Positions 1 to 64,000 of a stretch of DNA of 64,000 nt are shown here, piece by piece. Below the pieces are notes generated by a model. It made no database searches, was not told the DNA's origin, and worked only from the letters and a program-made list of their open reading frames with translations. The first letter of the stretch is position 1; each line of letters begins with the position of its first letter. Source of the stretch: Methylomonas koyamae (lineage in GTDB: Bacteria; Pseudomonadota; Gammaproteobacteria; Methylococcales; Methylomonadaceae); the NCBI RefSeq assembly GCF_019669905.1, contig NZ_AP019777.1:1922001-1986000 (forward strand), given 5' to 3'. The translations under genes and the position numbers were made by a program.

Positions 1-2
1 GC

Positions 3-434
3 TGGTATTTTTTGTGGGCCAATACGTTGTTGGTGGTCGCCAGTTGTTATGTCTACAGCCAACAGTATTATTTTTTGGCTATTTTGATGCCGCGCCTGGT
101 GCACGATATTACTGCCTACAGTTTTTACGTGACCCACGACGTCAACCGCCACGGCAATCGCCCCGAAAACGCCTTGTTCCGCTTGGCGGCAAGTTGTCGG
201 ATTCCGCCGGCGGTGGTGTTGCCGTTGTTATCGTTTCTGTTGACTTACCTGTTGCAGGCCTACGGCGACGATCTGGTGAATCTGCTACTGCAAACGCTGT
301 TTGCCACCCAGGTTTACAAGGCCGTCACCTTGGGCCTGATCGGTTATCTGGCCTTGATGCATTACTACACCGAGGCTTTCGTCTGGACTGCCGGCTCGCC
401 GTTGCGGCATTACATCCGGTTCAGCGGTGTCTGA
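3..434 (+). CDS. C-terminal part of a multi-pass membrane protein (partial)
   Basis: The reading frame is open from the first bases of the window, so this is the 3' end of a longer gene. About 143 residues are visible. Three hydrophobic stretches can be seen: around VASCYVYSQQYYFLAILM, around AVVLPLLSFLLTYLL and around AVTLGLIGYLALMHYY. A charged, His-containing segment with HDITAYSFYVTHD lies between the first two. I do not recognise the family, and the HD and HDVN residues might bind metal, but that is a guess. The stop codon at 432-434 overlaps the start of the ogt-like gene by 8 bases, so the two genes are probably co-transcribed and translationally coupled. Confidence 0.6.
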   Translation, partial: WYFLWANTLLVVASCYVYSQQYYFLAILMPRLVHDITAYSFYVTHDVNRHGNRPENALFRLAASCRIPPAVVLPLLSFLLTYLLQAYGDDLVNLLLQTLFATQVYKAVTLGLIGYLALMHYYTEAFVWTAGSPLRHYIRFSGV

Positions 435-975
435 CACGCCTTCGAAACTCTTGCTTAACGGCGGCAGCATAGGCTATGCCGCCGGCAGTTGTTCTTTGGG
501 CGCTGTCCTGGTCGCCGGCGGCGTAAACGGCGTTTGCGCCATTGCGCTGGGCGACGTTGCCGACAGCTTGGTCCACCAAGTGCGGTTGCGGTTTCGGGAC
601 GCGGAAATCGGCCGCAGCGATGCCGATTGTGCGGATTGGCTGCAGCAAACCATCGCTTTTATCGAACAGCCGGCAACGGAATTGGCCTTGCCCTTGGCGC
701 TAAGCGGTACGCCGTTTCAACGGCGGGTGTGGCAGGTGTTACGCGAAATTCCGTTGGCTGCGACGCTAAGTTATAGCGCTATCGCCGGCCGTATCGGCGC
801 GGAACGGTCGGCACGCGCGGTGGCTGCGGCTTGTGCGGCCAATACGCTGGCGTTGGCGGTGCCTTGCCACCGGGCGGTTCGCAGCGACGGCAAACTGGCC
901 GGATACCGCTGGGGGCTCGAGCGCAAAGCCGAATTGCTGAAACGCGAACGCGAGGCCTTGGCCGCCGGCCAATAA
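427..975 (+). CDS. ogt: Methylated-DNA--protein-cysteine S-methyltransferase
   Basis: Suicide DNA repair protein that transfers the alkyl group of O6-alkylguanine to its own cysteine. The 182-residue product has the methyltransferase ribonuclease-H-like N-domain (about 10-90) and the DNA-binding C-domain with FQRRVWQVLREIP, the arginine-finger region and the active-site PCHR motif near residue 143, followed by LAGYRWGLERK. The sequence resembles the C-terminal half of Ada, including the YAAGSCSLGAVLVA stretch, but the Ada N-terminal zinc and AraC-type domains are absent, so it cannot be the full adaptive-response regulator. Start is GTG at 427, inside the end of the upstream membrane-protein gene. 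An IS-disrupted deaminase pseudogene converges on its 3' end. Confidence 0.88.
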   Translation: MSDTPSKLLLNGGSIGYAAGSCSLGAVLVAGGVNGVCAIALGDVADSLVHQVRLRFRDAEIGRSDADCADWLQQTIAFIEQPATELALPLALSGTPFQRRVWQVLREIPLAATLSYSAIAGRIGAERSARAVAAACAANTLALAVPCHRAVRSDGKLAGYRWGLERKAELLKREREALAAGQ

Positions 976-1043
976 GCGCGGCTCAGACGCCGATGTCTTC
1001 GTTCCAGAGTTTCGAGGCGGGCGGCGATGAAATTGCGCATTAA

Positions 1044-2398
1044 CAGGCTGGTGAAAAACTCCCAAAGCTGCAGTCATCAAGGCGCATAGCCTCAGCAAAC
1101 AAGTAAAATAGCGCATCTAAATTGGAGAAGCCCCCCATGCGCGGACACGATGCCATTCAAAATAGCTGGTTCAGCTACGTTAGCCTGGAAGACCGTATTC
1201 CCAAACAGCATCCGTTGCGTCGTTTACGGCTACTCGTCGATGGCGTATTGGCCTCTATGGATGCGGTCTTTGCCGAATGCTACTCCCATACTGGCCGCCC
1301 GTCGATTGCGCCCGAAAAACTGCTGCGCGCCTTGCTATTGCAAGTGCTGTACACCGTTCGTAGCGAACGCCAGTTGATGGAACAGCTGGACTACAACCTG
1401 CTGTTTCGCTGGTTTGTCGGTTTGGGTATCGACGATGCTGTCTGGGAACGCAGCGTGTTCAGCGCCAACCGCGAGCGCCTGCTGTCCGAAGCACTGAGTC
1501 GCGAGTTTTTTGAGCGGGTCTTGGCCATTGCCGAATGGCAAAACCTGGTGTCCGACGAACACTTCAGTGTCGACGGCAGCCTGATCGAAGCCTGGGCCTC
1601 GCACAAAAGCTTCGTGAAGAAAGACGGCAGCGGTCCTGATAAACCCGCCGGCCGCAATCCCGAGGTCGACTTCAGCGGCGAAAAGCGCAGCAATGCCACG
1701 CATCAGAGCACGACAGACCCCGAAGCGCGGCTTTACAAGAAAGGCGAATACACCGAGGCCAAACTGCGTTACATCACCCATGCCCTATCCGAGAATCGTA
1801 ACGGCCTGATTGTCGATGTCGAAACCACCCAAGCCACCGGCACCGCTGAAATCGAAGCCGCGCAAACAATGATCAAACGCCGTGTTCCCAAAGGCGGCAG
1901 CGTCGGTGCCGACAAAGGCTATGACCAACCGGCGTTCGTCAACAAACTCAAGACGCAAGACATCAAAGCCCATGTTGCTCGCAAAAAGACCGGCAGTGCC
2001 GTCGATGGCCGCACCGCGCGCGGCAAAGCGTACGCTCAAAGCCTCAAGCGCCGCAAAATCGTCGAAGAAGCCTTCGGCTGGATCAAGACCGTCGGGGGCC
2101 TGCGTAAAACCCGCCACATCGGCTTAGCCAAAGTCGCAGGTCAGGCCTTGTTTTGCTTTGCCGCCTACAACCTGACGCGCTTGCTCAACCTATTGGTGTT
2201 CACGCCGAAACCGGCGTGGAGTGCGCCCACCTAGGGCGAAGTGCGCCTGAAAACCGTCCACAGACGGCTTCAGGCGAATAAAAAGCCCTTGAAACAGGGG
2301 CAAAACGGTTGAAACTCGATGTCATGACCGATTTCAACACGAAAAAATCACGGAAACCGTGGGTAAGGGGAAATATCAGTGGGTTTTTCACCAGCCTG
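1044..2398 (+). mobile_element. IS5-family insertion sequence, 1,355 bp, TTAA target duplication
   Basis: Ends are imperfect inverted repeats: CAGGCTGGTGAAAAACTCCC on the left and CAGGCTGGTGAAAAACCCAC read inward from the right. The element is flanked by the 4-bp direct repeat TTAA at 1040-1043 and 2399-2402, as expected for an IS5-type element. It carries one transposase gene and no passenger gene. It sits inside the deaminase pseudogene; joining 1043 to 2403 restores the deaminase tail after one TTAA is removed. The clean ends and intact transposase indicate a fairly recent insertion. Confidence 0.92.
1137..2234 (+). CDS. IS5-family DDE transposase
   Basis: A 365-residue transposase filling the first insertion element. 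The N-terminal region has the IS5-type DUF772 helical domain, starting MRGHDAIQNSWFSYVSLEDR. The DDE catalytic residues are visible: the first Asp in HFSVDGSLIEAW, the second in GADKGYD, and the Glu in VEEAFGWIK close to the C-terminus. I chose the ATG at 1137 because GGAG at 1124-1127 gives a 9-base spacing; an in-frame TTG at 1122 is the alternative. The gene is full length with no frameshift, so the element is probably still able to move. The product binds the terminal repeats and carries out cut-and-paste transposition. Confidence 0.93.
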   Translation: MRGHDAIQNSWFSYVSLEDRIPKQHPLRRLRLLVDGVLASMDAVFAECYSHTGRPSIAPEKLLRALLLQVLYTVRSERQLMEQLDYNLLFRWFVGLGIDDAVWERSVFSANRERLLSEALSREFFERVLAIAEWQNLVSDEHFSVDGSLIEAWASHKSFVKKDGSGPDKPAGRNPEVDFSGEKRSNATHQSTTDPEARLYKKGEYTEAKLRYITHALSENRNGLIVDVETTQATGTAEIEAAQTMIKRRVPKGGSVGADKGYDQPAFVNKLKTQDIKAHVARKKTGSAVDGRTARGKAYAQSLKRRKIVEEAFGWIKTVGGLRKTRHIGLAKVAGQALFCFAAYNLTRLLNLLVFTPKPAWSAPT

Positions 2399-2788
2399 TT
2401 AAATCGACGCCGCTGGTCTTGGGCTATTTCCAGCGTTACGCAGCGTTGGCGCAGTAATTGTTCTTCGCCGACGAAGGTTTGGTTTTCGCCGATGACGACG
2501 CGCGGGATGCCGTATAGCAAAATGGCGCGGCTGCAGATCGGGCAAGGCGACCAGGTGGTGTAGAGCATGTCGCGCTAGACCTGAGCCGGCAAGCGGCCGG
2601 CATTTTCCAGCGCATCCATTTCGCCGTGCAGAACCGCGCTGCCGTGTTGTACCCGGCGGTTATGGCCTCAGCCTATGATGCGCGGTCCCGGTAAACCAGC
2701 ACCGAGCCGATCTGAATGCCGCCTTTCGCTAAACCCGCTTCGGCTTCGGCGATGACCGCTTGGAGAAAAACATCCATCGCCGCCGGAT

Positions 2789-2995
2789 TCAGTCGAGCGT
2801 GTAACCGACTTTGATTGTCACCTGCCAGTGGGCGATTTTGCCGTCGGCGATATGGCCGCGGGTTTCGATCACTTCGAACCAGCGCATATTGGCCACTGAT
2901 TCGCCGGCTTTGGCTACGGCGTTTTCCACCGCATTCTCAATGCTGACAGTGGACGAACCGGTCAATTCGATTTTTTGGTAAACATGGTCTGGCAT
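2789..2995 (-). CDS. Dodecin (small flavin-binding protein)
   Basis: A 68-residue protein with the dodecin pattern: [19 protein letters not shown], the conserved aromatic in [13 protein letters not shown], and the [14 protein letters not shown] strand. Dodecins form hollow dodecamers that store or buffer riboflavin, FMN or related flavins in the cytoplasm. Length is exactly that of the family. The gene lies 17 bases downstream of thiE on the same strand, so it may be the last gene of the ligA-thiD-thiE unit. The deaminase pseudogene begins 11 bases after its stop. A GGAGG-like stretch lies just upstream of its ATG. Confidence 0.93.
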
Positions 2996-3012
2996 GGCGG
3001 CCTCCGCAAAAA

Positions 3013-3624
3013 TTAAAACAATGCCCGGAAACGGCGCGCGGCCTCGAACGGATCGCCGTCGAATACGCCGCCGATGACGGCCAATAAGTCTGCACCGGCA
3101 GCCAATAACTGTCCAGCGTTTTCCGGCAAAATACCGCCGATGGCGACGATAGGCACCGGCAAGCTGCGCTTGGCTTCACGTAGCGTGCCGATTTCGGCCG
3201 GCGCCGCCAACGGTTTGGAACCGGACGGAAAAAACCGGCCGAAGGCGACGTAATCGGCGCCGGCCGCGACGGCTGCGGTCGCTCTGGCGATATCGTTGTA
3301 ACAGGACACGCCGATGATCGCGTCGGCCCCCAGCTTTGCTCGGGCTGCCGCGATGTTGCCGTCGTCGCGGCCCAAATGCACGCCGTCGGCGCCGACCGCC
3401 AGCGCCAGCTCGACGCTGTCGTTGATAATCAGCGGGACATGGTAACTGCGGCACAGTCGTAACAGGCGGCCGGCTAAGCCTTCGCCATCCACGGCCTGTT
3501 TGTCGCGGTATTGCACCAGCACCGCGCCGCCCTTTAACGCCGCTTCGACTTCGGCGATGACTTGTTCTGCGGTTTTGCCTTCGGGTTGGGTGATCGCGTA
3601 CAGGCCGCGGCGGGGAAGTTTCAT
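3013..3624 (-). CDS. thiE: Thiamine-phosphate synthase
   Basis: Joins 4-amino-5-hydroxymethyl-2-methylpyrimidine diphosphate to thiazole phosphate to give thiamine phosphate. The 203-residue TIM-barrel protein shows the family signatures: LYAITQ at the first strand, [54 protein letters not shown] and [11 protein letters not shown]. The ATG at 3624 overlaps the thiD stop as ATGA, so thiD and thiE are translationally coupled and make substrate and product of the same pathway. A longer start 12 bases upstream (MGGIMKLP) is possible but would overlap thiD more. Confidence 0.95.
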
Positions 3625-4400
3625 GATTCCACCCAAAAAAAACGTTCCGGATTATGCTGGCCGCGGCCGGGTCGGTAGGCGGCTGCGAGGCTTTGCCACG
3701 TGTAGTCTTGCGCCTCGCTGATCGCGCTGAACGGGTCCAGGCCTTGCGCCAGTAACGCGGCGATTGCGCTGGCCAACGTGCAACCGGAGCCGTGGTAGCT
3801 GTGAGGCAGCCGTTCCCAATTGAAGGTTTCGTTAACGCCGTCGGCCAGGTACAGGCGGTTGTGTACCAATTCCGAGTCTTCGTCGGCTCCGGTGATCAAG
3901 ACGTACTCCGCGCCGCTGTGTCGCAGCGCTTTGCCGCAGGCGTCGAGGTCGGCCAGCCCGGTCAGGCGGCGGGCTTCGTTGGCGTTAGGCGTTAATACCG
4001 TGGCTAGCGGCAATAGCCGGTTATTGATGGCATCGATCAAACCCTGGCCGGCCAAATCGCTGCCGCCGCCGGCGGCCAGCACCGGGTCCAATACCACTGG
4101 AATTCGCGGACAGCTTTGCAATACGTCGGCAATCGCCTCGGCCAGTTCCGCCGAGCCGATCAAGCCGATTTTGATGGCCGCGACCTGCATATCGGCCAGC
4201 ACGGTTTGCGCTTGGCTGGTCAAGTCCGCCGCCCGCTGCGGCAACAGTTTTTTGACGTTGCGGCTGTCTTGTTCGGTCAGCGCCGTGATCACACCGGCGG
4301 CATGGCAGTGGTGGCTGGCGATGGTTTCGATGTCGGCTTGAATCCCGGCGCCGCCGCTCGGGTCGTGGCCGGAAAAACATAATACGACCGGCCGGCTCAT
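3621..4400 (-). CDS. thiD: Hydroxymethylpyrimidine/phosphomethylpyrimidine kinase
   Basis: Phosphorylates HMP and HMP-phosphate to give HMP-diphosphate, the substrate of ThiE. The 259-residue ribokinase-fold protein begins with VVLCFSGHDPSGGAGIQADI, the HMP-binding start of the family, and ends with the anion-hole and catalytic base segment SYHGSGCTLASAIAALLA. The start overlaps the stop of the DNA ligase gene as ATGA, and its own stop overlaps thiE in the same way, so ligA-thiD-thiE is one tightly coupled unit. No TPP riboswitch was found ahead of the unit, so control of thiamine synthesis here is not evident. Confidence 0.95.
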   Translation of the reverse strand: MSRPVVLCFSGHDPSGGAGIQADIETIASHHCHAAGVITALTEQDSRNVKKLLPQRAADLTSQAQTVLADMQVAAIKIGLIGSAELAEAIADVLQSCPRIPVVLDPVLAAGGGSDLAGQGLIDAINNRLLPLATVLTPNANEARRLTGLADLDACGKALRHSGAEYVLITGADEDSELVHNRLYLADGVNETFNWERLPHSYHGSGCTLASAIAALLAQGLDPFSAISEAQDYTWQSLAAAYRPGRGQHNPERFFWVES

Positions 4401-6352
4401 TGCCCGTCTCCGTGCAGCAAGGCCAGAAATTCCGTCTCGCTGATCACCGTCACGCCTTTTTCGCGCGCGGTGTTGGTCTTATTGGCGCCGACGTTGTCGC
4501 CGGCTACCAGGTAGTCGGTTTTGGCCGATACCGAACTGCCGACTTTGGCGCCCTTGGCTTTGGCTTGTTTGCTGAGCTCGTCGCGGCTGCCGCTGTGCAG
4601 CGTGCCGGTAAATACCAGGGTTTTGCCGGCCAACGGGTGAGCGTTTTCGTCCGGTTGAGCCTGGCTGGCCTGCAGGTTAAAACCCAGCGCCATCAACTGA
4701 TCGAACAAGGGTTTGATGTTGGCGAAGCCTTCGGCAATCACCGCGGCGGTTTTCTCGGCAAAGCCTTCGATCGCGACAATGTCCGTTTCGCTGAGTTGGA
4801 AAATGTTTTGCAACGGATGGTGGGCCAGCAAACGTTCGCAATTGCCCAAGCCCATCCGAAATACGCCGAACGCGGCCAGAAAGCGCCAGTCTTCGACTGC
4901 TTCCCGCCGGCTGCGCAATAATTGGTCGACCAGGTTTTGCGATTGTTTCGGGCCGAAGCCCATGTTTTCGAATTGCTCGGCATCGAGAGCGTAAATTTGA
5001 TCGACGCGGCGGATACCGTGTTCGTAGAGGCGTTTGATCGTCGCAGCGCCGAAGCCGTCGTTGTTTTTCAATACTCTGAAAAAGTGCTCCATGCTGTTGC
5101 TGATTTGCGCCGGACAAGCCAGGTTGTTTGGGCAAAGCAGATAGTCGTTATCCCATATCAAAGCATGGCCGCAACTGGGGCAGGCCTCGGGGATGTCCGG
5201 TTCGGCCGGATTGATTACGGCCTCGATTTTCGGAATTACCTCGCCGGAGCGCGCCAAGCGGATCAGTGCGCCGGGTCCGATGCCTTTGTCGACCACCATC
5301 TTGTAATGGTGGGCCGTAGCCCGCGACAGCAGCGCGCCGCTGAGGCGGGTCGGTTCCAGTTCGGCGACCGGCGTGATCCGGCCCGAGCGCGAAGTTTGCG
5401 GTACGACCTGCAGAATTTTGACTTCGGCCGTTTCCAGATTTTCCTTGTAAGCCAACTGCCAGCGATGGTGGTGGCGGGTGGCGCCGAGATAGGTTTTCAA
5501 TTCCTCGTCGGCAATTTCCAGTATCACGCCGTCGACGTCGTAGTCGACTTTATGCCAGATGGTTTTGACGTGGCCTTCGAAGTCGGCGATCAATTCGGCC
5601 CAAGAGCCGGTCCAGGCAGGCAGCAATGCAAACGGATAAAACACCGCAGCATGGTCCTCAATGGCTTGTTGCGCGTGTTCGTCCAGTTCTTTTTCCTTGA
5701 TGACGCTGGCTTGAAAATTCCGCGGGTTGTCGAAAAAGTCGGCCAGATTGCGGTCGAAATAACTGCGGCTGACTACGATTTCGCCGGCGCCCAGCCCGCG
5801 TCGGCCTTGGTTGGCGACCTGCAAGCCGCGTTCGAACACGCGGCTGATGTCCTGGCCTTTGCGGCCGTCGCCGCGGGTATACAGCATCCGGCCGTCGTCG
5901 TAGGCGGCGTAGCCGTCCAACTTCGGCGTGATCTTGAATTGCAGGTCGGCAAAGTTCTTGCCCAGTTCCTCGGCCGCTTTCTCGATGCGTGCCGCCCAGC
6001 GTTCCACTTCGTCGCGGCTGTAAGCCTTGTCGGTGGACAGCATCATGACCGGCAGGTCGACGGTTTTGCCGGCGAAAGCCGGCTCCGGTTCCACCTCGTG
6101 CAACAAAGGATGGTCGGGCTGGCGTTTTTTTAATTCGGCCAGAAAGATGAAATCGTAGTCGCTGTCGCTGATGGCCGGCTCGCCGCCGCGGTAGAGGGCG
6201 TTAGCGATTTTCAGAAAGGCGACCAGTTCGCCGTCGCCGGCCGATTCGATTTGTTGCGGATGGCGGCACAGCTCGCAAAAGCGGTGTTCGCCGATGTCCT
6301 GCAACACGGCTCCGGCTTGGCGGAGCAGATGTGTTTGGCTGTCGCTGAGCAT
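4397..6352 (-). CDS. ligA: NAD-dependent DNA ligase, divergent LigA
   Basis: Seals nicks in DNA using NAD+. The 651-residue protein has all LigA parts: domain Ia with SDSDYDFIFLAEL (about 60-75), the adenylation motif PKLDG with the catalytic Lys near residue 145, TRGDGRKGQD, VDGVILEI, an OB fold with SRSGRITPVAELEP, a Cys4 zinc finger CPSCG...CPNNLACPAQ, helix-hairpin-helix repeats, and a C-terminal BRCT domain (LAGKTLVFTGTL onward). It is unlike ordinary LigA in several conserved blocks: PKLDGYAAY for PKxDGLA, MMLSTDKAY for MLSLxNAF, NPRNFQAS for NPRNAAAGS, and YKENLETAE where KFPAE is usual. It may be a second, specialised ligase; the window cannot show whether a canonical copy exists. Its start follows the terminator in the zur gap. 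Confidence 0.88.
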   Translation of the reverse strand: MLSDSQTHLLRQAGAVLQDIGEHRFCELCRHPQQIESAGDGELVAFLKIANALYRGGEPAISDSDYDFIFLAELKKRQPDHPLLHEVEPEPAFAGKTVDLPVMMLSTDKAYSRDEVERWAARIEKAAEELGKNFADLQFKITPKLDGYAAYDDGRMLYTRGDGRKGQDISRVFERGLQVANQGRRGLGAGEIVVSRSYFDRNLADFFDNPRNFQASVIKEKELDEHAQQAIEDHAAVFYPFALLPAWTGSWAELIADFEGHVKTIWHKVDYDVDGVILEIADEELKTYLGATRHHHRWQLAYKENLETAEVKILQVVPQTSRSGRITPVAELEPTRLSGALLSRATAHHYKMVVDKGIGPGALIRLARSGEVIPKIEAVINPAEPDIPEACPSCGHALIWDNDYLLCPNNLACPAQISNSMEHFFRVLKNNDGFGAATIKRLYEHGIRRVDQIYALDAEQFENMGFGPKQSQNLVDQLLRSRREAVEDWRFLAAFGVFRMGLGNCERLLAHHPLQNIFQLSETDIVAIEGFAEKTAAVIAEGFANIKPLFDQLMALGFNLQASQAQPDENAHPLAGKTLVFTGTLHSGSRDELSKQAKAKGAKVGSSVSAKTDYLVAGDNVGANKTNTAREKGVTVISETEFLALLHGDGQ

Positions 6353-6405
6353 GCGGGGAGGATTCGGATTAGGATAGGCCGGCGATTATAGGGGGATCGT
6401 CGGGC

Positions 6406-6438
6406 AAAAAAAAGGCGGGAGAGGTAAACTCGCCCGCC
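6406..6438 (-). terminator. Rho-independent terminator between zur and ligA
   Basis: On the minus strand a GC-rich stem (GGCGGGCGAG against CTCTCCCGCC, one mismatch, loop about 5 nt) at 6438-6414 is followed by eight T residues at 6413-6406. This is a strong intrinsic terminator. It would end zur transcription or a small RNA started in the gap, and it implies that ligA has its own promoter or depends on read-through. Confidence 0.85.
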
Positions 6439-6490
6439 GAGTATCTATCTTTCAAGAGGATCATGTCGACGGTAGGAAATCGTTCGACAC
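6406..6490 (-). ncRNA. Candidate FNR-activated small RNA, about 85 nt
   Basis: The gap between zur and ligA holds, in order on the minus strand, an FNR-like box (6537-6524), a -10-like TAAACT or TATAGC element at about 6502-6492, and a strong terminator ending at 6406. A start near 6490 would place the box centre at about -40.5, the usual class II activator position. The predicted RNA folds into a 5' hairpin (TGTCGA-CG stem, loop ATTTCCTAC), a single-stranded stretch with ATCCTCTTG and the terminator hairpin. Both open stretches are C/U rich and complementary to Shine-Dalgarno-like sequences, as in FnrS-type RNAs. This is inference from the layout; no homologue was recognised. Confidence 0.4.
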
Positions 6491-6523
6491 GGCTATAGTT
6501 TAGGGGATTGCCGCTGATAAGCA

Positions 6524-6537
6524 TTGACCTGGATCAA
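6524..6537 (-). promoter_or_regulatory. FNR/ANR-like box
   Basis: TTGATCCAGGTCAA on the minus strand matches the FNR consensus TTGAT-N4-ATCAA at nine of ten fixed positions. It overlaps the stop codon of zur, where it cannot serve zur itself, and points towards the zur-ligA gap. Confidence 0.5.
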
Positions 6538-7055
6538 TGTTTGTCGGCTTTTTCCGACGCTGCGGCAGAAACAGATTTACAGGATCGGCATAGGCCATGG
6601 ATTTCGATGGTTTTGCGTTGCGGGACGAAGCCGGCATCGCTTAATTCCGTGCCGAGCGCGCTCAATACGGCGGGGGCGGCGCGTTCTTCGACGGTATGGC
6701 AGGCGGTACAGATCAGCAATAGCTGGTCGTGCTGGGTGCCGGAGCAATGGCAGCCGACGAAAGCGTTCAGGCTTTCCACCCGGTGAATCAGTCCTTGCTC
6801 CAGCAAAAAATCCAGCGCCCGGTATACCGTCGACGGTTTGGCGGCATCGTTGACCGGACGGATTTGGTCGAGCAAATCGTAAGCTTTGACGGCTTTATGG
6901 CTGTTCCAGATCAACTCCAGAATTTTATGGCGGATCGGCGTCAACTGTACGCCGCGTGACAAGCAAAGCTGTTCCGCTACACTTATCGCATTTCGAATAC
7001 ACAGGTTGTGGTCGTGTTCCGGATGGCTGATACGCTCGGGTTCTGATTCGGTCAT
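6534..7055 (-). CDS. zur: Zur-type Fur-family transcriptional regulator
   Basis: Zinc-responsive repressor of the Fur family. The 173-residue protein has a winged helix (LTPIRHKILELIWNSHKAVKAYDLLDQI, then KPSTVYRALDFLLEQGLIHRVES) and a dimerisation and zinc-binding half with the structural CxxC pairs ICTAC and LCRSC, and GCHCSGTQHDQLL. The SHKAVKAYDLL segment and the second CxxC near the C-terminus favour Zur over Fur, PerR or Nur. An N-terminal extension with PEHDHNLC may add metal ligands. The usual neighbours znuABC are not in the window. No palindromic Zur box was recognised upstream. Its stop codon overlaps an FNR-like site. Confidence 0.85.
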   Translation of the reverse strand: MTESEPERISHPEHDHNLCIRNAISVAEQLCLSRGVQLTPIRHKILELIWNSHKAVKAYDLLDQIRPVNDAAKPSTVYRALDFLLEQGLIHRVESLNAFVGCHCSGTQHDQLLLICTACHTVEERAAPAVLSALGTELSDAGFVPQRKTIEIHGLCRSCKSVSAAASEKADKH

Positions 7056-7254
7056 TTGCGGGAAGAGTGATAAGGTTCATTCATTTGGCGGTGCGGCTTG
7101 TTTATAGTGCCAGCATCATCAGGCCATTTCAATTCATATCGAAGTTGTCTGCTGCTATGATGTGGTGGCGTTCGCCCGGGCGCCATAGTATGGTTGTTGG
7201 ATATATGGCCGGTGAGGGGCGCGGCGCGGCGGCAAGTAATTTTTGAGGCAATTG

Positions 7255-8493
7255 ATGAGAAGGATTACGTTCCTGGTTTATGCGGTGCTATGGCTAATGC
7301 TGCTTAGCCTAAACCTATACCAGCAAGTAATGGATACTAAACAGTACGCGCAGAATATCGCCACCCGCCAAGCCGAGATGTTTTTCGACCATATCATTCT
7401 GGTCAGAAAATGGAATGCTTCGCACGGCGGCGTGTACGTGCCCGTCGACGCCGGCACTCAGCCCAACCCCTATCTGAAGGTGCCGAACCGGGATTTGGAA
7501 ACCAAGGAAGGCGTCAAACTGACCTTGGTCAATCCGGCGTACATGACCCGGCAGTTGGCGGAAATGAGCCAAAGCCAAACCGGCATCAATTTTCATATCA
7601 CCAGCACCGAGCCTCTGCGGCCGGAAAACGAACCCGACCATTGGGAGGCTCAGGCTCTGGCCGGGTTTCGGAAAGGTCTGAAAAGCGTCAGCGGCTCGGG
7701 CGAGATCGACGGCAAACCGTTTTACCGCTACATGGCGCCGCTGCTGGTCGAAGCGGAATGCTTGAAATGCCACGACCAGGACGGCTACAAGCTGGGCGAC
7801 GTCAGGGGCGGCGTCAGCGTGAACATACCTGCCGCGACGCTGGAGAGTTTCGTCAACGAGCGGGTAGACCATCTGGTCATTACCCATACCATCGTCGCGT
7901 TGATCGGTTTGATCGTGCTGCTGTTGTCCTATTTGGCGCAGGCCCGGCTCAGCAAACGCCTGGACAAGGCGCAGAGCCGCCTGCAATTGGCCTACCTGGA
8001 CTCGCTGACCTTGTTGCCGAACCGGCGCTATTACGACGCCTTCGTCAAACGCGAATGGAAACGGGCGTTGCGGCACCAATACCCGCTGTCTATGATTATG
8101 ATCGACATCGATTTTTTCAAATCCTACAACGACAATCTAGGCCATCTGGAAGGCGACCAATGTCTGCGGCAAGTGGCGAGAACCTTGAAGCGCTTTTTCC
8201 GCCGACCCGGCGATTTGATCGCCCGCTACGGCGGCGAGGAATTCTGCGTGGTCGCAGCTTGCGACGCCGAACAAATACTGGTGTTGGCGGAGATATTGCG
8301 GAAGGCGGTCGAGAACATGCGGATGCCGCACCCGGATTCGAAAATTTCCGAGTTCGTCACGATCAGCCTCGGCGTTGCCACCATTATTCCGGGCCACGAT
8401 CAGGCTTTCGACGGTTTGTTGTATCGCGCCGACCAAGCCCTTTACGACGCCAAAGCATCGGGCCGGAACCGAGTCGGACGTTACCGGGAATAA
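7255..8493 (+). CDS. Diguanylate cyclase with periplasmic heme-c (DUF3365/Tll0287-type) sensor
   Basis: Membrane sensor that makes c-di-GMP. The 412-residue protein has an N-terminal membrane segment (about 4-20), a periplasmic DUF3365-like sensor ending in a heme-c site CLKCH near residue 170, a second membrane segment (about 206-228) and a GGDEF domain. The catalytic signature is RYGGEEF near residue 324. The product-inhibition I-site RPGD lies exactly five residues before it, and the metal Asp is in MIDIDFFKSYND. The enzyme therefore looks active and feedback-inhibited. The heme suggests sensing of redox state or a gaseous ligand, which is inference. ATG at 7255 was chosen; in-frame TTG codons at 7243 and 7252 are alternatives. 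Confidence 0.9.
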   Translation: MRRITFLVYAVLWLMLLSLNLYQQVMDTKQYAQNIATRQAEMFFDHIILVRKWNASHGGVYVPVDAGTQPNPYLKVPNRDLETKEGVKLTLVNPAYMTRQLAEMSQSQTGINFHITSTEPLRPENEPDHWEAQALAGFRKGLKSVSGSGEIDGKPFYRYMAPLLVEAECLKCHDQDGYKLGDVRGGVSVNIPAATLESFVNERVDHLVITHTIVALIGLIVLLLSYLAQARLSKRLDKAQSRLQLAYLDSLTLLPNRRYYDAFVKREWKRALRHQYPLSMIMIDIDFFKSYNDNLGHLEGDQCLRQVARTLKRFFRRPGDLIARYGGEEFCVVAACDAEQILVLAEILRKAVENMRMPHPDSKISEFVTISLGVATIIPGHDQAFDGLLYRADQALYDAKASGRNRVGRYRE

Positions 8494-8526
8494 ACAGCCG
8501 GCGCCAGTTTCCGGCACCGGCTGTTT
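8492..8526. terminator. Bidirectional hairpin between convergent genes
   Basis: A perfect 10-bp stem (AAACAGCCGG at 8492-8501 with CCGGCTGTTT at 8517-8526) overlaps the TAA stop of the diguanylate cyclase gene and lies 21 bases from the stop of ppdK, which converges from the other side. Short A/T ends on both sides make it a plausible terminator for both genes. Confidence 0.7.
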
Positions 8527-8546
8527 AGGCTTATAGCTGTTTAGGC

Positions 8547-11288
8547 TTATATCGGTTTATGCTCCAGCAGTTTTGCATGGGCCGCCGCCAGCCTGGCCAC
8601 CGGAATCCGCGGCGCCGAGCAGGAGACATAGTTCAAGCCCAATTTGTGGACGAAACGGATCGAACGCGGATGGCCGCCGTGCTCTCCGCAGATGCCGATC
8701 TTCAAATCCGGCCGATGTTGCCGGCCCAATTCGACCGCCATTTTCATCAGTTTGCCCAAGCCTTCGATATCCAGCGTTTCGAACGGGTTGTCTTCCAGTA
8801 ATCCGGATTCTTCGTACAACGGCAGGAATTTGTTTTCGGCGTCTTCGCGGGAGAAAGAGAAGGTGGCCTGGGTCAAGTCGTTGGTGCCGAACGAGAAGAA
8901 ACTGGCGGTCGCCGCCAAGCGGTCGGCCCGAGTGCAGGCCCTGACGGTTTCGATCATCGTACCGAATTTAAAATTGAGCTTAAGTTTGTACTGCGCTTCG
9001 ACCTCTTCCTGAATCTGGTCGACATAGCTTTTCACCTTTTTTAACTCCTGGGCGGTGATGACTTGCGGCACCATGATTTCCGGCTCGACCGGGATGCGTT
9101 GCTTGATGCAGCGCGCCGCCGCTTCCAGAATCGAGCGGATTTGCATCTTGTAGATTTCCGGGTAGCTCATGCCCAGCCGAACCCCGCGATGGCCTAACAT
9201 CGGATTGACTTCGTAAAGCTCAAGTACCTTGTCCAGCATCATCTGCTTTTTGGCAATCGCTTCCAGAATCACGTCTTCGTTCAAGCGGTTGAACGGCGCC
9301 GGCAGATCGCCGGCATTGGCCAACGTGTCCAGCGTCACCCTCTGGCCCTTGACGACGGTCAGGTAATGTTTCAAGGCGTCCAACTCATCGGTCAACTGGT
9401 GTTCGTTGGGCAGAAACTCGTGCATCGGCGGATCCAACAGGCGCACGGTAACCGGATGCGGCGACATCGCCTCGAACAATTGTTCGAAGTCGTCGCGCTG
9501 GATCGGGAACAGTTTGGCCAGCGCCGCTTCCCGCTCTTCGGTGTTGTGGGCCAGAATCATATCGACCACCAGCGGCAGGCGGTCGGCGGCGTTGAACATG
9601 CGTTCGGTGCGGCACAAACCGATACCTTTGGCACCGTAACTTACCGCCAGCCGCGCGGTTTCCGGCGTGTCGACGTTGGCGTGGACCCGGAGGCGGGCGA
9701 CCTCGTCGGCCCAGCCGAGTAAGATTTTCAAGTCCTCGGAAAAACGCGGTGCGATGGTCGGAATCCGGCCCAGGTAAATATTGCCGTTACTGCCGTCGAT
9801 TGTGATCAGATCGCCTTCCTTGATATGGATGTCGCCGACGATGGCCAATCGCGCCCGAACGTCGACTTTGATGTCCTCGGCGCCGGCGACGCAGGCTTTG
9901 CCCATGCCGCGGGCCACGACTGCGGCGTGCGAAGTTTTGCCGCCGCGGCTGGTCAGTACGCCTTGGGCGGCAAAGAAGCCGTGAATGTCTTCCGGTTTGG
10001 TTTCTTCCCGCAACAGGATTAGATCCTGGCCGGTTTTTGCTAGGCGGACGGCACTATCGGCGTCGAATACGCAATGGCCGCAGGCCGCGCCGGGAGAAGC
10101 CGGCAGGCCGGTGGCGATCGGTTTGTTGTTGTGGTCCGGCGCCAATTGCGGATGCAGCAATTGCTCCAACAGCTCCGGATTGATGCGCAATAACGCTTGT
10201 TCTTTGTTGATCAAGCCCTCGCTGACCATGTCTATCGAGGTTTTTACCATCGCCGCCGCGTTCATCTTGCCATTGCGGGTTTGCAGGCAGTACAACACGC
10301 CGCGTTCGATGGTGTACTCGTAGTCCTGGACTTCGTGGTAATGCGCTTCCAATTTGTTGCGCAATTCCACCAGTTGCCGGTATTGCTCCGGCATTTCTTT
10401 GGCCATCTCGTGTACCGGTTTCGGCGTGCGGATGCCGGCGACCACGTCTTCGCCTTGGGCGTTGACCAAATATTCGCCGTACATCTCGTTTTCGCCGGTG
10501 CCGGGGTTACGGGTGAAGCCGACGCCGGTGGCGCAGTCGTCGCCCATGTTGCCGAACACCATCGTCACGATGTTGACCGCCGTGCCGTTGGCAATGTCGG
10601 GCGTGATGTGGAATTCGCGGCGGTAATCGACCGCGCGCTTGCCCGTCCAGGAATTGAATACCGCGCAGATCGCAATCTCCAATTGCTGGTAGACGTCCTC
10701 TGGAAACGGCCGGCCGGTTTCTTCGTGGACGACCATCAAAAACAATTCGCTGATTTCCTGTAACTGGTCGGCGCTCAAGGCAACGTCGGCCTTGATGCCG
10801 GCGCCACGTTTGACGTTGTTGAAATGCATATCGAATTTCTCGTCGTCGATGCCGAGCGCAACCTTGCCGAACAGTTGGATAAAGCGGCGGTAGGCGTCGT
10901 AAGCAAAACGCGGGTCGGAGGTTTCCTCGATCAGACCGGCCAGGGTCTGCTTGTTCAAGCCCAGGTTAAGGATGGTGTCCATCATGCCCGGCATCGAAAT
11001 GGCCGAGCCGGAACGCACCGAAACCAGCAACGGATCGCTGGCGCCGCCGAAACTTTTGCCGGTCACCCGTTCGATGTCGGCGATTTGCGCCCGCACTTCG
11101 TCCATCAGGCCGTCCGGCAAGCGTTTCTGTTCCAGGTAACTGAGGCAGGTCTGGGTGGTGATGACAAAGCCCGGCGGTACGTTGAAGCCCATTTGGGTCA
11201 TTTCGCACAGATTGGCGCCTTTTCCGCCCAGTAAGGCTTTGTTTTTACCGTCGCCGGTGGTGAATGAGTAGCTGTATTGTGCAGTCAT
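8547..11288 (-). CDS. ppdK: Pyruvate, phosphate dikinase
   Basis: Interconverts pyruvate, ATP and phosphate with phosphoenolpyruvate, AMP and pyrophosphate in the cytoplasm; in type I methanotrophs it links the RuMP pathway with pyruvate and PEP. The 913-residue protein has the full set of domains: the N-terminal ATP-grasp part (LLGGKGANLCEMTQMGFNVP), the central swivelling domain with the phospho-His in GGKTSHAAVVARGMGK near residue 460, and the C-terminal PEP-binding barrel with RTERMF, SFGTNDLTQ and the catalytic Cys in GICGEHGG. Length fits bacterial PPDK (about 880-910). It is a single-gene unit convergent with the cyclase gene and divergent from the BaiN-like gene. Confidence 0.97.
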   Translation of the reverse strand: MTAQYSYSFTTGDGKNKALLGGKGANLCEMTQMGFNVPPGFVITTQTCLSYLEQKRLPDGLMDEVRAQIADIERVTGKSFGGASDPLLVSVRSGSAISMPGMMDTILNLGLNKQTLAGLIEETSDPRFAYDAYRRFIQLFGKVALGIDDEKFDMHFNNVKRGAGIKADVALSADQLQEISELFLMVVHEETGRPFPEDVYQQLEIAICAVFNSWTGKRAVDYRREFHITPDIANGTAVNIVTMVFGNMGDDCATGVGFTRNPGTGENEMYGEYLVNAQGEDVVAGIRTPKPVHEMAKEMPEQYRQLVELRNKLEAHYHEVQDYEYTIERGVLYCLQTRNGKMNAAAMVKTSIDMVSEGLINKEQALLRINPELLEQLLHPQLAPDHNNKPIATGLPASPGAACGHCVFDADSAVRLAKTGQDLILLREETKPEDIHGFFAAQGVLTSRGGKTSHAAVVARGMGKACVAGAEDIKVDVRARLAIVGDIHIKEGDLITIDGSNGNIYLGRIPTIAPRFSEDLKILLGWADEVARLRVHANVDTPETARLAVSYGAKGIGLCRTERMFNAADRLPLVVDMILAHNTEEREAALAKLFPIQRDDFEQLFEAMSPHPVTVRLLDPPMHEFLPNEHQLTDELDALKHYLTVVKGQRVTLDTLANAGDLPAPFNRLNEDVILEAIAKKQMMLDKVLELYEVNPMLGHRGVRLGMSYPEIYKMQIRSILEAAARCIKQRIPVEPEIMVPQVITAQELKKVKSYVDQIQEEVEAQYKLKLNFKFGTMIETVRACTRADRLAATASFFSFGTNDLTQATFSFSREDAENKFLPLYEESGLLEDNPFETLDIEGLGKLMKMAVELGRQHRPDLKIGICGEHGGHPRSIRFVHKLGLNYVSCSAPRIPVARLAAAHAKLLEHKPI

Positions 11289-11432
11289 TATCGCTCTTGT
11301 CGAAGTGGTGAGGGTCTATGGCTTGCAAGCCGGCGGCGCGTGGCCTGGAGCGGCGCCGCGGCGTGCGGAGAAATGCGGTTAGAATACCCGGACTTTTTAC
11401 CGATTTTTTTATGTCATTACAAGCAGTACGGA

Positions 11433-12614
11433 ATGGATAATTCAGACGTGGTCATTGTCGGCGCCGGCGCCTCCGGTTTGATGTGCGCCATCGAGGCCGG
11501 CAAACGCGGCCGCAAGGTTAGGGTGCTCGACCACGCCAACCGGCCCGGCAAAAAGATTTTGATGTCCGGCGGCGGCCGCTGCAATTTCACCAACTACACG
11601 ATAGCAGCCGAAAATTACATTTCGCATAACCCGCATTTTTGCAAATCGGCGTTGAGCCGTTTCACCCAGTGGGATTTCATCGACTTCGTACAGCGGCATC
11701 GGATTCCTTACCACGAGCGTTTGCACGGTCAATTGTTCTGCGACGATAGCGCCAAGGATATTCTGAACGCGTTGCTGGCCGAATGCCGGCAATACGGCGT
11801 GCTAATCGAATTGAACTGCCGGATCGACAAACTGCAAGTGGCCGCAAACGGCGGTTTTTTGCTGCACACCAGCCTCGGCGAGCGCCGGGCGGAGAGTGTC
11901 GTCATCGCCAGCGGCGGCTTGTCGATTCCGAAGATGGGCGCCACACCGTTCGGTTACCGCATCGCCGAGCAATTCGGCATCAAGGTTTGGCCGACTCGGG
12001 CTGGCCTGGTGCCGCTGACCTGGCAGGCCGACGACAGCCAGCGGTTTGCGCCGCTATCCGGAATTGCCGTTCCGTGCCGGGTCGATTACGGCGAGCGCAG
12101 TTTCCGGGAAAATTTGCTATTCACCCATAGGGGGTTGAGCGGCCCGGCGATTTTACAAATATCGTCGTATTGGCGGCCGGGCGAGGCGTTAACGATCGAT
12201 TTGCTGCCGGATCTGGATATCGGCGAACGGCTGCGAGCCGAGCGTAGCGCCGGCAGCAAGGCCAAGCTACAGAATTCGCTCGGCGAATACCTGCCCAAAC
12301 GCTTGCTGCAAGCCTTGCTTGACCAGAATTTGCTGGCGGCTGCGGCCGCAAACTGTTCGGACAAACAAATCGCCGCCGTCGCCGAACGCTTGCATGGCTG
12401 GAGCGTGAAACCGAACGCTAGCGAAGGTTACCGTACCGCCGAAGTGACTGTCGGCGGCGTCGATTGCGACAGCGTGTCGTCGAAGACTCTGCAAAGTTTG
12501 CAGGTACCGAATCTGTATTTTGTCGGCGAAGTCCTGGACGTGACCGGTTGGTTGGGCGGTTACAATTTTCAATGGGCCTGGTCGTCCGGATGGTGTGCCG
12601 GCCAATATGTCTGA
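11433..12614 (+). CDS. BaiN/RdsA-type (HI0933-like) FAD-dependent oxidoreductase
   Basis: A 393-residue flavoprotein. The N-terminal Rossmann motif VVIVGAGASGLMCAIEAGKRG binds FAD, followed by the family block GKKILMSGGGRCNFTN. The C-terminal part has the second FAD motif LYFVGEVLDVTGWLGGYNFQWAWSSG. Members of this HI0933/YhiN group are broadly annotated as aminoacetone oxidase or BaiN-like NAD(P)/FAD oxidoreductases; the true substrate is usually unknown, and nothing here settles it. ATG at 11433 is the best start because the glycine-rich motif follows directly. A longer open frame reaches back to 11277 but would overlap the ppdK start. A -10-like TAGAAT lies about 55 bases upstream. Confidence 0.88.
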   Translation: MDNSDVVIVGAGASGLMCAIEAGKRGRKVRVLDHANRPGKKILMSGGGRCNFTNYTIAAENYISHNPHFCKSALSRFTQWDFIDFVQRHRIPYHERLHGQLFCDDSAKDILNALLAECRQYGVLIELNCRIDKLQVAANGGFLLHTSLGERRAESVVIASGGLSIPKMGATPFGYRIAEQFGIKVWPTRAGLVPLTWQADDSQRFAPLSGIAVPCRVDYGERSFRENLLFTHRGLSGPAILQISSYWRPGEALTIDLLPDLDIGERLRAERSAGSKAKLQNSLGEYLPKRLLQALLDQNLLAAAAANCSDKQIAAVAERLHGWSVKPNASEGYRTAEVTVGGVDCDSVSSKTLQSLQVPNLYFVGEVLDVTGWLGGYNFQWAWSSGWCAGQYV

Positions 12615-12723
12615 CGCTATTGTCCGGCAGGCGATTGGGCGAATTGAAAACCGGTTAAAAATCTCCGAGCGACAAGATTGCGTGGGTTTTTATGCTTAAC
12701 GATGCGTGCGGGATTTTATTTCT

Positions 12724-13936
12724 GGGAACCTCTAAAAATTGCGCCCGGCGAGTAAAATGAGTCGGAGCTAAAGACCTGGAGAGCAGAGATGACGGTGGCA
12801 CAAGACGACCTTTTCGGTTCCCTGTTTGAACATCGAGATCGTCGGATCGATCGTTTGGGCAATCCGTTGTTGGAATTGGACGCGCAAGTGGATTGGGAGG
12901 CGTTCCGTCCGTTGCTGGATCAAGTGCGTCACAAAGTCCGTAAATCGTCTGCCGGGCGAAAGCCTTGGGATGGGGTGTTGATGTTCAAAGCGTTGGTCAT
13001 CGCCAGCCTCTACAATCTGAGCGACGAGCAACTGGAGTTCCAAATCGAAGACCGGCGCAGCTTCCAGCGATTTATTGGTTTGTCGGATGCCAAGCACGCG
13101 CCGGATCGCAACAGTTTCTGGCTGTTTCGTGAGTCACTCAAAGCACTGAAACTCACCGAGACGTTATTCAACGAATTCAACCGACAATTGGACCGTGCCG
13201 GCTTGATCGCCCGCAAGGGTCAACTGATTGACGCCAGCTTCGTCAAGGCGCCGGTGCAGCGTAATACCCCGGACGAGAACGCCCGGATTAAAGCCGGCGA
13301 AACCGTCGAGGACTGGTCAGTCGCCAAACGCAGTCAGAAGGATACCGATGCGCGCTGGACCAAGAAAGGTGACAAGAGTTATTACGGGTACAAGAATCAC
13401 GTCAACGTTGATAATGCCCACAAGCTGGTACGCAAATACACGGTCACCGATGCCAGCGTCCACGACTCTCAAACCCTGAACGGCTTGCTCGATAGCGGCA
13501 ATACCAGCCGGGATTTGTGGGCCGACAGTGCCTATCGTTCCGAAGCGGTGGAAGAACAGTTAAAAGTCCAAGGCTACCGCAGCCGGATTCACCGCAAAGG
13601 GGTGCGCGGCAAACCGCTGACCGACCGGGAAAAACAAGGCAACAGCACCCGCTCCAAAACCCGTTGCCGGGTCGAGCACGTGTTTGCCTGGATGGCGCAA
13701 TGGGGCGGTAAGGCGATCCGTTGCATTGGCCTAGCCCGCGCCGAAGTACGTATCGGCTTCATGAATCTGGTGTACAACATGCGACGTTTTTGCGCCATTC
13801 GCAGGGTAGCTGCGTCTTGATGCCGCCCATCGGAGCTGAAAAGGCTTCGAGTTGAAGGTAGTCCGCTTGGAAATGTCAGCTTTCGAGCGCGTTTTACGCC
13901 CCGAATCTGATTAATCGTGGATTTTTAGAGGCTCCC
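12724..13936 (+). mobile_element. Second IS5-family insertion sequence, 1,213 bp, TTCT target duplication
   Basis: The terminal inverted repeats are GGGAACCTCTAAAAATTG on the left and GGGAGCCTCTAAAAATCC read inward from the right. The 4-bp direct repeat TTCT flanks it at 12720-12723 and 13937-13940. It has one intact transposase and no passenger gene. Its ends and transposase differ from those of the element at 1044-2398, so the two arrived independently. It sits between the BaiN-like gene and ftsH without disrupting a recognisable gene. Confidence 0.9.
12789..13820 (+). CDS. IS5-family DDE transposase
   Basis: A 343-residue transposase of the IS5 group. The N-terminal domain has AQDDLFGSLFEHRDRR and GRKPWDGVLMFKALVIASLY; the DDE residues are in QLIDASFVKAP, DLWADSAYRS and CRVEHVFAWMAQWGG. 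KKGDKSYYGYKNHVNVD is the conserved IS5 YKNH block. ATG at 12789 is preceded by GGAGAGCAGAG. The gene is complete, so the element may be active. Confidence 0.93.
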   Translation: MTVAQDDLFGSLFEHRDRRIDRLGNPLLELDAQVDWEAFRPLLDQVRHKVRKSSAGRKPWDGVLMFKALVIASLYNLSDEQLEFQIEDRRSFQRFIGLSDAKHAPDRNSFWLFRESLKALKLTETLFNEFNRQLDRAGLIARKGQLIDASFVKAPVQRNTPDENARIKAGETVEDWSVAKRSQKDTDARWTKKGDKSYYGYKNHVNVDNAHKLVRKYTVTDASVHDSQTLNGLLDSGNTSRDLWADSAYRSEAVEEQLKVQGYRSRIHRKGVRGKPLTDREKQGNSTRSKTRCRVEHVFAWMAQWGGKAIRCIGLARAEVRIGFMNLVYNMRRFCAIRRVAAS

Positions 13937-14336
13937 TTCTCTGGTAACTTCCGGTAGGTTTTCAGGATAGAACTCGGCTGGCGACGTGGAAGCCGATGGA
14001 TGCAGGGAAATTGGGGGCGTTGCAGTCGGACCAATGGCTCTGGCGAGAGCCCCCAGAGCGATTTGTGTAAATCTGGGGAGCTTGCGGTTGGCGAAGAGCT
14101 ACTTCTTATCTTGGAGGTCCGTGATAGTGGCTTGTGGTTTGGATCCAGCTTGGCCTGATGCTATCGGAATAACAAATTTCTGCAGGTTAGCGGTTCGCGT
14201 AGCCGATGTCGGCCTTGTCTACCGCGCTGGAATGGTGGCAGCGGCCGTAGCGCAGGCGCCGCTTGAATAGTCGACAAATTCCGGTAAAACTGGGTTAGAG
14301 TATCCTGAGAACACATAATCAACGAGGGCGAAGCTC
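13937..14336. other. Intergenic stretch without a recognised gene
   Basis: About 400 bases between the second IS element and ftsH. A 94-codon open frame at 13986-14270 has no recognisable motif, no convincing ribosome site and an odd composition, so I do not call it. The last 60 bases probably hold the ftsH promoter and leader. Confidence 0.5.
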
Positions 14337-16268
14337 ATGATAGATAAGCAAAAAATCGGCGAGATTTACCGGATTGCGGTCGAATGGCTAACCGCTGCCT
14401 GGGCTTGGCTGCAAGCGCGTTGGCAAGCTTTTAACGCCAAAAATGCGGATAACGCCGGCCAGTCCGGCAACGAAGCGCCGAAGCCGTCGCGGTTCTGGTT
14501 GTATCTGCTGCTGGGTATTTTCCTGTTGTCGATTTTTGCCGGCGGCGAACGCATCCAAGGCCACGAAATTCCTTACAGCCAGTTCATCGCTCTGGTCAAC
14601 GAAGACAAAGTGGAAAATGCCGTGGTTACCCAGCGCTTCATCAACGGCACGTTGAAGCAGGAAGACAAGAAAATCGGCAAGCAGTTTTTCACGATACCGC
14701 TGTGGGACGAGGCCTTGGTCAAAAACCTGCAGGCGCATAAGGTCGAGTATGTGGTCAGGAGCGGCGATAACTGGGCCAGCAGCCTGCTGTTCAATTGGAT
14801 CATTCCGATCGCGATTTTTGCCGGCATCTGGATGTGGCTGTTGCCGAAAATGGCCGGTGGCGGCGGCCGCGGTTTTCTGAATCTGGGCAACAAGATGCGC
14901 ATCCAGCAGGAAACCTCGAAAACCACGTTCGACGATGTGGCCGGTGCCGATAGCGCCAAACAGGAACTGAAGGAAACCATCGATTTTCTAAAGGCGCCGG
15001 AAAAACTGCAAAAGCTGGGCGGGCGGATGCCGAAGGGCGTGTTGTTGGTCGGTTCGCCGGGTACCGGCAAAACCCTGCTGGCGCGGGCCGTTTCCGGCGA
15101 AGCCGGCGTGCCGTTCTTCAATATCAGCGCTTCCGAATTCATCGAGCTGTTCGTCGGCGTCGGCGCCGCGCGGGTGCGGGATTTGTTCGAACAAGCCCGG
15201 CAAAAAGCGCCCTGCATCATCTTTATCGACGAACTCGATGCGATCGGCCGCTCCCGCGGCGGGCCGGTGGTGATGGGCGGCAACGACGAACGCGAGCAGA
15301 CCTTGAACCAGTTATTGACCGAAATGGACGGCTTCGACGCCGCTTCCGGCGTTGTGGTGATGGCCGCGACCAACCGGCCGGAAATTTTGGATAAGGCCTT
15401 GTTGCGGGCCGGCCGCTTCGACCGGCAAATCGTGGTCGACAAGCCCGACCAGTTGGACCGGGTGGCAATCTTGAAATTGCACAGTAAAGCCATGCAATTG
15501 GACAAAGACGTGGATTTGGCCATCGTCGCCAAGCGCACGCCCGGCTTTGTCGGTGCCGATTTGTCCAACATCGCCAACGAAGCGGCGATCCTGGCTGCCC
15601 GCGCCGGCCGCGATACCGTGAACATGGCCGATTTCGAAGCCGCAATCGATCGGGTCATGGCCGGTCCGGAAAAGAAAAACCGAGTACTCGGCCCGGAGGA
15701 AAAGCGTCGGGTGGCTTATCACGAAGCCGGCCATGCCTTGGTTGCCGAGAACGTGCCGACCGGCCAGCCGGTGCACAAAATTTCGATCATTCCGCGCGGC
15801 GTGTCGGCGCTGGGCTTTACCTTGCAACTGCCGGTCGAAGAAAAATATCTGTCCACCGAAGCGGAACTGAAAGACCAGTTAGCGATCCTGTTGGCCGGGC
15901 GGGTCGCCGAGCAACTGGCGCTGCAAAGCGTTTCCACCGGCGCCCAAAACGACTTGGAAAAAGCCAGCGAAATTGCCCGCAACATGGTGTGTTATTTGGG
16001 TATGAGCAAAAAACTGGGGCCGTTGATTTACGGCCAACGCCAACAACTGCAATTTCTGGCCGGCGATATATCGGAACAGCGCAACTACAGCGAAGAAACC
16101 GCGCGTGTGGTCGATGCCGAAATTCGCGGCCTGATCGAGGACGCCGAACGCCGGGCGCAGCAGATTCTGACCGGTAAACGCGGCCATCTGGATAAGCTCG
16201 CCGAATTGCTGCAAGACAAGGAAGTGATTCAGCGCGAGGAAATGTTGGAGTTGATCGGCGGCGTCTGA
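14337..16268 (+). CDS. ftsH: FtsH-type ATP-dependent zinc metalloprotease
   Basis: Membrane-anchored AAA+ protease that extracts and degrades membrane and regulatory proteins. The 643-residue protein has a charged N-terminal extension of about 55 residues before the first membrane segment ([17 protein letters not shown]), a short periplasmic domain, a second membrane segment ([21 protein letters not shown]), and the AAA+ domain with Walker A GSPGTGKT near 240 (GPPGTGKT is usual), pore motif [10 protein letters not shown], Walker [12 protein letters not shown] and the SRH arginines in [11 protein letters not shown]. The M41 peptidase site HEAGH is near residue 462. In most gammaproteobacteria the main ftsH follows rlmE; here it is alone, so this may be an additional paralogue. 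Confidence 0.92.
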
Positions 16269-16274
16269 CGGCCA

Positions 16275-16315
16275 GGCCTCTGCTTCGGCCCGACCCGAAG
16301 CGGAGGCCAGTTTTG
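16275..16315 (+). terminator. Rho-independent terminator after ftsH
   Basis: A 14-bp stem (GGCCTCTGCTTCGG with CCGAAGCGGAGGCC, one G-T wobble) and a 6-nt loop, followed by AGTTTTG, starts 7 bases after the ftsH stop codon. It marks ftsH as a single-gene unit. Confidence 0.8.
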
Positions 16316-16701
16316 CCGATTTTCCGGTGTCGCCGGATCATACAAACCCAGCCTAAGCCGTATCTGCCGACTGAGAGCGTGCGGCCGATTAATCGACATT
16401 AAAAGTATTGAAGTAGTTTTGTCGAAATATTTTACAACGTGTTGTTAAGCATGCGATTTGATCTTGTCTTCGGTGCCGTTAATCCGGCCGTTACCGGCCG
16501 TTTTCCAGCGAAAATTTATGCCTCTGGGTCTAGTCGGAAATTTTTACACATTGCTGTAACAGATACTTTTTGCTGTGAGCTGAATCACATAAAGTGGTTA
16601 TTTTCTATTGATTATTCAAAAGGCGCACATATTTTGCTTGTTGTCGATGCGTAGGGAAAGTCTTTAAGAATTGTGAATTTAGCGATAGCGAGGCAAAGAT
16701 T
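16316..16701. other. AT-rich intergenic region with a CRP-type site
   Basis: About 385 bases between the ftsH terminator and a small gene. It becomes distinctly AT-rich from about 16400. It holds a direct repeat CCGGCCGTTA near 16480-16500 and a perfect CRP-type palindrome at 16574-16589. A 71-codon frame at 16439-16654 lacks a ribosome site and overlaps this site; I do not call it. Confidence 0.5.
16574..16589 (+). promoter_or_regulatory. CRP/Vfr-type binding site
   Basis: TGTGAGCTGAATCACA is a perfect TGTGA-N6-TCACA palindrome. With its centre at 16581.5, a -10-like ATTATT at 16611-16616 and a start near 16623 would give a class II (-41.5) arrangement on the plus strand, reading towards the small gene at 16702. 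Confidence 0.5.
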
Positions 16702-16863
16702 ATGGACACCAAGAAAAACGACACGGCAAACAAAAATCACGACGGCGACTGCAGCCACTCGTCTTTGGCGAAAGAATTCGTATTGGGCTTGCCTACCGGC
16801 AATTTCGTTTGCGCCCATTGCGGTCGGCCCTTGTCGTCGATATTAAGGGTTGACAGAAGATAG
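16702..16863 (+). CDS. Small protein with a CxxC zinc-ribbon-like motif, 53 residues
   Basis: An ATG at 16702, preceded by GAGGCAAAG, opens a 53-codon frame ending at TAG 16861-16863. The N-terminal third is hydrophilic (MDTKKNDTANKNHDGDCSHS). The second half has VLGLPTGNFVCAHCGRPL, where CAHC at 37-40 together with Cys17 and His19 could bind zinc. I do not recognise the family. The codon choice and ribosome site are convincing, and an upstream CRP-type site may control it. It converges with the PepSY gene and could act as a small regulatory or metal-binding protein, which is a guess. Confidence 0.55.
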   Translation: MDTKKNDTANKNHDGDCSHSSLAKEFVLGLPTGNFVCAHCGRPLSSILRVDRR

Positions 16864-16972
16864 GTTACCGCCGGCGCGGACGACGGGCTAGCCACCGGCT
16901 ACTGCCGAATCCAGCCTGTCGCTCCTCCGCTGCTGCCGGCTCGCGCCGACAAACTCCGATACCGCGTTCCGG

Positions 16973-18289
16973 TTAACGCCGCAACCGGTTCAACATTTTT
17001 CTCGCCGCTTTGCCACTCCAGGTTTGTATCCGCGGCCACTGCACGGCCCAGATTGCTCCGGCTTGCGTGGCGGCGTTTGCTGTTTTGCGCCGGATTTTGC
17101 CGGCCAACGCCGGCCAATCGATATGGCGGTCCGCGATCCAGCCGTGCCGATACAGCCAATGCAATAAGCCGGAAACGAACAACAGGGCAGGGGCCAAACC
17201 GGCGCAGAACCACAAAAACCGGCCGCCGGCGCCGAAGGCTTCTCCGGTATGCAAAGGCCATAGCCAGACCGTAAATGTCTGGCCCGGCGAAAACCGGTGC
17301 GGATTGCGTACGTCTCTGATTTGGCCGCTCCAACGGTCGACCCAGACCGTGGTGAACGGGTGGTGTTGGTTGATTTCGTCGCGCTGGCGCAGATTGACGC
17401 GATATACGCCCAGTTCGCCGGCCGGGGTGGTTACCCGCCTGACCTCGGAACTGGGAAACGGTCCGCGCGCAACCAAAATCGCTTCGGCCAGCGTTACCGG
17501 CCGCTGGTTCGGCACCGCGGTACTGCGCACGTTGGAACCGGCATCGCCGTGGCCCATGCCTTCCGCCGAAGTCAGGCTTTCTAACAGCGGCGGATAAGCC
17601 AAATGCAGGCCGGTGAACGCCAGTAACAGCAAAAATCCGGCCGCCGCTAAGCCCAACCAGCGGTGGAGGTCGAATATCAGCCGGATCAGGCTACCGTCGC
17701 GGCGGAGGCGAAAAGCGCCGGCCAGATTTCGCCAGCCCGGCCACCACAGATACAGGCCGCTGATGGTAGACAGTATCAGTAAACCGCCCAGAATGGCCGT
17801 CGCATAACGGCCGGTAGCGTCCAGTTGCAGTTGGGCGTGCAAGTCCAGAATCCAGGTGCCGAAGGTTCGGCCCCAAAATCGGCTGTCCAACACGGCTCCA
17901 GTGTAGGGGTTGATCGAAACCATTAACGGCGCGTAAAACGCGTCGACGCTTTCCTTGGGCTTGTCGAACCAGGCGGTAAGCGGCCGGTCCGGCGCCAGCG
18001 GCATTTCCAGAGTCCAGGCACCGTGGCGGTCGGGATGGGCAGTTCGCAACGAACCCAGAATTTTATCCGGCGGCAGCGGCACAGCATCTTGCGGAATCTC
18101 GATCCGCAACTGCGGATTGAGCAGGCTGTCCAGTTCCTCGCGGTAAACGCTGAGGCTGCCGGTCAGACCGATCAGCGCAAAAACCAGCCCTAGGCCGAGC
18201 GTCAACAGCAAATGGCATTGCCGCCAGATTTTTCTGGCGTCGACGATGAAGCGGGGGCGGACGATCAGTGGGTAATGCGGTTCGGGCAT
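16973..18289 (-). CDS. PepSY-associated membrane protein (PiuB-like)
   Basis: A 438-residue inner-membrane protein of the PepSY_TM family. Four or five membrane segments are visible: LLTLGLGLVFALIGLTGSLSVYREELD near 30-50, ATAILGGLLILSTISGLYLWWPG near 165-185, AAAGFLLLLAFTGLHLAY near 215-230, and FLWFCAGLAPALLFVSGLLHWLY near 375-395. Periplasmic PepSY-like parts lie between them (SINPYTGAVLD, VWVDRWSGQIRDVRNPHRFSPG). Relatives are often iron-regulated and sit next to TonB-dependent siderophore receptors, where they are thought to reduce or process ferric siderophores. No receptor is adjacent here. The basic C-terminal tail is cytoplasmic by the positive-inside rule. Confidence 0.85.
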   Translation of the reverse strand: MPEPHYPLIVRPRFIVDARKIWRQCHLLLTLGLGLVFALIGLTGSLSVYREELDSLLNPQLRIEIPQDAVPLPPDKILGSLRTAHPDRHGAWTLEMPLAPDRPLTAWFDKPKESVDAFYAPLMVSINPYTGAVLDSRFWGRTFGTWILDLHAQLQLDATGRYATAILGGLLILSTISGLYLWWPGWRNLAGAFRLRRDGSLIRLIFDLHRWLGLAAAGFLLLLAFTGLHLAYPPLLESLTSAEGMGHGDAGSNVRSTAVPNQRPVTLAEAILVARGPFPSSEVRRVTTPAGELGVYRVNLRQRDEINQHHPFTTVWVDRWSGQIRDVRNPHRFSPGQTFTVWLWPLHTGEAFGAGGRFLWFCAGLAPALLFVSGLLHWLYRHGWIADRHIDWPALAGKIRRKTANAATQAGAIWAVQWPRIQTWSGKAARKMLNRLRR

Positions 18290-18520
18290 CGTTGGGTTTT
18301 CGCTAAATGGCAGTGGTCGATCGCGGCATGGCGCATGGGCCGTTACGGCGCTTTCTGTTCGTTGGCGAGCGCAGCGGAAAAAAATCGGCGCAGTTTAACC
18401 CGTTTCCTGGCCGCGGTTGGCCGAAAAATCGGCTAGACTGGCCGAGTCGTTCAGCCGCGTATATTAAATGGTAGAGTTCAACTTGCAGACCGCTCCGAAC
18501 CTTCCGGGCGGAAATCCCCG

Positions 18521-20782
18521 ATGATCCGCTACAGCCTGGCGTTCTTTGCCGGCATTGTCGCGGTTCAGCAATTCAGCCGATTGCCGAATTCGCTGGAATG
18601 GTTCGGCATCGTGGCGCTCGGATTGCTGGCCTGTGTCCGGCGCCATTATGCCGTGTTGAGTTTGTTGCTCGGCTTGGCATGGGCCTGCGCATTCGGCGCC
18701 TGGCGCTTGGCTCAACAATTGCCGGACCGTTACCAAAATGCCGAAGTCGAAATCGAGGGTTATATCGCCAGCCTGCCGCTAGTTCAGGAGCAGCGCATCG
18801 GTTTCGACTTTGTCGTGACTGCCGCGGCGGACGGCGTTCCGCAGAAGATCCGCTTGTCCTGGTATTCTCCGGAGTCGCTGCCGGCGGCCGGGCAGAGCTG
18901 GCGATTGCGAGTCAAGTTGCGAAAACCTCACGGCCGCTTCAATCCCGGCGGCTTCGATTACCAAGCCTGGCTATTCTCCAATCGCATCGGCGCGACGGGT
19001 TACGTCAAGAACAAGCCGCCGCCGCAACGGATCGCCGGCACAGCCAGCCTGGGCCGTTATTTGGCGCTTTGCCGCGGACTGATTGCCGACAAGATCGCTG
19101 CGGCCTTACCCGGCAGCCCGCAACTCGGTGTGCTGCAGGCATTGACGATCGGTACCCAGAACGCGGTCAGCCAAAGCCAGTGGCAAGTATTCCGCATTAC
19201 CGGCGTGGTGCATTTGATTGTGATCTCCGGCTCGCATATCGGCCTGGTGGCCGGTTGGGTCTATCTGGCGATGCGGCGCATCTGGGCCTGGTCGGGCTTG
19301 CTGGGGATGTCGCCGCCACGGGCCGCTGCGGCGCTTGCCTGGTTGTCCGCACTGTTTTATGCCGCTCTGGCCGGATTTTCGCCGCCGACTGAGCGCGCGG
19401 TGGTCATGCTCGGCGTCGTGCTGGCGGCGATTGCCTGGCAACGCAATCCGGCCCCCGGCCAAGTACTGGTGTGGGCGTTATTGGCCGTTGTAATCGCCGA
19501 TCCGTTGGCGGTATTGTCGGCCGGCTTTTGGTTGTCGTTTGCGGCCGTGGCGTTACTGCTGTACGTCTCGGCCGGCCGATTGGCCCGCCCCGGCTACTGG
19601 CGGGAACTGGCTGCCGCGCAATGGGCCAGCTTGATCGGACTGGCGCCGTTACTGGTATTGTTTTTTCAACAGGTGTCGTTGATTGCGCCGCTGGCGAACT
19701 GGTTGGCGGTACCTTTGATCGGCTTGGCGGTGGTGCCGTTGGCGTTACTGGCCGTCGCGATGTTGTCGGTTTGGCCGGCCCTGGCATCGTTGTTATTACA
19801 ATGGGCGGATACGCTACTGCAGGTTCTGTGGTGGCTGCTGGAACGCTTGGCCGGGTTGCCGCTGGCGCAGTTGGGTTTGCCGCCGCCAACTGGATATGCC
19901 TTACCGTTGGCGGCGATCGGCGTGCTGCTGGCTTTAGCGCCGCGCGGGTTTCCGGGGCGGTATCTGAGCCCGTTGCTGCTGATTCCGCTATGTTTTCCGC
20001 CCGTCGCCAAGCCCAAACCGGGAGAATTCTGGTTGACGCTATTGGACGTCGGCCAGGGTTTGGCGGCGGTGGTACAGACTGCCGAACATGTGTTGCTGTT
20101 CGACACCGGCGCCAAATATTCCGAATTCAACGACATGGGCGAATCGGTGGTGTTGCCGTACTTGCGTTGGCGCGGCATTAGCCGGGTCGACGCGCTGGTG
20201 GTCAGCCACGGCGATAACGACCACGCCGGCGGCGCCGATTCGGTGCTGGCCGAGGTGCCGGTGGCAGCGTTGTTCAGCAGCGCGGCGGCATGGGCCGCGC
20301 GCAAGGACGGCAGCTATTGCCGGGCCGGCCAGGAGTGGGTTTGGGACGGTGTGCGCTTCCGCATGCTGGCGCCGCCGCAGCCGGCATTCGATAAGGAAAA
20401 CGACAACTCTTGCGTCGTGCAAGTGCTTGCGGCCGGGCAGAGTGCGTTGTTGACCGGCGATATCGAACAGGCCGCCGAGCGTTGGTTGGTCGCGGCATAC
20501 GGCGGAGAACTGTCCAGCCGGCTGTTGCTGGCTCCGCACCACGGCAGCAAGACTTCGTCGACGCCGTTATTTTTGGATGCGGTCAAGCCCGATTGGGTTT
20601 TGATTCCGGCCGGTTACGCCAACCGTTTCGGTTTTCCGCATAGCCAGGTAGTGCAACGCTATCGGCGCATACCGGCGGCGGTCATGAATACCGCCGAACA
20701 CGGCGCCATCGAAGTTTTCGGTAACGGCCAGCCTCCGCTCGCCGAGCGGCAGCGGCGCAGGCGCTACTGGCACGCGGACTAG
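18521..20782 (+). CDS. comEC: DNA internalisation competence protein ComEC/Rec2
   Basis: Inner-membrane channel for uptake of single-stranded DNA in natural transformation. The 753-residue protein has N-terminal membrane helices, the DUF4131/OB-like periplasmic part (to about 180), the competence domain with VVHLIVISGSHIGLVAGW near 230 and several further helices, and a C-terminal metallo-beta-lactamase-like domain with LDVGQGLAAVVQT, VVSHGDNDHAGGADSVLA near 565, LTGDIEQAAE and APHHGSKTSST. The MBL metal ligands are present, suggesting nuclease activity on the incoming strand. Length matches the family. The only other competence-linked gene nearby is none; it stands next to pilZ. Confidence 0.93.
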   Translation: MIRYSLAFFAGIVAVQQFSRLPNSLEWFGIVALGLLACVRRHYAVLSLLLGLAWACAFGAWRLAQQLPDRYQNAEVEIEGYIASLPLVQEQRIGFDFVVTAAADGVPQKIRLSWYSPESLPAAGQSWRLRVKLRKPHGRFNPGGFDYQAWLFSNRIGATGYVKNKPPPQRIAGTASLGRYLALCRGLIADKIAAALPGSPQLGVLQALTIGTQNAVSQSQWQVFRITGVVHLIVISGSHIGLVAGWVYLAMRRIWAWSGLLGMSPPRAAAALAWLSALFYAALAGFSPPTERAVVMLGVVLAAIAWQRNPAPGQVLVWALLAVVIADPLAVLSAGFWLSFAAVALLLYVSAGRLARPGYWRELAAAQWASLIGLAPLLVLFFQQVSLIAPLANWLAVPLIGLAVVPLALLAVAMLSVWPALASLLLQWADTLLQVLWWLLERLAGLPLAQLGLPPPTGYALPLAAIGVLLALAPRGFPGRYLSPLLLIPLCFPPVAKPKPGEFWLTLLDVGQGLAAVVQTAEHVLLFDTGAKYSEFNDMGESVVLPYLRWRGISRVDALVVSHGDNDHAGGADSVLAEVPVAALFSSAAAWAARKDGSYCRAGQEWVWDGVRFRMLAPPQPAFDKENDNSCVVQVLAAGQSALLTGDIEQAAERWLVAAYGGELSSRLLLAPHHGSKTSSTPLFLDAVKPDWVLIPAGYANRFGFPHSQVVQRYRRIPAAVMNTAEHGAIEVFGNGQPPLAERQRRRRYWHAD

Positions 20783-20873
20783 GCGGTTCGTTAGGGCTGA
20801 AAACGCGGATCAATTGTGCCGTCCGGAGGTTTGTGCCTATACTCTGGCAAACCGAACACAGGAGTACAGATTC

Positions 20874-21254
20874 GTGCAAAACGAAAACCGCAGCAGAATA
20901 CGTTTTAATCCGGCCGGATTGGTCGCGCATATCATTATCGATCCGCCGCCGCCGGGCGGAGAAATCGTGATCGACGGCCAAGTGGTGGACATGAGCTACA
21001 GCGGGATCAAGATTCGTTTGCGCGAGCCTTTAGGCCAGTCTATCGAAGAGGCCGAATTGCGCATCTCGATCATCTTGCCGGAGTCCGGCGTGCCGGTATC
21101 GATCCACGGCACGATCAAGCACATTCAGCAAGAACACGAATGCGGCTTGCAATACGACGCCGACAGGCACCAGGAGCACGAGCTGGACGATTTGATGTTC
21201 GAGTGCGTCAAATTCGCGCCGCACGCCGATGCGGAAAACGCTGATGAAATTTAA
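20874..21254 (+). CDS. PilZ-domain protein
   Basis: A 126-residue protein that is almost entirely one PilZ domain: NENRSRIRFNPAG supplies the RxxxR-type c-di-GMP contact region, and VVDMSYSGIKIRLRE matches the D/NxSxxG motif. HGTIKHIQQEHECGLQYD is the last strand pair. It should be a c-di-GMP effector or a non-binding PilZ relative of pilus assembly. GTG at 20874 is the best start, with AGGAG at 20860-20864 nine bases upstream. Its stop overlaps the next gene by 11 bases. The diguanylate cyclase at 7255 is the only other c-di-GMP gene in the window. Confidence 0.88.
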   Translation: MQNENRSRIRFNPAGLVAHIIIDPPPPGGEIVIDGQVVDMSYSGIKIRLREPLGQSIEEAELRISIILPESGVPVSIHGTIKHIQQEHECGLQYDADRHQEHELDDLMFECVKFAPHADAENADEI

Positions 21255-21429
21255 TCCGCAGGCGTGGCTGCAGCTCTGGCGCAATTTGAACGGCGACGCG
21301 GCCTATCAACGCTACTTGCGGCATTGGCAGGCCGAGCACGCCGGCCAACAGGCCGAACCGCTCAGCCGCAAGGCTTTTTTCGCCGCCGAAACCCGGCGCA
21401 AATGGAGCGGCGTCAAACGCTGTTGCTGA
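21244..21429 (+). CDS. YbdD/YjiX-family small protein
   Basis: A 61-residue protein matching the small YbdD/YjiX family: WRNLNGDAAYQRYLRHWQAE, then AFFAAETRRKWSGVKRCC. The C-terminal CC directly before the stop is typical; in some members the penultimate position is selenocysteine, but here both codons are plain Cys (TGT TGC TGA). The family normally sits next to the CstA pyruvate/peptide transporter; no cstA is present here. The ATG at 21244 lies inside the end of the PilZ gene, so it is translationally coupled to it. Its 3' end converges with the lipoprotein gene after 6 bases. Confidence 0.8.
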   Translation: MKFNPQAWLQLWRNLNGDAAYQRYLRHWQAEHAGQQAEPLSRKAFFAAETRRKWSGVKRCC

Positions 21430-21435
21430 GGCCCG

Positions 21436-22683
21436 TCAATCGATGGTCTGGATCCAATGGCAACGTTCATTGACGACGGGCGCGGTTTGGTCGTTGGCGA
21501 TACCTTTGGCGATCATCGCCACCACACGCTCGTCGGTATCGTAGCCGATGTGGGCATCCATCGGGTTGGCCAGCTTGCCCAAGCCGAACGCGTCGTACAC
21601 CCGGGCCACGTTGATGTTGATGTTGGTGACGTTAATGCACAGCCGCGAGTCCAGATACTTGTTGACGAAGTCGTGCGGGATCGCATAACTGAGTAAATCA
21701 TTGGGGTCGCTGAACGCAATCACCGACGTTTTCGCCAATATCCGTTCGCCGTATTTGGCGCCGTCGCTGTTGCAATAGGCGTCGGGTTGATTGGCGACTT
21801 CCGGCAGGCTGCGCCCCAACTGCAACATCGGCAGTTGGTTGGACATCATGTAGATCGGCACTTCCTTGTTTTTCAGGACATTGGTCAACGCGGTGTAATA
21901 GTTGGCGGTGTCGCCGTTACTCAGTTTCGACGCCAGATGCTGCAGGCCGTCGATGGTGATCCGGCTGCCCAGGCTATGGGAAACGAAGGCGTAACTGTCG
22001 TTGTAAAACGGTGTGACGTTCTTGGTGGAGCAGCTTTGCTGCACATCGTCCGGCAGGCTGTTCCAGTCGCCTTGTATCATCCAGCAAAACGACTGGGCGA
22101 AGGCCGACAAAATGTCTTCGCGTTTCTCGCCCAGGTAAATGATCGGGTCCGGGCCGGTATCGTTGGAGAACTTCTTCAACAAGTCGTTGACCTCGGCCCG
22201 GCGGAATGACTGCTCGCCGGAATTGTCGTAAGACAAAACTTCCTTGTCCTTGGCGCTGATCTCGGACCAGGTCAGTTCGTAGAACAGCATTTCCTGGGTC
22301 CGGTCGGCGTTCAGATAGCGGTTGATGCGCAAATTGCCCAGCGGCCGCTCCGGGCCTTTGGCGTCGGTCAAACGGATGTTTTTCACATTCCGGGAAGTGA
22401 CGGTCAGGTCCAATTCCTTTGCCAACTTTTCCATAAACTGGGTGGAATAGCCCGGCAAATGGTTGCCGACGCCGTGCACCATCAACAATTTCATTTTCCG
22501 GTTGGCGATTTCCAACTGCGGTTTGATGCCGCCGAATTTTTCGCCTTTGATCTCGCAGATGCGGGTATCTTCTTCTTCCTGTTTTTCCAGGATGGCTTCG
22601 GTGATGCCTTTGCCGATACTGGCGCAGCCGGACGATAACAGTGCCAGCGCCAATAGCGGCAGCTTCAGTTCAAGTATTTTCAT
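21436..22683 (-). CDS. Lipoprotein with alpha/beta-hydrolase-like motifs
   Basis: A 415-residue protein with a lipoprotein signal peptide: KLPLLALALLSSGC, lipidation expected at Cys20. The mature part begins with a charged stretch, then MKLLMVHGVGNHLPGYS, the HG oxyanion-type motif of alpha/beta hydrolases, and later YAFVSHSLGSRITIDGL, an SxSxG variant of the nucleophile elbow with the likely catalytic Ser in SHSLGS. A later Asp and His (DPNDLLSYAIPHDF) could complete a triad. I would expect a membrane-attached esterase or lipase; the substrate is unknown. It is followed upstream on the same strand by a small secreted protein and the HDOD gene. Confidence 0.75.
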   Translation of the reverse strand: MKILELKLPLLALALLSSGCASIGKGITEAILEKQEEEDTRICEIKGEKFGGIKPQLEIANRKMKLLMVHGVGNHLPGYSTQFMEKLAKELDLTVTSRNVKNIRLTDAKGPERPLGNLRINRYLNADRTQEMLFYELTWSEISAKDKEVLSYDNSGEQSFRRAEVNDLLKKFSNDTGPDPIIYLGEKREDILSAFAQSFCWMIQGDWNSLPDDVQQSCSTKNVTPFYNDSYAFVSHSLGSRITIDGLQHLASKLSNGDTANYYTALTNVLKNKEVPIYMMSNQLPMLQLGRSLPEVANQPDAYCNSDGAKYGERILAKTSVIAFSDPNDLLSYAIPHDFVNKYLDSRLCINVTNININVARVYDAFGLGKLANPMDAHIGYDTDERVVAMIAKGIANDQTAPVVNERCHWIQTID

Positions 22684-22752
22684 GTGTTGCGTTTACGGGC
22701 AGGGTTGCTTGGTTGTTGCCGGCTGCGGGCTGGGGTTGCCGCGCCGGGTGCG

Positions 22753-23097
22753 CTATTTATCCAGCTTTTTCTTCGCGGCGTCGGCCTGGGCGCCGACTTT
22801 TTCCACGATTTCCCGGTATTTGGCTTGGGCCTGGTTGGCGCTGTCGGCGATGGTGGCATTATCGGCGTTGGCCTCCTTGATCATGCACTCGAAATAATCG
22901 CGCGACTTTTGTTGCCAGGTGTTGATTGCGGCAATGCTCTTATTGAAGGCGTCGACATCGCTGTCGTCGACGACCGGCGTTTCCGGCGGCGCACCGCATG
23001 CGGCGGGAACCCAGGTACCGTTACCTAGAGTGCCGGCTGTCGTCATGCTGCTGGATATTGCCAGCAGGGCGGTGGTCGCTAAAACGGTAATTTTCAT
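22753..23097 (-). CDS. Small secreted protein, 114 residues
   Basis: Begins with a clear Sec signal peptide (MKITVLATTALLAISSS, cleavage probably after TTAG). The mature region has GNGTWVPAACGAPPETP and then a long helix rich in Ala, Gln, Glu and Lys (AINTWQQKSRDYFECMIKE, then QAQAKYREIVEKVGAQAD), likely to form a coiled coil. The two Cys (in AACGA and FECM) could form a disulfide. ATG at 23097 was chosen because a stop-free frame further upstream belongs to the overlapping HDOD gene region. No family was recognised. It shares direction with the lipoprotein gene 69 bases downstream, so the two may work together in the envelope. Confidence 0.7.
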   Translation of the reverse strand: MKITVLATTALLAISSSMTTAGTLGNGTWVPAACGAPPETPVVDDSDVDAFNKSIAAINTWQQKSRDYFECMIKEANADNATIADSANQAQAKYREIVEKVGAQADAAKKKLDK

Positions 23098-23192
23098 TCG
23101 CTGTCTCCATGGCGGATTTAAACGGAAGTTTGCCGGCGGGATTATTCCGCAACCCGTCGCCAAAGCCAATCGCCGCAACCAAAAACGGCGGA

Positions 23193-24077
23193 TTAAGTCA
23201 GCATTTGCCGGATGTGTTCGATCTCGTCTTTGGCCTGGTCGAGAATGTTGATGCTGAGATCGGCGTCCAGGTTCCCGGCCGCCAGTTTTTTGTAGGCCGG
23301 CAGTTCGTCCATCTTCGGCATTTGTTTGACGTCGACTTTGCCGATGAAACTGTGCAGCTGCGAAATCATCACGATGTCGCTGTAGCTGGCCGAGGCGCCG
23401 CTGTCGCGCCGCCAGTTTTCGGCGTGGATGACCACGTCTTCGAAATCGGCCGGAAAATCCCATTTGCGCACGATCTGCACCCCGATCGGGCTGCGCAACT
23501 CGCGTACGGCTTCGGCCAGGTCGCCCGGATTGTCGAGAATGTCCGGCTGGCGGTCGGCGTAAGCCAGGATCGGCACCACGCCGATGTCGTGGATCAGGCC
23601 GGCCAGCATGGCCCGGTCCGGATCGAAGCCGGGCGTCTTGTGCGCGAGTACCGCGCTGATCGCTGCGACGTAACTGCTGTGGGCCCACAGCTCCTGCATT
23701 CTGCGGCGGATCACCGGCGAGCGGGCATTGAACACGGCTTTCAAGGCAAAGGCGGTGATGATGTCCTGGGCCGCTTTCAAGCCCAGCCGGGTCAAGGCTT
23801 CCGGGCAACTTTCGATGCGGCGTCGGCCGCGGTAGAGCGGGCTGTTCGAGATCTTGACCAGCCGGGCGGTGATGCTGGGATCGATTTGGACCACGCGGGC
23901 GATCTTGTTGCTGTTGGCGCTGGGTTCGTTGATCGCGCGGCGGATTTTCAGCGACACGTCCGGAATGGTCGGCAAGGCCAGCGAATCGGATTGCATGTAT
24001 TTGAAGCAATCCTGGTACAAGCGGTTTTTCGCCAGCTTGGCGCTGAGCGGATGGGTTGCGGCCTCGGTCATGGACAT
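23193..24077 (-). CDS. HDOD-domain signalling protein
   Basis: A 294-residue protein dominated by an HDOD domain: LPTIPDVSLKIRRAINEP, KIARVVQIDPSITARLVKISNSPLY, LTRLGLKAAQDIITAFALKAVF and the HD-like LAGLIHDIGVVPILAYAD. HDOD proteins are related to HD-GYP phosphodiesterases but usually do not hydrolyse nucleotides; they act in signalling and motility or stress control. The last 60 residues are variable and acidic. I use the ATG at 24077 (MSMTEAA); an upstream in-frame start at 24128 would overlap the prmB leader. The gene is divergent from prmB. Confidence 0.85.
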   Translation of the reverse strand: MSMTEAATHPLSAKLAKNRLYQDCFKYMQSDSLALPTIPDVSLKIRRAINEPSANSNKIARVVQIDPSITARLVKISNSPLYRGRRRIESCPEALTRLGLKAAQDIITAFALKAVFNARSPVIRRRMQELWAHSSYVAAISAVLAHKTPGFDPDRAMLAGLIHDIGVVPILAYADRQPDILDNPGDLAEAVRELRSPIGVQIVRKWDFPADFEDVVIHAENWRRDSGASASYSDIVMISQLHSFIGKVDVKQMPKMDELPAYKKLAAGNLDADLSINILDQAKDEIEHIRQMLT

Positions 24078-24148
24078 TGCTTTATTCGGACAAGCGGCAG
24101 GGGTTTGGTTTAAAATCCGCCGCTGCATTTTTTACACACGGATACGCT

Positions 24149-25078
24149 ATGACTATAACAGGCCCGGATGTTATTACAACCCTGAGCAGCATTCGAGATT
24201 ACATCCGCTGGGCCGCCAGCCGCTTCGCCGAACACAAGGTTTTTCTCGGCCACGGTACCGTCACGCCGCTGGACGAAGCGGCAGCAATCGTGTTGCACAC
24301 GCTGTATCAACCTTACGATCTGGCCGACAGCTATCTGGACAGCGTATTGACCATGGCCGAGCGCCAGCAAGTGGCCGAACTGGTCGCGCGGCGCATCGTC
24401 GAGCGCAAGCCGTCGGCTTATCTGACTCACGAAGCCTTGTTTGCCGGTTTGTCGTTTTACGTCGACGAACGGGTACTGGTACCGCGCTCGCCGATTGCCG
24501 AATTGATTGCCGAACGCTTCGAACCTTGGGCCGACGAAACCCAGGTATTCAACATTCTGGATTTATGCACCGGCAGCGCCTGTATTGCCATCGCGTGCGC
24601 TTACGCCTTCCCGGAAGCGCAAGTCGATGCGGTGGAACTGTCCGACGCCGCGCTGGCCGTAGCCCGCATCAATGTCGACAAGCACCAGTTGGCTGAGCAG
24701 GTCGAACTCTACCAATCGGACTTATTCGAAAAGCTACCGGCCAAACCCTACGATATCATCGTCAGCAATCCGCCTTACGTCGCCATTGCCGAATGGGAAA
24801 GCCTGCCGCCCGAATTTCATGCCGAACCGGCGTTGGGTTTCAAGGGCGGCGAACACGGTCTGGATTTGGTGTTGCGGATTTTGGCCGACGCCGGACGCTA
24901 CCTGGCCGAGCGCGGCATCCTGGTGGTCGAAGTCGGCAGTAGCGCCCAGACTTTGCAAGACATGTTTCCGGAAGTGCCGTTCCATTGGCTGGAATTCGAA
25001 CGCGGCGGCGACGGCGTGTTTCTGCTGACTGCCGCACAAGTTTCCGCTTACCATCAACTCTTTACCAACGCGCTTTAA
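24149..25078 (+). CDS. prmB: 50S ribosomal protein L3 glutamine methyltransferase
   Basis: S-adenosylmethionine-dependent enzyme that N5-methylates a glutamine of ribosomal protein L3. The 309-residue protein has the PrmB N-terminal helical domain ([23 protein letters not shown]), [13 protein letters not shown], the SAM motif [14 protein letters not shown] and the catalytic NPPY motif in [15 protein letters not shown]. The early SRF and HGT features separate PrmB from PrmC. The ATG at 24149 gives the usual length. The stop is 2 bases before aroC, the same prmB-aroC order as in many gammaproteobacteria. Confidence 0.94.
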
Positions 25079-25080
25079 CC

Positions 25081-26169
25081 ATGTCCGGAAATACCATAGG
25101 CAAACTGTTTACCGTCACTACCTTCGGCGAAAGCCACGGTCCGGCGCTCGGCGCCATCGTCGACGGCTGTCCGCCGGGTCTCGAGCTGTGCGAAGCCGAT
25201 TTGCAGATCGATTTGGATCGGCGCAAACCCGGTACTTCGCGCCATACGACCCAACGCCGCGAGGCCGACGAAGTCAAGATTCTGTCCGGCGTGTTCGAAG
25301 GCAAAACCACCGGTACGCCTATCGGTTTGTTGATCGAAAACACCGATCAGCGCTCCAAGGATTACGGCAAAATCGCCGAGAGTTTCCGCCCCGGCCACGC
25401 CGATTATACCTACCACCACAAATACGGCATCCGCGACTACCGCGGCGGCGGCCGTTCTTCGGCGCGGGAGACGGCGATGCGGGTGGCGGCCGGCGCGATC
25501 GCCAAGAAATACCTGTACCAGCAACACGGCATACAAGTGCGCGGTTATTTGTCGCAACTCGGGCCGATCAAGATCGAACAATTCGACTGGAACGAAATTC
25601 CGAATAATCCGTTTTTCTGCCCCGATGCCGGCAAGGTCGCCGAAATGGAAAAATACATGGATGCCTTGCGTAAGGAAGGCGAATCGATCGGCGCCAAGAT
25701 CGAAGTGGTGGCCGGCAACGTGCCGCCGGGCTTGGGCGAGCCGATTTTCGACCGGCTCGACGCCGAATTGGCTTACGCGCTGATGAGCATCAATGCGGTG
25801 AAAGGCGTCGAAATCGGCGACGGCTTCGACTGTATCGCCAGCAAAGGCACCCAATTTCGCGACGAAATTACGCCTGAAGGTTTTCTGAGCAACCACGCCG
25901 GCGGCATTCTGGGCGGTATTTCCACCGGCCAGGATATCGTCGCCCGCATTGCCCTGAAACCGACCTCCAGCCTGCGTTTGCCGGGCCGCAGCATTAACAC
26001 CAAGGGCGAGGCTATCGAAGTCGTCACAGAAGGTCGCCACGATCCCTGTGTCGGCATCCGCGCCACGCCAATCGCCGAAGCGATGGTGGCGCTGGTATTG
26101 ATGGACCATCTGCTGCGCCACCGCGCCCAAAACCTGCACGTCGACTGCGGTTTGCCTGTCTTGCGTTAA
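25081..26169 (+). CDS. aroC: Chorismate synthase
   Basis: Last step of the shikimate pathway: converts 5-enolpyruvylshikimate-3-phosphate to chorismate using reduced FMN. The 362-residue protein has all signatures: [18 protein letters not shown] at the start, [19 protein letters not shown], the [14 protein letters not shown] region and [12 protein letters not shown] and [18 protein letters not shown] near the end. Length is standard. It is followed with no gap by an MFS gene whose ATG begins on the base after the aroC stop, so the two are coupled. Confidence 0.97.
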
Positions 26170-27327
26170 ATGCCCGTCCCCTATTGGCGGTTATCCGGCT
26201 TTTATTTTTGCTATTTCGCCACGCTCGGCGCGTTTCTGCCGTTCTGGAGTTTGTACCTGAAACAGGCCGGTTTCGCTGCCGAGCAAATCGGCGAGCTGAC
26301 CGCGCTGATGGTGGCGACCAAAATCGTCGCTCCTAACTATTGGGGCTGGCTGGCCGACAAAACCGGCCGCAATCTGCGTTTGGTCCGATTGACGTTGCTG
26401 CTGGCGGCGTTGAGTTTTGCCGGATTTCTGCTGCGTAACGATTATCTCTGGTTCGCTCTGGTCACCGTGGTGTTCAGTTTTTTCTGGAACGCGACCTTGC
26501 CGCAGTTCGAGGCGGCAACCTTGTTTCATTTGCAATCCGAGCCGCAGCGCTACAGCCACATCCGCTTGTGGGGGTCGATCGGGTTTATCGCCGCCGTGCT
26601 CGGCATCGGCCGCTTTCTCGATTATTTCAGTATCGCCAACTTGCCGCTGATCATCGGCGGCTTGATGCTGTCGAACTGGCTGGCGGCGCTGCTGACGCCG
26701 GAAGCGCTGCCGCGCGGCGATCGCGGCCAAGCCGGTCCCGGCATCTGGCAGATTTTGTTGCGCGGGGAATTGCTGGCTTTTCTGCTGGTATACCTGTTGC
26801 TGCAAGTGGCCCACGGCCCGTATTACGTGTTTTACTCGGTTTATTTGAAGCAACACGGCTACACCGCCACCGAAACCGGCCTGTTATGGGCGACCGGCGT
26901 CGCCGCGGAAATCGTGTTGTTTTTGGCGATGCGCCGCCTGCTGAGTTGGTGCCGGCCGCGTAGTCTGTTGCTGTGGGCGATTGCGCTCAGCGTCGTGCGT
27001 TGGTGGTTGATCGCCGACGGCGTCGATTCCTTGGCGTTGACCATCGCCGCGCAACTGCTGCACGCCGCTACCTTCGGCGTGGCGCATGTCGTCGCGATGC
27101 AGTTGCTGTACCACTATTTCGGCGAACGCCACCAGAGCAAGGGCCAGGCCTTGTACAGCAGCGCCAGTTTCGGCGTCGGCGGCATGGCCGGCAGCCTGTA
27201 TAGCGGTTATTTCTGGGATTTGCTGGGCGGCCGCGAAGTTTACCTGGTTGCCGCGCTGGTCTGCGGTGTAGCTTGGCTGATCGCCTTCGTCGGCGTGGCT
27301 CGGGAATCGCAGCCGAGATTGGGTTAA
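26170..27327 (+). CDS. MFS transporter, HcaT/PPP-like (MFS_1_like)
   Basis: A 385-residue inner-membrane transporter with about twelve hydrophobic helices. It starts YWRLSGFYFCYFATLGAFLP, has WGWLADKTGRNLRLVRLTLLL (the loop 2-3 MFS signature) and YSHIRLWGSIGFIAAVLGIG, and ends GGREVYLVAALVCGVAWLIA. The pattern fits the phenylpropionate transporter HcaT and LacY-like proteins of the PucC/MFS_1_like group. The substrate cannot be read from sequence. Its start directly abuts aroC, but it is co-transcribed rather than functionally obvious in aromatic synthesis. Confidence 0.82.
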   Translation: MPVPYWRLSGFYFCYFATLGAFLPFWSLYLKQAGFAAEQIGELTALMVATKIVAPNYWGWLADKTGRNLRLVRLTLLLAALSFAGFLLRNDYLWFALVTVVFSFFWNATLPQFEAATLFHLQSEPQRYSHIRLWGSIGFIAAVLGIGRFLDYFSIANLPLIIGGLMLSNWLAALLTPEALPRGDRGQAGPGIWQILLRGELLAFLLVYLLLQVAHGPYYVFYSVYLKQHGYTATETGLLWATGVAAEIVLFLAMRRLLSWCRPRSLLLWAIALSVVRWWLIADGVDSLALTIAAQLLHAATFGVAHVVAMQLLYHYFGERHQSKGQALYSSASFGVGGMAGSLYSGYFWDLLGGREVYLVAALVCGVAWLIAFVGVARESQPRLG

Positions 27328-27362
27328 AATTGGGCCGGTTAATCAACTTGGGATAGGAAACA

Positions 27363-27977
27363 GTGTTCGAGGTAATCAAAAACGGCGGCTGGATGATGGC
27401 GCCGATCATTCTGTGTTCGATCGTGGCGATGGCGATCATCGGCGAGCGGTTCTGGTCGCTGCAACGTAAACGCATCCTCCCGGCCGACCTGGTGCCTTAC
27501 ATCTGGCAATTGCACCGCGAGCACAAGCTCGACGAAGCGACGATTCGCCGGATCAAGCTCAGTTCGCCGCTGGGCCGGATATTGGCCGCCGGCTTGTTGA
27601 ACCGCAAACACGGCCGCGAGATCATGAAGTCCAGTATCGAGGAAGTCGGCCGCCAGGTCGCCCACGAACTGGAGCGCTATTTGAACGCCTTGGGCAGTAT
27701 CGCCTCGATCACGCCGTTGCTGGGCCTGTTGGGCACCGTGGACGGCATTATCCGGGTGTTTTCCGACATTGCCGTCGGCGGCATGGGCGATCCGGCGGTA
27801 TTGAGCGGCGGCATCTCCGAGGCTTTGATCTGTACCGCTTCCGGTTTGACCGTGGCGATCCCGAGCCTGTTTTTTCACCGCTATTTCGAACGCTTGGTCG
27901 ACGACCACGTGGTACGAATGGAAGAGGAGTCGTTGCGCCTGGTCGATATCATGCAAGGCGCCAGAGAGGACGCGTAA
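27363..27977 (+). CDS. exbB: MotA/TolQ/ExbB proton channel family protein
   Basis: A 204-residue inner-membrane protein with one N-terminal helix (GGWMMAPIILCSIVAMAIIGERFW) and two C-terminal helices around LGSIASITPLLGLLGTVDGI and AVLSGGISEALICTASGLTVAIPSLFFHRYF, the conserved proton-channel block. With ExbD it should form a proton-driven energiser. The GTG at 27363 is preceded by AGGAA. The position ahead of exbD-lpxK-kdsB is the usual gammaproteobacterial order and suggests a role in outer-membrane or lipid export energetics, not necessarily TonB. The stop overlaps the exbD start as TAATG. Confidence 0.92.
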   Translation: MFEVIKNGGWMMAPIILCSIVAMAIIGERFWSLQRKRILPADLVPYIWQLHREHKLDEATIRRIKLSSPLGRILAAGLLNRKHGREIMKSSIEEVGRQVAHELERYLNALGSIASITPLLGLLGTVDGIIRVFSDIAVGGMGDPAVLSGGISEALICTASGLTVAIPSLFFHRYFERLVDDHVVRMEEESLRLVDIMQGAREDA

Positions 27978-28411
27978 TGGAATTTCGCCGCCGCCGCCGG
28001 GCTCCGGTCGAGATCGGTTTGATCCCGATGATCGACGTGTTGCTGGTTCTGCTGTTTTTCTTCATGGTGGCGACCACGTTCCGCCACCATTCCGAACTGA
28101 AAATCAATTTGCCGGAAGCGCAGGGTAGCGATGCGGCCGAGCCTGGCAAAACCATCAACCTCTATGTCGATGCTAAAGGCGTGTATTCGCTGTCCGGCGA
28201 AGACAACCAGTTTCACGAGCTGGTCAACCAAAACCTGGACGGCCTGAAAGCGGCGCTGGCCCAGTTCGCTGGCGAAACCCGGCAATTGCCGTTCATCATC
28301 AGCGCCGACGGCAAAGCGCCGCACCAAGCCGTGGTCAGCGCGTTGGACGTGGCCAACCAACTCGGTTTCCACCACATCACCTTTGCCGTCAACCAGCCGG
28401 AGAAGCCATGA
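27977..28411 (+). CDS. exbD: ExbD/TolR family biopolymer transport protein
   Basis: A 144-residue protein with a short basic cytoplasmic N-terminus (FRRRRRAPVEIGLIPMIDVL), a single membrane helix with the conserved Asp in LIPMIDVLLVLLFFFMVATTF, and a periplasmic C-domain (YVDAKGVYSLSGEDN, PFIISADGKAPHQAVVSALD). The Asp is the protonated residue of the motor. The partner is ExbB just upstream. The stop overlaps the lpxK start as ATGA, so energiser and lipid A kinase are made together. Confidence 0.93.
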   Translation: MEFRRRRRAPVEIGLIPMIDVLLVLLFFFMVATTFRHHSELKINLPEAQGSDAAEPGKTINLYVDAKGVYSLSGEDNQFHELVNQNLDGLKAALAQFAGETRQLPFIISADGKAPHQAVVSALDVANQLGFHHITFAVNQPEKP

Positions 28412-29412
28412 ACAAAAAACTGGTGAAATGGTTCGAAGACGCCTGGTACAGCGAAATGTACATCTCGGCCTGGTTCATGCCGCTATCGATGCTGTACGTC
28501 GATGCGGTGCGCCTACGCCGCTTCGCTTATCGGGTCGGCATCAAGAAAAAAACCAAGCTGCCGGTGCCGGTCATTATCGTCGGCAATATCACGGTCGGCG
28601 GTACCGGCAAAACGCCTTTGGTGGTGTGGATGGCCGAGTTTCTGCGCCAACAAGGCTACAAGCCGGGCGTGATCAGCCGCGGCTATGCCGGCGCTAAAGA
28701 CCGGTCCGGCCCGCAACTGGTTACTGCGGAGAGCGATCCGGCCGTGGTCGGCGACGAGCCGGTGTTACTGGCCCGGCGTTGCGGTTGCCCGGTGGCAATC
28801 GGCCGGGACCGGCCGGCGGCGGCCAAACATCTGCTGGCAAATCATCACTGCGATGTGATTATTTCCGACGACGGCTTGCAACACTATGCGCTGGAACGCG
28901 ACATCGAAATCGTCGTCATCGACGGCCAACGCCGCTTCGGCAACGGCTACTGCCTGCCGGTAGGGCCGTTGCGGGAGCCGCCGGAGCGCGTGCGCGAAGC
29001 CGATCTGGTCGTGGTCAACGGCGGCGCAGAGCTGCTGGAAGGCGAGTGGGGCATGCAATGCCGCGGCAGCGAATTGGTCAACCTGAAAACCGGCGAGCGC
29101 CGGCCGTTAAGCGAATTCCGCGACGGTCGCTGCGATGCGGTCGCTGCGGTGGGTAACCCGTCCCGTTTCTTCAAACAATTGGCCGATGCGGGCTTGGATT
29201 GCGAGACTCACGCCTATCCCGACCATCATCCGTTCAGCGCTGCCGATCTGCAATTCAAACAACAGCGGCCGGTGATCATGACCGAAAAGGATGCAGTCAA
29301 ATGCGCCGGTTTTGCCGGCGACCGGTTCTGGTATCTGCCGATAGCCGCCGAATTGCCGGCGGAGTTTTCTCAACAATTGCTCAAATTACTCAAAGACAAA
29401 AACCATGGATAA
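28408..29412 (+). CDS. lpxK: Tetraacyldisaccharide 4'-kinase
   Basis: Phosphorylates the 4' position of the lipid A precursor at the inner membrane. The 334-residue protein has an N-terminal membrane-associated helix ([15 protein letters not shown]), the P-loop [19 protein letters not shown] near residue 52-70, the [20 protein letters not shown] and [15 protein letters not shown] blocks and the closing [11 protein letters not shown]. The flippase gene msbA, which often lies between exbD and lpxK, is absent here. The stop overlaps the Trm112-like gene by 8 bases. Confidence 0.96.
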
Positions 29413-29596
29413 AAAACTGCTCGATATACTGGCCTGCCCGTTGTGCAAAAGCTCGCTGATTTACGATAAAGACAAGCAGGAATTGATTTGCAAGGCCGAC
29501 AAATTGGCGTTCCCGGTCCGCGACGGCATTCCGGTCATGTTGGAAGACGAGGCGCGGGAATTGAGTTTCGAAGAAGCCGAAGCCCTGAAAAAATGA
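29405..29596 (+). CDS. Trm112/YcaR-family small zinc protein
   Basis: A 63-residue protein with the YcaR/Trm112 pattern: [39 protein letters not shown] and a later Cys could form part of a zinc site. In many gammaproteobacteria it sits exactly between lpxK and kdsB, as here, and is overlapping at both ends (8 bases with lpxK, ATGA with kdsB). The function in bacteria is not established; homologues act as small activators of methyltransferases in other organisms. Confidence 0.9.
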
Positions 29597-30363
29597 GTGC
29601 CGGCTTTAAGGTCGTGATTCCGGCTCGCTACGGTTCCACCCGTTTGCCGGGCAAGCCGCTGCTGGACATCGCCGGCAAACCGATGATCGTTCACGTCTGC
29701 GAACGGGCTTTGGCCGCGGAAGCCGAGCAGGTGGTGGTAGCGACCGACGACCGGCGTATCTTCGACGCGGTCGGCAATCTGGGGTTGCAGGCAGTGATGA
29801 CCGATCCCAACCACCAGTCCGGCACCGAACGTATCGCCGAAGTGGCTAGCATCATGGGTTGGGCCGACCAGCAAATCGTCGTCAACCTGCAAGGCGACGA
29901 ACCATTGATTCCACCGGCTTACATTCGCGATGCGGCACAGGCTTTGGCGGGACAAAACCGGGCCGGCATTGCCACGTTGGCGGCAAAAATTGCGGATGCG
30001 GCAGAAATTTTCAATCCCAACGCGGTAAAAGTGGTGTTGGATAAAGACGGCTACGCGCTGTATTTCAGCCGGGCGCCGATTCCGTGGAATAGGGCGACGT
30101 TTCCCGACAAGCACGATATCGCCGCCGCGGCCTTACCGCATTTGCGCCACATCGGCATGTACGCCTACACGGTCGGATTTTTGAATCGGTATTGCCAGTG
30201 GCCGGCCTCGTCGCTGGAGAGCGTCGAATCGCTGGAGCAGCTCCGGATTTTGTGGCACGGCGAAAAGGTGTTGGTGAAAATCGTCGACAAGACGCCGGAG
30301 GCGGGGGTGGACACGGAGGAGGATTTGGTGAGGGTTTCTAGGCGTTTGGCATCAACTAAGTAG
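29593..30363 (+). CDS. kdsB: 3-deoxy-manno-octulosonate cytidylyltransferase
   Basis: Activates Kdo with CTP to CMP-Kdo for the inner core of lipopolysaccharide. The 256-residue protein has [17 protein letters not shown] at the start, [34 protein letters not shown], the metal-binding region and [30 protein letters not shown] and GVDTEEDL near the end. ATG at 29593 overlaps the upstream stop. It is the last gene of the exbB-kdsB unit; nearly 600 bases of non-coding DNA follow. Confidence 0.97.
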
Positions 30364-30840
30364 TTATGACCACGCGAGTTGCCTCAAAAGAAACCGTGAC
30401 GGTCTCAAAGTCGTAAAAGAAGGCTTCGTTCTCATTCAACTACTAACGCGAACATAGCCTAAAAGAATGTCATGCCCGGCACCCTTTACCAAAGAGGCAT
30501 CGATCAATCCGGCATCTCGGAAACCACCAAACAGGTTCTTCGAGAACAGCATGTCAAGCTCAATCCATTTGAGCTCGAAGGCGCCATAGAGCAACAATTG
30601 AAACACATCTTTTCGCATATTCAGGCTACCTCTGATGTGACGCAATGACCTTGATTCTTCGGTTGCCTTTCTCCATGAGGCAGCGGATTGTCTATTCAAA
30701 TTTCCTAAAAACACGCGCCCAAACCGCAATTTCAGTAACGGTTTGCTGGTTGAAAGTTGGTGTCGATATTTTTTACATTTGATGCTGTCACATTATCCTA
30801 ATTGATCAATATATTATTGATACTTAAAGATATTATCTAA
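30364..30840. other. Non-coding region with a short transposase-like remnant
   Basis: Between kdsB and the surface-protein locus. On the plus strand 30472-30648 encodes 58 residues ending in HVKLNPFELEGAIEQQLKHI, which resembles the C-terminal end of some transposase/integrase proteins; the rest is missing and there is no ribosome site, so it looks like a decayed remnant. From about 30740 the sequence becomes AT-rich with TTGATCAA-type palindromes, which could bind an activator of the sigma-54-like promoter that follows. The minus-strand frame 30436-30729 has no support. Confidence 0.4.
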
Positions 30841-30856
30841 TGGCCTGCACTTTGCT
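30841..30856 (+). promoter_or_regulatory. Sigma-54 (RpoN) -24/-12 promoter candidate
   Basis: TGGCCTGCACTTTGCT has the GG-N10-GC core and the TTGCT -12 element of RpoN promoters (consensus TGGCAC-N5-TTGCW), with two mismatches in the -24 half. Transcription would start near 30867, about 90 bases ahead of the first surface-protein gene. RpoN with the PrsK-PrsR pair is known to drive PEP-CTERM-type surface genes in other bacteria, so the match fits the context. Confidence 0.55.
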
Positions 30857-30955
30857 TATAAAGCGGATGGATTCAGTGGCTAAGCCCCTGGCCCCGGCCG
30901 CTTTGCGCAAAATAAGTCAGCCAGTCGGACCGGGCTTTAACAGACAGGAGATCAT

Positions 30956-32026
30956 TTGTTCATGTTTGGCCTTAAATCGGAGCGTGATAGGCACATAGCT
31001 GTTTTGCGCTACCAAATCAGATTAGATATAGAACGATATCGCAGCAATTTCGGATGCTCACTGGCGTTATTAGCTGCTTTCTTGACACCCACCGGGTTGA
31101 TTGCGGCCGAATTGTCTAATTTTACGGTTACCGATGTCACGACGCGGGCATTTTCAATTGTTTGGGTGGCTGACCAACCGGTTGAGTCCGCCAAAATTAA
31201 AGTATTTAACGACGAACAGGGGATATCGGAAATTACCCAGAATGTGTCGGTCAAGTTGGTCAGTCCTAGTGCTGCACTACAGCGGGGAATTGTAAAAATC
31301 GATGTTACAGGACTGGTTGCCGAGACGCCCTATTATGTGTCGGGAGAAATTACTGATAGAGCGGGTGCGCTGAGCTCCTTCCCGAAAAATGCAGAACCGC
31401 TGTTAGCGGTTCGTACCGCCAAAGAAGCCAATCGTATTGACGGTGACGGCCAATCGATAGCCAATGACCTGATTCGGCAGCCCGTGGCTGACGTAGATGG
31501 TAGCTCGGCTGCCGGCGGAACCCTCGTCTTAATCGATGTACCCGCTAAATCCTTATACCCGGTTGCCGCGTTTGTCAATCAAGACCAATCTGGGTCAAGC
31601 GTACTTGTCGACTTGAACAACGTGTTTGCAAAATTCAATTCCTCAAGCTTGAAGATCAATCCCGGAGAACCTCTGGAAATTAAGCAGTTTCGGGGGAATG
31701 TCTGCGATGAATCAAAACAGGTGTTATCGATTTTTCGGCGCCTGCCTAAGTCCGACGTAGCAGTTAACGCCGCAAAAATTACAGAACTTCAGACCTGCTT
31801 CAGCCCGGATGGTAAAGCCACCGATTTTAATTGCGACGGCAATATAGGGTTTGGAGATTTCAACTTATTTTTGGGTAAATTCGGTACTACCAACGACAGC
31901 CAATCCCCAAGTTGCAGTTTTAACCGCGACTTTGACCTGAACAACGATAAAACAATCGATTTTGGAGATTTCAATTTGTTTTTATCGGTGTTCGGCAAAG
32001 TCGAAAAGCCGGATTCGCAACCCTAG
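30956..32026 (+). CDS. Secreted fibronectin-like protein with a dockerin-type C-terminus
   Basis: A 356-residue exported protein. A long positively charged lead precedes a hydrophobic signal segment (FGCSLALLAAFLTPTGLIAA). The mature N-terminal half is an FN3-like domain (AELSNFTVTDVTTRAFSIVW, VESAKIKVFND, TPYYVSGEITDRAG). The C-terminus has two EF-hand-like calcium loops: DFNCDGNIGFGD and DLNNDKTIDFGD, each followed by FNLFL..FG, the dockerin type I plan. Loop residues 1, 3, 5 and 12 are Asp or Asn in both. AGGAG at 30946-30950 serves either TTG at 30956 or ATG at 30962. It is probably a client that docks onto a cohesin on the cell surface; this is inference. Confidence 0.75.
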   Translation: MFMFGLKSERDRHIAVLRYQIRLDIERYRSNFGCSLALLAAFLTPTGLIAAELSNFTVTDVTTRAFSIVWVADQPVESAKIKVFNDEQGISEITQNVSVKLVSPSAALQRGIVKIDVTGLVAETPYYVSGEITDRAGALSSFPKNAEPLLAVRTAKEANRIDGDGQSIANDLIRQPVADVDGSSAAGGTLVLIDVPAKSLYPVAAFVNQDQSGSSVLVDLNNVFAKFNSSSLKINPGEPLEIKQFRGNVCDESKQVLSIFRRLPKSDVAVNAAKITELQTCFSPDGKATDFNCDGNIGFGDFNLFLGKFGTTNDSQSPSCSFNRDFDLNNDKTIDFGDFNLFLSVFGKVEKPDSQP

Positions 32027-32051
32027 CACAAGCTGGATAAACATAGAGCTC

Positions 32052-34598
32052 ATGGCTGACCTCACTAATAATTACGCTAAATATCTTACTCTTGCCGCTT
32101 CTGTCGTTTGTGCCAATTTCGCAATTGCCGACAATGTTGTTGCTAGGCCAGAAATAAAGATACTGCCTGCATTGATCAGACCGGACGCCAATCGAGTGAT
32201 ACGTTTTTCGGTTGGCGTCAGCGACATCGCCGAGCCCGGACTTTCGTCTTTTGCTCTCGACCTGGAATTTTCAGGTCCGATAAACCTGGTTCAAACCATA
32301 CAAAATCAATCGGCCTCACCGATACCGGCCGATAAAATTACCTGCGCCGCGGGGCTAAATTCCGGATCACCCAGCGAGACGATCATCCCAAACGTATTTG
32401 TGCAGCTCCAGTCAGGCTTGGGCGATTTTTTCCTAAGCGGCAAGGGCACTGGGACTGTATTAGCGCTAAAAAATGAATTCAACGGCAGCAGCGCCCGCTA
32501 CGCTTTTGGTTTGGCGGGTGATGCATCCAAAATCACGCCTAAAACCGGATCGGGCTCGATTATCGAATTCCGTTGCATGGCGGGAGCCAATGTCTCAAAT
32601 TCCGCGCAGATCGTCGTAACACCCAAATTCATTTTCGGCAACAGCGGCGCCTTGTTCTTGTTCGGTCAGGGCAGTCCGATTGATAGCGGCATAACCGAGG
32701 GTGTTATTCGTTTAGCCGAACCCGGAGTAGCGCCGATAGCGCATAACGACGAAGTTAGCTCACGTGTCGGAGAAACGTTGATTATCGATGTCGTGGCGAA
32801 CGACACGGATACAGAGGACGGTATTCCGACGGGCAATTTGTCCATTAAGTCAGATCCAGTTAATGGTAGTGTGGCCGTTCTTAATCGGCAGATTCGTTAC
32901 GTACCCGGTTCTAATTTCAAAGGTAGCGATAGCTTCACTTATGCTGTGCAAGACAGCCAGGGACTGGAGTCCAATCCGGCAACGGTACAAGTACATGTGG
33001 GAGCTATCAACAGCCCTCCGGTAGCCGAGGACGACCAGGCTAATACCCAAGAAGACTCTGCAGTTACCATCGATTTGTTGGCCAATGATAACGATCCCGA
33101 CCAGGACTCCCTGGTTTTACAGTCGTTGGGTTCCGCCAGCAACGGTAGCTTGGCGAATAATGGCACTAGCGTGATTTACACGCCTAAGCCAAACTTTCAC
33201 GGTACCGACAGTTTCAGTTACCAGATAAATGACGGGAACAACGGCACCAGTTCGGCCACCGCCTACATTACCGTGGCTTCGGCCAACGATCTGCCGCTAG
33301 CCAATCCGGACCATGCGTCGACGGCAGAAGACCAACCTGTCGTTATAGCGGTTCTCGGGAATGACACGGATATCGACGGCGATTTATTGAGTATTGCCTC
33401 GGTGACTCAAGGCAGCCATGGCAGCGTCGAAATTTCCGGTAATCAGCTAAGCTACCGCCCAAATCGCGATTATTTCGGTGCGGATAGCTTTATTTATACA
33501 GTTTCGGATGGGAAGGGCGGTTTGGCTCAGGGCAATGTCGCCGTGGTCGTCGCTTCGGTTAACGATGCTCCCGTCGCTAAGGTTCGCGTCCCCCAAAACC
33601 AGTTATTGAACCAACAAATCGTTATCGACGGCTCTGGGTCGTCGGACGCGGATTACGATTCCTTGACTTTCCAATGGTCGCTCAAGCCACCGGCGGGCAG
33701 CAAAGCCAAACTTAATTTGCTAAACAGCGTTTCGCCGCTATTGACGCCGGATTTGCCTGGCGATTACCAGATAAAACTGGTCGTTACGGATGCAAACGGT
33801 GTGAGCGATAGCAGCGAAGCACTCGTCAGTGCCGCCGATCCGTCGCAAGGCAATCTCGCGCCAAATGCGTTGATCGCGTCGTTGCCCAAGGAAGTTCCCG
33901 TCAACGTGCTGCTTGATCTGGATGGTGGTCCCAGCGTTGATCCTGATGACGCTCCGAGTCCGCAACTCAGCTTCGCCTGGAAATTGACCAAGGTGCCAAA
34001 CGGTAGCGCCGCGCAATTGATATCCGCGGGCCAAGCACAAAGTGCATTGGTTCCGGATATCGAAGGCGACTACAGTCTGGAATTGTCGGTCAGCGACGGT
34101 GCGAAACAGTCGAAAGCACAAGCCGTTTTCCACGCAACAGTTGGTAACGTGGCGCCTGTTGCCGTTGCCGGAACCGATCAAACCGTTACTAAAGGCGTTC
34201 CGCTGCTGGTACGCGGAGCCGATAGTTACGATGCCGACGACGCATCAAATGCGCTTGCGTTCAAATGGACATTGGTTACCGCACCGGCGGGAAGCACGCT
34301 AAAAACTGCGCTCCAGGGAGTGGCAGAAAATAGCGAATTGAACCTAACTCCGGATTTGGCGGGAGATTACCTACTACGTTTGGATGTCGCCGATCCGCAA
34401 GGCAACGCCGATTTCGATCAGGTACTGGTTACCGCCAGATTGGCCGGCGATCTGGATTTCGATAACGACGTCGATATCAACGATTTGAATCTGTATAAAG
34501 CCGCGCCGACCGACATCAACAAGGACGGCGTCGTCAACGTTCTTGATTATCGGGCGGCCACATTACTGTGTACTCGGCCCAAGTGTGCAACGCAGTAA
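32052..34598 (+). CDS. Large secreted cadherin/PKD-type protein with C-terminal dockerin
   Basis: An 848-residue exported protein. A signal peptide (YLTLAASVVCANFAIA) is followed by a beta-rich module resembling cohesin (IRFSVGVSDIAEPGLSSFAL), three tandem cadherin-like repeats with the hallmark blocks DVVANDTDTEDG, DLLANDNDPDQD and AVLGNDTDIDGD and YVPGSNFKGSDSFTY, YTPKPNFHGTDSFSY and YRPNRDYFGADSFIY, then three PKD/REJ-like modules (VIDGSGSSDADYDSLTFQWSL, TPDLPGDYQIKLVVTD, TPDLAGDYLLRLDVAD). The end is a dockerin pair: DFDNDVDINDLN and DINKDGVVNVLD. The ATG at 32052 gives the signal peptide its proper place. It is encoded 25 bases after the first dockerin protein and 99 before the cohesin-like anchor. 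Confidence 0.78.
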   Translation: MADLTNNYAKYLTLAASVVCANFAIADNVVARPEIKILPALIRPDANRVIRFSVGVSDIAEPGLSSFALDLEFSGPINLVQTIQNQSASPIPADKITCAAGLNSGSPSETIIPNVFVQLQSGLGDFFLSGKGTGTVLALKNEFNGSSARYAFGLAGDASKITPKTGSGSIIEFRCMAGANVSNSAQIVVTPKFIFGNSGALFLFGQGSPIDSGITEGVIRLAEPGVAPIAHNDEVSSRVGETLIIDVVANDTDTEDGIPTGNLSIKSDPVNGSVAVLNRQIRYVPGSNFKGSDSFTYAVQDSQGLESNPATVQVHVGAINSPPVAEDDQANTQEDSAVTIDLLANDNDPDQDSLVLQSLGSASNGSLANNGTSVIYTPKPNFHGTDSFSYQINDGNNGTSSATAYITVASANDLPLANPDHASTAEDQPVVIAVLGNDTDIDGDLLSIASVTQGSHGSVEISGNQLSYRPNRDYFGADSFIYTVSDGKGGLAQGNVAVVVASVNDAPVAKVRVPQNQLLNQQIVIDGSGSSDADYDSLTFQWSLKPPAGSKAKLNLLNSVSPLLTPDLPGDYQIKLVVTDANGVSDSSEALVSAADPSQGNLAPNALIASLPKEVPVNVLLDLDGGPSVDPDDAPSPQLSFAWKLTKVPNGSAAQLISAGQAQSALVPDIEGDYSLELSVSDGAKQSKAQAVFHATVGNVAPVAVAGTDQTVTKGVPLLVRGADSYDADDASNALAFKWTLVTAPAGSTLKTALQGVAENSELNLTPDLAGDYLLRLDVADPQGNADFDQVLVTARLAGDLDFDNDVDINDLNLYKAAPTDINKDGVVNVLDYRAATLLCTRPKCATQ

Positions 34599-34697
34599 AA
34601 GCAATATACGGACAGGCGATTATTGTCAGGCTGACCCAAGCCAATTGCCGCGATAAACCTTTTCATTAAATTTAAGTTACAGCAGACAGGAGCAAAT

Positions 34698-35279
34698 ATG
34701 TCGAAATTTTCACTTTTAACCGTATCGGGATTGGCTCTGGCACTGAGCGCATTCTCTGCATCGGCAGCCACGCTTTCTGTGGACATGGTTCCCGGCGGAG
34801 TCATTGATCAGAATCTGATAATCACCGACAGCCCAAGCTTTAGCGTTAATATCTTGGTAGCGGATGTCGCCGATCTGGCCGGCTTTGAATTCAACCTCGA
34901 TTTCGACGGCACACTAATTTCAGCGGACTCCATCATCAGCGGCAATCTGTTCGGTGCCGATACCTGGCCGATAACCAGCCAGATCAATGCAAATTCGATC
35001 AGCTTTTCCGAGACAACTTTTGCGGCAGGTTTGGAAATAAGCTCGCCGGTCATACTGGCAACCATCAATTTTCAAGCGGTAAGTCCGGGTAGCAGCAGCC
35101 TGACGCTGTCGTCCGTGCTGTTGTCCGATTCGCTTGCCGCCAGTATCTCGCCGGTCGGTATCGAAAACGGCGGCGTATATCTGGCCCCGGTTCCGCTGCC
35201 TCCTGCTTTTCTGTTGTTTTCAAGCGGCTTAGCCTGGCTTGTCGGTAGATCTCGGCAAAAATCCCTGCAAGTAGCCTAA
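34698..35279 (+). CDS. Cohesin-like protein with VPLPA-CTERM sorting signal
   Basis: A 193-residue exported protein. After a signal peptide (LLTVSGLALALSAFSASA) comes one beta-sandwich domain of cohesin type: FSVNILVADVADLAGFEFNL, then DGTLISADSIISG, and a closing VILATINFQAVSPGSSSLTL. The end has the sorting signal VPLPPAFLLFSSGLAWLVG followed by RSRQK: a VPLPA motif, a membrane helix and a basic tail, as in exosortase (XrtD-type) substrates. The protein should be cut and attached or exported by an exosortase encoded elsewhere. As a membrane-linked cohesin next to two dockerin proteins it is the natural anchor of the locus. Ribosome site AGGAG precedes the ATG. Confidence 0.8.
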   Translation: MSKFSLLTVSGLALALSAFSASAATLSVDMVPGGVIDQNLIITDSPSFSVNILVADVADLAGFEFNLDFDGTLISADSIISGNLFGADTWPITSQINANSISFSETTFAAGLEISSPVILATINFQAVSPGSSSLTLSSVLLSDSLAASISPVGIENGGVYLAPVPLPPAFLLFSSGLAWLVGRSRQKSLQVA

Positions 35280-35287
35280 AGCTCTGA

Positions 35288-35309
35288 GACCGAAGCCGCC
35301 GGCTCGGTC
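35288..35309 (+). terminator. Hairpin after the VPLPA-CTERM gene
   Basis: GACCGA-A-GCC pairs with GGC-TCGGTC (nine pairs, one bulged A, 3-nt loop) starting 8 bases after the stop codon. There is no T tract, so it may slow or process the transcript rather than end it, leaving open whether the giant gene is in the same operon. Confidence 0.45.
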
Positions 35310-35452
35310 CCCGGCCGGCAAGTTCGGCTGAATAAACGTCTGGTTATAGCCGCTGAGCCAAGCCGATGTAGCTGTGGTTCCAATCGGCCTGTAACCCAAA
35401 AAATTCGCAAAGACTCAAAAAATCCCGGTTTTACCACCGAAGGAAAATAAAC

Positions 35453-38400
35453 ATGGTATTGGGCAGAGTTCAACTCACGTTAGTGATGGTTGTTGCACTA
35501 CTGTTATTGTCGCTGCAAGGCGCCCAGGCAATCGTCGCCGGCCCGCCCAATCAGGACATACCCGCCCAAACCATTACCGCCAATACCACCTGGCCGAATA
35601 TCGGCGTTCCTTACCATGTAAATGGCAGCATAACAGTTGCCGCTGGCGTAACCCTGACGATTGCCGCCGGCACGGAATTGGCTTTTGCGCCTAACGCCAC
35701 GTTGAATGTTAACGGCAATTTGTTCGTCCAAGGCTCGGCCGAGCAAAACGCCCAATTTCATCGCCTCGATCAGGCCCAGACGTGGGGCGGCATTATTCTC
35801 AACGCCGGTTCAACTTCGAATATTCGCCATGCCGAAATTGGTGGAGCGGTCACATGCTTGACCGTAAATGGCGGCGCTCAGGACATCGCGAATAGTGTGC
35901 TCAGCGAATGTACCAGCTATGGTGCTTACCTCTCGTCGGCAAATACTGTGGTGCTCGCCAATAGTCATATCGTCCAAAATCAAACCGGCGTTTATGTGAA
36001 CAGTGGTTCGCCTCGCATCGAGAACAACCTGATCGTAGAGAACAGCAGTTACGGGATCTTTTCGAACAGCTCGGCATCGCCGAAGATTCGCTACAACACC
36101 ATTGATTTGAACGGCGGTGAAGGGGTGTATTTTTACGCTCCGTCGGCGAGTCTGGTGTTCGAAAACAACATTGTGACGCGTAATAGGACTGGGCTTTACG
36201 CTTATGGCAGCGACTTTGTGCGCGGCTACAACAACGTGTGGGGCAATGGTACCGACAGACTTAATGGGGGTTACACCACTATAACAACCCCGAAAGCGAA
36301 CGAGATTTCCAGCGACCCACAATACCAAAGCCGGTACTTGGGCGATTGGCGGTTGACCGCCGGTTCGCCATCGAAAACCGCGTCGGCGAGCGGCGGCGAG
36401 ATCGGCGCTTACGGCAACGGCGGCAACGTCGCGGTGTACCAGTCCGGCTACAGCACCACACCGACCACCAGCGGCAGCCTGACGCAGAACGAGCGTTGGA
36501 GCGGCGAAGTGGTCTTGACCGGGTCTGTTACGGTCAACTGGCCGTGGCGGCTGGTGATCGAGCCGGGCACGCGCATCAAGGTGCCGGCCAATGCCAGCCT
36601 GAACGTCAACAGTTTGGCCAGTCTGGTGGGCACGGCGGCAGCGCCGATCATCTTCGAGCCGGCGGCGGGCGGCCAATGGAGCGGTCTGACGATCGGCAAC
36701 AATGCCGCGGCCAGTGTGGTACGGCACGTGCACATCAGTGGTGCCAACACCTGCTTGAGCCTGTCCGGAGTGCCGCATGAGATCGGCCATAACAACTTTA
36801 TTGGTTGCGGCACGGCGATCATGGTCAACTCCGGTGCGCCGACGATCGAGAACAATCTGATTGTGGAGAACAGCAGTTACGGGATCTTTTCGAACAGCTC
36901 GGCATCGCCGAAGATTCGCTACAACACCATTGATTTGAACGGCGGTGAAGGGGTGTATTTTTACGCTCCGTCGGCGAGTCTGGTGTTCGAAAACAACATT
37001 GTGACGCGCAACCGGACGGGGCTTTATGCCTATTACGGCAGCGACTTCTCGCGCGGTTACAACAACGTGTGGGGTAACGGCACCGATCGGGCTTCTGGCG
37101 GTGATAGCTACATCAAGACGCCGAAAGCGAACGAGATTTCCAGCGACCCACAATACCAAAGCCGGTACTTGGGCGATTGGCGGTTGACCGCCGGTTCGCC
37201 ATCGAAAACCGCGTCGGCGAGCGGCGGCGAGATTGGTGCCTATGGCAACGGCGGCAACGTTGCGGTGTACCAGCCGAGCTTTAGCACCACGCCGACCACC
37301 AGCGGCAGCCTGACGCAGAACGAGCGTTGGAGCGGGGAAGTGGTTTTGTCGGGCGATGTTACGGTGAATTGGCCGTGGCGACTGGTGATCGAGCCCGGCA
37401 CGCGAATCAAGGTGCCGGCCAATGCCAGCCTGAATGTCAACAGCCTGGCCAGTCTGATAGGCACGGCGGCAGCGCCGATCATCTTCGAGCCGGCGGCGGG
37501 CGGCCGATGGAGCGGCCTGACGATCGGCAACGATGCCGCGGCCAGTGTGGTACGGCATGTGCAAATCAGTGGCGCCAACACCTGCTTGAGCCTGTCCGGA
37601 GTGCCGCACGAGATCGGCCATAACAACTTTATTGGTTGCGGCACGGCGATCATGGTCAACTCCGGTGCGCCGACGATCGAGAACAACCTGATCGTGGAGA
37701 ACAGCGGTTACGGGATCTTTTCGAACAGCTCGGCATCGCCGAAGATTCGCTACAACACCATTGATTTGAACGGCGGTGAAGGGGTGTATTTTTACGCTCC
37801 GTCGGCGAGTCTGGTGTTCGAAAACAACATTGTGACGCGTAATAGGACTGGGCTTTACGCTTATGGCAGCGACTTTGTGCGCGGCTACAACAACGTGTGG
37901 GGCAATGGTACCGACAGACTTAATGGGGGTTACACCACTATAACAACCCCGAAAGCGAACGAGATTTCCAGCGACCCACAATACCAAAGCCGGTACTTGG
38001 GCGATTGGCGGTTGACCGCCGGTTCGCCGTCGAAAACCGCGTCGTCCAGTGGCGGCGAGATCGGTGCCTATGGCAACGGCGGCAACGTTGCGGTGTACCA
38101 GCCGAGCTTTAGCACCACGCCAACCACCAGCGGCAGCCTGACGCAGAACGAGCGTTGGAGCGGGGAAGTGGTTTTGTCGGGCGATGTTACGGTGAATTGG
38201 CCGTGGCGACTGGTGATCGAGCCCGGCACGCGAATCAAGGTGCCGGCCAATGCCAGCCTGAATGTCAACAGCCTGGCCAGTCTGATAGGCACGGCGGCAG
38301 CGCCGATCATCTTCGAGCCGGCGGCGGGCGGCCAATGGAGCGGTCTGACGATCGGCAACAATGCCGCGGCCAGTGTGGTACGGCACGTGCACATCAGTGG

Positions 38401-41400
38401 TGCCAACACCTGCTTGAGCCTGTCCGGAGTGCCGCATGAGATCGGCCATAACAACTTTATTGGTTGCGGCACGGCGATCATGGTCAACTCCGGTGCGCCG
38501 ACGATCGAGAACAACCTGATCGTGGAGAACAGCGGTTACGGGATCTTTTCGAACAGTAGTGCGGCGCCGAAGATTCGCTATAACACGATCGATTTGAACG
38601 GCGGTGAAGGGGTGTATTTTTACGCTCCGTCGGCGAGTCTGGTGTTCGAAAACAACATTGTGACGCGTAATAGGACTGGGCTTTACGCTTATGGCAGCGA
38701 CTTTGTGCGCGGCTACAACAACGTGTGGGGCAATGGTACCGACAGACTTAATGGGGGTTACACCACTATAACAACCCCGAAAGCGAACGAGATTTCCAGC
38801 GACCCACAATACCAAAGCCGGTACTTGGGCGATTGGCGGTTGACCGCCGGTTCGCCATCGAAAACCGCGTCGGCGAGCGGCGGCGAGATCGGCGCCTATG
38901 GCAACGGCGGCAACGTCGCGGTGTACCAGCCGAGCTTTAGCACCACGCCAACCACCAGCGGCAGCCTGACGCAGAACGAGCGTTGGAGCGGGGAAGTGGT
39001 TTTGTCGGGCGATGTTACGGTGAATTGGCCGTGGCGACTGGTGATCGAGCCGGGCACGCGAATCAAGGTGCCGGCCAATGCCAGCCTGAATGTCAACAGC
39101 CTGGCCAGTCTGGTGGGCACGGCGGCAGCGCCGATCATCTTCGAGCCGGCGGCGGGCGGCCAATGGAGCGGTCTGACGATCGGCAACAATGCCGCGGCCA
39201 GTGTGGTACGGCACGTGCACATCAGTGGTGCCAACACCTGCTTGAGCCTGTCCGGAGTGCCGCATGAGATCGGCCATAACAACTTTATTGGTTGCGGCAC
39301 GGCGATCATGGTCAACTCCGGTGCGCCGACGATCGAGAACAATCTGATTGTGGAGAACAGCGGTTACGGGATCTTTTCGAACAGCGCGTCGCCGAAGATT
39401 CGCTACAACACCATTGATTTGAACGGCGGTGAAGGGGTGTATTTTTACGCTCCGTCGGCGAGTCTGGTGTTCGAAAACAACATTGTGACGCGCAACCGGA
39501 CGGGGCTTTATGCCTATTACGGCAGCGACTTCTCGCGCGGTTACAACAACGTGTGGGGTAACGGCACCGATCGGGCTTCTGGCGGTGATAGCTACATCAA
39601 GACGCCGAAAGCGAGCGAGATTTCCAGCGACCCGCAATACCTTGATCCGTACCAAGGCGACCGCCGCCTGGCGGCCGGTTCGGCCTCGAAAACCGCGTCG
39701 GAGACCGGTGGCGAGATTGGTGCTTACGGCAATGGCGGCGACGCACCGTTATTCGATCCGGTTTACAGTACCACGCCGACCACCAGCGGTAGCCTGACCC
39801 AGAACGAGCGTTGGAGCGGAGAAGTGGTATTGACCGATAGTGTCTCGGTCAACTGGCCATGGCGGCTCGACATCGAGCCCGGCACCGTCATCAAAATGCC
39901 GGCCAGCGCCAGCCTTACGGTAAATAGCGTCGCCAGTATCGTCGGCACCGCCCAGCAACCGATAGTATTCGAAGCGGCATTTGCCGGTAGCCAATGGAGC
40001 GGCATCGTTATTAGCGACAGCGCGTCGGGTAGCGTTGTCAGGTATGCGCAAATCAGCGGTGCCAGCACTTGTCTTACCGTGCAAGGCTCGGTACACGAAA
40101 TCAACCGCAATCTGATCAGTGGCTGCGGCACTGGGATAATGGTCAACAACGGATCGCCCCGTGTCGAAAACAACCTGATCGTTGAAAACCGCAGTTACGG
40201 GATCTATTCCTATAGCAGTGCGGCGCCGAAGATTCGCTATAACACGATCGATTTGAACGGTGCCGAAGGCGTTTATTTTTACAGTCCGTCGGCGAGTCTG
40301 GTGTTGGAAAACAACATTGTCACGCGCAACCGGGTAGGGCTTTATGCCTATTACGGCAGCGATTTCACGCGCGGTTACAACAATGTGTGGGGTAACGGTA
40401 CCGATCGGGATTCTGGCGGTGATAGCTACATAAAGACGCCGAAAGCCACCGAGCAATCCATCGACCCCCAATACTCCGATAACGACCGCCATCTCGCCGA
40501 CACTTCGCCATCCAAAGCAGCCAGCAGCGACGCTACCGAGCTCGGCGCTTACGGTGGATCGGTTTTGTTGCCGTTACCGACGGTTAACCCGGTCGCTTCG
40601 CCAACCGCCGATACTGAAGCCACGCTGTCCGGCTTGAAAGCCGCTGGAACTGGCATCGCGCTGAACGGTATAACCGTTGTGGCGCCGGATGCGCAAACCT
40701 CCTGGTCATTACCGGTGTCTTTGATTTCCGGTACCAATCTATTGGCCCTTTACGCAGTCGACGAACTGAACCACCGCAGCGACAGCGTAATGGTCAGAGT
40801 CGTTCGAGATTCTTCGGCGCCGACCATCTCAGGTAGTACTCCCGCCAACGGCGCGCGGGTGACAGGGCCGTTGTCCGAGGTACGGCTGCGTTTGTCCGAT
40901 AGCCAAGGCGCTATCGATTATGGCCAAGCGTTGGCTTCCGCCCGGGTGGCCGGTCAGGCTCAAGGCTTGATCGCCGGCCAATGGAGCCGTGCCGGCAACG
41001 AATTGGTGTTTGCCGCCAATACGCCATTGGCCAAGGATATCTACAGCGTCAGTGTCTTGGTGAAAGACAATTTAGCTAATTCCGGCTTGGTGTCAGTAAT
41101 TTTTACAGTGGTCGACGGCGCCGATTTGCCGCAATCGCTGCCGGTGATTTCCAATATACGCTTCAATAACCAAGCATTGGCTAGCGGCGCGACACTGGCT
41201 AAATCCGGAACCTTGAGCCTGAACGCCGACGACAACAACGGCATCGGCCGCGTCGAGTTTTCGCTTGACGGCCAATTGTTTGCAACCGACAGCATCGGTT
41301 CCAATAGTTTTTCCGCCTTTTGGGATATTGTAAAAATTTCTGACGGTGCTCATACGTTGGAAATCCGCGCTTACGACACCTTGGGCAACAAAGCCACCAC

Positions 41401-44400
41401 CACGGTCAATGTTACTGTCGCGCTCAGTGCGCCCGGCACGCCCAGCCTGGAGTCGCCGGTGAATGGCCTTCTGACGAACCAGATGCAGACCATGGTCAGC
41501 GGGGTGGCGGAAAAGGGTAGCCAGGTGTTGCTTTTCGATAACGGGGTTCAAGTCGCCGGTCCGCTGGCGTTGGACGGCGCCAATCGCTATTCCGGTTCGA
41601 TTGCGTTGCAATTGGGTAGTAACTCGCTGCAGGCCGCCGCCGAGAATCGCGGTGGCCGCAGCCCGTTGACTGGGGCGGTACAGGTCATGGTCGATGCATC
41701 GATACCGCCTGCGCCGGTTAGCTTGAGCGCAACCGGCCGCGAGTCGGGCACTATTCGCTTGAATTGGACCGCCGTTCAGGCCAACGGCTTGGCCGGGTAT
41801 GCGCTGTACCGATCCACCGGTCCGTTCGACACCACGACGCAAGCCATACGGGTGAACAGCCAATTGCTGGCCGGCACCAGTTTCGAGGATTTTCCGGGCG
41901 TCGATGGTCAATACTATTACCGCTTGGTTGCCGTCAATCATGCCGGTACCGCCAGTGCCGTGTCCAACCAGGTTAACGCCGTGGCCGATGCCACGCCGCC
42001 GCGTGCCACGACGATTTCCTATACTCCTGCCGGCGCTTTCGATGCGGCCACGGGACGCATGGGGCCGGGCCGCGTTGCCGTGGACATTGAGGTCAGCGAA
42101 ATCCTGTCCGAAAAACCGTTCCTGACTTTGACGCCGGACGGTGGCACGCCGATTGCCGTTGAGCTAGCCAAAGTAAACGACACCCGTTACCAGGGGGCAT
42201 TCGATATCGCCGATGACACTCTGACCGGTACCGCCTATGCCGTGTTTTCCGCCCGCGACCGCTTCGGCAATCGCGGCACTGAAATCGATAGTGGCTCGAC
42301 AATCCGGATCGATACCGACGGCCCTAAAGTCGTTCGACTCAATGTCGCACCCGGCGATCCGATCAAAAACGATCCGCAACCGGCGACGCTACAGATTGAG
42401 CTGGAACTGGATACCGAGTTGCCGACGAACGCTAAGCCGGAATTGGCATACCAGCTTTCCGGCCAGGGTAGAGCGTTACAAAAGGCCGCATTAAGCCAGG
42501 CTGCGGCTAAGGTGTGGACTGCCAATTTTACGCTGCCCGCCGACGCTGGATTGAATGCAATCGAAACGCTGACCTTGTCGTTGTTGGCTCCAGATGACTT
42601 GGGTAACGCGGCTCAGACCATTGAAGGCGGCAATCGCTTCCAGGTTTACCAAGGCCAACTACAGCCGTTGGAACCTCCCGCCGGATTGTCCGGCGAAGTA
42701 TTGGCCGGCGGCCGGGTTAAACTGCAATGGTTGCCGGTGAACGGCGCCGTCGATTACCAATTATTCCGCGCCGCGCCGGGAGAAACCGAACTGACGCCGT
42801 ATCGGCGCACCGGCTTGATTAGCGAATGGATCGACCAAACAGCGGTTGACGGTGTTCATCGTTATGCGATTGCCTCGGTTCGCGCGGCCAATACCCAAGA
42901 AGCGGTCAGCGGTTATGGCGAAATCGTCGAGCTCAACGCCGATGCCACGCCACCGCAAGCGCCGAATGGCTTGGCTTTGGTGTTGACGGGTTCGGGGATT
43001 CGTGCTGACTGGCAAGCCCCCGCCAACGAACAGGACTTGAGCTACCGCTACTATCGCCAAGCTCAACCCATACAGTCGGTAAACGGCCTAACGCCGATTT
43101 TGGCCAATATCTCCAAACTGTACGCGTGGGATACGACGCCATCTCCCGCCGACCACTATTACAGCGTCACAGCCGTGGATGCCGCGGGCAACGAGTCGTT
43201 GCCGGCCGCTTCCCAGTACCTGAATTTTAGCTTGTTACCGGTCAGCGACCTTTTGGTGGTGCAGACCGACCAGGCATTGCCGGACTTAAGCTGGCAGACC
43301 GGCGGCGGCCAAAACGGCTATAACGTTTATTTGCTTGATAGCGGCCAATGGCTGAAGTTGACTCAAAATCCGCTGAATCTAACGGCTTATACCGACACCG
43401 GTTATGCGGAAACTGAACGTCACTACGCGATAGCTCAGGTCGATGCCAACGGTGTCGAGAGCCCGCGCCGCGAGGTGTTCTTGCCGAAAATCGGCTTGCA
43501 AGCGCCGACCGGCGGTCTGGCGCGCGGCCTGATGAATCGTCTGGAATACGCCGTCAGCAACGGCAGCGACCGGCCGCTATCGGTTTTGAGCGTCACCGCC
43601 CAAATCGGTAATCACGCCTATCGCTCCGACGGTGTGACGCTGGCAGCGGGCGAGACGCGCATTATCCCGGTTGTTTTTGCCGGCCATGACGATTTGCCGG
43701 ATACGGCCGATTTGACCAGCACGGTTGAGGTGGCCGCCGAAACCGGAGAGGTCTCCCGCATTGTCCGCAATTCCAAAATTGCGGTGGGCGAAGGCGCTCT
43801 GGCGGCGAATTTGTTGAGCGCGGATTTTACCCGCGGTGCCGGCGGCCAGGTGCGTTTCAGTTTGTTCAACAGCAGTTCCGCCGAAGTCGAGATCGTTTCG
43901 GCATTGGGCCGAGGCGAAAGGGATTCCGACGAAATTCGCTTCCAGTTGCGCGACCAGGACGGCAACGTGCTTGCCACGCGCGCATTCCGTCAGCCTTTGG
44001 ACCAGAAGGCAACCACCTTGGCGGACGGCCGCACCGTCATTCGGATTCCGCCCGGCGAAACCTTTGTTTCGCAACCCATGCTGATGCCGGTGCCGTTGGC
44101 AGCGCCGGAGAATGTTTACCTCTATGCCGAAATAGACCACTTTTATTACCATCTGGGCCGCAACGGCCAGGCCGCTATTACCGGCAGCAAGGCGCAACGG
44201 CCGCTTAAATTGGTGGATGTCGCTTATCGCGGCGAGATCGATTCGATCAGCCCGGCGCATTCCTTCGGCAACGAAGATGTCGTGGTCAGCGGCCGGGCCA
44301 TGGACAATGGCAGCAACCAAGCATTGGCTTGGGCGCCGTTGAAATTGGTCATTAGCGTCAACGGCTTCGAGCGGGTGGCGGACGTGGTCAGCAACCGGCT

Positions 44401-47400
44401 AGGGCAGTTCAGTTACCGCTTCAAGCCGCTACCCGGCGAATCCGGCCGCTACCAAGTTGCGGCGATTCATCCGGATTTGCAGGATCGTCCGCTACAGGGC
44501 GAATTCACCATTGGTCGGGTACTAAGCGATCTTTCGCAAATCAAACTCACCAGTCCGCGCAATGTCGATCAGACCATCCCGCTGCGGTTGAGCGCGGGCA
44601 CCGGACTGCCGGCAACCGGCGTGAAAGTGGTATTCGAAGCGGCCGATCAGCCGCTGGGCGTATTGCCGGCCGGCATTCAACTCAGTTTGCCGTCCGCTTT
44701 GGATTTAGCGGCGGGCGAATCGGCGCCGGTAGCGGTTAATTTCCGCGCCGACAACAACGCGCAAGCCGTCGGTGTGTTGGTATTGTCGATCAGGAGCAAC
44801 GAAGCCGGCAATCAAACCTTGGCCAAGGTTCGCGTCGATTACACCCTGACCGAAGCCAAGCCGGTATTGGCGTTCAATCCCGGTTATATCGAGACCGGCG
44901 TGGCGCGCGGCGATTCGGCCACCGAAACCTTGACCTTGGAGAATCGAGGCCTGGCGGATCTGCACGACTTGCGCCTGGACTTGTTGACATCGGCCGGCAG
45001 TCCGGCGCCGTCTTGGGTATCGTTGGTGTCGCCGGCTCAAGTCGATACCGTGGCAGTCGGCCAGACTACAGCCGTAACACTAGCCTTTGCACCCAATCAG
45101 GCGGTTGCCGAAGGTTTGCAGGAGTTTCGCTTGCGAATTTCCAGTGCCGATACCGACCCGGTTGACGTCAATGTCTATGCCGCGGTCACCCAGTCCGGCA
45201 TCGGTCAGGTTAAATTTCATTTGTCGGATATTTATACCGCAACGCTGGACAAGAACGGCGTCGCGATCCCCGGCCTTGCCGGCGCGCAGATTAGGCTGCA
45301 AAACGAGGCGGTTACCTCGATAGACCTGACTCAGGCCAGCGATCAAGCCGGCGAATCTGTGTTTACCGACCTGCCGGCGGGACGCTATAAATTTAAAGCC
45401 ACGGCAGCCAACCACCAGGAAGTCATCGGCCGCTTGACCGTCAAGCCCGGTCTGACTCAAGTGCAGGAAGTGTTCCTGGATTACGACTTGGTCACGGTCG
45501 AGTGGAACGTCACTGAAGTACCGTTGCAGGATCGCTATGAGATTACCCTGAACGCCACCTACGAAACCGACGTGCCAGCGCCGGTGGTGGTGATGGAGCC
45601 GGGGGCGATCAATCTGCCGAAAATGAAGGCCGGCGAGGTGTATTACGGCGAGTTCACCTTAACCAACCACGGCTTGATTCGCGCCGAGGATTTACAGTTC
45701 AACCTGCCGACCGACGACGCTTTCCGCATCGAATTGCTGGGCGGCTTGCCTACCAGTCTTGAAGCCAAGGAAGTGGTGACGATTCCTTACCGGATCGTGG
45801 CCCTGAAAACGCTGGACCCGGGCGAAGACGGCGGTTCCGGCGCCGGTTGCCAACTGAAGCAGATTCCGCTTTGGGTCACGTATACCTATCACTGCGTCAA
45901 TGGTACTTGGCGGCGCGACGGGATTCAGAATTACGCCTATTATCCCTACGGCCAATGCAGCGTGCCGCCCATTTACGGCGGTATTGGCGGTGGCGGTTAC
46001 GGTGGCGGTTACGGTGGCGGTGGCGGTGGCGGCGGTTTTGGCGGCAGTGCCGGCGGTAGCGGTTCGATCGGTGCCGCTTCGCCGAGTGGGGCCTACGTCC
46101 CGCCTTCCATTTTGCCTGTGGGTAAACCCTTGGACGGCGATCAATGCCAGCCGGCGGCTGAACCCAAAGAGCCTGAAGATAAGCTGGACCCCCTGGTCAA
46201 ACAGTGTACAGGTAGCTGGGTCGATTCCGTCATGCGCCAGTATCAGGACCAAATGACGGATTTGAGTGTTAAGGTTGTTGGCGGCTACGCAACGATTAAA
46301 CGCCGATACTACGACGATGCTTGGCATTGGGAGCATGAAAGAACCCGATTAAAACTGACGCGCGATCTGTATTCCGGGCTGGTCGTGGCTATCGATCGGG
46401 GCGGAGTGGCTTACAAACCGGCCGCATTCGGTTCGGAGCACGTCTTTTTAAATGGCGCTTACCGTATCGTAAAAACTCAAACAGGATTTACTTGGGAAGA
46501 CGCCAATGGCAATTGGCAGCAGTATGATGCCAACGGCCGGGTGCTGGCGCATGGAAGTAAAGGGTCTCAGTTGTGGCAATTGGTCTACACCGATTCTGAA
46601 ACTTTGCATCCTGCCGCAATTGCCGACCGCAACGGCAACCCGGTGCTTTGGCTGGCGTACGACGCCGACGGCCATTTGCTAAGCGCGACCGACAAAACCG
46701 GCCGCAAAGTCCAATACCGCTATACCGGCGATTTGTTGACCCAAGTGATAGCTCCAACCGGCGCGGAATCCACTTACAGCTACGACGGCAAAGGTCGTCT
46801 GATTCGCAAGGTCGATGGTTTGGGCCGGGCCGAGCAAATCAGTTATCGGCGCAACGGTGATGTGGAGTCGGTGGTCAACGACGAAGGCCGTGCTACGTAT
46901 TTCGAATTCGGTTACGACAAAGCGGTTAAGGAGCGCTACGCCCAAATCAAAACCGCGGCCGGCAAGGTCACCGAAGTCTGGTACGACGACGACGGCGACG
47001 TGCTGCGCGCCGCGGTTAATGGCCGGCGTACCAAAACTGAAGAAACCAGCGGCCGTACCGAGATCGGTACCGACGAAAAAGGCAACGTCACCCGCATTAC
47101 CCGCGACGAATGGGACAAAATTACCCGTATCGTTTACCCGGACGGCAGCGAAGCCACGTTCGAATACGAAAACGTCTACCATCAAATCAAACGCCAAACC
47201 GACCCGCGCGGTAATGTCACCGAATACAGCTACGATGCCAATGGCAATCTGACCCGTCGGGTCGAAGCCAAAGGCACGGCCGCCGAACGGGCAGTGGTTT
47301 ACGCTTACGACGCGAACAATCAACTGACCGAAATGACCTTAGTCGGCGATGACAACACTGCGGCGGCGACCACGCGCTTGAGTTACGACGCCAGCGGTAA

Positions 47401-50149
47401 TCTGGCCAGTTTAACCGATCCGGAAGGAAACAAGACCCAGTTCCAGGCCTACGACGCGTCAGGCAATCCGTTAAAAATCAAAGATGCCCGCGGCAACGAA
47501 TGGACTTTTGCCTACGATGCCAACGGCCGCTTGACCGGCAAGACCGATCCGGAAGGCAACCACACCGCCTACCAATACGACGGCGCCGGTAACCGGGTGG
47601 CAACGGTCGATGCCGACGGCCAACGCCACGAGTATGCTTACAACCAGCGTAACCAAATCGTGCGCGCCACCGATCCGTTGGGCCATGCCAAAACCATCGC
47701 TTACAACAGTGACGGCTTGCCGGTGTTGGCGACCGACGAAACCGGCAAGCAAGTGGTCAACGATTACGACAACGAGCAACGTTTGTTGGCGACCAGCATC
47801 GGCAGCGACACCGAGTCTTACCAGACCCGTTATCGTTACGACGAAAGCAACGCTTCGTTCGCCGGCTCGGATCGTCCGGTACAAATCGATTATCCAACCT
47901 ACAGCAGCCGTTTGTATTACGACCGCCTGCAACGCCTGGTTCGCAATACCGACCAGTTGGATGTCGACACCCAACAAATCGTCAGCCGTGAATACGACGC
48001 CACCGGCAACGTGGTCTCAGAAACCGACCGGGAAGGCCGTACCACTTACCATGAATACGATGCCTTGAACCGCTTGCGGCAAACCACCGATCCGGCCGGC
48101 GGCGCGACCCGGTTTGCCTATAACGACCTAGGCAAACTGATCGCCTTGACCGATGCCAACGGCGGCGTTACCCGCTTCGAATACGACCGCAACGGCAGGC
48201 TGAGCGCCGAAATCCGGCCTCTGGGCGAAACCACCCAATACCAGTACGATGCGGCCGGTAACCGCATTGCCTTGCTGGATGCCAAAGGTCAGGCGATTCG
48301 CTACCAATACAGTGCGGCCAACCGCTTGCAGCGCGAGCAGCATTTTGTCGATAGTCAAAGCCAAACCCCGGTTAAAACCATAGACTACAGCTACGACAAG
48401 CTGGGCCGGCTGACCGGTTACGACGACGGCACCACCTCGGCTGCCTACAGCTACGATGCGCTGGGCCGCTTGACCGCCACCGCCACCGACTACGGCAGTT
48501 TTACGTTGTCCACGGCCTACAGCTATTACGCCAACGGCTTGAAGCAAAGCTATACCGGTCCGGACGGTCTCAGCTACCGCTACTTTTACGATGCGGCTAA
48601 CCGCTTGACTGCGGTGGAATTGCCGGACGGCAAGCGCGTGACCTACAACGGCTACACCTGGAACAGCCCGAACCGCGTTACCTTGCCGGGCGGCGTCACC
48701 ATCGATTACGCCTACGATGCTTTGCAACGGGTTAATCAGATTCACAGTAAAGACCCGCTGCAAGCCACCTTGATGAATTACCGTTACCAGCGTTCGGCCG
48801 GCGGCAACATCACCGCCAAACTCACCGAGCACGGCGACTATGGCTATCAATACGATGTGCTGGATCGCCTGACCGCTGTCGATAACCCGACCCTGGCTGA
48901 CGAAGCTTACAGTTACGATGCCTTGGGCAACCGGAAAACGGCAGCCAACACCAGCGGCGAATGGCAGTATGACGCCAACAATCGCTTGTTGTCCTATCCG
49001 GGCAATAGCTTCGCTTACGACGCCAACGGCAATCTGCAAACTAAAACCGCGCCGGGCAGCCAGCGTGTCTATCGTCACGACACCAGCAATCGCTTGGCCC
49101 ACGTCGAACGCAGCGACGGTTCGACGCTGGCCGAGTATTACTACGATCCGTTCGGCCGGCGCTTATGGAAGGATGTGGCCGGCGTCAGAACTTATTTCGC
49201 TTACGCCGAGGAAGGTCTGGTCGGCGAATTCGATGGCCAGGGTGGGTTGATCAAGTCCTACGGTTATCGGCCGGATGCGATGTGGACGACCGGGCCGTTA
49301 TTTCAATATGTTGCCGGTCAATATTATTGGTACCAGCACGACCATTTAATGACGCCGCAGAAACTGGTGGATGGCAATGGCTTAGTGGTCTGGAGCGCCA
49401 GGCAGGAAGCGTTCGGTAATATGCACGTATCGCTGGCGGCGGTGGGGAATAATTTGCGGTTTCCGGGGCAGTATTATGATTCGGAAACTGGGCTGCATTA
49501 TAATTATATGAGGGACTATGATCCGAGGGTTGGGAGGTATATCGAAAGTGATCCTATTGGGTTGGCTGGGGGAAATAGCCTTTATCTTTACGTGGATAGC
49601 AATAGTGCAAATTTTAGTGACAACTTAGGGAAATTTAAGATCGGTGTTGAATTTTATCGTTTATTGGGTGGTGGTGTTGCGATAACAATTAATCCCGATG
49701 GTACAGTGTATGGATCATTAAAGTTTGGTGTTGGTGTTGGTGGTGGTATAGATGTCTCCCCGAAAGAAAATTCGCCTAGTTATTCTGAACCATCAAATAA
49801 CTGTAACAGTAATTCTGACAAGCCAGAGCCATTCCTGAATGTAAGACAGGGTGTCGACCTATCTTGGGGAATAGGCTTTCTTAGTGATGGAGTAGGTTAT
49901 TCAGGAGGATTTGATTTGACGGATGGAGAATTCGGTACGAGGGTTAAACCTGTTCCTTTTAAATTGGAACCCACACTCAGTGTATCTCCACTTGAAAAAT
50001 TTAAAATTGGTGCTCAGGCGTCAGCGGGAATAGAAGGTAATTTGAAATTAGGCAATTTATCCAATATTAAAATGTCACCCGCGATGAGTAATCGATATTT
50101 TGCCAGCACGTATTTACTTGGGACTACGATCATGTGGTTGGCTCGTTGA
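35453..50149 (+). CDS. Giant beta-helix / Ig-FN3 / Rhs surface protein, 4,898 residues
   Basis: One unbroken frame of 14.7 kb. Start ATG at 35453 with AAGGA 8 bases upstream. Layout by residue: signal peptide 1-24 (VMVVALLLLSLQGAQA); right-handed beta-helix about 50-1700, mostly near-identical repeats with NNLIVENSSYGIFSN and NNIVTRNRTGLYAY; bacterial Ig-like and FN3-type modules about 1700-3500 (LNWTAVQANGLAGYALYRS, DATPPQAPNGLAL, CARDB-like stretches); Gly-rich hinge about 3509-3540; Rhs/YD-repeat shell about 3590-4670 (YDANGNLTRRVEAKG, YDALNRLRQTTDPAGG); Rhs core end YYDSETGLHYNYMRDYDP with ESDPIGLAGG near 4700; C-terminal tip of about 190 residues. It has no dockerin and no obvious sorting signal. 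The tip is AT-richer than the rest. Likely a secreted fibre or adhesin, possibly delivering or displaying the tip; function unproven. Confidence 0.85.
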   Translation: MVLGRVQLTLVMVVALLLLSLQGAQAIVAGPPNQDIPAQTITANTTWPNIGVPYHVNGSITVAAGVTLTIAAGTELAFAPNATLNVNGNLFVQGSAEQNAQFHRLDQAQTWGGIILNAGSTSNIRHAEIGGAVTCLTVNGGAQDIANSVLSECTSYGAYLSSANTVVLANSHIVQNQTGVYVNSGSPRIENNLIVENSSYGIFSNSSASPKIRYNTIDLNGGEGVYFYAPSASLVFENNIVTRNRTGLYAYGSDFVRGYNNVWGNGTDRLNGGYTTITTPKANEISSDPQYQSRYLGDWRLTAGSPSKTASASGGEIGAYGNGGNVAVYQSGYSTTPTTSGSLTQNERWSGEVVLTGSVTVNWPWRLVIEPGTRIKVPANASLNVNSLASLVGTAAAPIIFEPAAGGQWSGLTIGNNAAASVVRHVHISGANTCLSLSGVPHEIGHNNFIGCGTAIMVNSGAPTIENNLIVENSSYGIFSNSSASPKIRYNTIDLNGGEGVYFYAPSASLVFENNIVTRNRTGLYAYYGSDFSRGYNNVWGNGTDRASGGDSYIKTPKANEISSDPQYQSRYLGDWRLTAGSPSKTASASGGEIGAYGNGGNVAVYQPSFSTTPTTSGSLTQNERWSGEVVLSGDVTVNWPWRLVIEPGTRIKVPANASLNVNSLASLIGTAAAPIIFEPAAGGRWSGLTIGNDAAASVVRHVQISGANTCLSLSGVPHEIGHNNFIGCGTAIMVNSGAPTIENNLIVENSGYGIFSNSSASPKIRYNTIDLNGGEGVYFYAPSASLVFENNIVTRNRTGLYAYGSDFVRGYNNVWGNGTDRLNGGYTTITTPKANEISSDPQYQSRYLGDWRLTAGSPSKTASSSGGEIGAYGNGGNVAVYQPSFSTTPTTSGSLTQNERWSGEVVLSGDVTVNWPWRLVIEPGTRIKVPANASLNVNSLASLIGTAAAPIIFEPAAGGQWSGLTIGNNAAASVVRHVHISGANTCLSLSGVPHEIGHNNFIGCGTAIMVNSGAPTIENNLIVENSGYGIFSNSSAAPKIRYNTIDLNGGEGVYFYAPSASLVFENNIVTRNRTGLYAYGSDFVRGYNNVWGNGTDRLNGGYTTITTPKANEISSDPQYQSRYLGDWRLTAGSPSKTASASGGEIGAYGNGGNVAVYQPSFSTTPTTSGSLTQNERWSGEVVLSGDVTVNWPWRLVIEPGTRIKVPANASLNVNSLASLVGTAAAPIIFEPAAGGQWSGLTIGNNAAASVVRHVHISGANTCLSLSGVPHEIGHNNFIGCGTAIMVNSGAPTIENNLIVENSGYGIFSNSASPKIRYNTIDLNGGEGVYFYAPSASLVFENNIVTRNRTGLYAYYGSDFSRGYNNVWGNGTDRASGGDSYIKTPKASEISSDPQYLDPYQGDRRLAAGSASKTASETGGEIGAYGNGGDAPLFDPVYSTTPTTSGSLTQNERWSGEVVLTDSVSVNWPWRLDIEPGTVIKMPASASLTVNSVASIVGTAQQPIVFEAAFAGSQWSGIVISDSASGSVVRYAQISGASTCLTVQGSVHEINRNLISGCGTGIMVNNGSPRVENNLIVENRSYGIYSYSSAAPKIRYNTIDLNGAEGVYFYSPSASLVLENNIVTRNRVGLYAYYGSDFTRGYNNVWGNGTDRDSGGDSYIKTPKATEQSIDPQYSDNDRHLADTSPSKAASSDATELGAYGGSVLLPLPTVNPVASPTADTEATLSGLKAAGTGIALNGITVVAPDAQTSWSLPVSLISGTNLLALYAVDELNHRSDSVMVRVVRDSSAPTISGSTPANGARVTGPLSEVRLRLSDSQGAIDYGQALASARVAGQAQGLIAGQWSRAGNELVFAANTPLAKDIYSVSVLVKDNLANSGLVSVIFTVVDGADLPQSLPVISNIRFNNQALASGATLAKSGTLSLNADDNNGIGRVEFSLDGQLFATDSIGSNSFSAFWDIVKISDGAHTLEIRAYDTLGNKATTTVNVTVALSAPGTPSLESPVNGLLTNQMQTMVSGVAEKGSQVLLFDNGVQVAGPLALDGANRYSGSIALQLGSNSLQAAAENRGGRSPLTGAVQVMVDASIPPAPVSLSATGRESGTIRLNWTAVQANGLAGYALYRSTGPFDTTTQAIRVNSQLLAGTSFEDFPGVDGQYYYRLVAVNHAGTASAVSNQVNAVADATPPRATTISYTPAGAFDAATGRMGPGRVAVDIEVSEILSEKPFLTLTPDGGTPIAVELAKVNDTRYQGAFDIADDTLTGTAYAVFSARDRFGNRGTEIDSGSTIRIDTDGPKVVRLNVAPGDPIKNDPQPATLQIELELDTELPTNAKPELAYQLSGQGRALQKAALSQAAAKVWTANFTLPADAGLNAIETLTLSLLAPDDLGNAAQTIEGGNRFQVYQGQLQPLEPPAGLSGEVLAGGRVKLQWLPVNGAVDYQLFRAAPGETELTPYRRTGLISEWIDQTAVDGVHRYAIASVRAANTQEAVSGYGEIVELNADATPPQAPNGLALVLTGSGIRADWQAPANEQDLSYRYYRQAQPIQSVNGLTPILANISKLYAWDTTPSPADHYYSVTAVDAAGNESLPAASQYLNFSLLPVSDLLVVQTDQALPDLSWQTGGGQNGYNVYLLDSGQWLKLTQNPLNLTAYTDTGYAETERHYAIAQVDANGVESPRREVFLPKIGLQAPTGGLARGLMNRLEYAVSNGSDRPLSVLSVTAQIGNHAYRSDGVTLAAGETRIIPVVFAGHDDLPDTADLTSTVEVAAETGEVSRIVRNSKIAVGEGALAANLLSADFTRGAGGQVRFSLFNSSSAEVEIVSALGRGERDSDEIRFQLRDQDGNVLATRAFRQPLDQKATTLADGRTVIRIPPGETFVSQPMLMPVPLAAPENVYLYAEIDHFYYHLGRNGQAAITGSKAQRPLKLVDVAYRGEIDSISPAHSFGNEDVVVSGRAMDNGSNQALAWAPLKLVISVNGFERVADVVSNRLGQFSYRFKPLPGESGRYQVAAIHPDLQDRPLQGEFTIGRVLSDLSQIKLTSPRNVDQTIPLRLSAGTGLPATGVKVVFEAADQPLGVLPAGIQLSLPSALDLAAGESAPVAVNFRADNNAQAVGVLVLSIRSNEAGNQTLAKVRVDYTLTEAKPVLAFNPGYIETGVARGDSATETLTLENRGLADLHDLRLDLLTSAGSPAPSWVSLVSPAQVDTVAVGQTTAVTLAFAPNQAVAEGLQEFRLRISSADTDPVDVNVYAAVTQSGIGQVKFHLSDIYTATLDKNGVAIPGLAGAQIRLQNEAVTSIDLTQASDQAGESVFTDLPAGRYKFKATAANHQEVIGRLTVKPGLTQVQEVFLDYDLVTVEWNVTEVPLQDRYEITLNATYETDVPAPVVVMEPGAINLPKMKAGEVYYGEFTLTNHGLIRAEDLQFNLPTDDAFRIELLGGLPTSLEAKEVVTIPYRIVALKTLDPGEDGGSGAGCQLKQIPLWVTYTYHCVNGTWRRDGIQNYAYYPYGQCSVPPIYGGIGGGGYGGGYGGGGGGGGFGGSAGGSGSIGAASPSGAYVPPSILPVGKPLDGDQCQPAAEPKEPEDKLDPLVKQCTGSWVDSVMRQYQDQMTDLSVKVVGGYATIKRRYYDDAWHWEHERTRLKLTRDLYSGLVVAIDRGGVAYKPAAFGSEHVFLNGAYRIVKTQTGFTWEDANGNWQQYDANGRVLAHGSKGSQLWQLVYTDSETLHPAAIADRNGNPVLWLAYDADGHLLSATDKTGRKVQYRYTGDLLTQVIAPTGAESTYSYDGKGRLIRKVDGLGRAEQISYRRNGDVESVVNDEGRATYFEFGYDKAVKERYAQIKTAAGKVTEVWYDDDGDVLRAAVNGRRTKTEETSGRTEIGTDEKGNVTRITRDEWDKITRIVYPDGSEATFEYENVYHQIKRQTDPRGNVTEYSYDANGNLTRRVEAKGTAAERAVVYAYDANNQLTEMTLVGDDNTAAATTRLSYDASGNLASLTDPEGNKTQFQAYDASGNPLKIKDARGNEWTFAYDANGRLTGKTDPEGNHTAYQYDGAGNRVATVDADGQRHEYAYNQRNQIVRATDPLGHAKTIAYNSDGLPVLATDETGKQVVNDYDNEQRLLATSIGSDTESYQTRYRYDESNASFAGSDRPVQIDYPTYSSRLYYDRLQRLVRNTDQLDVDTQQIVSREYDATGNVVSETDREGRTTYHEYDALNRLRQTTDPAGGATRFAYNDLGKLIALTDANGGVTRFEYDRNGRLSAEIRPLGETTQYQYDAAGNRIALLDAKGQAIRYQYSAANRLQREQHFVDSQSQTPVKTIDYSYDKLGRLTGYDDGTTSAAYSYDALGRLTATATDYGSFTLSTAYSYYANGLKQSYTGPDGLSYRYFYDAANRLTAVELPDGKRVTYNGYTWNSPNRVTLPGGVTIDYAYDALQRVNQIHSKDPLQATLMNYRYQRSAGGNITAKLTEHGDYGYQYDVLDRLTAVDNPTLADEAYSYDALGNRKTAANTSGEWQYDANNRLLSYPGNSFAYDANGNLQTKTAPGSQRVYRHDTSNRLAHVERSDGSTLAEYYYDPFGRRLWKDVAGVRTYFAYAEEGLVGEFDGQGGLIKSYGYRPDAMWTTGPLFQYVAGQYYWYQHDHLMTPQKLVDGNGLVVWSARQEAFGNMHVSLAAVGNNLRFPGQYYDSETGLHYNYMRDYDPRVGRYIESDPIGLAGGNSLYLYVDSNSANFSDNLGKFKIGVEFYRLLGGGVAITINPDGTVYGSLKFGVGVGGGIDVSPKENSPSYSEPSNNCNSNSDKPEPFLNVRQGVDLSWGIGFLSDGVGYSGGFDLTDGEFGTRVKPVPFKLEPTLSVSPLEKFKIGAQASAGIEGNLKLGNLSNIKMSPAMSNRYFASTYLLGTTIMWLAR
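36020..40546 (+). repeat. Tandem array of 828/831-bp coding repeats in the giant gene
   Basis: Unit starts, taken at the Glu codon of ENNLIVEN: 36020, 36848, 37679, 38507, 39335 and 40166, giving periods of 828, 831, 828, 828 and 831 bp. Units 1-5 are nearly identical; unit 6 is more diverged and partial. Two alternative blocks alternate: GSDFVRGYNNVWGNGTDRLN (units 1, 3, 4) and GSDFSRGYNNVWGNGTDRAS (units 2, 5, with unit 6 close to it). Unit 4 carries, near 38555-38600, the silent variants of unit 6 rather than of its neighbours. Length changes keep the frame. Confidence 0.95.
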
Positions 50150-50175
50150 CTGGGTACCGCGTAAGTCGGAACGAT

Positions 50176-50207
50176 GCGTAAGTTGGATGAGCGGCGCGAA
50201 ATCCGAC
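50176..50207 (+). repeat. REP-like palindrome 1
   Basis: GCGTAAGTTGGATGAGCGGC followed by GCGAAATCCGAC. The stem pairs GTTGGAT (50182-50188) with ATCCGAC (50201-50207), one G-T wobble. This type of imperfect palindrome is common as scattered extragenic repeats in proteobacteria. It lies between the giant gene and the REP-associated transposase. Confidence 0.65.
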
Positions 50208-50285
50208 ATTTCGGAGCCGGTGACGGTGATGTTAGGTTTGGTTGTTCCTTGTTGCCGGCGGTTTGGTTTTTTTGGGCGGTGATAT

Positions 50286-50315
50286 GGCGGAATGCGCTTT
50301 GCTTTTCCGCCCTAC
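50286..50315 (-). repeat. REP-like palindrome 2 with 5' GTAG
   Basis: On the minus strand: GTAGGGCGGAAAAGCAAAGC followed by GCATTCCGCC; stem GGCGGAA with TTCCGCC. The GTAG at the foot of the stem is the tetranucleotide recognised by REP-associated tyrosine transposases, and such a gene starts 49 bases away. With palindrome 1 on the other strand the two form a BIME-like pair. Confidence 0.7.
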
Positions 50316-50363
50316 GTTTTTTCTCGTGACCAATCGCTGTGGATTATTTTGAAGGAGGAAAAT

Positions 50364-50915
50364 GTGCCGAATTATCGTCGTTATCGGGTGTCCGGCGGGT
50401 GTTATTTCTTTACTGTAAATTTATTGGAAAGGAAAAACACTTTGCTGGTTGACCATATCGACTTGCTGCGGGAATCGGTACGTTTATGCAAGCGGGAAAA
50501 GCCGTTTAATATTGATGCTTGGGTGGTGTTGCCGGAGCATATGCATACCATCTGGACTTTGCCGGAAGGCGATGACGATTTTTCGACTCGCTGGAAATTG
50601 ATCAAAACCCATTTTTCCAAAGGCTTGCCGGCGGAAGAAAGACGTTCCAAGGTTCGTATCAAAAGAGGTGAACGCGGAATTTGGCAACGACGGTTTTGGG
50701 AGCATTTGATCCGCGATGATCGTGATTACGAAAACCATATGGATTATTTACATTTCAATCCGGTGAAACATGGTTGGTCCCAAAAGGTTATTGACTGGCC
50801 TTATTCCAGTTTTCATCGTTTTTTTAAAATGGGCGTGTATTCTGCCGATTGGGCCGGCGCTAATTGTTTGGACATTGGATTCGATGAGTATCAAAACTGC
50901 ATAGGTGAACCATGA
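50364..50915 (+). CDS. REP-associated tyrosine transposase (RAYT)
   Basis: A 183-residue Y1/IS200-like nuclease of the RAYT group. It starts VPNYRRYRVSGGCYFFTVNL, has the metal-binding HUH motif in LPEHMHTIWTLPEGDDDF, and RRFWEHLIRDDRDYENHMDY, with a likely catalytic Tyr, followed by HFNPVKHGW and WPYSSFHRFF. RAYTs cut single-stranded REP sequences and are thought to spread or maintain them; they are usually single-copy and domesticated rather than mobile. GTG at 50364 is preceded by GAAGGAGG, an excellent ribosome site. It stands beside two REP-like palindromes and its stop overlaps the next gene as ATGA. Confidence 0.9.
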   Translation: MPNYRRYRVSGGCYFFTVNLLERKNTLLVDHIDLLRESVRLCKREKPFNIDAWVVLPEHMHTIWTLPEGDDDFSTRWKLIKTHFSKGLPAEERRSKVRIKRGERGIWQRRFWEHLIRDDRDYENHMDYLHFNPVKHGWSQKVIDWPYSSFHRFFKMGVYSADWAGANCLDIGFDEYQNCIGEP

Positions 50916-51118
50916 ATATTTCAGAACATAAATTAAATATTATTCGGGCAGTTGACCAATTGCCGGAAGAATCCTTGCTCGAATTGGAAAAACTCATCCA
51001 AACATTACATCCCCCAAAACAACCGGTTTCAAAAAGGCAATTTGGTTGCATGAAAGGCTTGGTTATTTCGATGGCGAGTGATTTTGACGCGCCGTTAATC
51101 GACTCCAAGTCAAACTAA
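50912..51118 (+). CDS. Small DUF2281/VapB-like protein
   Basis: A 68-residue protein with an N-terminal helix (LNIIRAVDQLPEESLLELEKLI) and the C-terminal block FGCMKGLVISMASDFDAPLID, which matches the KG...DFDAPL ending of DUF2281/VapB-like antitoxins. No PIN-domain toxin is adjacent, so it is an orphan or has another role. The ATG lies within the RAYT stop (ATGA), so it is co-translated with the transposase, which is unusual for an antitoxin. Confidence 0.7.
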   Translation: MNISEHKLNIIRAVDQLPEESLLELEKLIQTLHPPKQPVSKRQFGCMKGLVISMASDFDAPLIDSKSN

Positions 51119-51130
51119 TTTAATAACAAC

Positions 51131-52051
51131 ATGAAAATAGCTGCTTTCCGATACTCAGCTTTAATAGTGCTTTTTTGCTATTTATTGACCAACAACATGT
51201 TGGCTGCTGCAGCGGAAAATACTCAAGCCGAATCGGAAAACACCAAGGATTGCTCCGAAATTGAAGTAATTAAAACGCCGAGTACAGCAAAACCTATGCA
51301 AGCGCTGCTTGATTTAAACAAAGGCCAGTTTAAATCGGGCAATATCAAACCCGATACGCGTGGTTTTATCAGTATTGCCGAGCTTAATAATTTACCTGGG
51401 GTGGATAAGATGCTGTGGGTGGATATTCGCGATGCCGTGCACTATGCAAACTACCACATACCGCAGGCCATCAATATCCCGGCCAACGATTTAGCTAGCA
51501 AGCAGTATTTAAAAAATAAGCCGCTGTTATTGATTGATCAGGGGTTTGCCATTTCAAAAGTCACGGCTGTATTCCAACAACTGATAGCGGCCGGATTTAG
51601 TGATGTCAAGGTGCTGGCCGGCGGTTTGCATGCTTGGCGGCATGCAAACCAAGCATTGGCCGGCGATATATTCGTCCAACAAAGCATAAACCGAATTACG
51701 CCGCAACAGTTTTACCTGGAACGTGATTACAGCGATGTACTGGTGCTGGATCTGTCCGTTAAGGAATTAGCCAAGCCTAAAGACGCTCTGCAAAAGTATT
51801 TGCAGCAGGTGATGGCAAAGCAAGCGTCGAGCAAAAATTTGGGTGATATACGCATTTTGCTAATGACAGACCAGGGCCAAGGCTACGAAGTCGTCGAGCA
51901 GGCGCTTGCCGGACTGGCTTGGCCATCGGTGTTTTATCTGGAAGGCGGTAAACAGGCTTATCGGACATTTCTGCAAAGCCAGCAAGCTTTGTGGAATCGT
52001 CCTACCGAGAAACAAGGCAAAACCATTACCTGCGGCAGAAGAAAGCGATGA
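51131..52051 (+). CDS. Exported rhodanese-like protein without catalytic Cys
   Basis: A 306-residue protein with a signal peptide (LIVLFCYLLTNNMLAAAA). The first rhodanese-like domain shows LWVDIRDAVHYANYHIPQAINIPAND, the DxRxxxEYxxGHIPGA-type motif, and VKVLAGGLHAWRHANQAL. At the active-site loop, where a Cys normally starts CxxGxRS, the sequence is LLIDQGFAISK, so sulfur transfer is not expected. A second, weaker rhodanese-like half runs from NRITPQQFYLERDYSDVL to the end. It may act as a binding or scaffold protein in the periplasm. The stop overlaps the transglutaminase gene as ATGA. Confidence 0.78.
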   Translation: MKIAAFRYSALIVLFCYLLTNNMLAAAAENTQAESENTKDCSEIEVIKTPSTAKPMQALLDLNKGQFKSGNIKPDTRGFISIAELNNLPGVDKMLWVDIRDAVHYANYHIPQAINIPANDLASKQYLKNKPLLLIDQGFAISKVTAVFQQLIAAGFSDVKVLAGGLHAWRHANQALAGDIFVQQSINRITPQQFYLERDYSDVLVLDLSVKELAKPKDALQKYLQQVMAKQASSKNLGDIRILLMTDQGQGYEVVEQALAGLAWPSVFYLEGGKQAYRTFLQSQQALWNRPTEKQGKTITCGRRKR

Positions 52052-52923
52052 AGTACGACAAACGCGTCGTCAGTGCGCTGGCGATTATTGCATTGGCAGC
52101 TGGGGCTTGGTATGGCTGGCAAGCGGCTACTGCGCCGGTTTACGACAGCACGAAGACGGTTAGTTACAGCTTTACTTTGAGAAATGCCAACAATCGGCTA
52201 CTAGAAAATGCCGAGTTCTGGACTTATGCGCCGGTACGGCAAACCTCGGGGCAAACTTGTTGCCAACGGCTGGACGTGTCGCATCCATATCAGTTGGAAA
52301 CCGACGACTTGGGTAACCAGGTATTGCATTTTAAATTTGCAAAACTGCCGCCCTATGCGGTGCGGATGATCCGGGTTACCGCGCAATTGCAAATGGCGGA
52401 AAAACCCAATTGGTTTTTTGGGTTTAAACCCCAGCGCTTCTTAAGCGAGGAGCCGTTGATGGAAAGCGGGCATCAAGCCATTAAAGCGGCGGCGAAGTTA
52501 TCCACCGATGCCTTGTTGCAAACCACCCGCAAGACCTATGACTGGGTGGTAGCTAACGTTCGAGATAGCGGTTATCTGCGTGAGGAACGCGGGGCTTTGT
52601 ATGCACTGGAAAACCAGCAGGGCGATTGTACCGAAAGTGCCTATCTGTTTACGGCCCTGGCGCGCGCGAATGCGATTCCGGCGCGAGCTGTTGCCGGTTA
52701 TGTGCTGGAGAATAATGGTTTGCTCCGGGCAGCGGAGTATCACGAATGGTCCGAGTTTTACGACGATGGTACCTGGCGGATTGCCGATCCGCAAAAACGC
52801 AGTTATGACCAAAACTATGACCATTACGTGGCAATGCGCTTGGTCGATAATCGGCCGGATGCGGTGTTTAAGTTTGCCCGTTACCGCTATTCCGGCAATG
52901 GGCTTGAAGTCGAGATGGAATAG
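52048..52923 (+). CDS. Membrane-anchored transglutaminase-like protein
   Basis: A 291-residue protein with an N-terminal signal anchor (VVSALAIIALAAGAWYGW), a beta-rich region (VSYSFTLRNANNRLLENAEF) and a transglutaminase-like core. The catalytic triad is readable: Cys in QQGDCTESAYLFTALARA, His in YHEWSEFYDDG and Asp in WRIADPQ. The fold includes enzymes that cross-link, cleave or amidate proteins; which one applies here cannot be told. It faces the periplasm. It is coupled to the rhodanese-like gene upstream and 47 bases from the Ig-type gene downstream, so the three probably form one unit that could process the surface proteins. Confidence 0.82.
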   Translation: MKYDKRVVSALAIIALAAGAWYGWQAATAPVYDSTKTVSYSFTLRNANNRLLENAEFWTYAPVRQTSGQTCCQRLDVSHPYQLETDDLGNQVLHFKFAKLPPYAVRMIRVTAQLQMAEKPNWFFGFKPQRFLSEEPLMESGHQAIKAAAKLSTDALLQTTRKTYDWVVANVRDSGYLREERGALYALENQQGDCTESAYLFTALARANAIPARAVAGYVLENNGLLRAAEYHEWSEFYDDGTWRIADPQKRSYDQNYDHYVAMRLVDNRPDAVFKFARYRYSGNGLEVEME

Positions 52924-52970
52924 GGCGCTACGCCACTTAAGTTAATACTGAAAATCATGGATTATTCGCG

Positions 52971-55142
52971 ATGAACCTATTTGCCAATCTTCTCTGTTGC
53001 CGTCTGCCGTATTCGATACTTTGGCTGGTTTTGCTGATATTGCCGCTACGGGTGATGGCCGAAGAGACCTTTTGCGCCAAGGTGAGCATCGAAATCAAAC
53101 AGGAATTAACCTTGGAGCGGCAAGCGTTCGACGCCCACATGCGGATCAATAACGGCGTTGAAGGCTTTCCGGTGGAAAACGTACGGGCGGATGTGAAATT
53201 TGCCGATGAAGACGGCAATCCGGTGCTCGCCAGTTTCGACCCGGATAACACCCAAGCCAAGTTTTTTATCAAGCAAGACAGTTTGAGCGGAATCGATAAT
53301 GTCACCGGTAGCGGCGTGGTGGCGCCGGCGTCGTCCGCCGACATTCATTGGTTGATCGTTCCTGCGCCCGGCGCGGCCGGACAGTTGGCCGGGGGCAAGT
53401 TATATTTTGTCGGTGCCACTTTGCAATACACGTTAAACGGCGAGGCTAAAACCACGGAAATCACGCCGGACTTTATCTACGTCAAGCCGATGCCGCAGTT
53501 GACGCTGGATTACTTTTTGCCGAAGGACGTGTTTGGCGACGATGCCTTCACCCCCAGTATCGAGCCGCCGGAGCCGTTTACCTTGGGTGTCCGAGTGAGC
53601 AACAAAGGCCAGAGTGTAGCGCCGGCCTTAAAGATCAATTCCGCGCAGCCGCGCATCGTCGAGAACGAGTTAGGTTTGCTGATAAATTTTCGCATTAACA
53701 GCGGCTTTGTTAACGACGCGGCGGTTGCGCCCAGTTTATTGCTGGATTTCGGCGACATTGCCGCGAATTCGGTCAAGATGGGCCGCTGGCAAATGGAGAC
53801 GACGTTGTCCGGCAAGTTCATCGAGTTTACGGCTGACTATTCTCATGCCGATGAGTTGGGCGGCGAGTTGACCTCGTTGATGACGGCAGTCAATACCCAT
53901 CAGCTGTTGCGCGACGTGTTGGTCGATTTGCCGGGGCGCGATGCTGTCAAGGATTTTCTGGCGAGCGACGGTAGCACTTTGCGAGTCTACGAATCCAATG
54001 GCGTCGATTCTCAAGTCACAGACCAATCGGCATTTGCCAGTACGGTAATCGGCGGACAGCAGGGTGGTCCGGCCAGTTACCAACTAAATTTGCCGGTAAC
54101 AGCCGGGTTCTTTTATGTCCGCATCCCGGACCCACACGCCGGCAAAAAAGATGTGACCCGTCTGCTGCGAGCGGATGGCAAGACTTTGAATAAGGCTAAC
54201 GTGTGGCTTTCCAAAACCCGCGCCGCCAATAACGGCTGGAATTACTTTATCAATGTGTTCGATCAGAATGGCGGCGGACAATACAGTCTGACGATGGACG
54301 ATTTCCCGGTAGTGCCGCACGCGCCGGTATTGCAATTCATAGCCGACCGGACGGTGAGCGAGGGTAAATCCGTGGGCTTTATCGTCGAAGCGAGCGATGC
54401 CGACGGTACCGTACCGGTTTTGACGGCGGCGCAGTTGCCATTGGGTGCGGTATTTGCGGATCGCGGTGATGGAGTCGGATTTTTTAGTTGGACGCCCAAA
54501 CATGATCAGGCGGGCGTGTATTACATCAGCTTTACCGCATCGGACGGCGCACTGAAAGCGCAACGTACGGCGAAGATTACCGTTGTTGACGCGCCGGTCG
54601 CCACGGCTAATTACGAAGTATCCTTTGAAGCCGGATTCAATATCTTTACTTATCCGGTGCAAGTGGCCGCGCAGCATCAAACCTGTCTGGGCTTGTTGAA
54701 CAGCCTGGGCGATGCAACGGTGGTGGCGAATATCAGCCGCTTCAATACCGCCAGCCAGAAGGTCGAACAGTGCAGTTACGCGAGTGGCGGCGATTTTGCC
54801 ATTAAGGCCGGCGACGCATTGGCTATTCAGATGTTGAAACAGAAAACCTTGCAGTTCGACGGCGAAAAAACCTGCCCGGTGTGGTTCGTTAATCCCGGAC
54901 CGAACTATGTCGGCCATCCTCTGGCACCGGCCGGTTTTAGCTGCTACGACGTGGCGAATTTAACCAAGTCCAAAGTCAGTTTGACGCAGTCGTTCAATAA
55001 ATCGAATGGCCGCTTTGAAAGTTGCGGGTGGGATAACCAGGCGAACCAACCGATCGGTGTCGACTTCCTGATCGGCGCGACCGACGGTTTGATCGTCAAT
55101 GCACTGAAACAGGAGTTGGTCGTGTTGCCAGGGTGCGAATAG
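52971..55142 (+). CDS. Secreted putative-Ig-domain protein, 723 residues
   Basis: Signal peptide (ILWLVLLILPLRVMA) followed by a beta-rich N-terminal part (EETFCAKVSIEIKQELTLERQ, VENVRADVKFADEDGNPV) that resembles stalk domains of large surface proteins, a central region, then a putative Ig domain: APVLQFIADRTVSEGKSVGF, SDADGTVPVLTAAQLPLGA, FFSWTPKHDQAGVYYISFTA. The last 170 residues have six Cys in spaced positions (QTCLGLL, EQCSYA, KTCPVW, FSCYDV, ESCGWD, PGCE) and may be a disulfide-rich repeat domain. It has no sorting signal. It may bind or cap the giant surface protein; this is inference from position and architecture. Confidence 0.78.
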   Translation: MNLFANLLCCRLPYSILWLVLLILPLRVMAEETFCAKVSIEIKQELTLERQAFDAHMRINNGVEGFPVENVRADVKFADEDGNPVLASFDPDNTQAKFFIKQDSLSGIDNVTGSGVVAPASSADIHWLIVPAPGAAGQLAGGKLYFVGATLQYTLNGEAKTTEITPDFIYVKPMPQLTLDYFLPKDVFGDDAFTPSIEPPEPFTLGVRVSNKGQSVAPALKINSAQPRIVENELGLLINFRINSGFVNDAAVAPSLLLDFGDIAANSVKMGRWQMETTLSGKFIEFTADYSHADELGGELTSLMTAVNTHQLLRDVLVDLPGRDAVKDFLASDGSTLRVYESNGVDSQVTDQSAFASTVIGGQQGGPASYQLNLPVTAGFFYVRIPDPHAGKKDVTRLLRADGKTLNKANVWLSKTRAANNGWNYFINVFDQNGGGQYSLTMDDFPVVPHAPVLQFIADRTVSEGKSVGFIVEASDADGTVPVLTAAQLPLGAVFADRGDGVGFFSWTPKHDQAGVYYISFTASDGALKAQRTAKITVVDAPVATANYEVSFEAGFNIFTYPVQVAAQHQTCLGLLNSLGDATVVANISRFNTASQKVEQCSYASGGDFAIKAGDALAIQMLKQKTLQFDGEKTCPVWFVNPGPNYVGHPLAPAGFSCYDVANLTKSKVSLTQSFNKSNGRFESCGWDNQANQPIGVDFLIGATDGLIVNALKQELVVLPGCE

Positions 55143-55296
55143 CGGGCATGCTCGCCATGAATTTTTAATACACGGCGCGAGGTACAAAGGCAATCGGTCG
55201 ACTTTATCTGGTGTAAAGGCCGGCTCCGGCGAGTTGGGAGTAGACCAATAATTGCGTGAAATTGCTAAGTTTTTGTAACTGATTAGAACGGTGCCT

Positions 55297-55578
55297 TCAC
55301 TTTTGCACCCGTTCTCGCCTAGCTTCCATCGGGTTTTTTCGCAACGGCCGGTAGATTTCCACCCGGTCGCCGTCGGCCAGAACTTTATCCCTGGTGCAAA
55401 CCGCGCCGAAGATGCCGATGGTTTGCTGCGCCAGGTCGATGTCGGGGAATTGGTCAGCGATGCCGGAGGCTGAAATGGCCTGGTCCGCCGTGCTGCCGAG
55501 CGGTAACGCCAGCGGAATCAGCAATTGCCGCTCCGGCAGCGCGTAGGCGACTTCGACGTTAATGCGATCAACCGCCAT
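55297..55578 (-). CDS. rnfH: RnfH family ubiquitin-like protein
   Basis: A 93-residue beta-grasp protein with the RnfH pattern: INVEVAYALPERQLLIPLAL, FPDIDLAQQTIGIFGAV and LADGDRVEIYRPLRKNPMEA with a basic tail. RnfH is nearly always encoded directly after ratA, as here, overlapping its 3' end by 11 bases. The role is uncertain despite the name; in this window no rnf electron-transport gene is present. Confidence 0.93.
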   Translation of the reverse strand: MAVDRINVEVAYALPERQLLIPLALPLGSTADQAISASGIADQFPDIDLAQQTIGIFGAVCTRDKVLADGDRVEIYRPLRKNPMEARRERVQK

Positions 55579-56005
55579 ACAGGGCTTTGGCGCGTTGGGT
55601 GAAGGAGCCGACCATCGTGTTGCAGATTTGGTTGAACACCGGGCCGAACGCCAAGCTGGCGAAAGCGTTGGAAATTTCGAATTCCAGATCCAGCGAGATT
55701 TTGCTGGCGTCCTCGCGCAACGGCATGAAGCTCCAGAACCCTTCCAACGACTTGAATGGGCCGTCCAGCAGGCTGATTTGAATGCGGCCGCCGCGGTCGA
55801 TTTTGTTGCGGGTCGTGAACGACTTGTGAAAGCCGGCTTTGGCGATGTCGATTTGGCCTTCGACGATGTCGCCTTCCCGGCGCAATACCCGGCTGCCGGA
55901 GCACCAGGGCAAGAATTTCGGATAGGATTCGATATCGTCGACCAGATCGAACATCTGCTGCGCGGAGAATTTTACCAGCGCGCTTTTTTGTATCACCGTA
56001 ATCAT
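55568..56005 (-). CDS. ratA: RatA/COQ10-type START-domain protein
   Basis: A 145-residue START-like lipid-binding protein: VIQKSALVKFSAQQMFDLVDDIESYPKFLPWC, VEGQIDIAKAGFHKSFTTRN, LLDGPFKSLEGFWSF and FGPVFNQICNTMVGSF. It is the bacterial homologue of COQ10 (ubiquinone binding) and has been described as the ribosome-association toxin RatA in Escherichia coli; RnfH was proposed as antitoxin, though this remains disputed. Its ATG follows the stop of the upstream sodium symporter gene directly, so the three minus-strand genes form one unit. Confidence 0.93.
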   Translation of the reverse strand: MITVIQKSALVKFSAQQMFDLVDDIESYPKFLPWCSGSRVLRREGDIVEGQIDIAKAGFHKSFTTRNKIDRGGRIQISLLDGPFKSLEGFWSFMPLREDASKISLDLEFEISNAFASLAFGPVFNQICNTMVGSFTQRAKALYGG

Positions 56006-57364
56006 TTACAGCACCCCGAGTACGTGCAGGAATACCAGAAAGACCGAGGCCGGCGCGACGTATTTGATCAAAACTTGCCAGACCTGAAAACCTTGCGCCG
56101 GCATTTCCAATTCCTGCTCGGTATCGGCTTGGCGCATGGTCCAGCCGGCGAATAAGGCGATACACAAACCGCCGATAGGCAGCATCAGATTGGCGGTCAA
56201 ATAATCCAGCAATTCGAACAGGTTTTTGTCGAACCATTTGTGGCCGGACCAGATGTTGAACGAAAACACCACGGCCACGCCCAAGGCCCAACAGGCGCTA
56301 CCGGACCAGATGCAGGAGCGGCGGCGTTCGATGTTTTTGTTCTCGACCAGCCAGGCTACGGTCGGCTCGATCAACGAAATCGACGAGGTCAGCGCTGCGA
56401 AAAACAGCAGCACGAAAAACAGTACGCCGAACAGCCAGCCGCCGCCCATGTGGCCGAAGGCCAGCGGCAGCGTCTGGAAAATCAGGCCCGGTCCGGCCGC
56501 CGCTTCCAAGTTGTTGGCAAAGACCAACGGAAAGATGGCGATGCCGGCCAGTAGTGCGACGATGGTATCGGCGCCGGCGATAAAGAACGTAGTTTTAGCG
56601 ATCGAGACGTGGCCGGGCAGGTAGGAGCCGTAGACCATGATCGCGCCCATGCCCAAGCTCAACGTGAAGAAGGCGTGGCCCATCGCGGTCAACACCGCGT
56701 CGGCGTCGATCTTGCTGAAATCGGGGCTGAACAGGAAGTCGATGCCTCGTTCGTAGGCCCCGGAAGACATCGCGTAGGCCACCAGAATCATCAAGATGAC
56801 AAACAGCGCCGGCATCAAAAAGCGGACGGCTTTTTCCAGGCCGCCCTGCACGCCGCGCATTACCACCTGCATCGTGATGAACATGAACAGCGTGTGCCAA
56901 AACAATTGCTGAAGCGGGCTGGCCATCAGGCCGTCGAACATGGCTTTGACCTCGCCGGCATCGGTGCCGAAGAACCCGCCGAAGAAGGCTTTGAAGATAT
57001 AAGCCATGGCCCAGCCGGCAATCACGCTGTAGTAGGCCAGGATCAGAAAGCCGGCGATCATGCCCAACCAACCCAGGTAATGCCAGCGCGGATCGGCGCC
57101 GGCTTCGGCGCTGAGGCGCTGCATCGTGTTGATCGGGCTTTGCCGGCCGCGCCGGCCTAACATGATCTCGGCGATCATGATCGGCACGCCGATTGCCGCG
57201 ACGCAGGCCAAATACACCATGACAAAGGCGCCGCCGCCGTTTTGGCCGGTGATGTACGGAAATTTCCAAATGTTACCCAATCCCACCGCCGATCCGGTGG
57301 CGGCCAAAATAAATGCAAAGCGGGAGGACCACTCGCCGTGAATGGATCGGGTTTTATCGCTCAT
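56006..57364 (-). CDS. Neurotransmitter:sodium symporter family transporter
   Basis: A 452-residue inner-membrane protein of the NSS/SNF family. The first helix carries the sodium-binding unwound segment LAATGSAVGLGNIWKFPYI followed by GQNGGGAFVMVYL. Eleven to twelve hydrophobic helices follow, among them MIAGFLILAYYSVIAGWAMAY and FFTLSLGMGAIMVYGSYLPG. Family members import amino acids with sodium, the bacterial ones like LeuT and Tyt1 having eleven to twelve helices. The substrate is unknown here. The start is ATG at 57364, divergent from smpB. Confidence 0.93.
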   Translation of the reverse strand: MSDKTRSIHGEWSSRFAFILAATGSAVGLGNIWKFPYITGQNGGGAFVMVYLACVAAIGVPIMIAEIMLGRRGRQSPINTMQRLSAEAGADPRWHYLGWLGMIAGFLILAYYSVIAGWAMAYIFKAFFGGFFGTDAGEVKAMFDGLMASPLQQLFWHTLFMFITMQVVMRGVQGGLEKAVRFLMPALFVILMILVAYAMSSGAYERGIDFLFSPDFSKIDADAVLTAMGHAFFTLSLGMGAIMVYGSYLPGHVSIAKTTFFIAGADTIVALLAGIAIFPLVFANNLEAAAGPGLIFQTLPLAFGHMGGGWLFGVLFFVLLFFAALTSSISLIEPTVAWLVENKNIERRRSCIWSGSACWALGVAVVFSFNIWSGHKWFDKNLFELLDYLTANLMLPIGGLCIALFAGWTMRQADTEQELEMPAQGFQVWQVLIKYVAPASVFLVFLHVLGVL

Positions 57365-57390
57365 GTGTTGCGCCCTGTGTTTTTTAAGTC

Positions 57391-57420
57391 GTTATTTAAC
57401 GGGTGTGTGAGTAAAATAAC
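57391..57420. promoter_or_regulatory. Inverted repeat in the smpB divergent promoter region
   Basis: GTTATTT at 57391-57397 and AAATAAC at 57414-57420 form a perfect 7-bp inverted repeat separated by 16 bases, centred in the AT-rich 95-base gap between the symporter and smpB starts. It could be an operator or merely paired promoter elements. Confidence 0.3.
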
Positions 57421-57459
57421 AAAATTCCCGTTTTCAGTCAGTCTAAAAATCCGAGCTAC

Positions 57460-57945
57460 ATGGCCGCCAAAAAATCCAAAAAGGACTCCAAAGCCAACGA
57501 CAACACCATTGCCCTAAATCGGCAAGCCACCCACGAATACACGATAGACGAACAATTCGAGGCCGGCTTGGTGTTGGAAGGTTGGGAAGTCAAGAGTCTG
57601 CGCGACGGTCGAGTACAGTTGAAGGAAAGCTACGTCGAAATCAGACGCGGCGAAGCCTGGCTGTGCGGGGCGCACGTCTCGCCGCTGCTGTCGGCCTCGA
57701 CCCACGTCAACCCCGACGCGGTGCGGCGCAAGAAGCTGTTGCTGCACCGGCGCGAATTGAACAAGTTGATCGGTTCGGTGGAGCGTAAAGGCTACACCCT
57801 GATCCCGCTGGCGATGTATTGGATCAAAGGCCGGGCCAAACTGAAAATCGGCTTGGCCAAGGGCAAGAAACTGCACGACAAGCGCGCGGCGGCCAAGGAC
57901 AAGGATTGGCAGCGCGACAAAGCGCGCATCATGAAACACGGCTGA
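57460..57945 (+). CDS. smpB: SsrA-binding protein
   Basis: Partner of tmRNA in rescue of stalled ribosomes. The 161-residue protein has the oligonucleotide-binding beta barrel with [63 protein letters not shown] block ([20 protein letters not shown]), [19 protein letters not shown] and the basic tail [19 protein letters not shown]. Length and tail are standard. No ssrA gene was found in the window. Confidence 0.97.
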
Positions 57946-57948
57946 GCC

Positions 57949-58515
57949 ATGTCTTCCCATCCCAATTTACTCGACGCGAATCACAGCGTCCTGCTGCTGG
58001 TCGATATCCAAACCCGGCTTAGTGCGGCGATGGCGGCAGAAGCCGCCGGGCAAATGGCGCTGCACAGCGAGCGCCTGCTAACGGCGGCATCTTTGCTGGA
58101 AGTCCCGGTATTGCTGACCGAACAGTATCCGCAGGGCTTGGGGCCGACCCAAGCTAACCTGCTGGAACTGTTGCCTGCCGCAGCGCAAGTTTTCGCCAAA
58201 ACCGGATTTTCCTGCTGTGCGGCGGAGGGTTTTTGCGCGGCGTTGGCGGCGCTGGGTCGAAAGCAGATAGTGCTGGCCGGCCAAGAAAGCCACGTGTGCG
58301 TGTTGCAAACGGCGCTCGAGTTGCAGCATCTGGGGTACCGGGTACATGTAGTCGCCGATGCCGTCTGCTCGCGGCGTGCCGAACACAAAGCCTTGGCCTT
58401 GCAACGCATGCAGCAACAGGGCATAACGCTGAGCTGCCACGAGTCGGTATTGTTCGAATGGTTGCGCGACGCCAAGCACGAACGGTTTAAAACAATTTCC
58501 AGCTTATTGCGTTGA
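57949..58515 (+). CDS. Isochorismatase-family cysteine hydrolase
   Basis: A 188-residue protein of the isochorismatase-like fold. The catalytic triad is readable: Asp19 in LLVDIQTRL, Lys84 in FAKTGFSC and the nucleophilic Cys117 in GQESHVCVLQT. The cis-peptide region and YRVHVVADAVCSR are in place. Relatives such as YcaC hydrolyse amides, but the substrate is unknown. It starts 3 bases after the smpB stop and precedes apbE, with no functional link to either evident. Confidence 0.88.
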   Translation: MSSHPNLLDANHSVLLLVDIQTRLSAAMAAEAAGQMALHSERLLTAASLLEVPVLLTEQYPQGLGPTQANLLELLPAAAQVFAKTGFSCCAAEGFCAALAALGRKQIVLAGQESHVCVLQTALELQHLGYRVHVVADAVCSRRAEHKALALQRMQQQGITLSCHESVLFEWLRDAKHERFKTISSLLR

Positions 58516-58536
58516 ACACATTGTAGTGGGGGATAA

Positions 58537-59565
58537 ATGATACGGACGGCATGGATCGGACCGATACTGGGAGCGTTCTTGCTGGCGGGCTGCGGCGGCG
58601 AGCCGCAGGTGCCGGTGCAGAAATTCGAGGGCTTTGCCCAAGGCACCACTTACCATGTCAGCTATTGGTCGGAGCCGGCTGTCGATGTTAAACAAGTGCA
58701 AGCCGAAGTCGACAAGACGCTGGCCGAACTGGACAAATTGTTGTCGAATTACCGGCCCGATTCCGAAATCGAGCAATTCAATGTTTCTTCTGCGACGGTC
58801 GGCCAGACCGTGGATGCGCAAATCGTCGCCCTGGTCAGAGTCGCGCAAACCGTCAGCCAGCTCAGCGGCGGTTGCTACGATCTGACGATCAAGCCTTTGT
58901 TCGAATTGTGGGGCTTTCAAAACGACGAATTGCACGTGCCGGAGCAGGCCGCTATCGATGCCGCTTTGGCCAATGTCGGCATGTCTAAATTGGAAATCGT
59001 CGACGACGCCCATTTGTTGAAGAAATTGCCCAATCTTCGCGTCGACTTGTCGTCCATCGCCCAGGGCTACAGCGTAGGCAAAGTTGGCGAAACCCTGGAA
59101 AAATTGGGGCTGGACAATTATCTGGTCGAAATCGGCGGCGAATTGAAATCTCTGGGCCATAAACCCGACGGCAAAGCCTGGGTCATCGCCGTCGAGAAGC
59201 CGTTGCCCGGCGAAAGAACCATGCACAAGGCGGTGACCTTGCCGAAGGATACGCCGATGGCGGTGATGACCAGCGGCACTTACCGGCACTATTTCGATCT
59301 GAAAGGCCAGCGTTACAGCCACATCCTCGATGCGCGCACCGGCAGGCCGGTCGCGCACGATTTGGTGGCAGTCACCGTGTTTCACGAAAATCCGACGGTC
59401 GCCGACGCCTGGTCGACCGCGTTGCTCTGTCTGGGCCAGGACGAGGGCATGAAGCTGGCCGATAACCAGAAGCTGCAGGCCTTGTTCATCCAGCAGCGCG
59501 ACAGCGAATTCGTCGAGAGCAAGACGCGGGCGTTGACGACCTCGACCACCGTCACGATCAATTAA
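58537..59565 (+). CDS. apbE: FAD:protein FMN transferase (ApbE)
   Basis: Periplasmic lipoprotein that attaches FMN to a Thr or Ser of target proteins (for example RnfG, NqrC or flavocytochromes). The 342-residue protein has a lipobox LLAGC with Cys19, then GTTYHVSYW, LLSNYRPDSEIEQFN, DLSSIAQGYSVGKVGE, YLVEIGGELKSLG, the magnesium and flavin part VMTSGTYRHYFD and HILDARTGRPVAHDLVAV. All catalytic features are present. No Nqr or Rnf target gene is in the window. Confidence 0.95.
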   Translation: MIRTAWIGPILGAFLLAGCGGEPQVPVQKFEGFAQGTTYHVSYWSEPAVDVKQVQAEVDKTLAELDKLLSNYRPDSEIEQFNVSSATVGQTVDAQIVALVRVAQTVSQLSGGCYDLTIKPLFELWGFQNDELHVPEQAAIDAALANVGMSKLEIVDDAHLLKKLPNLRVDLSSIAQGYSVGKVGETLEKLGLDNYLVEIGGELKSLGHKPDGKAWVIAVEKPLPGERTMHKAVTLPKDTPMAVMTSGTYRHYFDLKGQRYSHILDARTGRPVAHDLVAVTVFHENPTVADAWSTALLCLGQDEGMKLADNQKLQALFIQQRDSEFVESKTRALTTSTTVTIN

Positions 59566-59598
59566 GCCAAGGCCGGAGCGCCGAAACCAGGGGGATTC

Positions 59599-60393
59599 AT
59601 GTTGGGACTAGACAGTCAAATCCGATTTTCGATTCATGGCGGTGCCGACAGCGGCGGTGTAGCCGGCGGCGTCGACAGTCTGCTGGCGTTTTTGGAAAGC
59701 GCAGTGCGGCAATCGCCCGCCGAAACCTTTCACAGTTTATTGCCGGGCATTGAGGCATTGCAGAATTTGCATCCGCTGTTCGTGCATTTTCCGATCGCAT
59801 TGTTGAGTCTGTTTTTTGCGCTGGATCTGGCCGGTAGTTTGGCCGGACGGGCGGAGTGGCGCCGGGTCGCCAGTTGGTTTTTGTATCTCGGCGTCGCCTT
59901 TGCCGGAATTACCGCGACCTTCGGGTTTGTTGCGGCCGATACGGTCGCTCACGGCGGCGATGTCCACGAGATTATGGAAAGCCACGAACATTTGGGGATA
60001 TCCGTATTCGGCCTGGCTGCGTTTCTGGCGGTATGGCGCGGGATTGCCAAAGCCCATCCGGCCGGTCCGGCCAATGCCTTCTACTTGGCGCTAGCCGGTC
60101 TGTTGGCCGGTTTGTTGGCGTTCACGGCCGATTTGGGCGGTTTGATGGTTTACAAATACGGCGTGTCGGTCGAGGCGGCTGCCGATGCGAACCGGGCTGC
60201 AGCATTGCGCCACGAACACGGCGAGCCCGATTTCGACCAACCGGTCGATCACGACGAACCCGTCGTGAAACAGGAGCTGGGCTTGGGCAGTGCGATTCAT
60301 CAGGACGAGGACGGCGCGGCGCATCCGCAAGCCGAGCCGGCGCCGGCGGCCGCCAGCCACCAGCACGAGCATAACCACAAACATGACCATTGA
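59599..60393 (+). CDS. DUF2231-type His-rich membrane protein
   Basis: A 264-residue protein. After a hydrophilic N-terminus of about 50 residues comes LQNLHPLFVHFPIALLSLFFALDL, the HPxFVHFPIA motif of DUF2231, with four membrane helices and conserved His residues that may hold heme or metal (VAHGGDVHEIMESHEHLG). The last 70 residues are acidic and His-rich (LRHEHGEPDFDQPVDHDEP) and end in a His cluster HQHEHNHKHDH, typical of metal-binding tails. No neighbour gives a function. A terminator follows. Confidence 0.78.
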   Translation: MLGLDSQIRFSIHGGADSGGVAGGVDSLLAFLESAVRQSPAETFHSLLPGIEALQNLHPLFVHFPIALLSLFFALDLAGSLAGRAEWRRVASWFLYLGVAFAGITATFGFVAADTVAHGGDVHEIMESHEHLGISVFGLAAFLAVWRGIAKAHPAGPANAFYLALAGLLAGLLAFTADLGGLMVYKYGVSVEAAADANRAAALRHEHGEPDFDQPVDHDEPVVKQELGLGSAIHQDEDGAAHPQAEPAPAAASHQHEHNHKHDH

Positions 60394-60413
60394 GCGGCCG
60401 AAATCGGCGCGGC

Positions 60414-60442
60414 AAAGGCTGGTTCGTCCGGCCTTTTTATTT
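60414..60442 (+). terminator. Rho-independent terminator
   Basis: AAAGGCTGG pairs with CCGGCCTTT (one wobble) around a TTCGT loop and is followed by TTATTT. It ends the transcript of the DUF2231 gene and isolates the trpF unit. Confidence 0.8.
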
Positions 60443-60495
60443 GGCCGCGGACATGATTTCCCGCTGAGCTGTGGTATCCTACGCCGCCATTTTTT

Positions 60496-61128
60496 ATGAG
60501 CTTGGCCATGCGTACCCGCGTTAAAATCTGCGGCTTTACCAATGTCGACGATGCCGTGCAAGCCGGCCGGCTGGGCGCCGATGCGATAGGTTTGGTGTTT
60601 TATCCGCCCAGTCCGCGTTACGTCGAAATTGCGCAGGCGGCGGCGATCAGCGAGGCCTTGCCGGCTTTCGTCAGCGTGGTAGCCTTGTTCGTCGATGCCG
60701 AGCCGGATAGGGTCCGGGAAGTGCTGGGCCGGGTTAGGGTGGATTGCCTGCAATTCCACGGCGACGAGCCGGCGGAAGCGTGCCGGATCTACCGCAAATC
60801 CTATATCAAGGCGGTGCGGATGCGACCGGGAATTGACGTGGCACAGTTGGAAAGCCGATATGCCGATGCGGCGGGACTGTTGCTGGACGCTTACCACCCG
60901 GGCCTGCCGGGCGGTAGCGGCAGCGGTTTCGACTGGGATTTGATTCCGCAGAGCCGATCATTGCCGCTTATATTGGCCGGCGGCTTGACAGCCGACAACG
61001 CCGCCGAGGCGGTGGCTGCGGTTAAACCGTATGCATTGGATGTCAGCAGCGGCGTAGAGGCCCGGAAAGGCATCAAGGATGCGGCGAAAATGGCCGATTT
61101 CATAAGAATAACTAATCGAGCGACTTGA
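60496..61128 (+). CDS. trpF: Phosphoribosylanthranilate isomerase
   Basis: Converts phosphoribosylanthranilate to CdRP in tryptophan synthesis. The 210-residue TIM barrel has [68 protein letters not shown] and [37 protein letters not shown] at 60496 is used; the ATG at 60508 ([10 protein letters not shown]) is just as likely by family length. It heads a trpF-trpB-trpA unit; no attenuator or trp operator was recognised. Confidence 0.95.
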
Positions 61129-61133
61129 GAATT

Positions 61134-62354
61134 ATGACTGACACATACCCTTTGGGGGACAAGTACGATATGCCGGACGCCAGGGGCCATTTCGGTCCCT
61201 ACGGCGGTATCTTTGTGGCCGAGACGCTGATGCCGGCGATTACCGAACTCAACGCCGCCTACCAGCGCTACATCGACGATCCGGATTTCATCGCCGAATT
61301 GGATGCCGACCTGCGCGATTACGTTGGCCGGCCGTCGCCGTTGTACCATGCGCAACGTTGGAGCGAACATCTGGGCGGCGCGCAGATTTATTTGAAGCGG
61401 GAAGACCTGAACCACACCGGCGCTCATAAGGTGAACAACACCGTCGGCCAAGCCTTGCTGGCCAAACGCATGGGCAAGACCCGCATCATCGCCGAGACCG
61501 GCGCCGGCCAACACGGCGTCGCCACCGCGACCGTCGCCGCGCGGCTGGGTTTGGAATGCGTGGTCTACATGGGCGCGGTCGACGTCGCCCGCCAGGCGCT
61601 GAACGTCTACCGGATGAAGTTGCTTGGCGCCACCGTGGTGCCGGTCGAGTCGGGTTCGAAAACCCTCAAAGATGCATTGAACGAAGCCCTGCGCGACTGG
61701 GTCACCAATATCGACAACACGTTTTACATCATCGGCACCGTGGCGGGGCCGCATCCTTATCCGGCGATGGTGCGCGATTTTCAGGCGGTGATCGGCCGCG
61801 AAGCGCGTAAACAATGCCTGGAACAAGCCGGCAAATTACCCGACGCTTTGGTCGCCTGCGTCGGTGGCGGTTCCAACGCCATCGGTTTGTTCTATCCCTT
61901 CATCGACGACGCCGGCGTCAAGATGTACGGTGTCGAAGCGGCCGGCGACGGCATCGCCACCGGCCGCCATTCCGCGCCGTTGTCGGCCGGTCGTCCCGGT
62001 GTATTGCACGGCAACCGGACCTATTTAATGGCCGACGACGACGGCGAAATCATCGAGACCCATTCGATTTCGGCCGGCCTGGATTATCCCGGCGTCGGTC
62101 CGGAACATGCCTGGTTGAAAGACATCGGTCGGGCCGAGTATCCCAACATCACCGACGACGAGGCCTTGCAGGGTTTCCACGCGCTGACCAGAATGGAAGG
62201 CATCATTCCGGCGCTGGAATCCAGCCATGCCATGGCCTATACCATGAAGCTGGCGCCGACGATGCGCAAGGATCAGGTCATTGTCGTTAACCTGTCCGGC
62301 CGCGGCGACAAGGACATGCACACCATCATGCAACGCGAGGGAATCAGCCTATGA
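61134..62354 (+). CDS. trpB: Tryptophan synthase beta chain
   Basis: PLP enzyme condensing indole and serine to tryptophan. The 406-residue protein has [40 protein letters not shown] with the PLP Lys near residue 98, [31 protein letters not shown] and the late [19 protein letters not shown]. Start is ATG at 61134 (an upstream TTG at 61125 overlaps the trpF stop). The 3' end overlaps trpA as ATGA. Confidence 0.97.
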
Positions 62355-63154
62355 GCCGTTTAGCCGCCAAATTCGCCGAATTGAAAGCCTCCGGCCGCAA
62401 AGCCTTGATTCCGTTCATCACTGCCGGCGACCCGTATCCGGAATTCACCGTGCCGATGTTGCACGAAATGGTCAAGGCCGGCGCCGACGTGATCGAGCTG
62501 GGCGTGCCGTTTTCCGACCCGATGGCCGACGGCCCGGTGATCCAGCGCGCCAGCGAACGCGCCTTGGCCCACCATGTCGGCTTGCGCAAAGTGCTGGCGA
62601 TGGCGATGGAGTTTCGCAAGACCGACCAGACCACGCCGCTGGTGTTGATGGGTTATTTGAATCCGATCGAAATCATGGGTTACGAAGGTTTCGCCAACGC
62701 GGTACAGCGGGCCGACGTCGACGGCGTATTGACGGTGGATTTGCCGCCGGAAGAGTCGGAAGACTGCGTCAAATTGCTGCGCGAGCGCGGTATCGACCAA
62801 ATTTTTCTGTTGGCGCCGAACACGACGCCGGATCGGATTCGTAAGATGCACGAAGTCGGTAGCGGTTACCTGTATTACGTTTCGCTGAAAGGCGTCACCG
62901 GTGCCGGTCATTTGGATGTCGCCGATGTCGAAGACAAGTTAACCATGATCAAAGCCAACACCGACTTGCCGGTCGGCGTCGGTTTCGGCGTGAAGGATGC
63001 CGAGACGGCGCGAACGATTGCCGCCATCGCCGACGGCGTCGTGGTCGGTAGTGCTCTGATCAGCAAAGTCGAGGCCAATCTCGACGATCCCGAGCAGGCC
63101 AAACGCGAAATCATCGAACTGTTGAAATCCATGCGCCACGCAATGGACCACTGA
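62351..63154 (+). CDS. trpA: Tryptophan synthase alpha chain
   Basis: Cleaves indole-3-glycerol phosphate and channels indole to TrpB. The 267-residue TIM barrel has [38 protein letters not shown] (catalytic Glu and Asp), [27 protein letters not shown] and [16 protein letters not shown]. Co-translated with trpB. accD follows after 24 bases, the standard gammaproteobacterial order. Confidence 0.97.
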
Positions 63155-63178
63155 AGCATATAGCGGAGAACACCCCGA

Positions 63179-64000
<822 letters not shown>

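Follow-up and report, generated by a model that had tools for sequence, protein, structure and literature searches.

The neighbouring dockerin and cohesin genes of Methylomonas koyamae probably form a two-piece sorting and display unit, in which a small exosortase substrate acts as a socket that anchors exported dockerin-bearing cargo. Computed support was obtained from the presence of both domain types, an exosortase gene, a recurrent pairing with differing cargo, and the co-divergence of the two modules.

The window, i.e. the whole stretch of DNA analysed, comprises 64,000 nucleotides (C1:1922001-1986000) of a genome of 5.10 Mb on two contigs; features without a contig or locus label are given in window positions. 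Three adjoining genes were present with the features described for them in an earlier note on this DNA. P0001 (30956..32026, + strand, TTG start uncertain) is an exported protein whose N-terminal part is Ig/fn3-like and whose tail holds a dockerin-like pair of calcium loops (31823..31999, + strand). P0002 (32052..34598, + strand) is likewise exported; it has Big_9/cadherin-like and PKD domains and, at the C-terminus, a dockerin (34440..34595, + strand; last residues LCTRPKCATQ). P0003 (34698..35279, + strand) is the cohesin anchor protein, with a cohesin domain at 34770..35180 (+ strand) and a VPLPP motif, membrane helix and basic tail at 35190..35276 (+ strand), an exosortase-type sorting signal by anatomy. 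A giant beta-helix and RHS protein (35453..50149, + strand) comes next, directly followed by a REP-associated tyrosine transposase (50292-50915). A 723-aa He_PIG/Big_9 protein is found at 52971-55142, after rhodanese and transglutaminase-like genes.

The cohesin-like beta-sandwich claimed earlier for P0003 was borne out by Pfam, PDB and fold searches. PF00963 matched the protein with 29.0 bits against a cut-off of 24.1 (30.3 bits for the domain alone), and the domain showed the cohesin fold in searches that took in cohesin only. The cohesin search of PDB yielded 24 sequences at E≤1, namely 20 scaffoldin or anchoring proteins and four NagJ chains, the latter being carriers of a cohesin-like module.

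The C-terminal sequence of P0003 is VPLPPAFLLFSSGLAWLVGRSRQKSLQVA, in which a VPLPx motif, a helix (262-285 in the model) and a basic tail were recognized, with XrtD encoded in the same genome. Of the VPLPA-CTERM signal claimed for this protein, the anatomy stood, whereas the tail had no match to TIGR03370 at E≤10 and none to the NCBIfam sorting models. By curated model P0003 is not a VPLPA-CTERM protein; judged by the anatomy of its sequence, it is one. Another cohesin anchor of the genome (C1:2437114) scored 17.9 bits with TIGR03370 (cut-off 25.35). With 150 of 189 candidates scored, 45 VPLPA-type tails were listed for the genome at E≤10, eight of them over the cut-off; the tail of P0003 was not among these 45. 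The genome check for an XrtD-type exosortase that had been suggested was positive, with a gene at C1:3377164 (593.7 bits, cut-off 400) adjoining those for GDP-mannose dehydratase and GDP-fucose synthase; XrtD is the VPLPA-specific exosortase. A profile built from only two VPLPA tails gave 17.3 bits for P0003 and 1.2 bits for its copy on contig C2. At ≥10 bits it matched 43 of 77 cohesin frames and 41 of 771 others (duplicates included), which carries little weight, and all 41 other frames have a VPxP-type motif. Two models of cohesin fused to dockerin reached pTM values of 0.64 and 0.71, an interface measure not being part of the output.

P0002 ends in two canonical 12-residue calcium loops, with D or N at positions 1, 3 and 5 and D at position 12, each followed by a helix in the predicted structure (20-28 and 41-49). 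The tail scored 20.6 bits with PF00404, under the cut-off of 22.9 which related tails pass (e.g., 32.0 bits at L157 and 27.9 bits at L151). Profile A1, made from 13 dockerins picked from genes adjoining cohesins and with P0002 as its first row, matched 17 PDB sequences at E≤0.1; 13 are cellulosomal, including the best six (top match 2y3n_B, 1.9e-5), and the remaining four are two serine-protease and two calmodulin-type chains. A tail end of the form D-x-R...C-[TSD]-x3-C was seen in 27 of 37 paired dockerins, the ten without it being nine ExeM-cluster dockerins and that of L158. The tail of P0001 scored 16.1 bits with EF-hand_1 and 13.2 bits with PF00404, both under cut-off, and is more conserved between the two copies of the operon than any other block (77% vs 23-62%); the homologue on plasmid pLM6 is annotated as hypothetical. 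Dockerin loop pairs had been claimed for both exported proteins, which holds for P0002 on its loops and the A1 matches in PDB, whereas P0001, with Pfam matches below cut-off, is only dockerin-like. The N-terminal domain of P0002 was considered as a second cohesin and rejected (hhalign probability 0.4%, no Pfam match).

The cohesin-dockerin pairing is a recurrent gene unit, conserved far beyond the window locus. Relatives of P0003 were matched in 22 of the 61 genomes searched, and many of the regions surrounding them show a dockerin gene adjoining the cohesin gene. A1 matches were found in 28 of 37 Methylomonas genomes, a count that, like the A1-based pairing counts, is biased because A1 was chosen from genes adjoining cohesins. 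Pairing was counted with all 98 A1 places and 76 listed cohesin rows, leaving out mainly-tail matches and second partial rows. Among the matches listed, a dockerin lay within 1.5 kb of 61 of 67 cohesin-anchor hits of ≥54 bits, and a listed cohesin within 1.5 kb of 62 of 86 dockerins of ≥24 bits (61 of the 62 downstream on the same strand; 24 dockerins without one), with a median distance of 104 bases between the two matches. Four of the six unpaired cohesins have a Pfam dockerin 0.9-4.1 kb off (C2:174614, C1:2436604, G011:C22 and G012:C1:978992), the fifth is located at a contig start (G014:C25), and for the sixth (C1:3171261) no dockerin was found in the 10 kb read. The last of these (L176:4944-5756) is a cohesin-like VPLPG protein.

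Pfam cohesins served as a control for the A1 bias, though the dockerin side is mostly A1 there too: a dockerin (Pfam or A1) lay within 1.5 kb of 28 of the 29 stand-alone Pfam cohesins in the 37 genomes, and within 5.5 kb of all 29, after four of 33 rows had been dropped as belonging to multi-cohesin frames. With Pfam on both sides the counts were seven of 29 (≤1.5 kb) and eight of 29 (≤5.5 kb), the chance expectation being 0.13. Of 71 Pfam dockerins, 38 had a cohesin matched by A2 or Pfam at a distance of at most 1.5 kb, and seven had one when Pfam alone was used. A1 dockerins occurred in 26 of 30 genomes with XrtD vs two of seven without (Fisher p 0.005), an association that is weak because five of the seven XrtD-less genomes are 2.0-2.8 Mb in size; pairs are present in two genomes (G026 and G030) in which XrtD was not over cut-off.

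Outside the genus, the pair was also met in other Methylococcales, in further Gammaproteobacteria, and in one bin each of Phycisphaerae and Desulfobulbaceae, some of the anchors being of the PEP-CTERM type. A1 matches were obtained in 51 of 201 genomes and 16 of 48 genera of the order sample and in 17 of 369 genomes of the class sample (the present M. koyamae genome included). Loci were read for 15 of the 16 other class-level genomes (G218 left out), and the cohesin gene was found by the dockerin gene, in either order, in ten and not in five. Their anchors end in PEP-type or VPxP signals or in a helix and basic tail only; the anchor of L146 passes TIGR02595 (21.2 vs 16 bits), and those of L149, L152, L154, L157 and L169 have the helix and basic tail but neither VPxP nor PEP. 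The named scan covered 18 loci, eight of which had adjoining cohesin and dockerin genes (three Methylococcaceae bins, Methylomonas sp. LW13, M. koyamae SM2, Methylovulum psychrotolerans, a Phycisphaerae bin and a Desulfobulbaceae bin) and one both domains in a single protein. Dockerins without cohesin were seen at L185 and L188, cohesin was absent at the five weakest hits, and a dockerin frame was not obtained at L187 and L189. Contigs already sampled are represented by L181-L184, L188 and L191, five of which gave rows to the query or to A3, and the new loci are L185-L187, L189, L190 and L192-L198; three of the eight paired loci are newly sampled, that of M. koyamae SM2 and those of the Phycisphaerae and Desulfobulbaceae bins, which belong to other phyla.

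For the comparison of cargo, 42 pairs with the dockerin gene first and fewer than 700 bases between the genes were reduced by five near-duplicates to 37. These fell into 14 cargo clusters without similarity at the threshold used, including the He_PIG family (10), ExeM/NucH nucleases (9), BNR proteins (4) and PKD proteins (2), further an M6 peptidase, a five-CxxCH cytochrome and others; a cellulase was not found in the cargo scanned. The nuclease of L020 (7742-11184) scored 663.6 bits with exonuc_ExeM-GG (NCBIfam; cut-off 300) and carries a terminal dockerin; the adjoining gene encodes a cohesin-like VPLPP protein without a Pfam cohesin match, assigned by a profile built partly from L020. The cytochrome (L093:7690-9714, Methylomonas G012) is multihaem, with five CxxCH motifs and a C-terminal dockerin, and lies beside a cohesin-VPLPA gene.

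The giant protein of the window (4898 aa) has neither dockerin nor cohesin among its 16 matched Pfam families, and the suggestion in the earlier note that this fibre may be gathered by the cohesin is unsupported in the window because of this lack of a detected dockerin. Elsewhere, dockerins are present in giants or RHS proteins adjoining cohesins (L016, L147, L148 and L156). At L016:10219-15270 (contig C2), the dockerin of an RHS protein lies between YD repeats and core, beside a cohesin-VPIPP gene. The C2 and pLM6 copies of the operon have the giant as a conserved neighbour as well; its two long matches to the C2 copy (part of that copy read) show 77-79% identity. A 14-kb piece of C2 matches three plasmid records, all from Methylomonas, the best being pLM6 of M. 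koyamae (95.3% over 76% of the query). Chromosomal and plasmid-borne forms of the operon both exist, the plasmid being typed mobilizable (L015 of contig C2, pLM6), and its two copies in the genome are old, since their third codon positions are only 37-55% identical. A multi-cohesin protein was not found among the window proteins scanned; at least one frame outside the window in the same genome has a cohesin-dockerin-cohesin order. This frame, 10762 aa long and located at G000:C1, about 2404050-2436330 (L033, L017 and L018), carries the three domains near its C-terminus and resembles an adaptor scaffoldin that has been fused to a giant repeat protein; it is followed by a 228-aa cohesin-VPLPP gene, and the same order is found in G011:C22.

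Distances among dockerins were correlated with those among the neighbouring cohesins (37 pairs, Mantel r 0.89; 0 of 5000 permutations as high), with a correlation of 0.62 among distant pairs only. Joint inheritance accounts for at least part of this co-divergence. A pooled network, in which any dockerin docks on any cohesin anchor and larger cellulosome-like complexes form via the cohesin-dockerin-cohesin giant, is rather unlikely: the genome has at least seven cohesin-anchor hits and at least one cohesin-dockerin-cohesin frame, 24 of 86 dockerins lack an adjoining listed cohesin, and two dockerin genes accompany one cohesin in the window and in the clusters of G004, G034 and G035, but the close gene pairing and an r of 0.89 between neighbours suggest dedicated pairs. 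Still less probable is the absence of docking, with the cohesin an ordinary beta-sandwich, the loops only stabilising the cargo tails, and the genes kept together by operon inheritance. Binding is a prediction, the tail of P0001 is as EF-hand-like as dockerin-like, and joint inheritance alone can produce correlated distances; yet both domains are of kinds known to bind each other, and 14 cargo clusters beside the same module are not explained by one inherited operon.

In the anchored-cohesin reading, P0003 would be exported by its signal peptide and kept in the inner membrane by the VPLPP tail until XrtD cuts this tail off, whereupon it would reach the cell surface or the extracellular polysaccharide. 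With calcium, the one cohesin that it carries is predicted to capture the C-terminal dockerin of exported P0002, and probably likewise the tail of P0001. Cargo without a sorting signal would be captured by a small adaptor that has one and would therefore be anchored in trans, as proposed here. A published working model has exosortase substrates held by their tails, processed and moved by an undefined route to the outside, where they connect polysaccharide with the cell surface (PMC12188702). This unsettled exit route and final place (PMC12188702) would suit a cohesin protein that escorts cargo through the envelope, the complex being released or periplasmic, but such a role is improbable, given that ExeM-type nucleases, BNR proteins and an M6 peptidase make sense outside the cell and that the cargo tails are no known kind of export signal. 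The anchored-cohesin system is the best reading because cohesin fold, P0002 dockerin, sorting-type tail, XrtD and a widely conserved gene pair were found; from these we infer binding, its calcium dependence, exosortase processing and the final location.

Clostridial cellulosomes have cohesin scaffoldins with SLH or sortase anchors. Their anchoring is alike in the cohesin fold, the duplicated calcium-loop dockerin and the anchor on the cohesin protein (PMC9012536). The present system differs in its Gram-negative methanotroph host, the one cohesin per anchor, the exosortase-type tail, cargo without cellulase among that examined, and cargo and anchor genes that are adjacent and co-diverging. ExeM nucleases with a GlyGly-CTERM tail (exonuc_ExeM-GG) belong to the same family as the L020 nuclease, which, unlike them, ends in a dockerin, with the sorting tail on the neighbouring cohesin-like protein; GlyGly-CTERM tails belong with the rhombosortase system. 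In ANME archaea, too, cohesin and dockerin are found apart from cellulose degradation, and a part in attaching proteins to the outer layer has been proposed; these archaea differ in having multi-cohesin scaffoldin-like proteins and ABC-transporter binding proteins, and the available text of these sources does not report an exosortase-anchored single-cohesin gene pair (PMC5244752, PMC9012536). A paper on bacterial partners of ANME also mentions both domains (PMC10553843). The hypothetical 'Planctosome' of freshwater Planctomycetes is alike as a cohesin-dockerin assembly with non-cellulolytic cargo and an adaptor, and differs in its lamin tail domain anchor and peptidase cargo, an exosortase signal not being reported in the part of the source available (PMC6461901). 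The pairing was not found described among the matches listed in the literature searched, and mention in surveys of non-cellulosomal cohesins or of exosortases is possible.

The role of cohesins and dockerins outside cellulosomes is described as an open question (PMC5244752). Here the two domains occur in a compact unit of two genes that is found repeatedly in culturable methanotrophs, and the prediction is that neighbour binds neighbour and that the exosortase puts the socket outside. The role of exosortases would then extend past their direct substrates, and matched pairs for surface display would be at hand. There is an even chance that a single-cohesin exosortase substrate serves Gram-negative bacteria of several phyla as a surface socket that is dedicated to its neighbour and matched to it in specificity, a general plug-and-socket alternative to fused sorting signals. 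If so, proteins as different as nucleases, peptidases, BNR proteins, RHS giants and a multihaem cytochrome could be displayed by gaining a dockerin.
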